A DNA stretch of 64,000 nucleotides, taken from positions 186,001-250,000 of the forward strand of contig KB445812.1 in assembly GCA_000320605.2 (NCBI GenBank), read 5' to 3'. The notes beneath the pieces are model-generated. The model did not search any database. It was not told where the DNA came from and worked only from the letters and a program-made list of their open reading frames with translations. A program made the translations under genes and the position numbers. This DNA is from Gelatoporia subvermispora B. Lineage: Eukaryota > Basidiomycota > Agaricomycetes > Polyporales > Gelatoporiaceae. Position 1 is the first letter of the stretch. Each line of letters begins with the position of its first letter. Positions 1-64,000 of this stretch are shown here, piece by piece.

Positions 1-29
1 ACGCGGAATACAAGGGTACACACAGAAAA

Positions 30-1239
30 CTAAATAAGGCGTCTGCAGTTATCACATTGAATTCCCAATGGAGACTTCTGCTCAATATCCTGGGAGTGAG
101 GTCGATGCCAATGGTACTCCAGCGCCACTGGCATATGAGACATCTCAGTCGATGCAAGTGCCCGGTGCATAGGTTGGCTTGATGACAGTTGATACGGGAT
201 CTGCGATTTTACGGAGCTCTCATTCACGAGATTCTGTTTGAAGCGAATGATGAGGAGGTTAAACGTAATGCCTGTGATTTGCACAAGCTGTTTAAATGTG
301 CACATTGCTTGATGAGATGGGGCGTCATCCACTTTTCAGAGTTGAACATGTACCCACACAGTCACTTGTGATGTAGACCGCTGAGCTCTTCGCAATTTCC
401 GTGGCGAGTGTGATGACAGCGGTGAAGGTGTATAGGGCGCCTGCCTCGATGAGGAGACGCATGACATATGGAAGCCCAGTTGGAGTCTGGGTATACGCAC
501 GACTCCGTCGCGACGTTCTCCAAATGCGAAGAACGATGAGAGCTAGCACGGAGATCATTTATTCTGCTGGTACCATAATTGCATTTGCGAAGACACACCT
601 GTGGTGATAGCGTTCAAAACTGCTGTGAGTGACATGAGGGGGATCGTGAGGGATGTCAGGGATGATGCGTTAACCCCGTTGCTAGGATCAATTGTAGTGG
701 TCCGTGCATTGAATAGAATGCTGACGATTAAGGTTGTAATCCAAATTACAGTCGAAAAGGCGATGGCCAGCCAATCTCGCTCGTAGATTAACCAGCATCG
801 GTATATCTAGAGCAATGTCGTATGCATAACTCGAAAAGCCTGTAAGATAATCGAACGAACCATGATACCGTCACCAATCAGGATCTGTATACATTGGTCG
901 GCGTCCTGCATTTGAAAGTGGTGAGGAAGCGAACATCCGTGAATGTAGGAGTCATCCTACCTTGATTCTGTTCATCCAAAGGGATACATCTGTGAACAGA
1001 GATGTGTTGTTTGTTCTCCACACTCGCACGTTCAGCGCAGCATTCACAGACACGTCAAGCACCCCGACGATACCCATACACACGGACACAATTATGAGCC
1101 ACCTAGTCGCCTTTCCCCGTGCCAGGTCCACGCAGAGAAGCGTCCAGAGTGCCAGTGCGAGCGTCGTAAGATGCACGCCCGCGCAAATACTGGTGAAGAA
1201 AAGCGAGAGGATACGTGCTGCTACCAGAGACAGGGTCAT
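30..1239 (-). CDS. Multi-pass membrane protein of an agaricomycete-type family, function unknown
   Basis: Five exons join in frame: 1239-961, 905-861, 806-599, 542-358 and 287-30, giving 324 residues. All introns are GT-AG. The protein has about six or seven hydrophobic segments. The first is in the N-terminal 30 residues (ICAGVHLTTLALALWTLL) and later ones include DWLAIAFSTVIWITTL and LYTFTAVITLATEIA. Charged loops such as RIWRTSRRSR sit between helices, and the C-terminal 65 residues are hydrophilic. This layout, including the IYRCWLIYERDW and IVLRIWRTSR segments, resembles a large family of uncharacterised seven-helix proteins in Agaricomycetes. No signal peptide separate from the first helix is visible. 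The start at 1239 is the first ATG in frame with the first helix. Function is not inferred; a receptor-like role is only a guess. Confidence 0.72.
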
Positions 1240-2569
1240 TCGTTGGGTGTTGCGCAGGTGAGTAACTGTACAGGTGGGATGATTCTTACACTGGCCCCGC
1301 TAAATGATAGTTAATGAGGAAAGACTTTGACATTGCGCAGCCTCTGCGCTAGTATCGGAGGGAAAACTCGCACAGCTTAGATAACTCGCTCAAAGCAGTG
1401 TAGTTCCTTATCTGCACTTGTACCCACTCCGAACGCGTGGCCTGTCGAGTCGAGACGTAACTAGAACGTAACAGTCAGAAGTATGCATGACGGTCCTAGG
1501 ATACAAGATAGGTACCCGCACTACGAAATCCGTGTCGCCAAGCATCGTACATATTGACTGCCGAGCGATGTCACAAACTCCTACAGCGACTCTCCAGAGC
1601 TCCATCGTTCAGTGCGTGGGTGTTGTGCTGCATGTGTTCAACACTTGCAGCGGCAGGCACTGAGTATGTTTTTTGTAGCGAAGAGACCGAAACTCACACA
1701 ATGGGTCTTGTGCCGCGTATACAGGTTGACAAATCATGGATTTGGCACGAGGCGCTCCTACTTTATGGTCGCCGCTGACCGCCCTGCATGCAATGTCAGA
1801 TTGACACATCGAGAATGGTTTAAACCTACCCTCACCTCGATCAGAAGGGTGCATTGGAGATGTGTGCGTATGTTCTCCCTGCCACTGAGGAGTGAAACTT
1901 TGAAGGTCCATGGTTTCGACGGTCACCGATGGCAGCGATCAAAGGATAAGATCGTAGCAGCTCAATCGGCGGTCAGCCTACAGATGTTTGTGCAATCAGC
2001 TGCCCGGTCACGTCAGCGGAGAACGACAAGTAGGGTTGCTGGCAGATTCATAACATGCTAACCTGAATATGAAATGTATAAATATCAACAGTCCTGCACA
2101 AGGCGACACTAATTCGGCCGCTCCGTGGACTACGGAGCTGCAAGCTGACACGCCGGTGCTACGCGGGGCTGACATCACAGAACACATATCCCAAGTTCGC
2201 TTTGTAACCCTACTTCGAAAGTCTTGTGATGATAGTTCACAGGGCCGTTAACGGTCCTCTTTTCCCGAGTTGGAGTGCTCGCTTTTGAATGGAAGAAAAA
2301 TCAGGCAGATGCAAGACATCAAAGTCAAGCTTTCAGCTTCCAGAATGGCCAGGTGGCAGTAGCTGAAAGAGAGCCTCAACGGCGCTTAAATAGTGTCGCC
2401 AGGAGCACGGCGAAGGTCAACACGCAGAACTAGAGACCGAGATAGCATGCTACTCATTGTCAGCTCATATACGTAGAGGCTTCCCGATGATGACGTTGAT
2501 GCGTCCATGAATCATGATCATTACAGTCTCACTCGAGTCTAATCAAGCAGTCCTGACTCCTAGTCAACA
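1240..2569. other. Stretch without a supportable gene
   Basis: Open frames of up to about 150 codons exist on both strands between 1400 and 2060, but they overlap one another, have no recognisable domain and no plausible splice partners. I read this as intergenic DNA between the membrane-protein gene and the repeat that starts near 2570. Confidence 0.5.
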
Positions 2570-3360
2570 ACTGCGATTGGCACAAAGTGCAATGACTATA
2601 TACAAAGCAATCAACACTAACATGAGATCGACGACAGGAGCAAGGTATCTACGCTACACGGCGATATTGCTGAGAACACAGGCGTAAGGATGCGAGGGGG
2701 TAACAATCATGACGGTGATTTCGACTGCAGAGTCTATGGCCTCCTGGTATGTGCAGTCTTCCAATTCCTACAGGTACTCACGCTCGAGCTTCTGCGCGTA
2801 GCCCGGGATGAACATACCACCATGGTATGCTCATACAGCACTCAGCCCGTATGCGTGTCGAAGGTGGGCGCGAGTTGTCTGCACTGCATGTCCAGCCCGA
2901 GCGCCTGCATGATGCTGCATCGTGTGCTTGCTGTCCTGCATTCCCTACACATGTGACATCGACGTGGGGAGCCCTGCCGTCGTACTGCTGGCCAATGGGC
3001 TGCTGGTGCTGGTGCTGGTGCGCGGACGGCCCGGGCATGTGCATCGGCGGCGCGGGGAGGGACAACGACAGGGACGGCAAGCGGGAAAAGACAGACTTGC
3101 GGGAATCATCTTCCGCTGCGTCATTGGTCCGCGAAGCACGAACATAGGAGGGCTCACAAAGCCATCGGGGGCCTTGATGGACGTGGGGTGCGCGTACGCT
3201 TCTGCGAGGACCTCCCACGGGCGCACGTTGGCTAGCATCGTGCCTTGGGCGCGGGAGATGCTGTTCACCGGCGTGAGTGGCCGTGAGCCGCCGTGTGCGG
3301 GCAGAGATCTAAGAAACGTCGGGAGCGTGGTCGGATTGCAGAGCGTCGAGGGCATGCCGC
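2570..3360 (-). pseudogene. Decayed partial tandem copy of the 3' half of the HMG-box gene
   Basis: On the minus strand, fragments in shifted frames match the C-terminal half of the neighbouring HMG-box factor. Examples are GGSRPLTPVNSISRAQ against GGSRPLTPVSNISRAQ, and PAPPMHMPGPSAHQHQHQQP against PAPPMQMPEPYSHQHQQHQQ. Homology continues beyond the stop codon: 2570-2760 resembles 3585-3780, including the shared block acacggcgatat. The copy therefore covers the 3' flank, the last exon and part of exon 3. It has no HMG box, and stop codons and frame changes interrupt it. A tandem partial duplication followed by decay explains this best. Confidence 0.75.
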
Positions 3361-3784
3361 GGCATTGGGGACAAGGAGGATTTATACTGAGTATGCATCA
3401 CGTTTCTGCTTCAGAGCGATTTCCTTCACGATCACAGTATGTGTAGCGAAATGTAGCCCATTTCGCGGATATTGGATGTTGAACTGGTCTCGCTACTTTC
3501 CCACCCAGCCACCCTTTGTACGACTAGCTAGAACTTGTCGTTGACATTATCCGAGGTTCAGTACGATCCATAATCCAGCTTGTGGTTGCAATTTATAACA
3601 ACGTTACGTGACTATGTACAGAGCAATCAGCACAACACGAGAGGCGATGACAGCAAATTATGGTATATACGTTACACGGCGATATCGCTACAAAGGGGAT
3701 CAGACCCGAACAAAGTCGTAAAGATACAGGTGGGTAACAATCATGGGGATCATTTCGGAGAGTCTGGGGTATATTACGGAACGT

Positions 3785-5687
3785 CTAGTAAGCAAGTTCA
3801 GTCTGGGGCGCAGCCGCCTCCTGGAACGCGTAATCCTCCAATTCTTGCGAGTATTCCTGCGTGTAGTCCTGCATGTAACCCTGTGAGAACATGCCACCTT
3901 GTGCGTGCTCGTAGGGCGCGAAGCCCATGTGCATGTCGAGCGCGGGGGCGGGTTGCGCGCACATGTCTAGCCCGAGTGCATGCATCGCGTGTTCGCTGTC
4001 CTGCAATCCCTGCGCCCAGCCATCGTACTGCTGGATGGGCTGTTGGTGCTGCTGGTGCTGGTGCGAGTACGGCTCAGGCATCTGCATAGGTGGCGCCGGC
4101 AGGGAAGACTCGGACGGGGACGGCGAACCGGAGAAGGCAGAAGAGGGCCCCGATTGCGAGAACCAGCTCCCGTCGAGGGCCATGCCCGCAAGTGGGTCGA
4201 CCGGCTGGGGCTGCGCGTAGAACGGGCCGGGCGTGTACGGGCTCGCGGTGGAGACAGAGGAAGGGTGCTCGTGCGGGGGCACCTGCTCGAACGGCGAGAT
4301 GCTTAGCGAGAGCTCGGGCGGCACCTGCGCGTCCGCGAACTTCTGGAATTCACAAGCAGACAAGGGAGGGAGATAGCGTGCATCAGCATCAGGGTCCCGC
4401 GAAGCACGGATGCAGGAACACTCACGAAGCCGCCCTGGGCGCCGTCCATGGGCGCGCCCGCGAAGGCGCCGGACGCACCGCTGTCGAGGAAGGTGGGCTC
4501 AAAGAGCGAGGTATCCACATCGGGGAGCGGGGACCAGTCGCGCTGGAGCTGCCACGCCTCGGTGGGCACGTGCTGCGCGTACGCGTCCGCGGGGACCATC
4601 CACGAGCGCGAGGGCACCGGCTGGGCGCTCGAGGCGCGGCGCTGGCCGAGCATCGCGCGCTGTGCGCGGGAGATGTTGCTCACTGGTGTGAGCGGACGCG
4701 AGCCGCCGTGCACCGGCGGCGCGGGGAGGAACGGCAACATCGGGAGCGTGATCGGGTTGTAGAGCGTCGAGGGCGGCGGCACGGACGACGAACGGCGGTG
4801 TGCGTAGAGCGGGATGGGCGCGTGCAGCGGCGTGCTGGGGCCGGCGCCCGCGCCGAAGAGGAAGCTGTCAGGAAAGTCTGGGACGCCGGGCGGCATGTGT
4901 ACGCCGCGCTGCATGTCGAGCTGGCGCACGGCAGCCGCGAGCTCGTCGCCCTTCTTGCCCTGCAGGAGGAGCTGCGCGACGTCCTCGCAGCGCTGCTCCT
5001 CGGACTCGGCAAACGGGGTCTTTTCGTTGCGCTTCGCGGCGGCCTCCTCCTTCTCTTTCTTTTTCTTGTGTACAGGCCGGTACTTGTAGTTTGGATGCTT
5101 CTTCTGGTGTGCCGCCTTTTCCTCTTTCGCACGCACCTCCCAGATGCGCTTCTCGTCTAGCGGCAGCGCACGCCAGCAATTGCCTGTCCGATGCTAGATC
5201 AGAGCCAGCGTTCAGCGCGACGCCACATGGGACATACCGATGATCTTTGAGAGCGAGCAGTGATTCGTCTCGATCGAGCCGGGGACATGCTTTTGTCGCA
5301 CGAACTCGCGTCGGAAGAGCATGAACGCATTCGCGGGTCGAGGAATGTAGCCTTGTGATGGCCGCTTGCCTGGCGGGATCCGTCGACGCGTGGGTTGAGG
5401 TGGTGGTACCTCTGAAGGCGGGAAGATCGCGTTTGTGGGCGACGACGACTCGCCGAAGGACTCTAGCATGTCCTCCTGGCCTGGCTCAACGTACGTGCCC
5501 GGGGTAACATTTGGTGCAAAGGTGACGCCTGCTGGCGATGGCGATGAGATTCCGTAGTTTCCTGCTTTGATCGGGGTAAGGTCTGCAGTGCGATGGTCAG
5601 GCCGCTGTAAATGCGATTGGGAAGAGAAAACATACTGATGGCCAAAGAAGATCTCCTTCGCTGAGTAGGATGTCGCACCACGGGCAT
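3785..5687 (-). CDS. HMG-box (MATA_HMG type) transcription factor
   Basis: Four exons, 5687-5636, 5582-5238, 5183-4426 and 4342-3785, join in frame to 570 residues. The HMG box lies at about residues 99-170: RPANAFMLFRREFVRQKHVP, then NHCSLSKIIGNCWRALP, ending in a basic tail (YRPVHKKKKEKEE). An intron splits the box at the SKIIG codons. This is the MATA_HMG subtype, which in basidiomycetes includes regulators of mating and fruiting such as Pcc1 and Prf1; which one this matches cannot be told here. The rest is low-complexity: a Ser/Pro/Ala-rich middle, a Gln/His-rich run (HQHQQHQQPIQQYDG) and an acidic end (QDYTQEYSQELEDYAF) that could serve in activation. The protein should be nuclear. A degraded copy of its 3' half lies immediately downstream. 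Confidence 0.88.
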
Positions 5688-8666
5688 GTCTATTGTCTAG
5701 AAGGTGAGAAGGTCGTGTAGCGTGAACTTGTGATGAGTGTCGATTGTCGATTGCTCGCCCGTTTGCCGAAGCTGGGAGACAATAAGAGGGCGACTGGACA
5801 GCGAACCTTATTGTTCTCCCCCATGTCTTTATACCGGTGAACGCCCATCACACCCACGACCCTCCATCCTCCGAACAGATTCCATCTCAGAATCCTCCCA
5901 TCGCCTATCCTCCTCAGCCCCGGACCTCGGACACCTCCATTCCCAAATCCTCGGCAGATTCTGCTCCGCCACATTTTCGCATTTTCTCATTGGTCAGATT
6001 CCTGATTTCTCACGGGTATCGCGTGTGCCTCGTCGCGCGAGGACCTGCCTCGTCCTGTCCGCAATCATCATCTTCACCTCCGCACAGCTCAGGAAAATCT
6101 CCTCCGGACACAACCATCGCCAGCACCTCTGCTCTCGTCGTCTCCGCATCTTCGACTTCTCCTCGTCCGTGCCCGAGGCTTTCCAGTCTCTCGAGGACCG
6201 CTATGCTGCGCCAGGGTCGGCCCGCACAACCTTCTCGAAGAGCTGCCAGAGGTCCCGTGCCTGCCGGAACGAGGGCCCTGTCCTATTGCGGTCATCACCT
6301 TGTCCACGAAAAAGGCAACTAGCTTGTACCCTCTCGTTTTGGCTCTCGTCCATGCAAGTTCCTAGGACGGTCCATGTGTCCCGGCAGCCCCAGCAGGGCA
6401 TCTGAGTATCGGGACTGTCTCGTACGGCTCGCTCGGCATCCTGGCTCGAGACTGCCCCATGTTCCGCGAACGCGAATACACTCAGGGCGACTCGCCCGCG
6501 GTTCTGCTGTTATGATCGCCATGATATAGCTCAAATTGAGACATTTACTCGGACATCACCTGCTCGAAAATATCTCATGTCTACTCTGCAATGCTGCGGC
6601 TGGCGTCCACCTTCCGGCGGTGTGTCAAAATCCTGTGCGCCAGCGCATAAACAACGGCTGGACCACACGTGGCGACTGCTTCCGTCCCTCTCTGAATTTA
6701 CTTCCGCGCGTAATCACGCTTGCACCAGTGCAAACCCAATCGGAAACTGGTCCGACCCCACCTCCACCATCACGCGTCGCCGTCTGGCCAGCTGAGCTCG
6801 CGCAGTGGCAAACTCCGTCCGAATAAGTTGCTCGAAGCTCCATCCGCGGACCCAGGCTTCCCTTTCTCGAGCTGCTCGCCTCCGCTCATTCTACGTCGCC
6901 ATGCACTTCTGATCCGCTCGCCTCATCGCCAGGACCCATCTCCAGGATACGTAACCCCCGTACTCCGCGAAACCAGCGCGTCGAGCCGGCCCGCCCGCGA
7001 ACGAGCTCTTTCAATTGCGCCCTTACGCAATTGCTCGACGCATAGTTAGCCGCGCGCCCCGCTGTGAAAGGCAGGCGTTGTTCATCTTGAACCCTCCCAT
7101 GAATCTTCCTGGACTCGTCTTGTATTCCGTCGCTCGCGAACTCTCGTCGGGCGGGCTCGTAATTCGTCCAGCAGGGCGTGAACTTGCTGAAACGCGTTTC
7201 AGATGTGCGGAGCTCACGACTGCTTGTGTCTGATTGACTTCTCTAGCCGTTGCCTTGCGAACTTTGGCCTACAGGTCGGTGCCGGTGATGTCAGCGCCCT
7301 CGATGCGCCTTCACTGCGACTTTTGCAGACTGGCTCTCCGCTCTTGGCTGAGGACCTCGCAACAACCCCCAAATGCTTGTTCCTGCGTCGTCCTGGACAC
7401 CCCGCAGGCCCTTCGTGCAATCCTGTGCCGCTTCTTCTGCGTACTGATCGCTTTCCGGAGCCGGGTGCTATGTCTCTGTCCCATTCACTGATCAGTATGC
7501 TCTTCGAGAATGGACGGCCCCCCTCCGGCGTTTCTACGCTCGAATTTGCGGCCAGAGTCGCCATGACGTGGGCATATAGCGGTGCGTCCACAGCGCCCGG
7601 CAGAAATATTCAAGTCTCCGGCACCGGAACAGGCCCATCTGATATCGCACCTCTCCCGATCTCAATCATGCAAATTCGCAAACTGCCCCAATACCTCCTC
7701 CTGCCCGCTCGCACAAGGTTTCGATAGCACCTGGGGTCTCGCGGATCGTTCGTTCCATCTGTGGTACTTTTACCTCAATAAACGGATAGAAGCACCTACG
7801 GCCTTGTATAAAGCAGATAACTGGAATACTATGGAAGGATGGACGTTGTATTGAGCGCACAGCATCCGTACACATGTACTACAGGAGCTGTGAATATGAT
7901 AACTGTCGACGGCAGTGCCGTGGCTATGGCTGTGGCTGGCGGGCACGCAGGCGCACTGAAAGTGCACGTCCCGCAGGAACCTTTCTGATTGTTCCGGATT
8001 CCACACGTCGCTCTCCTTGCACTGAATACATCCGTACTCACGACGATCCTTGACTGCCAGCGACGTCGCCGACGAACCCACCGTACATCCATGACGCTCA
8101 TCACGCATCTCATACCATCGCAAACAGCACACAGACAAACGCACGCAGGACGCCACATCACGATGATATTCGAATGACACCCGCCCGACTCGACTCCGGG
8201 ACGCACGTGTGGGTGACACACCTCGCACGATCCGCCTCCAGTCTCCATACGCCGCCTCCGGACGCCGCGTGCGCCTTTGAGGGCCCAGGGACGGTACCAT
8301 CGCGCGCTTTCAAAGTCTCAGGTACGATACGTGCCGTGCGATGCCATCTCGCGATACTGCTCGCAGCCACGCAGAAAGATCGCAGTCTCGTACCTCGTGG
8401 GCGCTGCTGTCTGGCGTCTGGCACTGTGACAGTGCGAGGCGTAGAGCGTCTAGGGGATGCGGCTGCGTGTCGCCAGGGTGATCAGCTGTGAGATATGGCC
8501 GCTAGAGGTTGGACATATACGGGTCTAACAGCTACTCTCTGGTAACGCCTCGTCCCATCAGGTCGAAGCTATCGTACGGGGAATTGCAGGAGGGGTTCAT
8601 CTTCAGTGGAATGTGCGCAAGACAGGCGTTAGGTACCTAGAGTACTGCAAGAGAGTAGAATATATC
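5688..8666. other. Long stretch upstream of the HMG-box gene, no gene supported
   Basis: Nearly 3 kb separates the HMG-box start from the tRNA. Several long open frames are present, for example 5737-6405 and 7203-7727 on the plus strand, but different frames and strands are open over the same bases. None shows a domain, a convincing start or a splice pattern. Much of 5830-6330 is pyrimidine-rich on the plus strand. It may be an extended regulatory or leader region of the HMG-box gene, which is inference only. A lineage-specific gene cannot be excluded. Confidence 0.4.
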
Positions 8667-8768
8667 GGCTCAATGGTCTAGTAGTATGATTCGCGCTTCG
8701 GGTTGTCCCCGGTCCGTAACTCGGACTTAATCTGCGCGAGGTCCCGGGTTCAATTCCCGGTTGAGCCC
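8667..8768 (+). tRNA. tRNA-Pro (anticodon CGG) with a 30-nt intron
   Basis: The acceptor stem GGCTCAA (8667-8673) pairs with TTGAGCC (8761-8767). The anticodon stem CGCGC (8692-8696) pairs with GCGCG (8734-8738), and the loop reads TT-CGG-G. The T arm contains the B-box GGTTCAATTCC. An intron at 8703-8732 interrupts the loop one base after the anticodon, the usual position for nuclear tRNA introns, and its CCCCGG can pair with the anticodon. A TTTTT run at 8769-8773 is a RNA polymerase III stop. The body matches fungal tRNA-Pro. Confidence 0.94.
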
Positions 8769-8773
8769 TTTTT

Positions 8774-9774
8774 GATATGACAAGACACTCGTGCCTGGAT
8801 GTCCATCGTACTTGCATACATTGCTGTTGTGGCTGTTTCCGCTTATTTTCACCGTCTCCATCTTCCCTCCAACTTGTTTTTCATTAGTCTCAGAGGCATT
8901 TGTCGGTCACCCCTGTCATGTCTCGTATGAATGAACTTTATTTCTTCTGAGTGGCGTCTTGCACTCCGAAATAACACGGGAGGCCTCGTGTTTCCAGAAT
9001 GGTGCACCCCAGATAACCGTGGTCATCTCAGAGACAACGACATACATCTTCGCACTGTTCTTCCCTGATATACTCCTGGGGGGCTACCCTAGAAGTTAGA
9101 ATTCTGGGGCTGACTTATGGAGGCAGTTTGTGAGCCGCGGACTCCACAATTTGTCGTCCAGAATCAGAATCCCTGTTTCATTGCCATATGCTGGTGCTAG
9201 GCCGGTATCGACAGTGAAGCTGAGTCTAGTCACTACACGTTCGTCTGTCGTTTCGATCAACTCTCGTGTGTCGACGGCTGACACCTGATCTTCCGTATAG
9301 CACTATTTGTAACCTACCTCATCCAGACCAAATCCCAATAGATCTATCGGAATGATCCTGGGACTCAATGAGACAGTTGCCTGAGTTGTCTGCTTCATAA
9401 TCAAGTCGGGTCTCCTGGATACACTTGCGGCACTCATCACCCTCTACACGAGCATCTCTGCCAACACAATTGGCTCCTTTTCCTTAGTCCGGTATGAAAG
9501 AAAGCCCAGAGACAACGAAATTGCGTCAAGGTACATTGTAAGAGCATCAACTAGAGAGAACGGTCGCCAATTCAGGCTGGCGAAGCCTCTAGCTGTCAGG
9601 AACGGTCGAATAGTACGGGGACATCAGCAAAATCTCATTTTTATTTTTGTCGCTTTTACGTCTTGGTTGATCGGTAAGTGCCCCTAAAGCAAGATAAGTA
9701 CAAAAGTCCAGTCCCATTGGACTGGGATTTTCCCGCTTTTCCTGCTTTGGGCTACCAAATCAGCAAAAGCGGCG
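8774..9774. other. Intergenic, nothing recognised
   Basis: About 1 kb between the tRNA and the 3' end of the kinase gene. Only short open frames are present and no repeat or RNA gene was recognised. Confidence 0.5.
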
Positions 9775-12700
9775 CTAAGATGATTCTGACGATTTCCTGA
9801 TGTAAGACATAGACGGGATTTCCGGGATAATGGGAGAAGATGGTGGTGACTGTGACCGTTCGGGTCTCTCTGGAATGATAACTGGTCCGTACGGGGGTGA
9901 TGGAGAGGGCCTTTCTTGAAGCATTGGAGTAGGGGGTGACGGGGTGGATCTACTAGACCAAACGACTCGGGGCGACGAATTATACGGAGTGGGGGAAACT
10001 ATAGGGGGTGGTGGTTGCTGCGCGACGATAATGATTGGTGGCGGTGTATCAGCCCTTTGTGATTGTATAGCCATTCTAAATGCCCCAAACCATCCGCTAG
10101 CATTCTCGCCCGTATCGAAGTGCCTGTTCTCGACTAACGACACGTGATCACTCCGGGAGTCTGTGCCTTCACAACGAATCGCGTCGCCGTTCAGTGATAC
10201 CTTCCAGGATACCGGAGGAGCATTCCCGTAAGACTGGGTATACGAGAAGGATTGTGGGTCCGAATCCGAATCGAACTCTCGACAATCCGACGACATTTCA
10301 ACGTAGTTCCAGTTTGGCTCGGGTGGCTGGTTGGTGAGGGTTAGCACCGTTCTATCACAAAGCGAGCAACCCAACTTACCACCACGTGCTCTTTATCCCA
10401 AGGGTTCCAGTATGCATACATCATGTCGCCGTCCACGACCTTCTGCCATTGGACAAGGCGATACCGCCACTCCACCGTCTGTTTGGGTACCCGCTTGGAT
10501 TCCCGAGGGCGGAACATGCCTGCGACTGATTTCCTAAACCCCTTCGGCCGTGCGTAGTTTCGCAGGGCGTTGAACCATTGTTGCGCGAGGTTGTCGCTTG
10601 AGAAGCGCCACAGCACATCAACGTTTGCACCTGTACGGGTGATCGACGGCCCAATGAGCTCCCAAGTCTCCTCGTCAACCAAGGGGCCGTATTGAACATA
10701 AGCCGAGAATGCGGTAGCACCATCGCTGCACCAGCGTCAGGCCATTGGAGTCACTCGCCGTGAGTAAGTTGCGGCACTCACGACTCGAATGTTGCGTGGC
10801 GCGGATAGCATGGAACACTCATTCCGTGCGATTCCACGACGGGGTGCCCTTTGTCGGTGAACATGATCGTAGCGCGTTTCCTGATAATCAAACAGTCCAT
10901 TCGACACGGGGGGAGATCCCTCTGTTGTGTATCGGGGGACTCTGGCTGTGGTAGAGGCTTTTCCGCACCAGGAACAGAACTGCTGACATAGTCCGTGTAG
11001 GACGCAGATCTTGAGATCTGCAGTGACGCAGGAGTGGAGGGAGAAAGGGCTACTTGGGTTCAGGAATGCGAGGGTCACTGCAAGTAGGGGGAAATGACGT
11101 ACAGCCGGAAGGACTAAGTAGCATCGGTAGAATCCACTTCTTCGCCATCGCGATTAGCTTCGACGAAATTTCCTTCGTGGTCGGTCGACTGCCAGGGTCA
11201 TGCGAGATGCAAGCTGTCAGCAATTTCCACATCGCATCTGTGAAGCCTCTGTCGACGATCTCTTGCGCGGTAGGACGTTCGAGCGTCACGCAACCAGCTC
11301 TGACATCGTCATCTGATTCCGTGAGGAACGGAGGTCGATGTGTGAAGCTCTGCCAACGTCGAGCACGGCGTCATCGAGGAGCAGAAGACACAACGACAGC
11401 CTAACTCACCTCGTAAATAAGCATGCCAAACGCGTAAACATCCGTAGCATATGACAGATGTCCAGTCTCAATTGCCTCGGGCGCCATAAACCTCAATGTT
11501 CCAGTGGTGGGACCTGATGTCTGAGCGCTCTGTTCCTTGCGATACCTGATTGAGAGACCAAAGTCCGTGACGCATGCTTTGCCGCCATCATCGACGAGGA
11601 CATTGACCTCAAATGTGGCATCAAGATCCAACGCGCCTATATCCATAATCAACGCGGACATACTGCTTTGATGTCTCCATGTATGATTTTCTCATCGTGA
11701 AGGTAGCGAATGCCAAGAGACACCTCGTACAGCTAGATAAAACAAGGCGATGAGACGGATCGGAACAGGATCAGCGACGTGAGATCCGCTGACCAGTCTA
11801 GCTCGGTTACCATCCGAGAACGAGTCCAGGTATTGGAGTAGATGACCGTGCTGCATGTAGCGCAGGACTATGAAAGGTGGGTCTGCCGTGATCGATGCAC
11901 CATAACAAGGAACAATGTGATCGTGGTGTAAAGTGTACCATGTCTCCACTTCTCGCATGAGGTCCTGGTATGACGAACCAACTTAGCCTAGTGGTGCCAG
12001 CGCATATTACAGAGGATCGCACCTCTTTTTTATTGTTCTTCATCCGCTTGACAGCGACTGCGAGCCCTCGCCATTCCCCTCGAACAACTACCCCAAACCC
12101 GCCACCTCCCAACTCCGCCTCAGGATCAATGTCAATGTCGTACGCAGTGATGGTCCAGCGAGGGGAGTTCGTAGGAGCTAGCCTCCCAGTGGACCTTTGG
12201 AGGCAGATGAGACCTTGTTCTATGAACCTTCGTTCTGGTCCTTCCTTGGAGCTCTGGTGAAGCTCCTATCATGACATGCCATTAGTACAGCACAAACATC
12301 TGAGTGCTGGAAACGGACATACTCGCTGCATGGCCAACATTGCCTCGTCTGCGTGATCATCCTTGACCTCCAGAGCGCGCAGCATGGCTCGATCATCCTG
12401 CTTCTCGAGGATCCGAAGGCAGATATCCTTGATCTCAAGTGCGTCCTTCCGACGCGCCTCCTCGTATTCGTCTTGATGTTGAATCACGATGGCATGTGCG
12501 GAGATCTACGTCATGTCAGTACAACTACAACTTGTACTGTGCACATCTGACCTGGAAGGAGCTCAAGCAATCATCGAGCGATTGGTTACACTCGTCAAGC
12601 GCGTTCTCGATGTCATCTTGTCGAAGGATAGCCTTTAGGAAGGGCGTCTTGCACTGCGTAGACATCACATCTCGGACATATTCCATGTTTCTAGCACAGC

Positions 12701-12965
12701 CTATGTCAGATGCTGCCACTTGGGAGCAGTTTAGGTGGATTTGCCTTTGCAAACGTTCGAGATTGCCCGCACTGGAATCACAGCGATTCTCCGGTATTGC
12801 CTGGCTGATCGTGTGTAAAGTCCGTTCTGCACGGCCCAACAGGGACTTGCACTTCTCCTTCGAGTACTTGACATCCTTGTAATAATCGTAAGCATTTTGT
12901 AGGACGCCTAGAGCTGGGTGTAGGGAGGACACGGCACTTATGGCTGCCTTCACAGCGAAATCCAT
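9775..12965 (-). CDS. Protein kinase with MLKL/HeLo-like N-terminal helical domain and proline-rich tail
   Basis: Exons 12965-12552, 12505-12323, 12265-12023, 11964-11794, 11732-11664, 11607-11410, one starting at 11349, one ending at 10782, 10725-10380 and 10326-9775 give about 900 residues. The junction near 11040-11090 is uncertain. Residues 1-138 are helical and resemble the four-helix N-terminal domain of MLKL, which I recall being annotated in many fungal kinases. A charged coiled-coil-like segment follows. The kinase domain has the glycine loop GGGGFGVVVRG, the lysine in VAVK, the catalytic loop HGDIKAVNVLV, DFG in VTDFGLS, and GTLRFMAPEA, so it should be active and of the tyrosine-kinase-like group. 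After it come a unique region with WELIGPSITRTG and a Pro/Ser-rich tail. Confidence 0.82.
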
Positions 12966-13544
12966 GGCCAGAACTACTGGAGCGGAGTCAAGGTAGATAT
13001 AGCGTCGAGGTCATGAGATGCAATTTATGTGCATCAGAATGGCTGTTCTGTAAATTCGCCCGACAGCAAGCATGCTTGGGTGCTACATACGGCGACCCGT
13101 TTCTCATGAAGGCGCTTGTCTGCTGCAAGGGAATTGCAGCTCCGGTGGCTCTTATCCAGAGCTGCATGGCGAGGATAAAAAGGGGTACAGCAGAACGCAG
13201 AGGCGTTCTCAATCGAGACTTTGCATAGGAATGACTCGGGTCGTGGAACGCTTTCTACTCATTTAGTGGATATGACAGAAAGCCGCAAGAGGGAGTCCTG
13301 GCATATGCTGCGATGCTCCGATTGACGCAAATCGATTCGAGGATCTTCAAATTGCCTGAGATCATGAAGTAGTTGAATTCCAGAGTGTACAAGACCAGGA
13401 TGTTCGGCTCGATGTCGATTTAAACTTGGAGAGTTCAATGAGGCGATGAGGCACGCATTAGCGCTGGCGTGCGCAGGTCAGAGGCTCGCACGCTCAGGCT
13501 CCTCTCATCGACCACTGGACGTTGGCGGCGACGACCACGATACA
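12966..13544. other. Shared upstream region between the divergent kinase and Vps68-like genes
   Basis: The kinase is transcribed leftward and the Vps68-like gene rightward, so these 580 bases should hold both promoters. I saw no clear TATA box or repeat. Confidence 0.4.
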
Positions 13545-14212
13545 ATGTCTCTTCCTAGATCCAACTACGACCCTCGACGGGTCTGTTTAAACCCATTTCC
13601 AGCCCTCAATCTAGGAAAGCACAAGCACGCCATTGGCATTTACCTCGCCGGCGGCCTCGTACGTTGCGCAGCCTTCTTGCGCCATGCTCGAATTTTGACC
13701 GTGTTGCTCTCATTCCCAGTTTGCATTGGCGAATTGGACATTCCTTGACGCAGCCATTCTATCTGCACACGCTCACTCGCCATATGGCGAGCCTCAGATT
13801 CCGCCACCCGTTCATGTCTCCTTTGTCGACTGGGTGCCCGGCATCTGCTCGCTGCTCGGCATGATAATCATCAACCTCATCGACAAGGACAGGGTACGGG
13901 GAGAGGAGGGATTTGGAGACTCGCGCGCAGTGTGGCAGGCGCGACTGCTCCTGTTCATTGGGTTTGCTCTCATGGCGGGCGGTTTGGCGGGTAGCGTGGT
14001 GCGTCCCATTCTTCCATTCACTGTCCATCTATTCTCAAGGATTCCTGCAGACTGTGCTCGTCCTGAAGTACATCTTGGCTGGCTATACGGAACAGTTCAC
14101 GTACTACGGTTACGCAAACGTCTCTCAGAATGTTGCGTTGATGCTCTCCGCCATCGTTTTATGGATCTCGCAAAGCACCGCGAGCGAGTACGAATACCAC
14201 CTCTCTATCTGA
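13545..14212 (+). CDS. vps68: Vps68/UPF0220 (TMEM50-like) membrane protein
   Basis: Three exons, 13545-13658, 13720-13998 and 14051-14212, join in phase to 184 residues, a normal length for the UPF0220 family. Four hydrophobic segments are visible: AIGIYLAGGLFALANWTFLD, VDWVPGICSLLGMIIINL, ARLLLFIGFALMAGGLAGSV and VALMLSAIVLWISQ. The IGIYLAGGLFAL start and the WVPGICS...MIIINLIDK segment are typical of fungal Vps68. In yeast, Vps68 acts with Vps55 at late endosomes in sorting to the vacuole. The start codon at 13545 begins a short basic N-terminus (SLPRSNYDPRR). The gene looks intact. Confidence 0.87.
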
Positions 14213-14633
14213 TTGTATTCGCCGCGTGAGCGATGTGCGTACGTGTACAGCTTGTAATATACTCGGATTGCTGGATCTCGTGAATAGAATGATGATACCA
14301 TGCTCGTGGTCTGAATCCTTTAGCTCATTCACCGGCACTTTCCCAGATGTTTAACCCTTTATCACCGTCTTGCTGCTCGTTGTTGCATGCAAGAAGCTAA
14401 GTTGGAGGAGGAGATACTGTTGAGACGAATTCGAGGAGGCTAAACAGATGACGTCAGACGTTGTAGCACCAGCGGAGTGAGTGCCCCTCTTCCGCGATCC
14501 ATTCACTTTTGCATGCAATGTTGACACTTAGATGAGCCTGGCGATAGCCCTGAAGTCATTGATGGCGTAGCCAGGGCGTCACACTTATATTGACGGACGG
14601 GATGTCAGATTATAAGAACGTTTCGTCAGAACC
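14213..14633. other. Intergenic, likely promoter of the SDR gene
   Basis: About 400 bases with no open frame of note. The gene that follows has two possible starts, so its leader may extend into this stretch. Confidence 0.4.
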
Positions 14634-14756
14634 ATGCTCACTCGTCTACTGCAAGCATCAGCACGCCTGCGACCTCCGTTTCCACCCCCTTGCACTCGAG
14701 TCTCACTATTATTCTACTCCAGAAGACAGTACCTATCACGCACAGCAAAAGCGAAA

Positions 14757-15763
14757 ATGTCCTCCCACGAAGGCACCACTCTGAAGCAGAAGATCCCAGC
14801 GCAGGAGCAGGAGCTGCCCGGACTGCAGAAGAAGATGCAGCCCGAGCCATTTGACACCAGCTTGGAGACAGCGAATGGACCCGTACAGTACATTGGCATC
14901 GGGAAACTGAAGGGCAAGAAGGCCCTCATCACGGGTGGCGAGTGAGTACTGAGTGCTGAAGGTTTTGGCGACGACCGCGCTCTCGACTGACACGACTCAG
15001 TTCCGGCATTGGTCGCGCAGTCGCCATCCTCTACGCCCGCGAAGGCGCTGACGTCACCATCGTGCACCTGCCCGAGGAGCAACCTGACGCGGACGACACG
15101 ATCAAGGCGATCGAACACGAGGGACAGCAGGGCCTTTCCATCGCGTTCAACCTTGAGGACTTCAAGAACGCCAAGGTCGTCATCGACAAGCACGTGCAGA
15201 AGTACGGGAGGATCGACATCCTCGTGAACAATGCGAGCAAGCAGATCATCCAGAAGGACTTCGCGGAGACGGACCTCGACGTGACTGAGAGCACCTTCCG
15301 CAGCAATATCCTGCAGATGTTCGCGGTGACAAAGTTCGCGCTGCCGCACATGCCAAAGGGCTCGAGCATCATCAATACGACATCTGTCACGACGTTCCGT
15401 GGTTCGCCGAGCATGATCGACTACGTCGCCACCAAGGGCGCCATCGTCGGCTTCACGCGCTCGCTAGCCGCAAACCTGGAACCCAAGGGCATCGTAAGCA
15501 ACTCTCCACCCTACTGTGGAAATCCGCAGCTCTTACACGCATGAATCTCCCAGCGTGTTAACGGCGTCGCTCCCGGTCCTGTGCACACGCCTCTGCAGCC
15601 CGCTTCTCGTCCCGCGGACCAGATGGAAAGCTTTGGAGAAAAGACCAAGATCGGACGCGTCGGCCAGCCATCAGAGATTGCGCCAAGTTACGTCTTCCTC
15701 GCGAGTGCAGAGTCAGAACTGTATTACGGCCAGATCTTGCATCCATATCCGTTAGGTGATTAG
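14757..15763 (+). CDS. Short-chain dehydrogenase/reductase of the glucose/ribitol dehydrogenase-like group
   Basis: Exons 14757-14941, 15001-15493 and 15554-15763 encode 295 residues. Residues 1-45 form the charged leader seen in the YghA/general stress protein 39-like SDR group. The Rossmann fold has the cofactor motif TGGDSGIG at the first intron, NNAS in place of the usual NNAG, a catalytic serine in NTTSVTTF, and the YVATKG (YxxxK) pair, followed by RVNGVAPGPVHTPLQ. All catalytic parts are present, so an active NAD(P)-dependent oxidoreductase is likely; the substrate is unknown. The ending LYYGQILHPYPLGD fits this group. An in-frame ATG at 14634 would add MLTRLLQASARLRPP and 26 more residues, a basic leader resembling a mitochondrial targeting peptide. 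I prefer 14757 by family length. Confidence 0.88.
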
Positions 15764-17456
15764 ATTGAAGAGTGAGGCCATGATAGCAGAATACAGGACA
15801 ATTGTTATGTATCGTACGAGTCAGATAAAGTGCAATGTGATGCCCTTGCCTTTCATAGTTGCATCTGCATGTACTTCGGCATTCTGCCCTTGTTGTTTGT
15901 GCGATAGAGCGCAGGAGGGGAGTATACTCAGCGCTTCAACGTCCGCCAACGGCGCCTTCCAGAATTAGGGCGACTACAGTACCGCTGAATGCGTGGGAAA
16001 TATGTATGATCTTCCGTTGCTGGCAATAGAGACGTTCAAAGTTGCAGCTATGTTGCTCGCTTGCCTTCGCCTAGAGGCCGCGTAGGGCCGGCTACCGCGT
16101 TAGCGATAGGTAGGCGAGAGCAAGTGGTCAACTCTGAACGACTCTAATCTCTTTACTTGTTCCTGTTCTGAGGTTGTGAGGATGATATGCAATGCTAAGG
16201 ATTGTTTCATGTGTCTGCGACTGGCTGATCTCGTCTCGACTGCGATCAAGCTCGCTGTTGAAGCGTCATCATTCTGCTACAGTCGCGCTCAGGAGCAACA
16301 CCCAGACTCAGAGCATCGTCCGGTATGCTCCCGCTATGGTTGGTTAGTTCTTTCGTTGACATGGAGGCGTGTTCTAGTCCTGTGCAGTTCGAGTTCTCAC
16401 TTCTCTGCTTGTGCTTTCGCAGCGAGTCTAGCCTCCAGCGTCATGTTCGGGCCTCCGGTCCCTTAAGATTTGCCATGCGTCTGGCGCATGAACACTTCGT
16501 GGTAGCTAAGTACCATTTTGGTGAAGTTGGTGAATTCCCTGACTCGCAAGAAGGAACGTGCCAGGGCAGCTCACAACCGCAGGGATCTGCCTGGCTTCAT
16601 GGCCTCGCCTTCTCCACTGTCTTCGGGCCCGATAGGCTGTTCTCCTTTCGGACGCTCAGCATGATGTCGAGCGCTTCGCCCAATCAGCTGTTCTCCTCAG
16701 TGCAGCCGACAGGACTTGAACATTCGAATGACCTAGGGTCTATTTCTGCTTGAGAAATGTTCTACTTGTCCTCGTGATGTTCAGCTGCTCTTGGCTTGAG
16801 CCGAGATTCGGACGACGTCTTGTTGGCAGGTGCATATGTTTTGGATGTCATGACTCAAAACTCTCAAGGGTAATCTATTGAAGAAGGTTACCAAATCCAT
16901 GCTCAGACGTGGCCCTCACTCGGCGACAGGAATGGTAATTTGAATACAAGGAAGCCGGCCTGCCCGCCCATCCAGCACATCTCCAGGAAACGACGATACG
17001 GGGTAGACCATATGCCGATTTTCTCGGTATCCTAATACAACCAGCTCCTCACGCTACATGCAACACGTGGAAAGTACCGCAAGGGTGCCGTTATAGGTTG
17101 ACGCTGAGCAGAAGAAGTGGGTCCGATTGAAACGTCTTCTCCGTAAGTCGCGGTCCCGTGGGTCCCCGCCCAAACGAGTTAACGCTGAATGTATAGATAA
17201 TCCTGGCACTTCAGGCGGGGAGGATGCTGGCGTCTGCTGCGCTCGATCTCGCTGTCGGCGCAACTCGGTCAGTGCCACTTGCCGTTGTCAATTTCTGACC
17301 GCCTGCTGTCTGATATCGTTTGATGACAAACTCTCAAAATGTCTAGAGATTAGAGATCACGATCGCCGTCCATCGTGCGCTGAGTATATAGCCAAAGCTT
17401 TGTCGTTACGCCCCCCCCAACTGGGTAGACCACGGACGTACCCTTGAGTATCAGCC
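15764..17456. other. Intergenic stretch, no gene supported
   Basis: Open frames of up to about 140 codons (for example 16325-16753) lack domains and overlap other frames. A run of eight or more C lies at 17411-17418, just before the Zn2Cys6 gene. I recognise nothing else. Confidence 0.45.
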
Positions 17457-17880
17457 ATGAGCACACAGCAAGCAACACAGGTATGTCTTCTTAGTCCGTG
17501 GCTAATCTGACATACTCACTGACTTCAAATAAAATGTGTAGAGTAAAGAGAACGACTCGATCCCTGAATACACGAGAGTACCTAGGCGAACTCCTATGGC
17601 ATGCCAGTTTTGCAGAGGCAAGTATCGCTCCATTCGATGATCGACTGATCTTCGTAATATATTGAACTGGGTTGGCGGGGACTAGGTCGAAAGCTCAAGT
17701 GCGACGGTCGGCAGACCTGTGCCAACTGTGAGCGCCGTCAGATCCCTTGCGTCTATCTTCCTGTGTAAGTCGACCAGTCAATGCGTGCAACGCGTTATCT
17801 TGACAGTGCCTGAGTAGGGCAGCCCAGAATCAGCCGGGGCCCGCTTCTTAGCCTCTCAGGCTCCTTGGCTCGTCAAGTGA
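17457..17880 (+). CDS. Very small Zn2Cys6 (fungal binuclear cluster) protein
   Basis: Exons 17457-17480, 17542-17617, 17686-17764 and 17823-17880 join to 78 residues. Residues about 29-55 carry the full zinc cluster: MACQFCRGRKLKCDGRQ then TCANCERRQIPC, spacing C-x2-C-x6-C-x5-C-x2-C-x6-C, preceded by a basic RVPRRTP. The intron between exons 2 and 3 starts with GC (gcaagt) instead of GT and ends in AG; a GC-AG intron is needed to keep the cluster intact. The usual long regulatory domain is absent and the frame closes about 20 residues after the cluster. The last exon is the least certain: a different acceptor at 17820 would give another short end. Small proteins of this kind are common in Agaricomycetes. 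It lies upstream of, and on the same strand as, the GH127 gene; a regulatory link is a guess. Confidence 0.78.
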
Positions 17881-18956
17881 ATTATGCCTGGATTTGTGAC
17901 CCTGATTGTCAAACACTTTGCGGACGTATCTGAACGCTCAGGTGCACGTGTAGCGTTTTGAACTCACGCAATTCAGAACTGTATCATGTCTTCTGTAATC
18001 TCGGACCGAGCCACCCCTCAGGAACCTCCTGTAATCACCCCGCGGCTCTGCTAGCACGAGCCCAGATCTCTACAACGTCGGGATCGCCGGTATGGACATC
18101 AGCGCAAGCTGACATTTGTGTCATTAGTTCAAAGTCTGGGTCTCGTCTGGGTCTCAATTTTGAATTGCAGGACGACAGCGAAACTGCGGTTTTGAACACC
18201 TGCACGGTTTGTGCGAGGAATCTAGCAAGTACGCGCAATCGGGGCTGGTGTTTCGCTACGGCATGCCGGAATTCTTCGACGAGCATGAGAGCCGTTTCTT
18301 GAATCCACGGCTGATAATTGTTCCATGACAGTTACTATATCGACGTCCCCACCTGCACCTCAACACGGCTGCTGTAATGTTATGTCACTACACTTCACGA
18401 GAGGAATGATTTGAGGTTGGCATCGACATGATTCAGATGGCTCTGAACAAACAGCATGGGCAGTAACAAATAGTTGAGACCCTTGGTTGGTACAAGAGCC
18501 TTGCGCCTGACATACAGCAGTATCATAATATTCGCAGATAACCAACACGCGGCGTACGTGCGGGCCGCTTGCCTTGCGCCACGCCGCGCCACTCATGATC
18601 ATTCGTGGCAGTGTCAGCCGCTCCGAGCCTTGGAACACGTCAACAGGCTCAAAAACCAACAACGGTTCGTTCCTAACTCGAAGATCCTGGCTTTGAATGA
18701 CATCACAATTCGCCCAAGAGATCTCATCTGTCATGCACTGCATGCATGGTGCATCTGTCGTCAAATGAGACAACGGTGGCGGCTACAAGGAGCCTGTGAC
18801 GGTCTCATGCTTCTCTTACTGCGGTAGCTATTTGCGGACACGGTGCGAATGCTCCGGTTGGCCGCGTCAATAGACCCTGATGGCTTCTTCTTCCGCTCCG
18901 ATAAGTACCGGGGATAAGCGAATGAACACCCTGTCGTTGCATAACTCCCAGCCGTC
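17881..18956. other. Region between the Zn2Cys6 and GH127 genes
   Basis: About 1.1 kb with short, overlapping open frames only. It could contain the GH127 promoter or further exons of the Zn2Cys6 gene, but I could not join any in frame. Confidence 0.4.
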
Positions 18957-21516
18957 ATGGCGTCTGCGTCGTGTAGCATTCCGCTCTCTCGAGTCAAAAT
19001 CACCTCGGAGTTCTGGGTGGATAGGCGTCATGCAATCCGACACGGTTCTCTACCGGCCATTTATGAGCAAATGAAACTTACCGGAAGATGGGATTGTCTC
19101 AAGTTGAAGTGGAAGCCAGGCGAACCCAACCCGCCGTTAGTGATGCCCTGATGTTCCAAAGTATCGTCACCGTTGATGATAATTCAATAGACATCGATTC
19201 TGGTAAGCGCAGACTCAGGCTCGGATCCTGTGCATTCTGTATTGCTGTCAAAGAGGCGCCCATTCATGTGCCTTGAACTAACTGAAACACGTTCAGGGAC
19301 TCTGACATCGCAAAATGGCTAGAGGCTGGCTGCTACTTTCTCTCCTCTGACTGTGACCACCAGCTCGCCGACCTCGTTGAGGAAGCGGTGAGCAACATCC
19401 GCAGAGCGCAGCAAGAGGACGGATACATCAACACCTATTACACTGTACGCGATTACATTGACTGGGAGGACATGCTGATGAATCCAACATTGCACGATAG
19501 GTAGTAGAACCTAGTAAACGCTGGACGAACATCTCGTGAGCGTGGGTCGCTGAAACATAAAGCTCATGCTGACGTAAGGGCTGTCGACAAGATGGTCGCA
19601 TGAGCTATACGATGCTGGTCACTTGCTGGAAGCCGCTCTCGCCCACTACGAGTACAGTCAGTAGCATCCAGAGTCATTTGGGGATGGCATCTAACTTTAT
19701 GTAATTCAGCACACTCCATGCGTCTATTAGATCCTCTCTTGAAGTACATACGTTACATCGGATCTGTGTTCGGCCTGGCTGAGGGTCAAAAAGCTGGGTA
19801 AATTTGACAAATGTGATTTCATATTGACAGATATCTCTTGAATGATTTTCTACCTGTCAGATACCCTGGGCATCAAGAACTCGAGCTAGCATTACTGAAG
19901 ACGTATGAAGTCACCGGAGACAAAGCTCTCCTCGAGCTAGCCAATTACTTCATCGAAGAACGCGGACAACACCGCCCGGAAGGTCATTACTTCGATATCG
20001 AGGCAGAAGCTCGAGGGGAATCACCAACGCCAGGCCCAGCGCCCAGAGATGCTCCAAGGTACTCATACCATCAGGCTGATCGTCCAATACGTGAGATTCG
20101 TGAGGTAGAAGGACATTCTGTCAGAGCCATGTGAGATAGTCTATTTGACGTGTGCTCTAGCTAACGGCTGACAACGGCTCCACACGAACGCAGGTACTGG
20201 CTCACTGCGGTTGCTTCCTTGGCTCGTCTGACAAAGGACAAAAGTCTCCTGGCCGCCGCTGAGACGCTTTGGGGTTCGACAAAGAGAAAGATGTACGTCA
20301 CGGTGCGTTCTATTCCCTACTATCAAAGCTTCCCATCCAAATGCACGATCGTCAGGGAGGGCTCGGTTCTGTCCCTGCATGGGAAGGATTCGGGCCCGAT
20401 TACTATCTTCCAAACGAAACCGGTGAGTTTTTGCCAGAGTGCTTCACGCTTCTCGTTGAAGCTTCTGTCAGGCTACTTGGAGACCTGTGCTGCAATCGGT
20501 CTAGTACTGTTCGCCTACCAGATGCTACTCATTAGTCCGTACAACAACGATTATGCGGACGTGGTGGAGTTGGCCTTACACAATGCGGTCCTCGTCGGGG
20601 TCTCTTTAGATGGGAAGCGCTTCTTTTACGACAATCCCCTTGCGACGATCGGGAAGCATACAGAAAGAAGTACCTTTTTCGAGGTCTCCTGTTGTCCAGC
20701 GAATGTTCGTCTCACGCCTTGTTCATAGTGCATCGCTAACTGTCAATGGTCACAGGTTTCGAGGCTCATCGGCTCATTGGGAAAGTACATCTACACCATT
20801 GGATCTGACGGCGCTGTCCATGTCAACCTCTATATCTCCTCCACGTTCGACATCAAACAGTCAAATGGACAGCACACCAGAATGATCTTGGAGTCCAATG
20901 GACCGTGGAAAGGCGGTGCGAAAGTCACCTTGGCAGGAGAAGCAGGCAGCGAAGTCAGGGTCCGTCTTCGGCGACCGCTTGGCGCAGAGTCTTTTAGAGT
21001 ATGACGAATTGCCATTACTACTCGCTTCTCTTTTGACCCACGCTAAAATAGGTCGAGGGTGCTAGTCAGGGAGACTATGATGGGGTCGATGTCGAGATGA
21101 CCGCGAACTCCTCGCTCACGATCCATTTCGCGTACAACGCTCGCCTTATCTATCCGCATCCGCTCAATATCGATAACCGCGGATGTGTCGCAGTCGCACG
21201 AGGACCATTCATTTACTGCGCGGAGACCATCGACAATCCACACGTCGCCGACTTGCGCTCGGTGCGACTCAGCCAGCCTCTGGAGGTCACAGAGGTAATC
21301 GACGAAGACAGTTTCAGCGAATGGGGCGTCAAGCCGGTTGTCTTGATGGTGCTTGCGTCGCTCGTCCACCCAGAGACCCATCAGGTACAAGAAAAAACTC
21401 GGCTGAGGTTGATTCCGTTGTTCATGTGGGCAAACAGGGGAAGGTCAGACATGAGAGTATGGCTACCAGTGACGAATCCCGGGGAGACTACCAGGAGCGA
21501 TAGGGTAATGAAGTAA
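18957..21516 (+). CDS. GH127 beta-L-arabinofuranosidase-like glycoside hydrolase (DUF1680)
   Basis: Twelve exons (18957-19135, 19191-19202, 19297-19444, 19501-19535, 19592-19656, 19710-19797, 19861-20130, 20194-20302, 20356-20422, 20472-20704, 20756-20998, 21052-21516) keep phase throughout and give 637 residues, normal for the family. Recognisable blocks are FWDSDIAKWLEAGCYFL, HELYDAGHLLEAALAHYEY, GHQELELALLKTYEVTGD, GHSVRAMYWLTA and VPAWEGFGPDYYLPNET. Known family chemistry uses a zinc-bound cysteine nucleophile; in the bifidobacterial enzyme HypBA1 the ligands are Glu338, Cys340, Cys417 and Cys418. Here the matching residues are Glu328 and Cys330 (ETCAAIG) and Cys398-Cys399 (SCCPAN), so the active site looks complete. 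No signal peptide is seen, suggesting intracellular release of L-arabinose from imported oligosaccharides. The exon at 19191 is only 12 nt, encoding HRFW across the junctions. Confidence 0.92.
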
Positions 21517-21590
21517 CTACAGCCCAACAGTACGGGAGGGGCGTTTCCAGCGTTTGTAATACAAGTTTCCGAGCACGTCACGTTCCACGA

Positions 21591-22650
21591 TTATGCACTT
21601 TGCCCTTCCAGATCGCGGCGAATCAACGCCGCCCATGTTGTTGGCTCCCGCCCAAGGAGCCACCTGGTGATATTCGGATTACCGGGAATTCCTCTAGCGG
21701 AAAATGGTATGAGAACTGATTCACGTGTGAAGGTGACAGATCGCACCTTTTGTCGTAGTAATAGAGCATCCTGTCCAACGCTTCTGCTGCATAGTCCCCC
21801 TGTATCTTAACATGACCCAAGGACTTCTGCAAGACTTGGTCTCTGGGGACAAGTTCACAAGTGATGTTTCGTCTCGTGTATGAAGACAACTCCCGAGCAA
21901 CGTCTTCATAAGTACAGTTCTGCCCGACCAGATCGTACCTGGCACGGTTGTGCGGAGCAGGGTCTAGGATGACCAGACGCGCAATGGCGGCGAGATCCTG
22001 AAGGTCAAGATACCCTTGCAATGTGCCTGGGGTGTAAGCGCACGTGATCTTGTCCGCAGAAAGCACATTAGCCAAGGGGATATTTTGCATGAACGAGGTG
22101 GGCTGGAGATATTCTATTCAGTAAAAGGCGCCAACTGAGAATTTGATATCAAGAAACCCACTTGAAGAATAGTGTAGTTCAGACCAGATTCGATTAGATA
22201 TTCTTCGACGCTATGACACAAACATATTACATCATGATCTAACTCTCGAGTCAAAATTGGGTATAACACTCACTCGCGTTTGATCTTATGATTCAAGAGC
22301 TTAGTGAGGATCGAAAACAGCACGCTGCAGTATACGAAATGTTTGACGCCAGCCAGCTTGGCGGCGTCTATGATTGCGATACCCATAGCTGTTTCCTGTG
22401 GATGGAATGCGGGTGCGTTGTGGAACACTACGTCCACGTTCTTGAGGGCAGGAGGTAGAGTGCTGGCTTCCAGGAAGTCTCCGATCGCAAATGACGACAA
22501 AGGCAGCTGTGAAAACTTGGCTTGCAGTTTCTCCATCGCTGACTTCGAGCGCACGAGCAGACGGAGATCGGACGGCGGTACCTCACTCAACAGGGCCTCG
22601 ATAACGAAGCCAGAAGTCCTGCCGGATGCGCCCGTAACAAGGATAGTCAT
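21591..22650 (-). pseudogene. NmrA-like NAD(P)-binding protein with an apparent frameshift
   Basis: Exons 22650-22274, 22210-22162 and 22102-21591 form a NmrA-like gene of about 340 residues. The N-terminus has the extended-SDR motif TGASGRTSGFVIEALL, then DVVFHNAPAFHPQE, GVKHFVYCSV, VEEYLIESGLNYTILQPT and GYLDLQDLAAIARLV. Such proteins bind NAD(P) and often act as redox sensors or reductases. Near 21681-21686 the frame breaks. Read straight through, the end is unrelated to the family; shifted by one base it gives GNPNITRWLLGREPTTWAAL, the conserved C-terminus, with a stop at 21591-21593. One base therefore appears to be missing in the EEFPGNPN codons. Either the gene is recently inactivated at its last 35 residues or there is a sequence error. 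The rest is intact. Confidence 0.75.
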
Positions 22651-23349
22651 TCTGGTCCATCATTTGTTCAGTGAGCGTGGCGAAGATGGTAGTCAGGTAC
22701 GCACATATGTCGAATTTCTTTCAGCTGGTGCTGTCGAGAACAGATACTGCCTTGCAGTTGTGATGGTTACGACCAGATGAGAGAGGTAGGGGATAGGACG
22801 AGGGACGGCTGGTTTGTATTTGAGCCCGAGGTGCGCCACTGTGCAGTCAATCGCTACGTCATACAGATCGCAAGGTGCGGTCACGCCATGTGAAAGCCTC
22901 AGCACACTGACTATACTGGCTTCTGTCTGTGGGAGCCACAACCTCATCCACAGCTGGAACAACGTCATCTACGCGTCGAGGGAGTGCTCTAATTGAGCAT
23001 GAGACGGGCCTGGGTTGTTGACACAATCTTGGCCCGTGTACTTCGACAGCACAAGTGACATAAGTATCCATCTGGACGAGGTTCAAAGCTTCCCCACCAA
23101 ATTGATGAGAGGTCCTACTCAGTTTGCTAGCTCACCTATTCCTGACGTGTTAATGGTCCTCGAGTGTCTTTGCGACCGGATGATTTGAACCGTACGGCTA
23201 CGCTCGTAGCACGAGTACCATTGCAAATGGTATGATGAATCCAAAAACTTCAGGAGAAAGGCTTTCAGAACAAGTGGTGCGAGTAGTACGACTTGCCGCA
23301 AGCATGGAACTGAGACTGGGCTGAGGCTGGCTGAGGGAGGTTTGCCCCA
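22651..23349. other. Intergenic between the NmrA-like gene and the inverted duplication
   Basis: About 700 bases with no supported gene. It should hold the promoter of the leftward NmrA-like gene. The homology with the right side of the duplication begins near its right end. Confidence 0.4.
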
Positions 23350-23751
23350 GAAATCAAATCACGTGAGCACGACTAGATATATCCGGACAGGCGCCGTTTC
23401 CCTGTGCCGAGAACAACTTCCCCCTTTGTGAAAGTTTGAACGCCGACGGCGAATCTGACTTGTCCTTCTTCAGGCAGGACGATCACCGCCCCCTTTCTCC
23501 TCCTTTGTCTTGAGATGATACTGGTTTATTAGCCGCGGCTTACGTTCTGCTCACGATGCTGCATGGCATTGACCGGGCTTGCAAGCAGTTGCAATGAGAA
23601 TCGATGGCTGACTAACTGCCGATCGAACGCCTCATTCTGCCTTTGGAAGTACGCACGACATCGTGGGGGCATTTCATGCTAGTCGGGCCGACACGACTGA
23701 GGTTCATCTACAACGCCGTACTCCTAGTAACCAACCAGTTTCTCGAGCACC

Positions 23752-24743
23752 ATGCCTGCTCTATCTATCGTCAAGGCCGCGAACGCGGCATTCTCTCCAT
23801 CCTATCTTCCCGTGGCGATATTCGTAGGCGGGACGTCGGGAATCGGGCAAGCCATGGCGGAGGCATTTGCTCGTTACACCAAGGGCAACGCACACATCAT
23901 CCTCTGCGGTCGCAACCGTGAGGCTGCAGAGAGGATCATCGCGACCTTCCCAAAACCGAGCATCTCTCAACCCGAAGCGCGTCATGAGTTCGTCGCCTGC
24001 GATGCCATGCTCATGCGGAACGTGCATACCACGACGTCTTCCCTTCTCGATCGCCTTCCCAAGGTGAACTTCCTCGTTCTATCTCCGGGGTTCTTCAATG
24101 TCACAGGCCGCGACGAGTCCTCGGAGGGAATCGACAAGAGGCTGGGGCTGCACTACTATACGCGGTGGAAGTTCACCTATGACCTCTTGCCTCTTCTGAA
24201 GAGAGCAAGGGATGCTGGAGAGGACGCAAAGATGATGACAATCCTCGGAGCGGGTGCTGGTGGAAAAATCGATCTCGACGATCTTAGTTTGAAGAAGCGT
24301 TACAACGTGGCTTCTGCAGGTCTATCAGGATGCACCTACAACGATCTGATGATCGAGGTATGTAGACCTTTGCGCTATTGTAGTGTCTCGCTAGAGATAA
24401 CATTGGGTGTTTTCAGTCGTTCGCCGAGAAAGAGCTGGGCATATCCTTCATCCACGCCGCCCCCGGCGTCGTTCGCACACCTCTCCTGCAGCCAGATAGC
24501 CTTGTGCTTCGTCCCGTAGTCGGAGCACTCATGTTGCTAATGTATCCGTTCACGTTATCCGCCGAGGATTGCGGCGAGTACATGCTGTGGGCGCTTCTCA
24601 ACAGCGGCTCAGGGGCGCAGCGCCGGGACAGCAAGGGTGACGACATTGGCAAGAAGAGGTACTACGGCTCGGAAGAAGCAAGGAGCCGCCTTTGGGAGCA
24701 CACAGTCGCGGAGATGAAAAGAGTTATCAGCGCGGACGCGTAA
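23752..24743 (+). CDS. SDR-family oxidoreductase-like protein, left-arm copy
   Basis: Two exons, 23752-24357 and 24417-24743, encode 310 residues. The N-terminal Rossmann motif reads FVGGTSGIGQAMAEAF, followed by IILCGRNREAAERII, an aspartate in FVACDAMLM, and NFLVLSPGFF at the NNAG position. The usual YxxxK pair is not evident: the segment around the intron reads YNVASAGLSGCTYNDLMIES, and related fungal SDR proteins also show a YNDLM-type sequence here. The C-terminal half has FIHAAPGVVRTPLL and a hydrophobic VGALMLLMYPF. Cofactor binding is likely, while classical dehydrogenase catalysis is uncertain. The protein is nearly identical in length and exon structure to the right-arm copy (53631-54622), differing at scattered positions such as NVTGRD against NFRGRD. 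Both copies look intact. Confidence 0.87.
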
Positions 24744-24789
24744 GGACTAAATACTCCCGGACAATATCGCCTCGTGTACAGTGTACCTA

Positions 24790-27700
24790 GAATGGTAATC
24801 AACAGTTTGGCTCGTAGCCTTTAGACTACGCGTCGCCGATATCGCTGATCTCATAACGGCTGCCCTGCTTCACACGGCCGATAGTCTAGATTAGTCCAGA
24901 CCTTAAAGTCCACAGTGAAGTCTCATCAAGGTAATCATATTACAACAATCTGTCGACAAGCTGAGACAGAGACCTACAGTACCCGGGAAACTACAATACA
25001 CGTTCAGATGACCAGCCTTAGGTGCGATGAGATAACATGGTAGGTGGCGGGGTTGTTTGTACCGATACAACAAGACATTGGAGGGGACGTGATGGATCAT
25101 GGAAGCGCTGACGGCCAAGTCCTTCGATATTCAAGCCTGCAGCCAGCAGCAGTACCAGCGTTGCTGACCGAAATAAGCGTAGAGAAGATGGGCGGGCAAC
25201 CAGGGACATCCGACAGGTACCTACCCGCTATGTCAGCATAAATGAGATAATCTATGAGAGGTCATAGAAGGCAGCTCACCGATGACGCGCTCATAGACAA
25301 CCTACAAAGCCGTCGTAAGCTTGATAGTGTAGACGGGGCCGGAGCCTTGCGGCGCCTTGTCTGCAACGTGATCGTCGGACGGTACAATGCCGTCGAAGAC
25401 ATACTCGCCACCGAGGCAGTCGACACGTCTCGGGTCATGCGACTTGCCCGCCGACTCGGGGTGGGCGCACCGACGGCGGCACACTGCCGCGACCTCGTCC
25501 GCCCTGCGCCCGCCCATCCGCCGGAGCGCACCAGGTGTCAGCTTGACTCGCACATGATCGGCGAGGCGGACGAAGACGTCGCCCAGGGTAACGTAGCTGA
25601 GGACCTCGGGACCCCACTGTGGTCCCTTGTCGTACGGCGTGACGACGACATACTGCTCCTCAGGGAGGGATGGGATGTAGAGACAAAATGTAGGGACTTC
25701 TGGGTTTGTTGCGGCAACGGAGAGTATGTCGAGGCTGAGCCCCTCGGGATCCTTGAAGCGCATGTCCCATTGGATACGCTGCTCCAAAGGGGTCGCAAGG
25801 ATCCTATTGATGCGATGGCGCGTCACCAAGGGCAGCTTGGGGAGTGGTGACAGGGGGCGAAATGCTAAATCTGGCAAGGAGTTGTCGCGGTCGGGAGGGG
25901 TGCCACGCTCTGGCGACGGGGACGCGGGGACCTTCTGCGGCGAGGACCAACTGGATGCCGACGCGCTGCTTGGTTGGTTGGGTAGCGACGAAGGAGGCGG
26001 TTTGCTGACAGTGTCGCGGGCGGTAGACCTGGCAAGAAGAGCACGGGTGGGAGGCGGCAAGACGGGTATTCCGGCGCTACGGCCTGATGATGTCGATGCA
26101 GCAGCAGGGGACTCTGGTCCATCTGGGTGCACAAAGCGCACATGTCTGGGGGGCATTATGTAGATGGAGATGGGGCGGGGACAGGAGCGAGAGCCTTGGT
26201 CATTTTATCTGCGTGTCCTGACACCTATATTCGGAGGACAACTATGCCCGCAATAGGATGATCCTGATTTCGGGATCTTGCCGTATCCGAGAGGATGGAG
26301 AGACACAGGCAGAATAGTGTCGAAAGACCAGCTTATGTAGAACCTGCCATAGATAGACGGTGATACCAGGAAAGCACTGTCATTTGTACGCGGACGGTGA
26401 TTCCCAGACCAGCGCAATGACCACGCAGCCTCCACCGGATCGCTCCGGGGTATAATATGGAAGGAAGACAAAAAGCTCTGCAGCGCACGGGACACTCGGC
26501 GCTGTGGAGACGCATCGAGCCCGATGCGAAGACATGCACCGCTGTGCTCGACCATAGAGCTAACAGGTTGCTCAGCACTGTAACATCCAGGCGGTGATAT
26601 ATGGATACTAGTAAAACCAGTGAATGGCGAGCGCTGCATGGCTGAGTAGACCTATACATCCAAGGAGCACAGTCGTTTGGATAGCCAGTTGCTCACTAAG
26701 CGCTGGATGCGGCATTGTCCTTTCTGCCGGAACTAGAGGCGGAGGATGACAAGGGCACGCAGAGAAGCTGATATTCGACCGACAGCTCTGGACTGGGTTG
26801 TCCCGCAGTGGACAATGATTATGAGTCATCAGTCAGTGATGGCAAGAGATAGTTGCCACAGATCAGAGGTGTTTGAAATTCGAGAGCACCAATTTTCAAG
26901 AAGTCGTTATGATACTGATGCTGCTTCCATCTCGGCGGCTGTTTCTTCAAAACAGAGCAAGCCAGGGACCAGACATATCCACCGGAAGGAATCTAGTCAT
27001 ACAGGCGCGCTGGATCAGACCGGCCTTCCGGCAGCTCTGTCTGCAATCAATGGCCCTACAGCTACTCACACGCCATAATATTCCAATCAAGTGGATGATG
27101 AAGGGAAGGCGAATGTTCGGTCATGACGCCCGTGATCGTCGCCTACCCCCATTCAGACTATGACGACGAGATATGTGTCTCTGCATAGCGAGATGTAGCA
27201 ATACTCACCATAAGCCACAAGAAGTGGTGCTCAAAGCACGCAACGTGTATCCGCCTTAGCGTCGAGTGTCCGACTGGAAGCGTTGATAAGGAATGCCTCG
27301 TAGATCGTGCAGGATCGGTGTGCAGAGTCCTCTTGATCCTGTAAGTGAGGATGGTGCGACCCGAGTCGGTCAAAGCCTAAGAGCCTGCATAGACCGACGA
27401 CCGACTTGATACAAGACACCAGAGCACATCCAACAAAAGGATATATACTAAAGCAGCTGATGGCAGTCCTGAGGGTAATTGACAGATTGCCATGAATGCC
27501 GCGCAAGGGGCGCTCCGCGCGTTGCTCAGCTTCGCTGTGCAAGTCAAATTCGCACAGCGCTTTGGCAGTGGCTGTCAAGTTAGTATCACGTGATCGGGAC
27601 GACTCGCGCGCTTCGCAACTTATCGCGACTTCACGGCGCACGCGGCTCGAGTCGCACGAGGAGACCTCGAGGGCTCCATGTATATGCTACGAACGCAGTC

Positions 27701-29350
27701 TCCAGTGGCCCTTCGCGCAGTATCATCTATGAACGCCGAAGCTTTGCAGCCTTTTTGACCATCTAAGGTTGGCGCAGACTTTCCAGAATCCGGATGTGGC
27801 AGATGACACGGGTCCGATGCGGAGGCAGTGATTTATCGTCAAAGTCTAAAGATGCAGGCCTGAGACTATGACCTCGGAAGAAGTGCGACAATGGATCTGG
27901 TAATGGGATCAGCTGTGAGTCCTTCAGCTGGGGCTTCTGTCACCAACTTGATTAATCAGGGTGAAAGCCATGGGAGCACCAATCCCTTTCAGTGGACAGT
28001 CTCGTTGCGTCCAGTAAACATTTACAGTCCGTGCCAGATGGATCCAGTATTGCGCGAAGTATCCTTTCCCACTCAGGCAGCTTCTCGATTCACTCCAATA
28101 AATAATGAGGAGCGACACGATGACTCAGGTCCACCACCGCCATTGGCCCATGCTCCTTCCACATTAGGAATACGGGCCCGGGGCAGGTCTCTCTCACATA
28201 ATCGATGGAGGCACGGTTCTGACGTTCATTTCCACGGCAACTAGCGTAAGTTTATCTGTGCCGATGTCAGTCTACAAGATATCTGCTGCGGCCCAAAAGA
28301 CTCATTCCAGTCCGACGATGACATGCCGGCATTCGGGATCGGAGCTGCTCTGTCACTCCCTAATACACGGATTCGGAGTATCCCTCTCTGGCTCTCTGGA
28401 GCTTTGGAATCCCGAAAATGGGGAGGTCGCTTTGCCCTCCGTTCTCTTGCCCTCCGTTTCTTTCTGCCCACTCGCCCGCAACGTTTCCGAAGGACGACGA
28501 TTCTAGCAGATAGCGTCGCAGGTTAGATCATCGTGACGCACTGCGCTGCTCCACGGCGGACTTCGTCCGATGGCCCGTGATCGTGAGGTTCACAGCCTGG
28601 TTTTCCCATGTCACCGCTGCATCGCGGGTTGTCCGCACACATTCAAAACGCCCTATCCAGCATGCGGTAGGACGTCTTGCTTTTGCTCCGTGCTTTCCGC
28701 TCGTCGTTAGTGAAGTACTGAAACTGCGCTCGCCGACGTCTCGGCAGTCCGAATGTCGCTCAGCAACCTCATGCCGGACTCCGGAGGACCCGACAATTTA
28801 ATTATGTGCAAAACCCTCAAAGAATTCTTCCGTATTCCCGATGACATTTGGATAGAGCACCGGGCACCCGCGTACTCGGACTATCTATCGAAGTTTGCAG
28901 ACAGTTCGGCGACTACAAGCAGCATCTTCTGAACTGCATCAGAGTGCGAACGCCCGGTAGGTAGTTCCAGCCGCGCCAAAATGCATGCGCAGGCGAGCCT
29001 GCAGATCTCGAAGGTTTCTGCGTGTGTTCTCCGCTGCCGACCGAGGGGTTCCAGCAAGATTGGCAGCTACTGTAATATCAGGCATCTTTATCTCAGAAGA
29101 CAAACTTCAGTAAGATGTCGAACATTGCGTGCCTAGCACTCCGCCGCCCATCGGGTGTGCTCGGCTTGGCGGCTACCAGCAGAGACTTCCGGGTACAGAA
29201 GGCGGACTGCCCAGATGATGCCGGCGGCTGCTGAGGCTCGTGTCTGGCATGTCCAGGCTGGCTAAGGGACCTCGAAGGTTCCCGCGCTCTACTGAGCTCC
29301 TACATTTCTCCGGAGATTCCCGTGAGCCCCCGGCGGATACTCCGATCTAA
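24790..29350 (+). repeat. Tandem unit L1 inside the left arm (first DUF6699 unit)
   Basis: This segment is a diverged direct copy of L2 (29390-33990). Matching anchors are 24800-24910 with 29393-29520 (3' flank of the DUF6699 gene), the two coding regions, 26635-26710 with 31260-31330, 27440-27560 with 32055-32150, and 28560-28640 with 33170-33245. It has no own counterpart in the right arm, which carries a single unit. L1 is more diverged from L2 than L2 is from the right arm, so it is probably the older or less conserved duplicate. Confidence 0.72.
25302..26156 (-). CDS. DUF6699-like protein, copy in unit L1
   Basis: A single-exon gene of 284 residues beginning MPPRHVRFVHPDGPESP. Residues 1-110 are Ser/Pro-rich and probably disordered. 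The conserved part, about residues 115-265, has INRILATPLEQRIQWDMRF, VLSYVTLGDVFVRLADHV, GALRRMGGRRADEVAAVC and DPRRVDCLGGEYVFDG. The pattern of a W-D block, a VTLGDV helix start, an Arg-rich helix and a (K/R)RVD(F/C)L block matches the basidiomycete DUF6699 family, whose function is unknown to me. Compared with the L2 and right-arm copies it keeps the same architecture with many substitutions. The frame is intact and the start context (cataatgcc on the plus strand) is clean. Confidence 0.8.
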   Translation of the reverse strand: MPPRHVRFVHPDGPESPAAASTSSGRSAGIPVLPPPTRALLARSTARDTVSKPPPSSLPNQPSSASASSWSSPQKVPASPSPERGTPPDRDNSLPDLAFRPLSPLPKLPLVTRHRINRILATPLEQRIQWDMRFKDPEGLSLDILSVAATNPEVPTFCLYIPSLPEEQYVVVTPYDKGPQWGPEVLSYVTLGDVFVRLADHVRVKLTPGALRRMGGRRADEVAAVCRRRCAHPESAGKSHDPRRVDCLGGEYVFDGIVPSDDHVADKAPQGSGPVYTIKLTTAL

Positions 29351-29389
29351 GAAGTACTTATGGGACTCGTGTAAGTGATGCAAATGGCA
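26157..29389. other. Non-coding remainder of unit L1
   Basis: The promoter side of the L1 DUF6699 gene and about 3 kb of further repeat DNA. Open frames are short or Arg/Ser-rich and are not conserved as frames in L2 or in the right arm, although the DNA is. A block at 27200-27560 is among the best conserved between the three units. No gene is supported. Confidence 0.5.
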
Positions 29390-29892
29390 ATCAACTGTCC
29401 GGCTCGCGGGCTTTAGACTGTTTACGCAGCGCCAATGCCGTTGATCTCATGACGCTTGCCATGCTTATCGCGTCGGCTTAGTACTGCCGAGATTAAGCCA
29501 GACCTGGATATTCACTGTGATGGTTCTTACGATAGAGTGCTACAACACATCAACAAGCTTGAAGACAGATCCTATGATACATGGAAAACTGCTACAATAC
29601 ACTCAAGAGGTATCTGTCGTAAATACCGATATTGGATGGTGGGGTGGGGGCACATAATGGGACACTTGACTGCGGTATATGGATATAATGAATAATGAGA
29701 CAGTGAGAACCAAATCCTTCAACTCTGCGCGACCCTGCGAATCTCCATAGCAGTGACTCCAACATTGCTAACAATGTGCAGATAAAACAACGGCTGACGG
29801 CTATGGACATCCGGGACACTTGTGACCGCTATGTCAGCACTTCTGAGACTGCCTCTGGCAAGATGTTGAGGGGCGGCTCACCAACAACATGC

Positions 29893-30756
29893 TCATCGAC
29901 GACCTTGACTCGCAGCTGGCGCCCTGAAGTTCACAGTGAAAACAGGTCCACTGTCTCTGGGAGCCCCACGCACGATGGCATCATCTGCCGGTTCGATGCC
30001 ATCAAAGATGTAGTGGTCCCCGAGGCAATCGACGCGACGCGGATCCTTCGGTTTGCCGGCGAGCTCAGGGTGGGCACACCGCTTCCTGCACGTAGCCGCG
30101 ACATCGTCGGCCTTGCGGCCACCCATGCGCCTGAGAGCACCGTCGGATAGCTGGACGCGCAGGTGGTCGAATAGACCAACGAACACGTCACCCAAAGTGA
30201 CATAGCCTAGGACCTTCTCTGCCCACCAAGGTTCCTTGTCGTACGGCTTCACTATCACGTACTGGACCTCGGGAAGTAACGGTATGTGGAGACAAAGGAC
30301 GTTTACGTCTGGATTGGTAGCGGCGACGGACAGGACAGCGTGACTGAGCTCTTCAGGCTCTTTGATACGGATATCCCATTCGACGCCTTCTTCCAGCGGA
30401 CTGATCAAGACCCTATTGATGGGCTGCACCCTCCCCTGAGGAAGCTCCTGGAGGTATGGGAGGGGAAGGGAGGCAAGTCTGGGTGAGGAATTATGGAGGT
30501 TGGGTGCAGTAGCGTAGCGCAGCGCGGGCGCCTGTTTCGGCGATGGATGGCCGAACGGCGATCCACTGTCAACAAGAGTGGAAGAGGATGCGGGAGAGGA
30601 ATAGTCGATGTCGTTGAACGTATCCGCTTCGTGAATGGCACTGCGCGCAGTGAAAGTCGGAATCGAGCTACCGCCAATGCGACTCGATGACGTTGAGGCA
30701 GTGGATGGGGAATCTGACCCTGCCGGCAAAACAAAGCGAACCTGTCTGCGAGCCAT
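29893..30756 (-). CDS. DUF6699-like protein, copy in unit L2
   Basis: Single-exon gene, 287 residues, starting MARRQVRFVLPAGSDSP. The N-terminal 110 residues are Ser/Pro-rich. The conserved domain at about residues 120-265 has INRVLISPLEEGVEWDIRI, VLGYVTLGDVFVGLFDHLRV, GALRRMGGRKADDVAATC and DPRRVDCLGDHYIFDG. It is the close partner of the right-arm copy at 51851-52708, with which it shares nearly all residues of the domain. A TATA-like element lies 66 bases upstream at the same distance in both. The family is DUF6699-like, of unknown function; being kept open in all copies suggests it is, or recently was, expressed. Confidence 0.83.
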   Translation of the reverse strand: MARRQVRFVLPAGSDSPSTASTSSSRIGGSSIPTFTARSAIHEADTFNDIDYSSPASSSTLVDSGSPFGHPSPKQAPALRYATAPNLHNSSPRLASLPLPYLQELPQGRVQPINRVLISPLEEGVEWDIRIKEPEELSHAVLSVAATNPDVNVLCLHIPLLPEVQYVIVKPYDKEPWWAEKVLGYVTLGDVFVGLFDHLRVQLSDGALRRMGGRKADDVAATCRKRCAHPELAGKPKDPRRVDCLGDHYIFDGIEPADDAIVRGAPRDSGPVFTVNFRAPAASQGRR

Positions 30757-30821
30757 GGTGAGGGGGGATGGTGGGGTGGTATGAGGTCAAGGACGTCGGC
30801 TATGCGCTTTCCCGCGCACCC

Positions 30822-30827
30822 TTATAA
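30822..30827 (-). promoter_or_regulatory. TATA-like element of the L2 DUF6699 gene
   Basis: TTTATAAG on the minus strand, 66 bases upstream of the ATG. The same element occurs at the same distance before the right-arm copy, which supports it as a promoter element. Confidence 0.55.
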
Positions 30828-30839
30828 ACGGAGATGAGG

Positions 30840-33800
30840 TGCGACTGATGTGCCGCAAGCTGGGCAATAAGAAGCTTCCGCATCAGGAAGGGTGTGGTGT
30901 CACCACAGAACGGCACAGTGAGCACAGACATCTGGCACGCGGAATACGCGGGAACAGCCAGAGGGGTCACGTTAGGACCTCATCCTGGGTATCAGTATTT
31001 GGAAAGTGTGAATTCTCCCGGGTACTGCTTGCTAAGACAGTGTCAACGTCACACTGTCTTTCGTCTGACCTAAATCGGAAAGGAACAGAGCCAAAAGATC
31101 AGAACAGCACAAAATCTACAGGGACGCCCGTCTTTGTGGAGAAGACACGGACCCGAGGACAGCAGTGCCACCCTAGGCTCGCAGAGGGTGGATTCCCTAG
31201 CGATGTGGCCGCGAGGCGGCGCAATACGTCTGCTGACAGTCCTGGCAGACGACGGGCACCGCATGGCTGGGTAGACCTGTGCGCACGGCGGAGCATAGGA
31301 GCCCAACCAGCCAGGGTGCTCACTGAGCACTGCACAGCTAGCTTCCATATTCTGGAAAGGAATCGACAGCCTTCCAGATAGTCTATCCATCTTCGACGTC
31401 TCCGAATCGGCTCATCTGTGTGGGCACACGGTCAAAGCTCATATATCAGTGGTCAGCACTTGATATAGTCAGAGTCTAACGATCTAAATGGAGCAAGAGT
31501 CATCGGAAGACGAGAGTCACAGACAAAGATTTATGCCGCGAGACCGTCGACGTTCATCTACGTGACGTTGCCTGCAGGAGTCTTTTACTGGCAATTTGGC
31601 AATGGCTACCAAGGTAAAATTGGCACAAAGGCAGAAAGGACCAATGCCCTTGATCCACACGCAAACAGATCTACCTAAAAGTCAAAGACCCAGCATCCAC
31701 ACCAAAAAAAACATCCGATCAAATGTATGACCCCGAGAGACAACTGATGATTCCTGGCGTCCGTGATCATCCGCCGAACCCCCAATTGGACTGAGACTAT
31801 GAACGGAAGTCTTGAGATAGCAAATTACGACAACACTCACCAACAGTCGCTAGAACTCATTTACCCAATGCATGAATTGCACCTTGATGGCTAGAGCCCG
31901 GCAGAAGGACCTGAAAAGGCATGCCTCGCAGCACTGGCGTGCTGAGTTCTCTTGATCTCGCGGTTCAGGTGGCACGACCCGACTCGGCCGAGGCCCGAGA
32001 GCAGACCGTGGGTCGGCTTGTAATCAGATCCCAGACCAAATCCGCCGGAAGATAAATACGAAAGCAGCTGATGGCAGTACTAAGGAAGACTGGCAGATTG
32101 CGATGACCTCAGCCGCGCGTTGCTCCGCTTCGCTGTGCAACGAGCCAGGTTCGCACAGCGTGAGTCTGCCAGTGGCTGCGATGCTCGTCACGTGACTTTG
32201 ACGCGTCTGTCAGCTGCACGTGTGCACGCGTCTCGTCGATCATTTATGCGCCACCATCGCGACCACACGTAGCTTGAGCCGCACGAGGAGACCTCGAGGC
32301 TTCATGTTCGTGCATCATATGAAGAAATTCTCCTTCAGCTCTTCGCTCGATCTGATCTGTGATTTCGGCCATCCGCAGCGTTCGTCGGCTATCTGTTCCA
32401 ACGGCTTGGTACATGCTGGTGTAGTCTTTTGCAATATCCCAAATGCGGAACCTAAGCTTCGTCGGATATACAGGGATAGTGTCCAGGATTGACTGATTAG
32501 ATCAATTATGGATCTAACTGTGAGCCGCTCTGCTGAGCCTACATCGAGCTGATCAGGGCAACGTCACCCCGTGGGAGCACACGCTCTTCCAGTGGAAAGT
32601 CTAGGGGGAAGTCAATGGAAAGTGTCAGATGTACCCACCAGACAGCCGGCGCTGTATGGGTGAATTCCGCTTTACGCGCAGGAGGCTTCTCCTCTACCGG
32701 AGTTCGTGCCCCTGCGTGATGGTCGCCGCATCTCAATCCGTTCCGACAATCCACGAGGAGCCGCGGGCGGGACGGGCTCCGCGACTATACCCATACCCCA
32801 TCTGGAATGCAAAGTAATGTCTATCGTCTCATGCGGGAGAAGCACAACTTCGACGTTCATTTCCCCGGCAGATAGTGCAGAGGGGCCTGTGCCGCTATGA
32901 AATTCCTCCTGCGTTACACGCGACTCCGCCCAGCCCGACGCGCCCGTGACATCGATCCTAATACCCAGATTCGGACTACCCCCGTCTGGCTGTGAGGCTC
33001 GGGGGCCCGGATGCTGGGGGATTTTGGGCCCTCTCTCTTGCCCTCTGCCCACTCTTCTACAGTCCCGGCCATAGCCACCCCGCGCGTGCATGGTCCACAG
33101 TGAACTGCACGCGATGGGCGACTAGCCAGTGTCGCGGATTAAGCCATTGTGGCGCCGACACACAGCGGACTGCCTCCGATGAGGTGCGATGATAAGGTTC
33201 GCGGCTTTGTTTCCCATGTCAAACCCGAGCGGTATCGCGGGCTACCTTCACCGACGTGTGGCGCTTGGCCAGGCATGCTGCCTGATGCCGCGCCTTATCT
33301 CCCTTCTCTCCGAACCCTGCGCTCATCATGGCCGACGCCGTGCTCACCGGCGCCTCGTGAATTTGAAGATGCCCTCGATTATTTTGCACACAATGGTTGA
33401 GCTTTGTACCGGAATTCCTGGTGAAAGTGATAGATGACGGGAAATCCACCATGCGACTGCGCAATATCGTACATCGAGCATCAGCCTTCCGCTCCACTCC
33501 GTTGCCCGACAGGGGGACTGCTCCCAGCACCTTCTGACCTTCCCAAGAGCGAAGTAGCTCGGGCGGCAACACCGAACACTTGGTATCTGCAGCTGCCTTT
33601 GCGGACGCAGTCACGGGTGTCTCAGGGTCTCGCGCGCATCCTCCGCAGCGCACCGAGGGTGCTGTCGGGCTCGGTGACTAACGAAAGGCACCTCCTTTCA
33701 CAGAAGACGCACGCCAGGGCAGTGGCGCCGAACGTCCGCTTCCGCACACTGGAGTCTGGCGAACGTCGAGGTTTCCTGCGCGTTACAAGCACCCCGGGCC

Positions 33801-36000
33801 GCAAATTCCCGCCACACAGCTGGCGGGCACTCCGTCTTCTCGCGACAAGCTTCTAGGCTTGTTCGTCGCGCGACATGGACCCCGACACCCCCGCATCTGC
33901 GCAGTTCGGAGGATATCCGATGCGCATCGCGCGGAGCGTATGCAGATGCCAGACTCCGATGGCGCCAAGAAGGGGGGAGATTGATTGATTTATTTTATGA
34001 GCAACGTGTGTGCGCGAGCCAGCGAGTGAATGAAGCCATCGTGATCATGGATTCGATCGAATGTGCTTCAGGAGTGCTCACGTCTGCCATGCAATTTACG
34101 ATACGGACATACGGGCACGGCTCCGCAGCACCAACTCTGCCCTTCTGCAGTCGGAGCGAAAGCAGCGCTAAGAATGACCTGAGCCCGCGCGGCGTTGGCG
34201 GTCCCTCTGTGCTTCTTGAGATGCCGCCTCCATTGCATTGCAACGCGCCCCGCTGGTCGCAGTGACCAAAATCTAGCTTTCGATTCGTCAGCACGCGAGC
34301 ACATGAACGCGCGAACAGGGGCATTTCCGCCTACGTACTCTGCCTCTATCACAGCCCGCTGATCCTATCGCACGCTGCATGAGGAACTCAAGACAGACCC
34401 CGTCAAACATCAAATGCTCGATGCAATTCGCAATCGAGCTGACATTGTTGCGCGGGCGGCCGCGCGAGCGAGCATGATCATCATGACTGTAGCCCCGATC
34501 GAACGTGCCCACTCGAGTGCTCCACTGCTCACGCGTACGTCGCTTGCTCGCAAGCGACCGACACGGAGACTAGGTTCCGCAGCTCTGACCATGTAGCGTC
34601 GGAGGCCAAGACAACGTTAAGAATAGCTCAGGCCTGCTCGTCGCCGGCGGACCCTGCGTGCTTCTCGAGGCGCCATCTCCATTGGTGCTGTGCCGCGACG
34701 CGCCCCGCTGTCCGCGGTGACCAGACTCTAAGTTTCGATTCGTAAGCACGCGGACACAGGCATGAGAGCGATGATATCACCCAGTCGGGCAGAGAGCCCC
34801 TATCACAGTCAGCTAATCCTACCGCCCCGCTACGAGCAGATCCCAGGATGCAGCCTGGTGCCTTCCGATCATCAGACGCTGAACGCAATCCACAATCCGC
34901 AATCGTTCTTGCTCGCAAGTCTGTTCGTCAGTCAAATCGGATGCGGGCGGGGTGCCATCTATCTCCATCCATCTGACACGGACTACGTGGCGTGAACTGT
35001 TCGGATGGCGAGTTGCTGCCCGTCGCGCAGGACCCTTGATAGACGCAGCTGATAATTAGAGGGGAGTACAGAAGCACGGAAATACAAATGTGTTCAGGTA
35101 CATGATTCCTCCGTTGTCCGCGAACCCGAGAACGCAGCTGGTGACGCAGGTCTAAGACGGGTCGGAGAATTAGCCAGAGAAGACCGCTGCGGACGGGAGG
35201 TGCGCTGCCGGATAGAGTTCGGACGCCCACCGGCGTCAGCCCGAAGACGATCCTGAATAGGCAACTGTTCCGATTACGACAGGTGCCCGAGTACGCAGTG
35301 CGCACGCAGGCGGTCCTGACACCCGCGCCAGGAACAGCAGGAATCCAACAGGGTGCTGGCCCCCGAAAGGGCGAATATTGGGGGGAAGGGTGGCTTGCGC
35401 GAAAGCGGAAGGCGCGCTTGTGCGATAGAAACACGCCCCGTTTCACCAGGCCATGGGCGCAGGAACCACAGGCTATGATCTGTAGACCCGGCCGAGAGCG
35501 AGACCACACAGAAGGTGTATTGCTGAACGGGAAGGCGCTGCGAGGCCACATTCTACGCAGAACGAGAGGAGACTAGCGGAGGGGAATCAGAGCCTCCCGG
35601 GCACAGCAATGTGGTCGAGGCGAGATCCGGGCGAGCTCCCAAGGACGCGGGCGCTGTAGAGCGAGAGCCGCCAGCCGCCACGTTACGTTCCACCTGTGGT
35701 CGTAGAAGGTACTCGTAGAAGGTGGCCCCCATCGCGGAGCACGTAGGGGAAAGCGCGGCGGCAGTACTCGGGAGCGCAGCGGGTGGCGGGCGAAATCACG
35801 AGCTTCCGCCGCTTCCCCGCGCGGCTGCGGCTGTGGACGCATTCTGTGGACGGGCGGGGCCAGTTCTCTGTGGGCTCTTCGCGCGACCGCGACTGCGCTT
35901 GGCATGGTTCCGTCAACCACGCGCTGTTGGACACATGGCAACGTGCGGACGGCCCTGTGATACTGACGAGCTGGTGCGCGAAAATGCTGCGGAAGTGGGC
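30840..36000. other. Left-arm DNA without a supported gene
   Basis: About 5 kb of GC-variable DNA shared with the right arm. Many open frames on both strands, often Arg-rich, exist because stop codons are rare in GC-rich DNA. Frames such as 32672-33091 have a rough counterpart at 49511-49912, but insertions and deletions shift them, so I do not call a gene. The DNA itself is the conserved element. Confidence 0.5.
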
Positions 36001-36009
36001 TGAGTCCGG

Positions 36010-36362
36010 CCGTGCAAACAAACACAGACGCGTCTATGACGCTCCACCTGCACGAATGTGGGCGATCGTCAAAAACGTGGTGGGCCTCCGTCAGCACGCA
36101 CCTGGAAGCCCGCACGAGGCCAATCAAGCAGCTCGTCAAAGATAGATGGCGCGCGACAAGGCAACTGATACTCACGGGAAGTGTATTGTCCCGTCGCCGT
36201 TGGCAGCGAGATGTGCAGTGCGGGGTAGCAACGACAATGCGCGGAATCTGTCTGCGCTCTGTGAGCGACTTGGACGTGCCTTGGTTGCCTGGGCCGTGCG
36301 ATTAATGAATTGGGACCAGATGGAGGCATAGGTGGCGTATGCAAGCTGTGCGAATGCGATAC
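36010..36362 (+). repeat. Near-identical inner end of the left arm
   Basis: Over about 285 bases (36010-36295) I count roughly three differences from the reverse complement of 47010-47297. A 98-codon frame (36012-36305) is open in both copies, but the opposite strand is open as well, so coding is not shown. Such high identity contrasts with the diverged outer parts of the arms and suggests recent gene conversion. Confidence 0.75.
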
Positions 36363-36378
36363 CTTCCCGCCCGGCCTA

Positions 36379-37665
36379 CAGCGAGACGCAGGGGGAGGTG
36401 CATTCGCATTCGCGAACAGCGCTCGCCGCGACGTGCCTGGTCCTCTTGGAAGTCCCCCATGGCCAGCGCTTCGGTGGGCACGCAGCTGGCTTCCCCTGGC
36501 TGAAATGGGGTGCAGGTGGGGTGCACCGCCATCCGAGCTTCTCTCCTCGTCCTCCCGCACGTGCTCGGCGGTGCGACATGTCACGCTCGCAGAACGCGCC
36601 AAAGCGACGCGGGCGGCGCTCACGGTGCTAGCAGAACACACCATTGAATATCATCGCAGCGCCACGCGCCTTTGTGCGCCATGCGCATCACTGATCGTGG
36701 ATTGCGCTACAGCTCAGCAAGTCGAGATGCGACGGCCCTTGGCCGCCCAGCGCTCAGCTGCCAGCTCCCGGCCAGACGCTGTTCCGCCACCCGCCGCTGC
36801 ATAGGATATCTATGGTGGTGGAGCGCACCGTGTTTCGGGCCGTCGCTCGACGCGCTTGTGCTCGGAGACCCAGGTGCCCCAGCGATTTGGCCCGAGCGGT
36901 GGTCCATAGCTTTTCTTTGACGGGCACCGACCTGTCTGTGACAGATGCTCGTGCAGCCCGGTTCTGCGGCGGCGCGAAGACGTAACGCACCTCATCTCGC
37001 CCTTTCAAGTCACCTTGGGAGCAAGAAACGAGATCAAGCCCAAAGTCTAGGATTCTTATCGGCTGTTTTCGCAGGCTTTGGCGCTTTCGCAGGAGGCGTT
37101 GAGAGACGTCGTCGTGTTGGAGACCGTACGGTAGCGGAGTAGCCAACGCCCCTTTTCGGCGTATTTCTGGTACGGATTCAGACTCAGGTCCCACGATTTG
37201 TGTCGCCCGCAGAAGATGATGAGAGGTCGTGGAGATTACAGCCTGGTCACCTTGTTTTGGCATAATTCTTGTGTCGCCTGCAGAAGATGAGAGACGTGGA
37301 CATCATTGCGCAGCAGATGTCGAGTGGGATCCAATTTCACGAGCCTGAGCGAGGGCTTTGCGCGGTGGCGGAGGGTGGCGAGCAAACACTGTGCGATCAT
37401 ATGATTTCGCACCGCGGTCACGTGTCAACTGACATGTGTCGATGTCTGCCATCTCGGGTGATCTTATCTCTGTGTTCCGTGAATTCAGCTGCGCTGTGCG
37501 ACATTGCGAGGTCCTCACACCATGTCACCATCACTCAGTACAGCGGGGGATTGAGATCCTTACGCGCGGGGCGTGCGATGCTGCGTTCGTGCAGTACAGG
37601 TATTTCTAGAGTGGGATGCGACGCGAGCCGGGCGGGTGAGAATTGCTTGATGGACGCGCCGCTGG
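36379..37665 (+). repeat. Direct repeat D1 (diverged copy of D2, with an internal deletion)
   Basis: D1 starts with agcgagacgcagggggaggt and follows D2 (from 43700) in the same direction for about 1.25 kb. Shared blocks are the segment at 36530-36610 against 43850-43920, the gagcgcaccgtgtttcggg block at 36820 against 44158, and 37260-37400 against 44790-44900. Its right end fuses tatttctagagtgggatg (37601) directly to acgcgagccgggcgggtgag (37621). In D2 these two sites lie about 880 bases apart, on either side of most of the DUF6699 coding region, so D1 has lost that gene. Confidence 0.78.
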
Positions 37666-40408
37666 ATCTCGCCTCTCGCGTGCAGGCGTCGAGCGACTTC
37701 TCTCACAGATCCTCCTCGTCGCGTCACGCACGGATCTCAATCGGATCCTAGCTGGCTTTACACGACCTCACCCGACGCGACGCGCTCATACACATCGCCC
37801 AGCCAGCTCCCGCCATCCTCGTCCTCGTCCAGTTGGGCTCGTCCGCACAGGAGTATTTAGGTGTAGAGGGTCAGAGTCGGTCAAGGCTCATCGAGCGTCA
37901 GAGGTACGTCCCGCCTCCCGTCTGCTACCTCGCTCTCCGCGCCTCGCCCTGTCCCTACTCCCGAGGCAGAGCCGGAGAGAGGTGCGGTGTGTTGGGAACA
38001 CTGCGCACCGCGCACGACTAGCTCGTCTGCGCACCTCCCATGTCCGCCAGCCCGCCAGCGTCGGGTGTCCTCGTGTTGCGCGCCGTCCTGCCGCAAACGT
38101 GAGACGCGCGACGCGCGACGTGGATGTCGGAGCGTGCTTGCAGACTCGGAGTGTGACATTGACGTCCACACGGCGCGCACGGGCACATCGTCGACTCGTC
38201 GCCCACCCTGCTTCACGCAAACGCGCACGCTCGGCTCGTTCCTGGTTCAGCGTCCGCGAGACAGCTCCGCGTTTGCGCTGGCGGGCTGTTCTTATGCGCC
38301 GTCCTCGCGCCTCGGCCTGCACCACTACGACAGCTACACCATCCAATAATCGTGGACGCAGTCCAGACCGCCCGCGTGCAAAGTGGACGTACCAGCGTGC
38401 GCGCTGACAGACCGCCCGCCGTACGAACAGCACGCGGGTGCATTACCTCGTCGCGACTCGCTCGCGGTGCTTGGCGCCGCGCGATGCAGCGTGCTCGACC
38501 TTGTGTATGCGGCCGCCCCGCTTGCTCACGACCCTGGGCCTGCAAGAGGAGTCCGCGTTTGAGCTGGCGGGCTCGTCGTATGCACTGCGTCCGGGACACG
38601 GACTGCTCCGTACGAAACCGACGTGCCCTGTATTCGATTCTGTTTACTGTATGTACACGTCGTCGCAACATAGACTGGTCCGCCCGCCGAACCCGCCTCG
38701 CGCGTCTCGCTTCAACCCGACCTGCTTGCTGGCGTATTGCGGTGGCGCTGGCGTGCTCTCCGGCTGCCACGCCCGTGGTGGGCGACCGTAGCAATCGCGA
38801 GGGACGACGTGCCCAGACCGCCGACATGCATATGAGGAAAGAGTTTGATCTTCGCTTGCAGCCTACCATGGTGTCGTGCTGCTCAGCCGAGTACCGCGAC
38901 CTTGAGCTACTTTCGAACCCGCGAGACTCACGTTGTAGCCATCGAACCCGCGGGGGGCAGCGTGCCCGCACCGCCGAAACTTGTGTGGAGATAATGCGGC
39001 CCACCAACCGCGTGCGTGGACGCGCATTGAGATCGTCTGGCCTGTGTGGTAGGGTGAGTCTCGACGCCCCTCTCGTCCTACCGAACGTTTTTGTACTGCT
39101 AAGCATAGATTGTATAGTACGTGCTCGATCGCGTAAAGACGACTCAGTCGCCGTTGTAAGGTGCTTGCCGGTATGTACATGCTCACCCGGGTGTATGCTA
39201 ACTATAGACTGAAAGATTATATACGAGACCATTGCGGTAGTTCGGACAAGGCCCATTTTGTGACAAAGAGCCCGCGTTCGCATTCCCGCGACTCTCCCAT
39301 CCTGTTGCTCGTCTTCGAAGTTCCTCGTAAGTGGCAACCTCATCTGTGCTACGAAACACGTAATGATCCCTGTTAGGGCATTTGGCGCTACCCAGGATCC
39401 CGCATGATGAAGCTGCGGCGTTCGAGTTAATCGACGTCATCTGCAAGAATGTCTCTGACCCACATACTCACCACTTCACTGCGATTGTCGTCGTCAGGTC
39501 ATTCCTTGGAACTCTCAAGCAGGGCGACTCGGATCCGCCTATTTCGGCGCAGCAGCGTCATCGCGTACTATCAATAGTTCTAGACAATGACTTGCGAAGG
39601 AACCCGCGAGCACGCTGCTGAGGTAAGCTCGGTATGCATCCCGGAATTGCGAAATAGAATGCAGGGTACGGAGATGTACTACCATACCGAGACCTGTGCG
39701 AGGCGCTGGCAGCCGTCGAATCATCATGATCCGAAGAAGGGGACGAGGGAATGCAGCGAGCAAGATGAGCTTTTATAGACTGCGAAGAAGTGTCACTTCG
39801 TCGCAGTTTCGACAGCGTCGCCACACGCAGTCTCGATCTGTGCGGGCGCTGCATCACGCACAGTCTGCCGGTACAGATATCTGCGCCGAGAAGTCATCAG
39901 TTAGCAGCTGAAGAGGAGAGACTTGGTCAGCGAACTCTGCCCATCGAGGTGTCCAAGAGCCCATGTAGGTCCCTCCCTTCTCCTTAGCTGAATAACCATC
40001 CATATTTACCTTTTCTCGGGTCACGCACGGAAACCAGATTTAGGGTACGCACGCCACTACCCGACAATTAGCCGAACTGTACGACGGGAGTTTCGTCGCA
40101 AGTTTGGAATTGGACGAGCATACTGTCTGCATCAAGCGCACCGTGTGCAGGCTACTGGCGATGAGTGAAACATTTGGCACCAATGATTTACTTTCGTGTC
40201 GACATCCATTTGCTGATGGCGCTTGTCAGCGCCATCCGACCATACGCCATGATATGGCGATATGACATGCATGGAAGACGAGAAGCACACCACTTAGCCG
40301 TCACTGCAAATAGGGTTCCCGAAGCTGGTAGCTCTGTATATCTAGACGCTCCCTCAGGTTGATCTGCCGTGGATCTTCGCCAAGTTCCCCCGCCGCCATC
40401 TGTTCACT
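37666..40408. other. GC-rich spacer stretch of unknown nature
   Basis: From 37666 to 39350 the DNA is GC-rich, and long Arg-rich frames are open on both strands (for example 37643-38407 plus and 38213-39343 minus). This is what GC-rich non-coding DNA gives. A short internal repeat is visible: tccgcgtttgcgctggcggg near 38264 against tccgcgtttgagctggcggg near 38550. From 39350 to 40408 nothing is recognised apart from the likely promoter of the permease. Confidence 0.45.
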
Positions 40409-43200
40409 ATGGCCTCTCTGTTGCGATTTCTACCCAAGAGAGCTGATGCAACTGCATCGCGGAGCAGTTTGGATGGCAATGTTGTAAGCGACGAGAAGGT
40501 GCCAGCAAAAATCGCGCAAGAGAGCGACGTTTTCTCTGTGAACAGCCGCGAGATTGTCACTGTGGAAGACCCTGGTCTCAATCCCGGGGAGCTCTCTTTC
40601 GCTGAAGGTGAGTCCTGACATTCTAAACTACTCGACAAAGAGCTCACGCGAGCAATACAGACACTGCCGGTGGCATGGGCCGGCATCTGGGCGTCTTCAC
40701 ATGTACTCTCCTCATGTCAGCACAATCTCTGCTTCGATTGTACCCTATTCTGACAGAGAGTGTAGCGTGGGTCGTATCATTGGCACGGGCATCTTCTCGA
40801 CGCCATCGTCTATCCTCAACTCGGTGGGCTCTGTCGGCGCATCACTGATGCTCTGGGTACTCGGTTTTGTGCTCTCGTTCTGCGGTCTCTTCATTTGGCT
40901 TGAACTCGGAACCATGTTCCCGCGATCTGGAGGGGAGAAGGTCTACCTCGAGGCTATCTACAAGAAGCCCAGGCATCTGGCTACCGTGCTATACGCGGCG
41001 AACTCCATCGTGCTCGGTTTCACGGTGTCAGGATGCGTTGTAAGCTGATCTCTGGATGACGATTTTGTGCCCGGGCCGTTAACTTGTGCTATAGGTGTTT
41101 GCTAGCAAGTGAGCTGCACATCCTAGCTTCATCCTTCGAGTCGATCTGATCTACTTGAAGCATCTTGGTCGCTGCAGGTGTCGAAGCGACACGCTGGAAT
41201 GAGCGTGGCATTGCTCTAGGAGGTGAGTCGACTCTATTTTTTTCTTTCAAATTCGACTTCTACTAACGCTCCGCAGTCATCTTCTTCGTCACTATTCTTC
41301 ATGGCCTGGTGCCGAAGGTGGGCGTCCTTATCATGAACGTAAGCGCGCCTATCGCAAATTCCGTTGATAGCAGTCAGACACATCCATCTTCATCCAGGGA
41401 CTCAGTCTGTTCAAGGTTGTCCTTCTCCTCTTCGTCGTCGTCACCGGTGGGTTTTGATTGTCGTCGTGTATTGCCACATCTGACGTCTTTGCTCTAGGAT
41501 GGGTCGTACTCGGAGGGAATACACGTGTGAAGGATCCCCATGCCATGTTCCGCAACGCATTCGCGGGAAGCTCACATAGCAGCTTCGACGTAAGTCGTCC
41601 GACTATACACGCCCTGATCTGCCCCTCAATCTTCGGCAGTACGCAACCGCCACGTACAAGGTCCTGAGCGCATACTCCGGCTGGTCCAACGTCAATTATG
41701 TCTTGAACAACGTGAAGGACCCTGTCCGCACGCTCAAGATCGCCGGGCCGCTCGGCCTGGGTATCTGCGCGGTCATGTACCTCCTCGCCAACGTGGCTTA
41801 CTTTGCGTAGGGGCTCACTCCGCGTCTTCGTAGTCGTCTGTCTTGACGCGCCGTATGGGCAGCGCCGCGACGAAGCAAGAGATCGACAGCACCGGTGTGA
41901 CTGTTGCGTCGCTGTTCTTCGGCAATGTCTTCGGTGCACAAGCGCAGAAAGCGCTCACGGTGTTCGTTGCTCTTAGGTAGGCTTCTCTGCGCTGTGTCGT
42001 CCACGGGAGGGCCTGATGAGTTTTATGTCCAGCGCGCTAGGGTATGTGCTCACCGTAGTTTGGGAGATTTCCTTATTGGCTATCGATATCTTACGCGCGT
42101 GATCTTGCATAAACCAGTGTAAGCATACCTAGAACATCGAGTGCTACTACGTACTGATTGACCTCAAACAGAATGTTGTAACCGTCGTAAGTCAATTTGT
42201 AAGAGCTCTCAAGAGATCATCTGATCTGTGTCAAGACATTCGCTTCGGCCCGCGTCGCCCAAGGTACCATCACTATCCCGCTTTCCAAGTACTCGAGCTT
42301 GACGCTCATGCACTCGTCTACAGAGCTCGCGAAGGAAGGCATCCCGCTCCCCTTCGGGAACAAATTCTGGGCATCAAACTGGCCGACAGGAAAATCACCG
42401 CTGCCCGGCATGATCATCCACCTTATTCCCTCCGTAGGTACCGTCCATCTCAGGACCCACCCTCCCAAGCAACCTAATTGAGATGCAGGTTATCGTCATC
42501 CTCGGGCCGCCACCCAGCGTCGCGTATCCGTTCATTCTCGACGTGCAAGGGTACCCTGGGCAGATCATCAACTTATTTGTCGTCGTGGTACGTCTCCGCC
42601 ATCCCGCCACCGCACCCCTCCGCGGTGCAGTGCTAACAGTGCATGGCACAGGGCCTGTTCTGGCTCAGATGGACGAAGCCGTACGTCACGCGCCCGTTCA
42701 AAGGTCGGCATTGTGCTTTGCCTCACTCGAGCACATACTAATTTGCCGGCAGTTTGGTGGCCGGCGGCTGTGTTCTTCCTAGCGGCGTCCGTCTTCCGTA
42801 CGTGCAGACGACCCCGATGCTGGTAGAAATTAGCCTGGCTGACCACCCTTCACTCTAGTGCTCGTGGCGCCTTTCCTCCGCCCGCCAGGCGGGATCGGCG
42901 ACACGCCGCCGCTGCCTTACTACCTGTAGGCCCCCCATTTTTCGTGTCCAAGTGAAGTAGCTGACCCGCTTGGTAGGTATTGCTTGGTAGGCATCTGCGT
43001 TATGGTAGCCGGTGTCATATACTGGGCGGCGTGGAGAGTCGTACCCCGGTGGTTCGGGTACGAGTTCGTGCCTCGGAAGGAGTCACTGAGCGATGGCACC
43101 GTCGTGACCTTGGTACGTTGATCGGGCTTCTTTGCTTGTTCCCACACGTATTCTGACCGGTCGGCGGTGATCACAGTTCTCGGCAGCGAAAATCGATTGA
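40409..43200 (+). CDS. Mup1-type high-affinity methionine permease (APC family), possibly frame-disrupted
   Basis: Twenty exons between 40409 and 43200 give a transporter of about 557-562 residues, the usual Mup1 length. After a hydrophilic N-terminus come VGRIIGTGIFSTPSSIL (the APC first-helix motif), CGLFIWLELGTMFPRSGGEK, LSAYSGWSNVNYVLNNVKDP, LAKEGIPLPFGNKFWASNWP and a basic end (WFGYEFVPRKESL). It should sit in the plasma membrane and import methionine or related amino acids with protons. Nineteen junctions keep phase. The exception is after the small exon at 42033-42041: the strong donor there (gtatgt) leads to exon 42172-42186 one base out of frame and a stop. Extending that exon to 42057 with a weak gtttgg donor restores the frame but inserts YVLTV before NVVTV. 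Location in the spacer between D1 and D2 is notable. Confidence 0.87.
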
Positions 43201-43489
43201 GGCTGTTTGTGTCGCTCATGATGTATCATACCCACCTCTAGATGATATCCCCAGCTATTTTTGCTGTCAAACTGCCCGATGCTGCATATGGCTGCCATGG
43301 CTGGCGCAAGATGTACCGATATGATGCCATGTATCACAGCTCTGGCGCAAGGCCAGACCCCTTAATGGACACAGTGCCGTCGGAGCCTGCAGACGCGAAC
43401 GAGCCCCACAAAAAGCGCTCCAGTCTGACATTGTTTCTCCATGTTTCCAGCTTTTCTGACAGTCTACCAAAAACCGTGCGCTTAGTATT
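43201..43489. other. Short intergenic stretch after the permease
   Basis: About 290 bases with no recognised feature between the permease stop codon and the metacaspase fragment. Confidence 0.4.
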
Positions 43490-43697
43490 CCTCCAACCAA
43501 GATCTCGCGCAGCAGCTGACAATGAAAGTTACCTCACCGTGCAGTCCGTAAAGCTTAGAGTGTCTATCGTGTACAGCGTCCGTGGCTAAACAATCGGGAT
43601 GACCGACTTGGTCTCCAAGAGAAAGGCTCGGGGAAGCCAGCAAGCCGTAACGAGTCCTACAGCTCATTGATCCGGGCACGACGTTATCGAATCTATC
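43490..43697 (-). pseudogene. Fragment of a metacaspase gene
   Basis: On the minus strand this matches 59550-59750, the middle of metacaspase A. It contains the exon part RFDNVVPGSMSCRTRYGLLA and SLSLGDQVGHPDCLATDA, the following intron (gtacac to ctgtcag type), and the start of the next exon (LLREILVGGI in the gene's frame). Neither the histidine exon nor the cysteine exon is present, so it cannot encode a protease. It ends exactly where repeat D2 begins, suggesting it was joined there by a rearrangement. Confidence 0.82.
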
Positions 43698-44085
43698 CAT
43701 AGCGAGACGCAGGGGGATGTGCATTCGCATCCGCGAACAGCGCTCGCCGCGACGTGCCTGGTCCTCTTGGAGATCCCCCAGCGCTTCGGTGGGCGCGCAG
43801 TTGGCCTCCCCTGGCTGGGCGGTGGGCAGGTGCACCACCATCAGAGCTTCTCTCCTCGCGCTCCCGCGCGTGCTCGGCAGTACGACGTGTCACGCTCGCG
43901 GGACGAGACAAAGCGGCGCGGGCGGCACTCACGGTGCTGGCAGAACACGCCATCGAACATCATCACAACGCCGCGCGCCTCCGGGGATCACGCACACGGG
44001 TCCAGCATCGTGGATTGCGCCGCAGCTCGACAAGTCGAGACGGGTCGATGCCTTCCTTCATCGCTCGCGCACAGCTGCCATCTAG

Positions 44086-44130
44086 GCACCCGCCACCCGC
44101 CACCCGCCACCCGCCACCCACCATCCGCCG
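44086..44130 (+). repeat. Heptamer minisatellite, unit CACCCGC
   Basis: About five to six tandem units of CACCCGC with the last ones degenerate (cacccaccatccgcc). The matching place in D1 (near 36785) has only a single cacccgccgc, so the array expanded after the two repeats separated. Confidence 0.8.
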
Positions 44131-44139
44131 CGCATCAGG

Positions 44140-44330
44140 ATATATATGGTGGGGGAGCGCACCGTGTTTCGGGACGTCGCTCGACGCGCTCGTGCTCGCA
44201 GGACTTTTGGAAATGCTCCACAGCAACAGAGGCGCCGTCCCGCCATCCGCCGCGCATGAGGATATCTATGATGGGGGAGCGCACCGCGCTTCGGGACGGC
44301 ACCCGACGCGATCGTACTCGGAAGCCTGCA
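44140..44330 (+). repeat. Two-copy tandem repeat, period about 120 bp
   Basis: The block beginning gatatatatggtgggggagc (44137) recurs as gatatctatgatgggggagc (44260), each followed by gcaccg...ttcgggac. D1 has a single copy at 36806. Confidence 0.75.
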
Positions 44331-45583
44331 TACCGCTCCCCGCCCGCTCCCAAGTGAGCTGACTCGGGGTCTACTGTCCCAAGGCTCCTTTGCACGAGCA
44401 AGCATTTGATCTGCTTGCACCAGTTCATCCTAGTGCGGCCTGATTCTGCGACGGCGTAGGGACGGAACGCACTCCGCGGCTCCCTTTGACATCTCCCGCT
44501 TGTGCAGGTCACCTTGGAAGCAAGAAACGAGACCAAGTCCGGACTTGGATCCCATCAGCCTGTTTCGCAGGTGTCAGCGCTCCTGCAGGAGCCTGGAGGT
44601 GATGAGAGACGTCGCCGTCGTGAAGATCATACCGTAGCGGGGTGGCCTACTCGCCTTTCGTGGCATAATTGCGGTACAGACGCAAACCAGGTCCCACTAC
44701 TATCCGTGTCGGCCGCAGGAGACGATGAGAGACGTCGTGGAGATCGCGGCAGAGGCCGCAGAGCAGCCTGCTCGATTTTCTCAGCATGATTCTTGTGTCG
44801 CCAGCAGAAGGTGAGAGACACGGACATCACGGCGCAACAGCGAGCAGATGCTGAGTGCGATTCAATTTCACGAGCCTGAGCGAGGGCTTTGCGCGGTGGC
44901 GAAGAGTAGCCAATTGCTGCGCGATCATATGATCTCGCATCACGGTCACGTGTCGACTGAATTGTTTCGACGTCTGCCAACAATTTCGGGGGATCTTGTC
45001 TCTGCGTGCCGTTTCAGCTCCGCTGTTCGACGTTGCGAGGTCCTCTTTTCGGGCGCACACTGACGGAGTTCCGTGTGTCCATGGCGGCATCAGCTGCATG
45101 GTGATCATAATCATATGCCTGGATTAATCATTACAGTGGGGGAGTGCGTGCGTAAGCTCTTTACATGCGGTGGGATGATGATGTCGTGCGAGTACCGTAC
45201 AGAACCGAGAGAGACGTGATCGAAAGCGAAGAGGAACAACGATTTTGGGGGTTTATGCGGGGATATGGGTATTTCTAGAGTGGGATGGTGTATGCGTACA
45301 GGGAAATCTCGTGAGGCATCGTTGTTGCAGAGTCCGTCGTCGTCATAAGTCAGAGAGCCGAGGTCGTCAAGGGCGCCGAGCGCCAGGCCGGCGCCGCCGC
45401 ATTTGTGGAGCGGGCCGCCGTCGCTCGCGCCTCGGGAGTCGTGCATGGTCGAAAGGCGATGTTGACGATGCGCAAATACTGGGTCATGGATGGGAGGTCG
45501 AAGAGGGGCCGAAGATGATAATGATGATGTCGATGATTCGCAAATATTGGATAAGTCACGTCGTGCCACGTCCCCTTCATTCC

Positions 45584-46393
45584 TCACGCCATCGCGAGAT
45601 GCAGCACCCACACCTCCCCGAGACCCTTGCCCTTCATCACCGCGCCGCCCATCGCCATCGTGAGCCCTGCGAACCCGTTCGCGCCAACGAGGAAGTCGAC
45701 GCGCTTGATACCCTTGGCCGCCTCGCCGGGACCTGCCGCGGCACAGCGCCGGTGGAACGCGCCCTCGACGCGCGCACGGGCCTCGGGCGGGATGTGGAAC
45801 AGCTCCGTGGGGTTTACCGCGAGGCGCAGCACACTGTACACCGTGTGCAGGACATCACCGACGGTAACGCACGGCGCGCCGCGCTGTGCCCACGCTGCGC
45901 CGGGCGTCGGCGTGATGGTGATCGACCAGGGCAGGATGTCGCAGATCAGGGTGAGCGCGGGGAGTGGCGGGTGCGTCGCGGGCTCGGCGAGCGCGGCAGT
46001 GTCGAGCGGTGCGGGGTGTGCGCCCGACGTGCAGCGCAGCGCGGACTTGGGCGCACGCGTGAGGTCCCAGGCGAGGGCGGATGAGAAGCCTGGAGGCGGA
46101 GGCGCGAGGAGCGGGTGGATGCGGACCTGGCCTGCGACGTAGGGCGCAGCACCGAACGGCGGCGCTGGGGACGCGAGCTGGGCGGGTGAGAATGATTGGG
46201 CGGGTGAGAACTGCTTGAGGGGCGCGCCGTACGGGGAGTAGGGAGAGTATGGGAGGACGCCGGCGGGGAGCGGGTAGTGCTGGGGAGTGAGCGGGCCTGG
46301 AGACGAGAGTAGCGACGCGTTCGAGAACGTTGGGGAGGGCGTCGGGGGAATGCTGTCGTCCTCGAAGTGGACGCGCTTGGTCTTTGCGGGCAT
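45584..46393 (-). CDS. DUF6699 protein in the spacer
   Basis: Single-exon gene of 269 residues starting MPAKTKRVHFEDDSIPPTPS. Residues 15-110 are Ser/Pro-rich with repeated QFSPAQSFSPAQLASPAPP. The domain from about residue 120 to 260 is a clear DUF6699 match: WDLTRAPKSALR, LAEPATHPPLPALTLICDIL, PWSITITP, VTVGDVLHTVYSVLRL, ARARVEGAFHRRC and KRVDFLVGANGFAGL. It is the most family-like of the four DUF6699-like genes here and its codon use is strongly GC-rich. It lies in repeat D2 next to the right arm and is transcribed leftward. The role is unknown; the short (K/R)xVxF start it shares with the arm copies may be a binding motif, which is inference. Confidence 0.9.
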   Translation of the reverse strand: MPAKTKRVHFEDDSIPPTPSPTFSNASLLSSPGPLTPQHYPLPAGVLPYSPYSPYGAPLKQFSPAQSFSPAQLASPAPPFGAAPYVAGQVRIHPLLAPPPPGFSSALAWDLTRAPKSALRCTSGAHPAPLDTAALAEPATHPPLPALTLICDILPWSITITPTPGAAWAQRGAPCVTVGDVLHTVYSVLRLAVNPTELFHIPPEARARVEGAFHRRCAAAGPGEAAKGIKRVDFLVGANGFAGLTMAMGGAVMKGKGLGEVWVLHLAMA

Positions 46394-46919
46394 CGTGAGC
46401 GAGGAAATGTCGGGGCCAGTGGTGGTGGTTGAGGTGTTGGTTCAAGTTGTGTGAGCGTGGAGAGGTGTGTTCAAGGGCGGGTGAAGAGAGTTGCAACGTT
46501 GGGATGCGGGGGAAGCATGGAGGTGGTTATAAGAACGATCAGACAGCCCAGAGAGGCAGTTTTCGCGCGCAGCCTATAGTTGATAGATGTCAACAAAGTT
46601 AACAAAGTCGGTAGCGGGGGAGGAGCAAGCGACGTGGATCTGAAGCTGGACACAGCTTCGCAACAGGATATTGGCTCTGATTCACACTGCTCCCAGGCTC
46701 GGTCTGACTCGACATCGCGGTCATTCGCCCTGTCGCCGACAAAGCGAAGCTTGCGATTCGACAACAGCCCATGCTTGTCATGGGAAGTTTCTCCGAGAGG
46801 AACCCCTGCGCTCGCCCAACATGGCGGATTGGGGACATAAAGCGTATTAGCGCCTCCTTCCCTCCCCAGTCATCCCGCATCTGGATCTTCTACCGTCTCC
46901 TCACGATTAGATAATTCCA
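46394..46919. other. Promoter side of the spacer DUF6699 gene
   Basis: About 520 bases up to the right arm. The minus strand just upstream of the start is rich in short pyrimidine tracts (tcaaccaccaccactggc), as in many fungal promoters. No other gene is seen. Confidence 0.4.
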
Positions 46920-47299
46920 CCTGGCATCGCATTCGCACAGCTTGTATACGCCGCCCATGCCTCCATTTGGGCCCAATTCATCAATCGCGGCAGGTCTGCG
47001 CTCATCACGCTCGAGCCCAGGCAACCAAGGCACGTCCCAGTCGCTCACAGAGCGCAGACAGATTCCGCGCATTGTCGTTGCTACCCCGCACTGCACATCT
47101 CGCTGCCAACGGCGACGGGACAATACACTCCCCGTGAGTATCAGTTGCCTTGTCGCGCGCCATCTATCTTTGACGAGCTGCTTGATTGGCCTCGTGCGGG
47201 CTTCCAGGTGCGTGCTGACGGGGGCCCACCACGTTTTTGACGATCGCCCACATTCGTGCAGGTGGAGCGTCATAGACGCGTCTGTGTTTGTTTGCACGG

Positions 47300-50200
47300 C
47301 CGGACTCAGCCCACTTCCGCAGCATTTTCGCGCACCAGCTCGTCAGTATCACAGGGCCGTCCGCACGTTGCCATGTGTCCAACAGCGCGTGGTGGACGGA
47401 ACCATGCCAAGTGCAGTTGCGGTCGCGCGAACGAGCCCACAGAGAAGATCTGGCCCCGCCCCGTCCACAGAACGCGTCCGCAGCCGCAGCCGCGCGGGGA
47501 AGCGGGGAAGCTCGTGATTTCATCTACCACCCGCTGCGCCCCCAAGCACTGCCGCCGCGCTTTCCCCGTACGTGCTCCGCGGGGCCGCGATGGAGGCCAC
47601 CTTCTGCGACCGCCTTCTACTACCACAAGTGGCACGTAATGTGGCGGCTGGCGGCTCTCGCTCTACAGCGCCCGCGTCCTTGGGAGGTCGACCGGATCTC
47701 GCCTCGACCGTATTGCTGTGCCTGGCAAGCTCTTCCTTTCCGCTGGCCCGCTCTCGTTCTGCGTAGAATGTGACCTCACAGTGCCTTCCCGTCCAACAGT
47801 ACACCTTCTGTGTGGTCCCGCTCTCGTCCGGTTTCACAAACTATAAACTGTGGTTCCTGCGCCCGCGGCCCGCCTGAAACGGGGCGTGTTTTCAACGCAC
47901 GAGCGCACCTTCCGCTTTCGCGCAAGCCACCCCTCCCCCCAATTCATATTGGCCTCTTTTGGGGCTAGCACCCTGTTGGATTCCTGCCGTTCCTGGCGCG
48001 GGTTGAGGGCCGCTTGCAGCTGTGTAGCACCTGTAAGCTGTCATAATCGGGACAGTTGCCTATGCAAGATCGTCTTCGCGCTAGCGACGGTGGGCGTCCG
48101 AACTTCATCTGGCAGCGCACCTCCCATCCGCAGCGATCTTCTCCGGCGGGTTATCCGACCCGCCCTGGACCTGCGTTACCAGCTGCGTTCTCGGGTTCGC
48201 GGACTACGGAGGGATCATGTACCTGAATGCGTTTGCATTTCCTTGCTTCTGTACTCCCCTCTAATTGTCAGCTGCATCTATCAAGGGTCCCGCGCGACGG
48301 GCAGCAACTCGCCATTCGAGCAGTTCGCTCCGTGTAGTCTATGTCAGATGGGCGATGGGCGATGGGGATAGACGGCACCCCGCCCGCTCGCCCGCATACG
48401 ATGTGGCTGACGAACAGACTTGCGAATGGGGGCAATGGCGAGGGGCGGAGCGCGCCGAGCGTCTGATGACCGGAAGCTTCGACGCTGCACCTCGGGATCT
48501 CTCCGTAGCGGGGCGGTAGGATCAGCGGGGCGCGATTGGGGCAATGTGCGTAAGACAGAATCCTATCACCCCCTCGCCCATGTGCTCACGAATCGACACC
48601 CAGGTTTTGGTCACCGCGGACAGCGGGGCGCGTCGCGCAGCAGTATCAACGTAGGTGTGCATATGCTGCGCGCGGGGCGTGCCGGGTATCCTCCGAGCTG
48701 CGCAGACGGGGGGGGCACCGGGTGCATGTCGCGCGACCAACAAGCCTAGAAGCGACAGTTGAGAGAACACGGTGCCCCGCCGGCTGCGTCACGGGAATTT
48801 GCGGCCCGGGGGGCTGGTAACGCGCCGGAGCTCTCGACCTTCGCCAGTCCCCCCCGGACGTGCGGACGCGGCGGTCTGGCGCCATCGCCCTGACATACGC
48901 CTCCTGCCAAAGGGGGCGCCTTCTGGTAGTCACCGAACCCGACAGCACGCTTGGCGCGCTGCGGAGTACGCCTGCGAAACCCTGCGAGGCACCCGCGAAG
49001 AAGTGCGGAAAAGTAAATGCAAATGTCGAACGTTTGCTGCTGCCGCGCTCTTGGGACGGTCAGAAGTTGCTCGGAGCGGTGCCTCCTGCTGAGCAACGAA
49101 ATCGAGGGAAGGCTGATGTTCGATGTGCGATAGTTCGGAGTCGCATGGTGTCATGCCCATCATTTATCAGTTTTATCAAGCATTTCTGTGCGAAGTTTTA
49201 CCATTGTGTGCGAAATTGCTGAGCGCATTTTCGGATTTTTGAAGCGCCGGCGAGCGCTGCGTCGGTCACGATGAGTACATGTTTCAGAGGGAAGAGAGAA
49301 GGCGGAGCACCACACGGCATGTCTGACCAAGCGCCATGCGTCGGCGAGCGTCCCCCGCGATACCGCTGAAGCTTGACATGGGAAACGAAGCCGCGAACCT
49401 CGCTATCGCGCCTCATCGGAGGCAGTCTGCTGTGGTCGGCGCCACAATAGCTTATTCCACAACACTAGCGACTATCGTAGTCGTTCATCGGATGCACTTC
49501 ACGGCGGACTATGCACGCGCGGGATCACACTAGACGGGAACGCGGAAAACTGGGCAGAGGGCAAGAGAGAAGTCACAAAACCCCCCAGCATCAGAGTGTC
49601 CGAGCCTCACGGCCAAATAGGGATAGTCCGAATCTGGCCATTAGGAAGGATGTCACCAGCGCGTCGGACTGTGCGGAGTCGCGCGCACCGCAGGAGGAAT
49701 TTCATAGCGGCACAGGCACCTCTACACTACCTGCCGGGGAAATGAACGTCGTATTTCAGCTTCTGCATGAGATGATAGACATTACTTCGCATGCCAGATA
49801 TGGACTGAGTGTAGTCGCGGGCCTCGTCCCGTCCGCGGCCCCCCATGAAGTGAATTGTCGGAGCCACTTGGGATGCGGCGTGATCACTCAGGGGCACGAG
49901 CTCCTCCGGTGAATAAGAAGCTTCTTTCGCGTAATACGAGGCCCACACATTTAGCGCCGGATGTCTGTTGGGCGCATGAAATTCCATTGACTTTCCCCCT
50001 AGACTTTCCACTGAAAGAAGTCTGTGCTCCCACGCACTGATGTTGCCCTGATCAGCTCGAGGTAGGCTCGTCTAATTTCATGATTAGTGCTACAATCAAA
50101 TTAATCACTTGTTCCAAGATATCTGACCCACGGAGCTTAGTGACGTCCCGCGAATGGGATACTGCGAAAGACTCGGACTGCCAGCATGTACCAAGCCGTT

Positions 50201-51780
50201 GGAACCGATAGCCGACGAACGCCACGGGTTTCCGGGACTCGCAGATCAGATTGAGCGCAAAAAAAACCACAGGAGAATACGTTCTTATGATGCACGAACA
50301 TAAAGCCTCGAGGTCCCCTTGTGCGACTCAAGCCTCAAGCTGCGTGTGGTCGCGATGGTGGCGCACAAGTGATCGATGATCAATGATCGGCGATGCGTGC
50401 ACGTGCAGCCGCCGGACGCGTGAGAGTCACCTGACGTCTTTCGCAGCCACCGCTAAATGCTGTACGAACTTTTTTGACTTGCACAGTGAAGCTGAGCAAC
50501 GTGCGCCAACGGTCATCGCAATCTATCAGTCCTCAGTTTTGCCATTAACTGCTTTTATATATACATCCTTCGGTGGATTTGCTCTGGTAGCTGGTATCAA
50601 GGCGGTCTTCGGTCTGGTCTCGGGCCTCAGCCAAGTCGGGTGGTGCCATCTTATTCCTGATCCGCGGGATCAAGAGAACTGAACACGCCAGTCCTGCGGG
50701 ACATGCCTTATCAATATCTCCTGCAGGACCTGGGGCATCAAAGCACATGCACGACCCATGCATTAGGGCATGCATTCTAGCAATTTTTGGTGAGTGTTGC
50801 TATACTTTGTTATGAGAACATGTCTACATCATTGCAATCCAACCGGGGGTCGGCGAATGATCACGGGCGTTAAGAATCATCACTTCTGTTTCTCGATCAT
50901 GCCAGCTGATCGGAGGTTTTGTGGCATGGATGTTAGGTCTTTGACTTTTTGGGGGATCCGTTGGTCTGTGGGATTGGTCCTTTATGCCAGTTTTGCTCTG
51001 ATAGCCTCTGCCACTGAGAGACTTCTCCCAGGAATGGTGTCACACAGATGCACGCCGAGATCTGTGTGACATAGACCGTGGTCCGTGAATGTTCCATTCT
51101 GGAAGCTTGATATCTCCTGTTACGTTAGTCTCTTGCTAGTCGAGGCAGGTGTAGTCGTTGATAACTGAGCTCTAATCGTGTGTTCTGATGGGCACGGATC
51201 GACTCAGAGACGTTGCAAACAGTTGGCCTATTTGAGACGGTGTCGAATCCATTTTGGGATATGGAGGCTAGCTATGCAACCAGTGCTGACCGAGCATCCT
51301 AGCTTGTTAGACTCCTATGTTCCGCCGCGCGCATAGGATTATCCTGCCATGCGGTGTCTGTCGCCTGTTAGGTCTACTAGTGTATGTTCTGCTCCGTCTT
51401 GAGGGCACATCGCTCAGGTTTTCACCTTCTACGAGCGCAGGATGACATGACCATCCATGGCTCCGTTGCATCTCCACAAAGACGAGCATCCCTGTGAACC
51501 TTTGTGCTGTTGTGTCTCTCTGTTGCTCCGAGCTTTCCACTTTGAGCCAGAACATGGGCAGTCTGGCATTGACACAGCATTAGCAACCAGCGCCGGGAGA
51601 ACTCCCACTTTCAAATACTGATACCCAGGATGAGGTTCCAGCGTGACCTCTCTGGCTGTTCCTGCATATTCCGAGTGCCAGATGTCTGTGCTCGTGGTGC
51701 CGTCCTTTGGGGACTCCACATCCTTCCTGATGCGGAAGCTTCTTATTGCCCAGGCTGCGACACACCAGTCGCACCTGGTC
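47300..51780. other. Right-arm DNA without a supported gene
   Basis: Shared with 30840-36000 in inverted order. Open frames are numerous but not conserved between arms. A block at 50480-50800 carries a TATA-like tttatatata and a donor-like ggtgagtgttg that are partly kept in the other units. No gene is called. Confidence 0.5.
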
Positions 51781-51784
51781 TCTG

Positions 51785-51790
51785 TTATAA
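51785..51790 (+). promoter_or_regulatory. TATA-like element of the right-arm DUF6699 gene
   Basis: TTATAAGG, 66 bases upstream of the ATG at 51851, at the same spacing as in the L2 copy. Confidence 0.55.
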
Positions 51791-51850
51791 GGGTGCGCAG
51801 GGGACCGCATAGCCGATGTCTTTTGACCTCATAACACACCTGCCCTCACC

Positions 51851-52708
51851 ATGGCTCGCAGACAGGTTCGCTTTGTTTTGCCGTCGGGGTCAGGTTCCCC
51901 CTCCACTGCCTCAACCTCATCGGGTCGCAGTGGCGGTAGCTCGATTCCGGCTTTCACTGCTCGCAGTGCCCTCCACAAAGCGAATACGTTCAACGACATC
52001 GACAATTTCTCTCCCGCATCCTCTTCCGCTCTAGCTGACATTGGATCGCCATTCGGCTATCCATCGCCGAAACAGGCGCCCGCGCTGCGCTACGCTACTG
52101 CACCCGACCTCCATAATTCCTCACCCAGACTTGCCTCCCTTCCCCTCCCACACCTCCAGGATCTTCCTCAGGGGACGGTGCAGCCCATCAATAGGGTCTT
52201 GATCAGTCCGCTGGAAGAAGGCGTCGAATGGGATATCCGTATCAAAGAGCCTGAAGAGCTCAGTCACGCTGTCCTGTCTGTTGCCGCTACCAATCCCGAC
52301 GTAAAGGTCCTTTGTCTCTATGTATCTCTACTTCCCGAGGTCCAATACGTGATAGTGAAGCCTTACGACAAGAAACCTTGGTGGGCAGAGAAGGTCCTAG
52401 GCTACGTCACTTTGGGTGACGTGTTTGTTGGTCTATTCGACCACCTGCGCGTCCAGCTATCCGACGGCGCTCTCAGGCGCATGGGTGGCCGCGAGGCCGA
52501 CGAGGCCGCGGTTACGTGTAGGAAGCGGTGTGCCCACCCTGACCTCGCCGGCAAACCGAAGGATCCGCGTCGCGTCGATTGCCTCGGGGACCGCTACATC
52601 TTTGATGGCATCGAACCGGCCGATGATGTCATCGTGCGTGGGGCTCCCAGAGAGAGTGGACCTGTTTTCATTGTGAACTTCACGGCGCCAGCCCAAGGTC
52701 ATCGATGA
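51851..52708 (+). CDS. DUF6699-like protein, right-arm copy
   Basis: Single-exon gene, 285 residues, starting MARRQVRFVLPSGSGSP. The N-terminal region is Ser/Pro-rich. The domain has INRVLISPLEEGVEWDIRI, VLGYVTLGDVFVGLFDHLRV, GALRRMGGREADEAAVTC and DPRRVDCLGDRYIFDG. It differs from the L2 copy by scattered, mostly conservative changes (for example KVLCLYVSLL against NVLCLHIPLL) and short length changes near the ends, with no frameshift. Purely neutral drift would have been expected to break one copy, so both may be under selection or recently converted. Function is unknown. Confidence 0.83.
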   Translation: MARRQVRFVLPSGSGSPSTASTSSGRSGGSSIPAFTARSALHKANTFNDIDNFSPASSSALADIGSPFGYPSPKQAPALRYATAPDLHNSSPRLASLPLPHLQDLPQGTVQPINRVLISPLEEGVEWDIRIKEPEELSHAVLSVAATNPDVKVLCLYVSLLPEVQYVIVKPYDKKPWWAEKVLGYVTLGDVFVGLFDHLRVQLSDGALRRMGGREADEAAVTCRKRCAHPDLAGKPKDPRRVDCLGDRYIFDGIEPADDVIVRGAPRESGPVFIVNFTAPAQGHR

Positions 52709-53630
52709 GCCTGTTGTTGGTGAGCCGCCCCTCAACATCTTGTCATTGGCAATCTCAGAAATGCTAACATAGCGGTCACTAGTCTCCCGGCTGTCCATAG
52801 CCGTCAGCCGTTGTTTTATCTGCTCATTACCAGCAATTTCGGGGTCACTGTTAGGGAGATTCGCAGAATCGCGCAGAGTTGAAGGATTGTACTTTCACTA
52901 GAGCTTATTTGCTGGCACCTAGGTGAGCGATTTTCTGAACCCCAAGCGCGCCACCTCCCGCACTTTTGCTGAGAGACAAGTGGAGCTCAATTGGTAATTC
53001 AGAACTGGCACCTAGGTGCCAGCAAATGACCTCTACTATCTCATTGTTCATTATATTCATACACCGCAATCAAGTGTCTCACTATGTGCCACCGCCTCAT
53101 CATCCGATATCAGTATCTACGACAGATCTCTCTCGAGTGTATTGTAGTAGCTTTCCATGTATCATAGGATCCATCTCCGAGCTTGTTGACGTGTTGTTGT
53201 AGCACTCTATCGTAAGAACCGTCACAGTGAATATGCAGGTCTCGCTTAATCTCGGCGGTATTAATCGCGATAAGCTAAGCGTCATGAGATCAGCGGCATT
53301 GACACTGCGTAAATAGTCTGAAGGCCGCGAGCCCCATGGGTGCTAGTTCTTAGATCGGGGAGATTTCGATACCCTTTTGCTCATCCGCCCAGGGCGATTT
53401 TGTTGCGCTCAGGTCGGTTACGTGAACGCATGCTGTGCGGTTGCAGCACACTCGCAGTCGATCACGCTACGCCACTATGGAAGAGGGAGCTCCGACGGAC
53501 TCCGCCTATGCGTGATTTTGTGCTTAATGCGCCTATCAATTTTAATCTAGTTGTACACCTCTGTACACATGGCACCCACTGAAAATCTGTGCAAACTTGT
53601 GCAGATCATAGTCCGGGAGTATTGCAGTCC
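52709..53630. other. 3' flank of the right-arm DUF6699 gene and junction with the SDR gene
   Basis: Matches 29340-29890 in inverted order up to about 53380. The stretch 53380-53630 then leads into the SDR 3' end. A short direct repeat, ggcacctaggtg, occurs at 52914 and 53007. No gene is present. Confidence 0.5.
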
Positions 53631-54622
53631 TTATGCGTCCTCGCCGATGACTCTTTCCATCTCTGCGAACGTGTGCTCCCAAAGGCGGCTCCTTGCTTCT
53701 TCCGAGCCGTAGTACCTCTTCTTGCCAATGTCGTCACCCTTGCTGTCCCGACGCTGCGCCCCTGGGCCGCTGTTGAGAAGCGCCCACAGCATGTACTCGC
53801 CGCAATCCTCGGCGGACGTTGTGAACGGGTACATGAGCAACATGAGCCCCCCAACTATGGGACGAAGCACATGGTTGTTCGATGTCAGGATAGACGTGCG
53901 AACGGCGCCGGGGCCGGCATGGATGAAGGATATGTTTGGCTCTTTCTCGGCGAACGACTGCAAGCACGGAGTGTTAGCTCTGGTGGGACACCAAAATACT
54001 GCGAAGATCTACGCACCTCGATCATCAGATCGTTGTAGGTGGGTCCTGATAGACCTGCAGAAGCCACGTTGTAACGCTTCTTCAATCCAAGATCGTTGAG
54101 ATCGATCTTTCCACCAGCACCCGCTCCAAGAATTGTCAGCATCTTCGCGTCCTCTCCAGCATCCTTTGCTCCCTTCAAAAGAGGCAGGAGGTCGTAGGTA
54201 AACTTCCACCGGGCATAGTAATGCAGCCCAAGTCTCCTGTCGATTCCCTCCGAGGACTCGTCGCGGCCTCTGAAATTGAAGAACCCCGGAGATAGAACGA
54301 GGAAGTTGACCTTGGGGAGGCGATCGAGAAGGGAAGACGTCGTGGTGTGCACGTTCCGCATGAGCATGGCATCGCAGGCGACGAACTCGTGACGCGCTTC
54401 GGGTTGAGAAGTGCTCGGTTTTGGGAAGGTCGCGATGATCCTCTCTGCAGCCTCGCGATTGCGACCACAAAGGATGATGTGTGCGTTGCCCTTGGTGTAA
54501 CGAGCGAACGCCTCCGCCATGGCTTGCCCAATTCCCGACGTCCCGCCTACGAAGATTGCCACGGGAAGGTAGGACGGACAGAATGCCGCGTTCGCGGCCT
54601 TAACGATAGATAGAGCGGGCAT
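53631..54622 (-). CDS. SDR-family oxidoreductase-like protein, right-arm copy
   Basis: Two exons, 54622-54017 and 53957-53631, encode 310 residues with the same intron position as the left copy. Shared landmarks are FVGGTSGIGQAMAEAF, HIILCGRNREAAERI, VACDAMLMRNVHTTTSSLLD, NFLVLSPGFF and YNVASAGLSGPTYNDLMIES. The YxxxK pair of classical SDRs is again not evident. The intron differs clearly from that of the left copy while the exons differ little, which argues for selection on the protein. An NAD(P)-binding reductase-like role is likely; the substrate is unknown. Confidence 0.87.
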
Positions 54623-55559
54623 GATGTTCGAGGGATTGGTTGGTCACTAGAAGTATGTTTTGGGAGTGAACCCAGGGTTGGGCCTGCCCGACAAGCATGG
54701 AATGTCCCTATGATGCCGCGCGTGCCTCCCGAGACAGAATGAGGCGTTCGTCCGGCAGTTAGTCAGCCTTTGGTTCTCATCACAATTGCAAAACCCGGCC
54801 AAATGCATGCAGGGCTGTGTGCGGAATTCAAGCTGCAGCTAATGATTCAGTGATAGAACAAAGACAAACGGTGTGGTGATCGTCTTTCCTGAGTGATTCC
54901 AGTCAAATTCGCCGTCGGCGTGCGCGCAGAGCCATGTTGTTCGCAGCACAGTGCAGGGCGCCCGTCCGGATATATTGTATCTAGTAATGATCACGTGGTT
55001 GTGTACCCGTCGGCAAGCCCTCAATTGGGCCATCCCATCATGTAACCTCTCGAGACTGGGCTGAGATATAACGCCTCCTTCTCTAAAGTGCTGGGCTCGT
55101 CATGGTCGTTGCAATAGGACTTATGATATGAGTATAACCGTACGGCTTCAATCAGAATCGGAGTTCATCCGGTGGCGAAAACATACGAGGACCATCATCA
55201 ACACGTCAGGACTCGGTGAGTTAGCAAAATAAGTAGAATCTCTCATCGATTCGACGGAGAAGCTCTGAGCCTTGCCCAGAGTATTACCTATGTCTGTGCT
55301 GTCGAAGTACATGGGCCAAGACCATGTCAGCAACCCAGGCCCGTCATCGTAATGAAACCAGCTGTGATACCGAAAAACGCGACACAGCTGCTCCGCCATG
55401 CTTCTGACGTTCCCAGTGTCCTGCGATCTGCATTCTGTGAAATGATCTGATGGACCTCGTGGTGTTGAGCATTACTTGAAGTCCGAAAAGGCTCCACTGA
55501 TATTCTGTGTTCTCCAGTCAGGCGGGGACTCAAGTACTCAATCTCGAAGGTAGTGAGAA

Positions 55560-55990
55560 TCGAAATCACAACCCAAGATACCCTTATGCGTGGCCGATCG
55601 CAGGACGGCGGCTGTCAGCTGAGCGGCGAAGACGTCGACCCGCCTCGAAATGTCAAACTTCGAGTCGCAGCGCAATCCGTGACCCGTGATCCATATTCCA
55701 TGCTTCAAATGCGTGCCCCCACCAGAGGCGCCAGCGTTTCCTTGCTCTTTGTTCCATCCCGCGAACACGACTCACTGCCGAGCATGCGCGGGAGCGCGAG
55801 GAGAGAAGCCCTGATGGCGGTGCACGCCACAGATCTTCCAGACTCCCAAACGCGTCGCGCCCGGGAAGTGAGCAAGCTTGCAACGGTACTTCACGCGATG
55901 CGCGCGCCAAGGGCTGCGATGCACACCGGCCGAGCGGGGTGCGCTAGTGTAGGGCGCCTCTGTGCTTCGCTGGCGACCTCGACACAAACT
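55560..55990 (-). repeat. D3, decayed inverted copy of the D repeat
   Basis: The reverse complement carries cttctctcctcgcgctcccg, then a segment matching the gtggattgcgc and cagctgccagc blocks of D1 (36500-36800) and D2 (43800-44100). Similarity is patchy, so D3 is the oldest or least conserved of the three copies. Confidence 0.6.
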
Positions 55991-58983
55991 GGGTACGGAG
56001 CACCGCCGTGCGGCCTGGCCCTCCGCATATCTGGTTTCGCTTCACCTGCTAGCAAGCGCACACAAGATCTGACGAAGTCGGAAGCAGTAAAGATTCAATT
56101 CGAAGCTGTGATGCAGGCGTTTGCCGACCGCCGGCCCACCTGCATGCCATTCATTCACCGTGCAATCAAGTCCACCCAGGCTTCAAAAAGACGCCCAGAG
56201 CGCGTCAGCGAAGGTTCAATCTGATTCAACCCAACGCCGCGGTGCAGGCGTTTGCCGACCTACACCGACAGAAGCGCGGCCCCAAGAACTACCGAGTGAG
56301 ATGGGTACGTCTTCTGCTACCCTGCATATTCGGAATTCCCGAACTGGTTAATGATATGGTTTGTTGAGGCGTCATGAGGTATGGACAATACTTTATTCCT
56401 GAGAAACCCGAATTTAACGCCGGATTGAGAAGCTCTTTTGAGATAATACTACGGGTAAAGTGCGCTTCTGGCATTTGCGTTCAATACAAACTTATTTCCA
56501 GCTGCAGGAAGCTATAATTATAGCATTGTCACGGGAAGCGTTCGCCTCGCAAGCTTCTGGCTTAGGGCAGGCTTGCATTCGCCGTTGTGCGCCAAATATT
56601 CAGCCCGGTCAAAGACCGAGTAAGATGCACTCAAAGTTGGATGGCTGAGTCGGATCTATCACACTGAGGAATCATGAGCTCTACGAACTGTACGACAGCT
56701 GTCAAAAACATCCTGAAACCTCTCCTTTGCTATGCTGCTGTGCTCAACTGACTGGTAGTACGTACACCGTTGCCGTTGCAGTTCTCATGCTGATCGAAGC
56801 AAGGCGAGAAATCTTCCACTCCGACCACTCTCGCTCCATGCTATGCCAGCGCATCGCTATGAGTGTTCGTCGTTGACAATCTGTCACTGACCAGACCCTC
56901 TGCTCCGTGATTGCAGCGCGATAGGAATCGTGAGAAGGTCTTCGATGGCGAGAGGGCCATAATTTTCCTTTGTCTTGCCAAGGATCCCCGTCAGGGTTTC
57001 CTCTTGCTTGAAAGTGCGAGAACGCGCTTCGTGGTGATCAATTACATGAAAAGATGACGATTGCCATTGCACAAGGGCGCGCGTCAGTGACATGGCAATT
57101 GCCACGTGTACGGTCGAAGCTGTCTGGGCGGCACGAGGAGAGCGATGGCTTCTAGGGCCGCGCTTCAAACTAGTCACGCCGGCCACACCTCACTAGAAGC
57201 CCTCTTGTCATTGTGCGTGCTGAGGCTTCAAGAAGGCCCTCAGACGGTCGTCGGAGAGTAGGCCCGTGAGCGAGCCCATGCGGGGGTCTCGCGTGTACGA
57301 CACACCAAACACTCGTCCTGGTATTCCAGAAAGTAGCAGTGATATCTCTGTCCAGGACGTCCGACTCGCGTGTCTTCCGGTCACTCGAGGTGCAGCGCTC
57401 CGTGTTCGAACAGTGGCAGTGCACGGCGCCAGCGATCTGTCTGCATGTGCAACGGGTCATGCGGTCCTAATAGCAATCACGAAGATAAGAACAAGGGCCG
57501 GCTGTAGCGTGGCTCCCCACTAAGTATGGTTGCGAGATGCTCGATGCCCATTGATTTGTATCCATCAGGCCTCGCTAGAGCGTGATGTCAAGGCTGGTAG
57601 CTCACCTACAAACATTTACAGAAACGTTTCCAGCGCTTGCAGATCAGCTTTGTATTACACAGCTTCATAGCATCCTGACTACCCTTGGGGTTTCGTAACT
57701 TACCTCGGTGAGCATCCCTCTGTTCCGCTGCTTAACTGCCTTATCTGACGCAGGCCGCCACCTGCACCCGGCATACCGTAATTAGGTGAGTTACAGTTTC
57801 TTGATTGTGACTTGTGAACCTTATAGAGACCCAAAGCGTTATTTGTTGAGCCGCGCCGAATTTCGAGGCCGGCATCTGTTGCATTCGGCTGCTGATTTTG
57901 CCGAAACTATCGTAGTCAACGGGTAGTTTCTCTTTACCATTATTACAGGTACATAATGCAAGTACTCGAGACCCTGCTCAGTGCTCTGCTCCACAGCTGG
58001 GCAATGCGAAGAGACTAGTTCGTAAAACCCCCCGCATAACTCGGAACTCACAAAGATCCACAGAATTTGCAGACCAACTTCTGTCCCCGGTCGGCTGCGA
58101 CTGTTCCACAGGATATTAACCCGCTATTACATGTGCCCTGTGACCACTCACTTGGTTCACAGAGCGTATTGCATGAGTGCCCAGATGATCCTGGTCATGC
58201 TACCGTGCTTAGGTGGCTGTGGATGATATAGCCGCACATATTCTCAAATCCCTGTTTGCCCTACGAACGTTCGGGGCGCCGCCGTCATTTCACTGGTCCC
58301 TTCAAATTACGACTCTGTACTGAGTCGCGCAGATGGCAGATACGATCTTCCTTGATATCATTGTCTCTTAGAGACGCCGATGCGCTGTTCATCTCGATCT
58401 GGTCGGATTGAACACGCCTCACTCGTGCTGACCTCTGGCTTATCATTGTTGATCAACGGGAGCACGCCTTTTATCAGTGTTCCCCCATCATCCTCCATAT
58501 ATTAGTCCACTGCATTAGTACTGATGTTGTACAGCTGCATTAGCAGAGACAGAAGGCAATTTCCGCGATCTGCGAATGTCCCTGGCCCGCTCAGAGCTGA
58601 ATGTGTTTCCGGAAGCGCGAACGTGATATCGCCGCTGGCCTTGACATGTCCGGCAGTTGAGTTCCAGCACACTTCTTGTAATTGGCTAGTCCTACGGAGG
58701 TCTCACTTACACTTACAACCTTGCTTTATGTTCGTGGCGGGCATCCCTGAGTGATATGCCTTGACATTTCGGAACGTATCATGTATGCATTCACGAGTAC
58801 CACTTCTCTCAGACAGTAGCTTTACTGATGCCTAACGACAGAGCTGTACCACCCGTGTGTTGAGATCCGGGCAATGAAACCACATATACCATCACCAGAG
58901 GGTATCCCGCTATCTAGAGCTCATGTAAGCAACGGCAACATCCCGATGGCAGTATCCATTGTACCACCGCGCGCGGCGTCCCC

Positions 58984-58989
58984 TATAAA
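58984..58989 (+). promoter_or_regulatory. TATA box of metacaspase A
   Basis: TATAAA in ccctataaacacacg, 39 bases upstream of the ATG at 59023, a normal spacing for a short fungal leader. Confidence 0.55.
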
Positions 58990-59022
58990 CACACGTGGGC
59001 AAGACATGGATGTCTCTATACC

Positions 59023-60927
59023 ATGCCTGCACTCCATTCTCGTTTGATTCAGCACCCGCAAAAAAAGGCTCTCGTCATTGGCATAGGATACACGCAAAGC
59101 ACTGATGAAGGAGGAACTTCGGATGATCGATTGCTAGGTCCGCACAAGGATGCGAGGAAGTTCGTGAAACTGCTCATCGGTTGGCCTTCAAGAGTTATCA
59201 CGCATGTATCACAAACTCACCATCGCTCTTCCAGATAAGTATAGTTATGATGAAGCGAACATCGTTCTCATGCTCGACCACGACGGTATTGACGACATGC
59301 TCATTCCAACGAAGACGAACATAGTAAGAGCTCTATATTATGCATCACAGGTCCTTATGAAGAGCTATCGTTGCAAAGATCGCGCAAATGCGCAAATTGG
59401 TCACAGGAGCGCGCGACGGAGACCAATTCGTTTTCTTCTGTGCGTATGGGGGTACGTTCTATGGCATGTTACGACTGACACATTCCCGCGTACAGTCTCT
59501 GGGCATTCCATGGAAATCACAGAGACGGCTACGTTAGAGAACCAAGGATTCGATGACGTTGTACCCGGGTTAGTGAACCGTGTGGCTCGTCGCGGCTTGA
59601 TGGCCTCTTCGAGTCTTTCTCTTGGAAGCGAAACCAATGATTCCGATTGCGTAGTTACGGACGTTGTACGTCATTGGTTTTCCTATACCAGCTCCACGGT
59701 GAGATAACCTCCGCTGTCAGCTGCTACGCAAGATTCTGGTTGGAGGGATTCCTCCAAGTGCAAGGCTTGTGGTAGGCTCGCCACCAACGGCGTTATTTGA
59801 TCCCTCTGACCAACTAATTATAGTCTGTCTTCGATTGCTGTCGCTCAGGAACGATGTTGGGTGAGCACTCTAAAGCGTGTTGCCATTGTTGTCAGGAGCT
59901 CAGAAGCTGTAGGCCTTCGACATTACGATTGGATCAGTGTTCCCCGTATTGAAAATGAGCAAGTAAGGAGCCACGAGTGTCCGCAATCTGTTTCCAGTGA
60001 GTGTGAGTCCGAGGGATGCAATTTGTATACCACTAACACCCAAAGTCGTAGATCGTAAAACGGCTCCGTGTGAGACTAGTCCTCGTGGTACGCCCTTGGA
60101 TCTCGCTAAATGCTAAGGTTGTGTTCGTCAGCTACTCGGAGGACCGCAATCATCAACCTGACGAGTCATACGGACCTCAAGAAAATGACAAATAACGGAC
60201 ATGGGTTCGATCCCTCAGGTCATATCCGTCCGGTTATCCGCTGGCTGGATGGAGAGATTTTCGATCACGTCCTGCACCCTATTGATGACAACGTGACTGG
60301 TAGACAATACTGGGACCTATCACCTACAGTCTCTGTGGACAAGTGTCAGTGCGATGGGAACTGTCGCCCCTGCAACATCTGCGATATCGACGTGCCTGAG
60401 ATTGTATGTGGTCTCTTCCGTCCTTCTCCGTGACTCCAGAAATTCAGGCATCTGACGTGCTGCAGTATTCTCTGTCTGCTTGTGCGGATACACAAATGAC
60501 ATTCGAAAGCCCTGATGGGGAGTATGGCTTCACCCAGGTGAGTGCTCTTGCTGACTATGCTTCTTCGACTACGCTCAGCATTGGGGTCATTAGTCCTTAG
60601 TTGGGCTTCTAAGTGAGCAGCATATGCACTTGTTTAGCTAGAGCGCTGACGTATATGTTCTAGGTCACGAGCCCCATCCCTTCATGTCGAATCTGATACG
60701 ACATCTGAGGTAAGCGAAGTTCGGTGGAGTGCAACTACATCACACTCTAATGAATTGGTAGTGATTGGCAATTTCGAGCCTCCGTATATGCGCGTGAGAG
60801 CCGCAGGGAACAGGTTCAGAGAGCTGATGACAACAACAACCAATTGGAAATATGGGATCACAGTGTCCCTGTATCTATTCCGATGGAAAGTACCTGCAAC
60901 CCTTCCAACATGCAGATGATCTTATGA
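59023..60927 (+). CDS. Metacaspase A (peptidase C14, caspase-like)
   Basis: The catalytic part is built from exons 59023-59179, 59235-59323, 59379-59439, 59496-59665, 59721-59771 and 59824-59860, all in phase. It reads KKALVIGIGYTQ, LLGPHKDARKFVKLLI, IVLMLDHDGIDDMLIPTKTN, the histidine motif SGHSMEITE (His106), LLRKILVGGIPPSARL and the cysteine motif VFDCCRSGTML (Cys182). Metacaspases cleave after Arg or Lys and act in stress responses and cell death. Usual family sequence at the active cysteine is DSCHSGT, as in metacaspase B; here it is DCCRSGT, with the cysteine kept. The later exons (including SLSACADTQMTFESPDGEYG and the last one ending at 60927) belong to the C-terminal part, but their joining between 59900 and 60700 is uncertain. 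A calcium-dependent, cytosolic enzyme is likely. Confidence 0.82.
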
Positions 60928-62567
60928 TTTTTACATATAGCTTGGCGCAGAAAGGATCATAGTACGCACGCAGTCCGTTTACCCCTTGCTCGTCATCTTA
61001 CTTGACACTGGGGACAGGATCCTCATACCCAGCGCTTCGATATGTAACATAACACTCAAGCTCCTCTCGTGATAAGGAATATCCCGTCGCAAGGAAAATT
61101 AGCAACAGCACGGTTTGTGAGCAACCTGTCTTTCGGAAGTTTCATTCCTATCATTTGACATTTTTGCAGCACTACTGCATGGCAACACTCGACATACAAA
61201 CATCGCAGCACCTCCACATTCCTCATAACTTCTCCACATAACCATCACATAAACCTCGGAACGTACCGCCTTCGCTCTTTGGGACTCGTCCTAGCCCAAT
61301 GGGCATACTCATGTATTATATCAGTGTGCAGTACGCATTTAGTGTCATCGTATCCTACGTATCGAGCAATGTATTTGGACCCGACTAGAAGGCAGTGCAA
61401 AGCACGCGGAACGGAGCAGGAATCGTTTGAGAAATGCTCCGTACACGTAATGAAAATGGGACATCATACGATTCCGCGATCATTGGTTGTTGCCGCCAAT
61501 ATTCCCAGGCTCAGAATTGTGCGAACTGCGAATGCGCCGTGGCGGGATGGCGTGATGCCCGAAACGTCTCTTGATCATCTCCTACGGTCCTCGTACACTT
61601 GTGACAAGCTGCTAGAATTCAGAACTCAGAGCGAAGGTACTCTCTCTCAGGAGTAGCGTTTCCTCCAAGTACAAATGACGCTTCAAGAACTGCACTCTCG
61701 TAGCCGAAGATATCCAAATGAATGATGTATGTGCGGCCCGGGTGTCTGGTGCATCATCTTCATCTCGCCCATGTGCATGATCCACGAGGCCCGCGCTCGC
61801 CGGTGAGTCTGGACGTTGTCAGTCTGCGCACATTGCTTCATCTCTGTCTTTGGCTGCATCACCGTTGATCGCGGGGACTGGGATGTTGTAGAGGATGTGA
61901 TGGACGAGGGAGACGGCCCGACGGGAGATGGCAGCCCCTAGCCCAGACATGGGCGCACATCGTCGGGTTTTCCATGATCGAGAGATCTCCCATGCACGGT
62001 CGTTATGCACGGATGCATCGTTGCCCGGGATTATCTGTGGAGCGTTCTACGCGGGGTTGAGCAAGCCCGCACTCAGAAGCTGTATTCTGGTGGAGGTCTA
62101 GACAACATGTGTATGGAAGGAAGACCGCGCGACCTTCCCACCGATAGAACGCATATAATGGCGCACTGCCGTGATGCGGCAGCAGCCGCGGCATCTCACA
62201 CTTCGCACTCCTCGCTGCCCACCTTTTCACGCATCTGTGCAGGATCCGACGCACGACATTGCCTCCTCATGTCACGGGTGGCGCAAATAAGTCATCGCGA
62301 AGCATGCAACGTACACGGTACAGCCTCTTCTACCGGGCCTCTGCTATCAGTCAAACTCCGCCGTTCTAGAGCATCGCCACATCCTGCCTCCGTCGCTCCC
62401 CTAGTCTATCTCTGCTGTATATAGATGAGTCTCTCGAAGCCTCTTATCGGCACAAGAGCCTCTACGCATGCTCTTCTGAAGCTGCCTCGCAGGAAGCGAA
62501 CTTCAGCCCACTCTCTTGCGCGTCATCCTGAGCTTCAGTGCCCCTCGGAGTCAAGTTATACTTCGTA
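60928..62567. other. Intergenic between the two metacaspase genes
   Basis: No supported gene. Open frames at 61279-61656 and 62005-62424 have no recognisable features. The final 150 bases, with a tatatagatgag near 62418, probably include the promoter and leader of metacaspase B. Confidence 0.45.
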
Positions 62568-64000
62568 ATGGCGCCTATCCACTCCGCTCAGCGCCGTGCC
62601 TCAAGTGTGCCCATTCGTTCAACTAGAAAGAAGGCTCTTGTGGTCGGCATCCGATATCTGAAGCAATCACAACCTGAATCGAGAGAATGGGAGCCGCTGG
62701 CGGGTCCGCATAAGGACGCGAACTCGTTCAGCCGACTTCTCGTCGGTTCGTTCGCTCGCCTGTGTTTGAGCTGCTCAATTCTGATGACGACCCTTCTTCA
62801 GAGAAGTATAACTTCAAGGAAGACGATATAGTTCTCATGCTGGACGATGGCAGGCAAGGGCTACTTGAACCTACACGTGTCAACCTCGTACGTGCCCCTT
62901 ATACGCATCACTGAGCTGTAGTCGCCTGATTTGTTGTTATGCAGATCCGCCAACTCCGAATGCTTGTTGAGAGCCCTCAAGTGGGGGACGAGTTCGTCTT
63001 CTATTGTGGGTAGACCTCAATGCGATTAGCCCCGAGCCATGTTTCATTTATTATGAATGATCAGTCGCAGGTCACTCCGACCAGATCCCAAACAGGACGA
63101 ATTCAGAGGACGATGGCAAAGATGAGGCCCTCATGCCTGTCGACCACCGCGGAACCGACGATGAGCGCTACCTCATTCGCGATAACGTCAGTCAGGAGCA
63201 TCTATATTGATCATGCTTTGCTGATGAAATCATGCATAGTTCTTGCGCAAAATGTTGGTGTCTTCCCTTCCGCGTGGGACTCGGTTGGCTGTAAGCACAT
63301 GACCCTTGCCTTACTGCTTCATGAGAGTATACTGACGCCGTATAGGCTATCTTCGACTCTTGCCACTCCGGTACGATGCTGGGTAAGTGATGTGGTGCGA
63401 AGCGGCCGCCATTCTGATACCTCACCCAGACCTTTCGCATTATAACTGCCACAAGATCGAGAGTCGTAAACACACATTCGAAAAGGATTGGGAGAAGAAG
63501 TTTCCCCGTAAGTTCCCTATATTCTAACTCATCGACTGGCTTTAAGCCCAGTCACAGGTCGTAGGGATGCGGATGACAAACATATGAAACCAATCCAGAG
63601 CGATAACCCCCACGAGGCCTTCAAAAGCCGCAGGTTTACCATTAGGCGCGCAATGGAAGCTGAGCGTAAGGAGGATGGTGACATCCAGGTCACTGAACAG
63701 GCGTGCGAGCACAGTACTCCCGACGTCCGACGCATGAATTCGCTCATGGGTATGCCAGGGCCCGCGCCGCCGCCGTCACCACACACGTCTGTAGGCGAAC
63801 CGGCACCAGGGTCTCGGAAGTCTTCAACAACAGGTCTGAGACGGCGTTCGAGGTCTCTTTCGCCCCACCGTATGAGCCAAGATGCGCCATCGCAATCCAA
63901 TGCAATACAACGTCCACAGCAGTCTGGAAGGGACCGCATGAATCCAGTGGTGTACTTTGAATCCGAAGAGGACAAGCAATGCGTGTCACCGACGACCACT
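62568..64000 (+). CDS. Metacaspase B (peptidase C14, caspase-like), cut by the window end
   Basis: Exons 62568-62745, 62802-62887, 62945-63005, 63065-63186, 63240-63290, 63346-63382, 63430-63507 and 63558 onward stay in frame to the window end. Landmarks are KKALVVGIRYLKQS, LAGPHKDANSFSRLLV, DIVLMLDDGRQGLLEPTRVN, the histidine motif FAGHSDQIPN (His112), FLRKMLVSSLPRGTRL and the cysteine motif AIFDSCHSGTML (Cys172). The catalytic pair is complete. The part after residue 240 is polar and Ser/Pro/Arg-rich (PGPAPPPSPH, RRRSRSLSPHR), a typical disordered insert before the C-terminal subdomain, which lies beyond 64000. Intron positions match metacaspase A, so the two are tandem paralogues. Confidence 0.88.

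Follow-up and report, generated by a model that had tools for sequence, protein, structure and literature searches.

A diverged inverted duplication with a short near-identical tract in a fungal contig

Do two blocks of genes that lie in mirror order on one contig of a fungal genome still exchange sequence with each other? The stretch of DNA that we analyzed (the window) is 64,000 nucleotides long and comprises positions 186001–250000 of contig C22, from a genome of 37.7 Mb in 52 contigs. A preliminary description of the window had proposed an inverted duplication with a spacer of about 10.5 kb, and self-BLAST confirmed this, with a spacer of 10.56 kb (Table 1). We think that the arms probably arose by an old, local, inverted segmental duplication, followed by patchy and partly recent gene conversion between them. 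We infer both the local origin and the role of conversion from the sequences.

Extent and gene content of the arms

The arms align in mirror order across 7,858 columns, of which 6,438 (81.9%) are identical in a piecewise global alignment. By block, identity is 81.1% (outer), 80.3% (middle), and 87.3% (inner), which includes short stretches near 23.3 and 31.5 kb that align badly (41–55% in windows of 100 columns). Self-BLAST gave seven collinear inverted matches, with best E-values of 0.0. The homology ends at 36363/46923 on the inner side. The arm coordinates that were first proposed were nearly right, but the arms extend outward by another ~350 bp, to 23003/55345, and a comparison of 18000–23700 to 54600–60000 found no similarity beyond these edges. 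We reject a recent palindrome, as the arms are too divergent. Rather, we have two homologous multi-gene segments in opposite orientations on one chromosome, which is what defines an inverted segmental duplication.

Table 1. Features of the duplicated region, in window coordinates.
Feature	Position	Strand	Comment
Left arm of inverted duplication	23003..36363	+	self-BLAST, outer-edge search, genome search
Right arm of inverted duplication	46923..55345	-	self-BLAST, outer-edge search, genome search
Inverted match 1	23003-23183/55345-55165	inverted	80.5%, self-BLAST
Inverted match 2	23559-24768/54812-53604	inverted	87.5%, self-BLAST
Inverted match 3	29401-29707/53333-53031	inverted	84.9%, self-BLAST
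Inverted match 4	29713-31381/52888-51228	inverted	86.3%, self-BLAST
Inverted match 5	31664-33944/50962-48658	inverted	74.9%, self-BLAST
Inverted match 6	34694-36300/48637-47008	inverted	85.5%, self-BLAST
Inverted match 7	36298-36363/46988-46923	inverted	89.4%, self-BLAST
Short-chain dehydrogenase (SDR) gene, left	23752..24743	+	310 codons, one 59-bp intron; our gene model
Short-chain dehydrogenase (SDR) gene, right	53631..54622	-	310 codons, one 59-bp intron; our gene model
Extra unit U1 (D1 and flanking DNA)	24768..29401	-	left arm only; older tandem copy of U2
DUF6699 gene D1	25302-26204	-	left arm, in U1; over Pfam cutoff
DUF6699 gene D2	29893..30786	-	left arm; PF20415 3.8e-15
DUF6699 gene D3	45584..46441	-	spacer, distant paralog; PF20415 1.6e-29
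DUF6699 gene D4	51827..52708	+	right arm; PF20415 8.7e-14
Inner G+C-rich block, left	34694..36363	+	apparently non-coding; 85.5% to 47008-48637
Inner G+C-rich block, right	46923..48637	-	apparently non-coding; self-BLAST
Near-identical tract, left	35916..36294	+	candidate gene-conversion tract; 376/379 columns identical
Near-identical tract, right	47015..47393	-	counterpart of 35916-36294
Spacer	36364..46922		10,559 bp, between arms
Direct repeat B1	36380..37516	+	~17 bp inside left arm's inner edge; 70-79% to B2
Direct repeat B2	43701..45045	+	in spacer; 70-79% to B1
Amino-acid permease gene with flanks	40122..43361	+	in spacer; AA_permease_2 3.5e-18 for ORF 40542-41048

The mirror order that had been claimed for the genes (SDR gene, DUF6699 unit, GC-rich DNA) holds in both arms. 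Each arm has an SDR gene at its outer end, and with the intron spliced out, neither copy has a stop in its 310 codons. Their first-exon ORFs match adh_short from Pfam (7.9e-08 for the left copy and 5.9e-08 for the right copy). The spliced models are 90.0% identical at the amino acid level, with dN = 0.052, dS = 0.256, and dN/dS = 0.20. A protein search of the genome with the SDR first exon found two copies and no third among the best candidates.

D2 and D4 are the corresponding DUF6699 genes of the two arms. Their amino acid identity is 88.1% over aligned codons (dS = 0.105, dN = 0.055, dN/dS = 0.52), and neither contains stop codons. D1 is an older relative, with 52% amino acid identity to D2 and saturated synonymous divergence (dS = 2.3), and D3 is more distant (26–29%). 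We detected 14 matches to DUF6699 in the genome, and seven of these are on C22, including four within the window. In a BLASTP comparison, the three DUF6699 genes of the units, together with a gene at C22:111078 (45–47% amino acid identity), stand apart from the other DUF6699 genes. A literature search for DUF6699 found no papers.

The order is SDR–U1–U2–inner block in the left arm and SDR'–U'–inner block' in the right arm. Most of the extra length of the left arm comes from the tandem DUF6699 unit U1, of about 4.6 kb, which is found only there and to which no separate unit of the right arm corresponds. Collinear matches between U1 and U2 (24809/29401, 25371/29980, 27309/31928, 27639/32266, 28359/32957, and 28552/33161) have a period of about 4.6 kb. 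Because the synonymous sites of D1 and D2 are saturated, the tandem duplication predates the inverted duplication. And since D1/D2 are older than the arms, we slightly favor the view that the right arm lost U1, rather than that the left arm gained it; loss is simpler but unproven. A clean fusion of U1 and U2 would not explain the shorter right arm, as 270 bp at 53333–53604 match nothing in U1.

In a three-way alignment of the units, scored in windows of 100 columns, U' is nearer to U2 than to U1, except in two windows near 27.4–27.6 kb. In these, U'/U1 identity is 0.77 and 0.77 versus 0.72 and 0.75, and U1/U2 identity is 0.85 in one of them. The exception could reflect constraint or an old exchange between the units.

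Each of the genes D1, D2, and D4 has, about 1 kb upstream, a non-coding stretch (27300–27576, 31927–32189, and 50433–50698) that is ~68–88% alike in pairwise comparisons across the three units, despite the saturated synonymous sites of D1/D2. In this stretch, U1 is about as near to the other units as those are to each other, possibly because of shared regulatory DNA or an old exchange. A DNA search of the genome with a non-coding stretch of the unit found no copies outside this part of C22 among the best candidates.

We rejected the idea that the non-coding part of the units contains a coding gene: there are just short matches, in several frames and on both strands, and the best U1/U3 match spans 98 residues at 39% (E = 7e-10). 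Also, the resemblance of ORF 33678–34265 to C2-set_2 (Pfam E = 0.003, 18.0 bits versus a cutoff of 21) was taken as chance.

Uneven divergence and the near-identical tract

The divergence between the arms is uneven. First, dS is 0.256 for the SDR pair versus 0.105 for D2/D4 (P = 0.0009, Fisher test on rounded counts), and codon bias could be part of the reason for the low value in DUF6699. Second, identity in the non-coding DNA next to D2 is 86% and falls to 65% at ~31047 (P = 4e-10; the segment limits for these Fisher tests were chosen after the identity profile was viewed, and the P values are descriptive). Non-coding 31061–33950 is 74.7% identical between the arms. RIP-like mutation is not supported as the cause of this: the observed/expected ratio of CpG is 1.01 and 1.02 in the arms. 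Between the arms, 266 of the 913 transitions are at CpG, and there are 507 transversions.

The inner block had been described as near-identical. Overall, it is just 85.5% identical by self-BLAST, and the near-identity is limited to 379 bp, which have 3 differences (99.2% identity) inside a block that is 87.3% identical in the global alignment; 171 consecutive columns are identical. Identity across the block climbs from 76% to 84% to 92%, reaches 376/379, and is then 59/69 in the last stretch. Comparing the tract to neighboring segments gave P = 3e-06, 8e-07, and 1e-18 (Fisher tests, again descriptive). We shuffled the inner block 2,000 times and never obtained a tract of 379 bp; with 3 differences, the longest was 177. 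This test scans for the longest tract, rather than using limits picked post hoc, and it treats sites as independent.

If the tract were a functional DNA element (regulatory, or an unrecognized RNA or coding exon) under near-absolute constraint, then conversion would be unneeded. The tract was indeed kept in both arms while the neighboring DNA diverged; a genome search with 35540–36380 found no further copies of the inner end beyond the two arms among the best candidates scored; and ORF 35967–36305, which lies over the tract, has a weak, below-cutoff match to SCA7 from Pfam (E = 0.042, 14.2 bits versus a cutoff of 23). However, folding both strands gave no stability beyond that of shuffled sequences (z = 0.54 and -0.59), no Rfam families were found in the whole window at the gathering thresholds, and none of the five ORFs tested that overlap the left inner block have a Pfam domain over the cutoff. 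Furthermore, 171 identical consecutive columns are not expected from codon-level constraint alone, and the stepwise decay of identity on one side (0.99, 0.92, 0.84, 0.76) is what repeated conversion could leave. We consider such a constrained element to be unlikely.

Under the explanation that we prefer, an old duplication followed by conversion, a block with the SDR gene, the DUF6699 unit(s), and G+C-rich non-coding DNA would have been duplicated locally, and inverted, long ago. Synonymous and non-coding divergence is about 0.25–0.3, and both SDR and both DUF6699 copies are retained as open genes. Afterwards, the arms would have drifted by substitutions and indels, with occasional mutual repair via ectopic gene conversion. 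This would have produced the observed mosaic, in which the patch that surrounds the DUF6699 gene (about 29.4–31.05 kb) is moderately young and a second patch, the 379 bp near the inner end, is very young.

At 75–87% identity, the arms are presumably too diverged, for the most part, for easy recombination, and the 379-bp tract is the sole near-identity that would permit inversion of the spacer. We predict that crossovers in this tract could flip the spacer, by analogy to the flip/flop region of Saccharomyces chromosome XIV. That the tract still recombines actively as an inverted repeat, with ongoing exchange both keeping its identity and flipping the 10.7-kb spacer with its permease and DUF6699 genes, seems doubtful to us.

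Assembly, copy number, and the spacer

Divergent alleles are possible in fungal dikaryons, and two such alleles might have been joined head to head during assembly, or the consensus might have been falsely homogenized. But both arms lie inside a single contig of 565,781 bp, with the nearest contig end about 209 kb away, and they are separated by a 10.6-kb unrelated spacer, which matches neither arm at E = 0.01. Moreover, the outer flanks have no detected similarity, the left arm has the extra 4.6-kb unit, a third copy of the SDR gene was not found among the best candidates in the genome, and there are three arm-specific differences within the 379-bp tract itself. The earlier argument against a simple assembly artefact holds up, given the differing flanks and the 18% divergence of the arms, and we consider an artefact to be quite improbable.

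The arms or the B repeats could also be parts of a dispersed element that caused the duplication via transposition or recombination. There is indeed a B copy where the left arm ends on the inner side, another within the spacer, and a fragment of ~80 bp beyond the right arm. But a dispersed mobile repeat is unlikely, as neither the arms nor the SDR gene nor the B repeats were found outside this part of C22 (among the best candidates). Specifically, the search with 23350–36362 from the left arm listed the right arm as the sole copy (best one of two candidates), and the search with B2 gave itself, B1 (in two pieces), a piece of 79 bp beyond the right arm, and nothing else among the best candidates scored. 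Neither these searches nor the one with the inner end found dispersed copies among the best candidates. (The genome search scores the best candidates only, so the copy counts are lower bounds.) Also, none of the 20 ORFs tested had a transposase-like match in Pfam. We give a mobile origin very little credence.

That the locus is a regional centromere, of the type described for Candida tropicalis in which homogenized inverted repeats flank a core, is scarcely credible: inverted repeats do surround a core of ~10 kb and the inner tract is homogenized, but there are genes in both the core and the arms (permease, DUF6699, and SDR), much of the inner part is G+C-rich (0.58–0.65), and the arm, inner-end, and B searches found nothing on other contigs among the best candidates, while similar repeats on several chromosomes are typical of such centromeres, if not always required.

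Within the region, G+C content is 0.58–0.65 at 33–39 kb and 43–49 kb and 0.53–0.56 in between. The permease gene of the spacer has a second copy in the same orientation about 60 kb further along the contig (C22:289797–293008; 85.6% identity over 3.26 kb) and a relative on contig C15 (65–96% amino acid identity for the best-frame pieces). Outside the right arm, at 55576–55830 and 59547–59778, the B2 region and adjoining DNA recur as degraded pieces, inverted and in order, with ~3.7 kb between them, which hints at a further, older inverted duplication.

We compared 224 kb of C22 (the window plus 160 kb of the same contig) and kept matches of at least 70 bp, dropping the shorter ones. Just 8 of the 34 matches were inverted, of which six were the arms and the other two were of 124 and 102 bp, and the arms were the only large inverted pair. 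An additional inverted match of 235 bp between the spacer and the right flank (43464–43693/59775–59547) was seen with self-BLAST and is absent from this comparison. Because C22 has several direct duplications besides the large inverted pair, we view it as duplication-prone.

Elsewhere in the window, there is a possible kinase gene at 11810–13010 on the minus strand, with weak matches, below the cutoff, to both a kinase domain and the MLKL N-terminal domain (E = 0.006 and 0.019). ORF 5215–5847 on the minus strand, which by eye we take to resemble the start of an HMG box, has no match in Pfam. We rejected the labeling of ORFs at 58918–60430 as metacaspase, with no Pfam match in three ORFs. Beyond the window, C22:351136–360000 (165136–174000 in window coordinates) contains at least three direct repeats of ~1.8 kb each, with 80–82% identity.

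Known inverted repeats and implications

Large palindromes outside the subtelomeres, mating-type loci, and resistance amplifications had been called unusual for fungal chromosomes. Outside the subtelomeres, they are not unheard of: Saccharomyces chromosome XIV is described as having, close to its centromere, a 24-kb region between two 4.2-kb inverted repeats (PMC9731477). As at our locus, gene-bearing inverted repeats flank a gene-containing spacer, and the proposed mechanism there is conversion between the inverted copies that occasionally resolves as a spacer-flipping crossover (PMC9731477). The Saccharomyces repeats are homogenized, for which gene conversion was proposed, and in this respect the likeness here lies in the 379-bp tract. 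In contrast, those repeats are described as almost identical across their full length, whereas here only the 379 bp are near-identical and the rest is at 75–87%; also, both orientations are documented there among strains and species (PMC9731477). The mating-type inversion of Hansenula/Ogataea polymorpha, as described, has a similar invertible-segment geometry, between two related loci, but that region contains MAT genes and inverts upon nutrient limitation (PMC4238957), while we saw no MAT gene among the spacer frames that we scanned.

Like inverted segmental duplications generally, this one has local, low-copy, gene-bearing, and divergent mirror copies; unlike them, it has patchy recent homogenization near the inner end. 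Among the titles and the starts of abstracts in the literature matches listed, we did not find such a case in mushroom-forming fungi, which does not prove that there is none. The DUF6699 genes and the style of the introns suggest that our genome belongs to such a fungus.

For the most part, we view this locus as a product of ordinary genome evolution; the one twist, which can be tested, is a tract that seems to have been freshly copied between the arms. It also marks an expansion of the DUF6699 family, with half of the detected matches on one contig. As a record from a single locus, it illustrates how mirror-image gene copies can continue to exchange sequence in a fungus. If the spacer is polymorphic, then the 379 bp are the predicted site of crossover. 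And if the tract is actively recombining, this filamentous (and probably mushroom-forming) fungus would have a naturally occurring flip/flop polymorphism, and the neighborhood of the spacer's genes would change with it.
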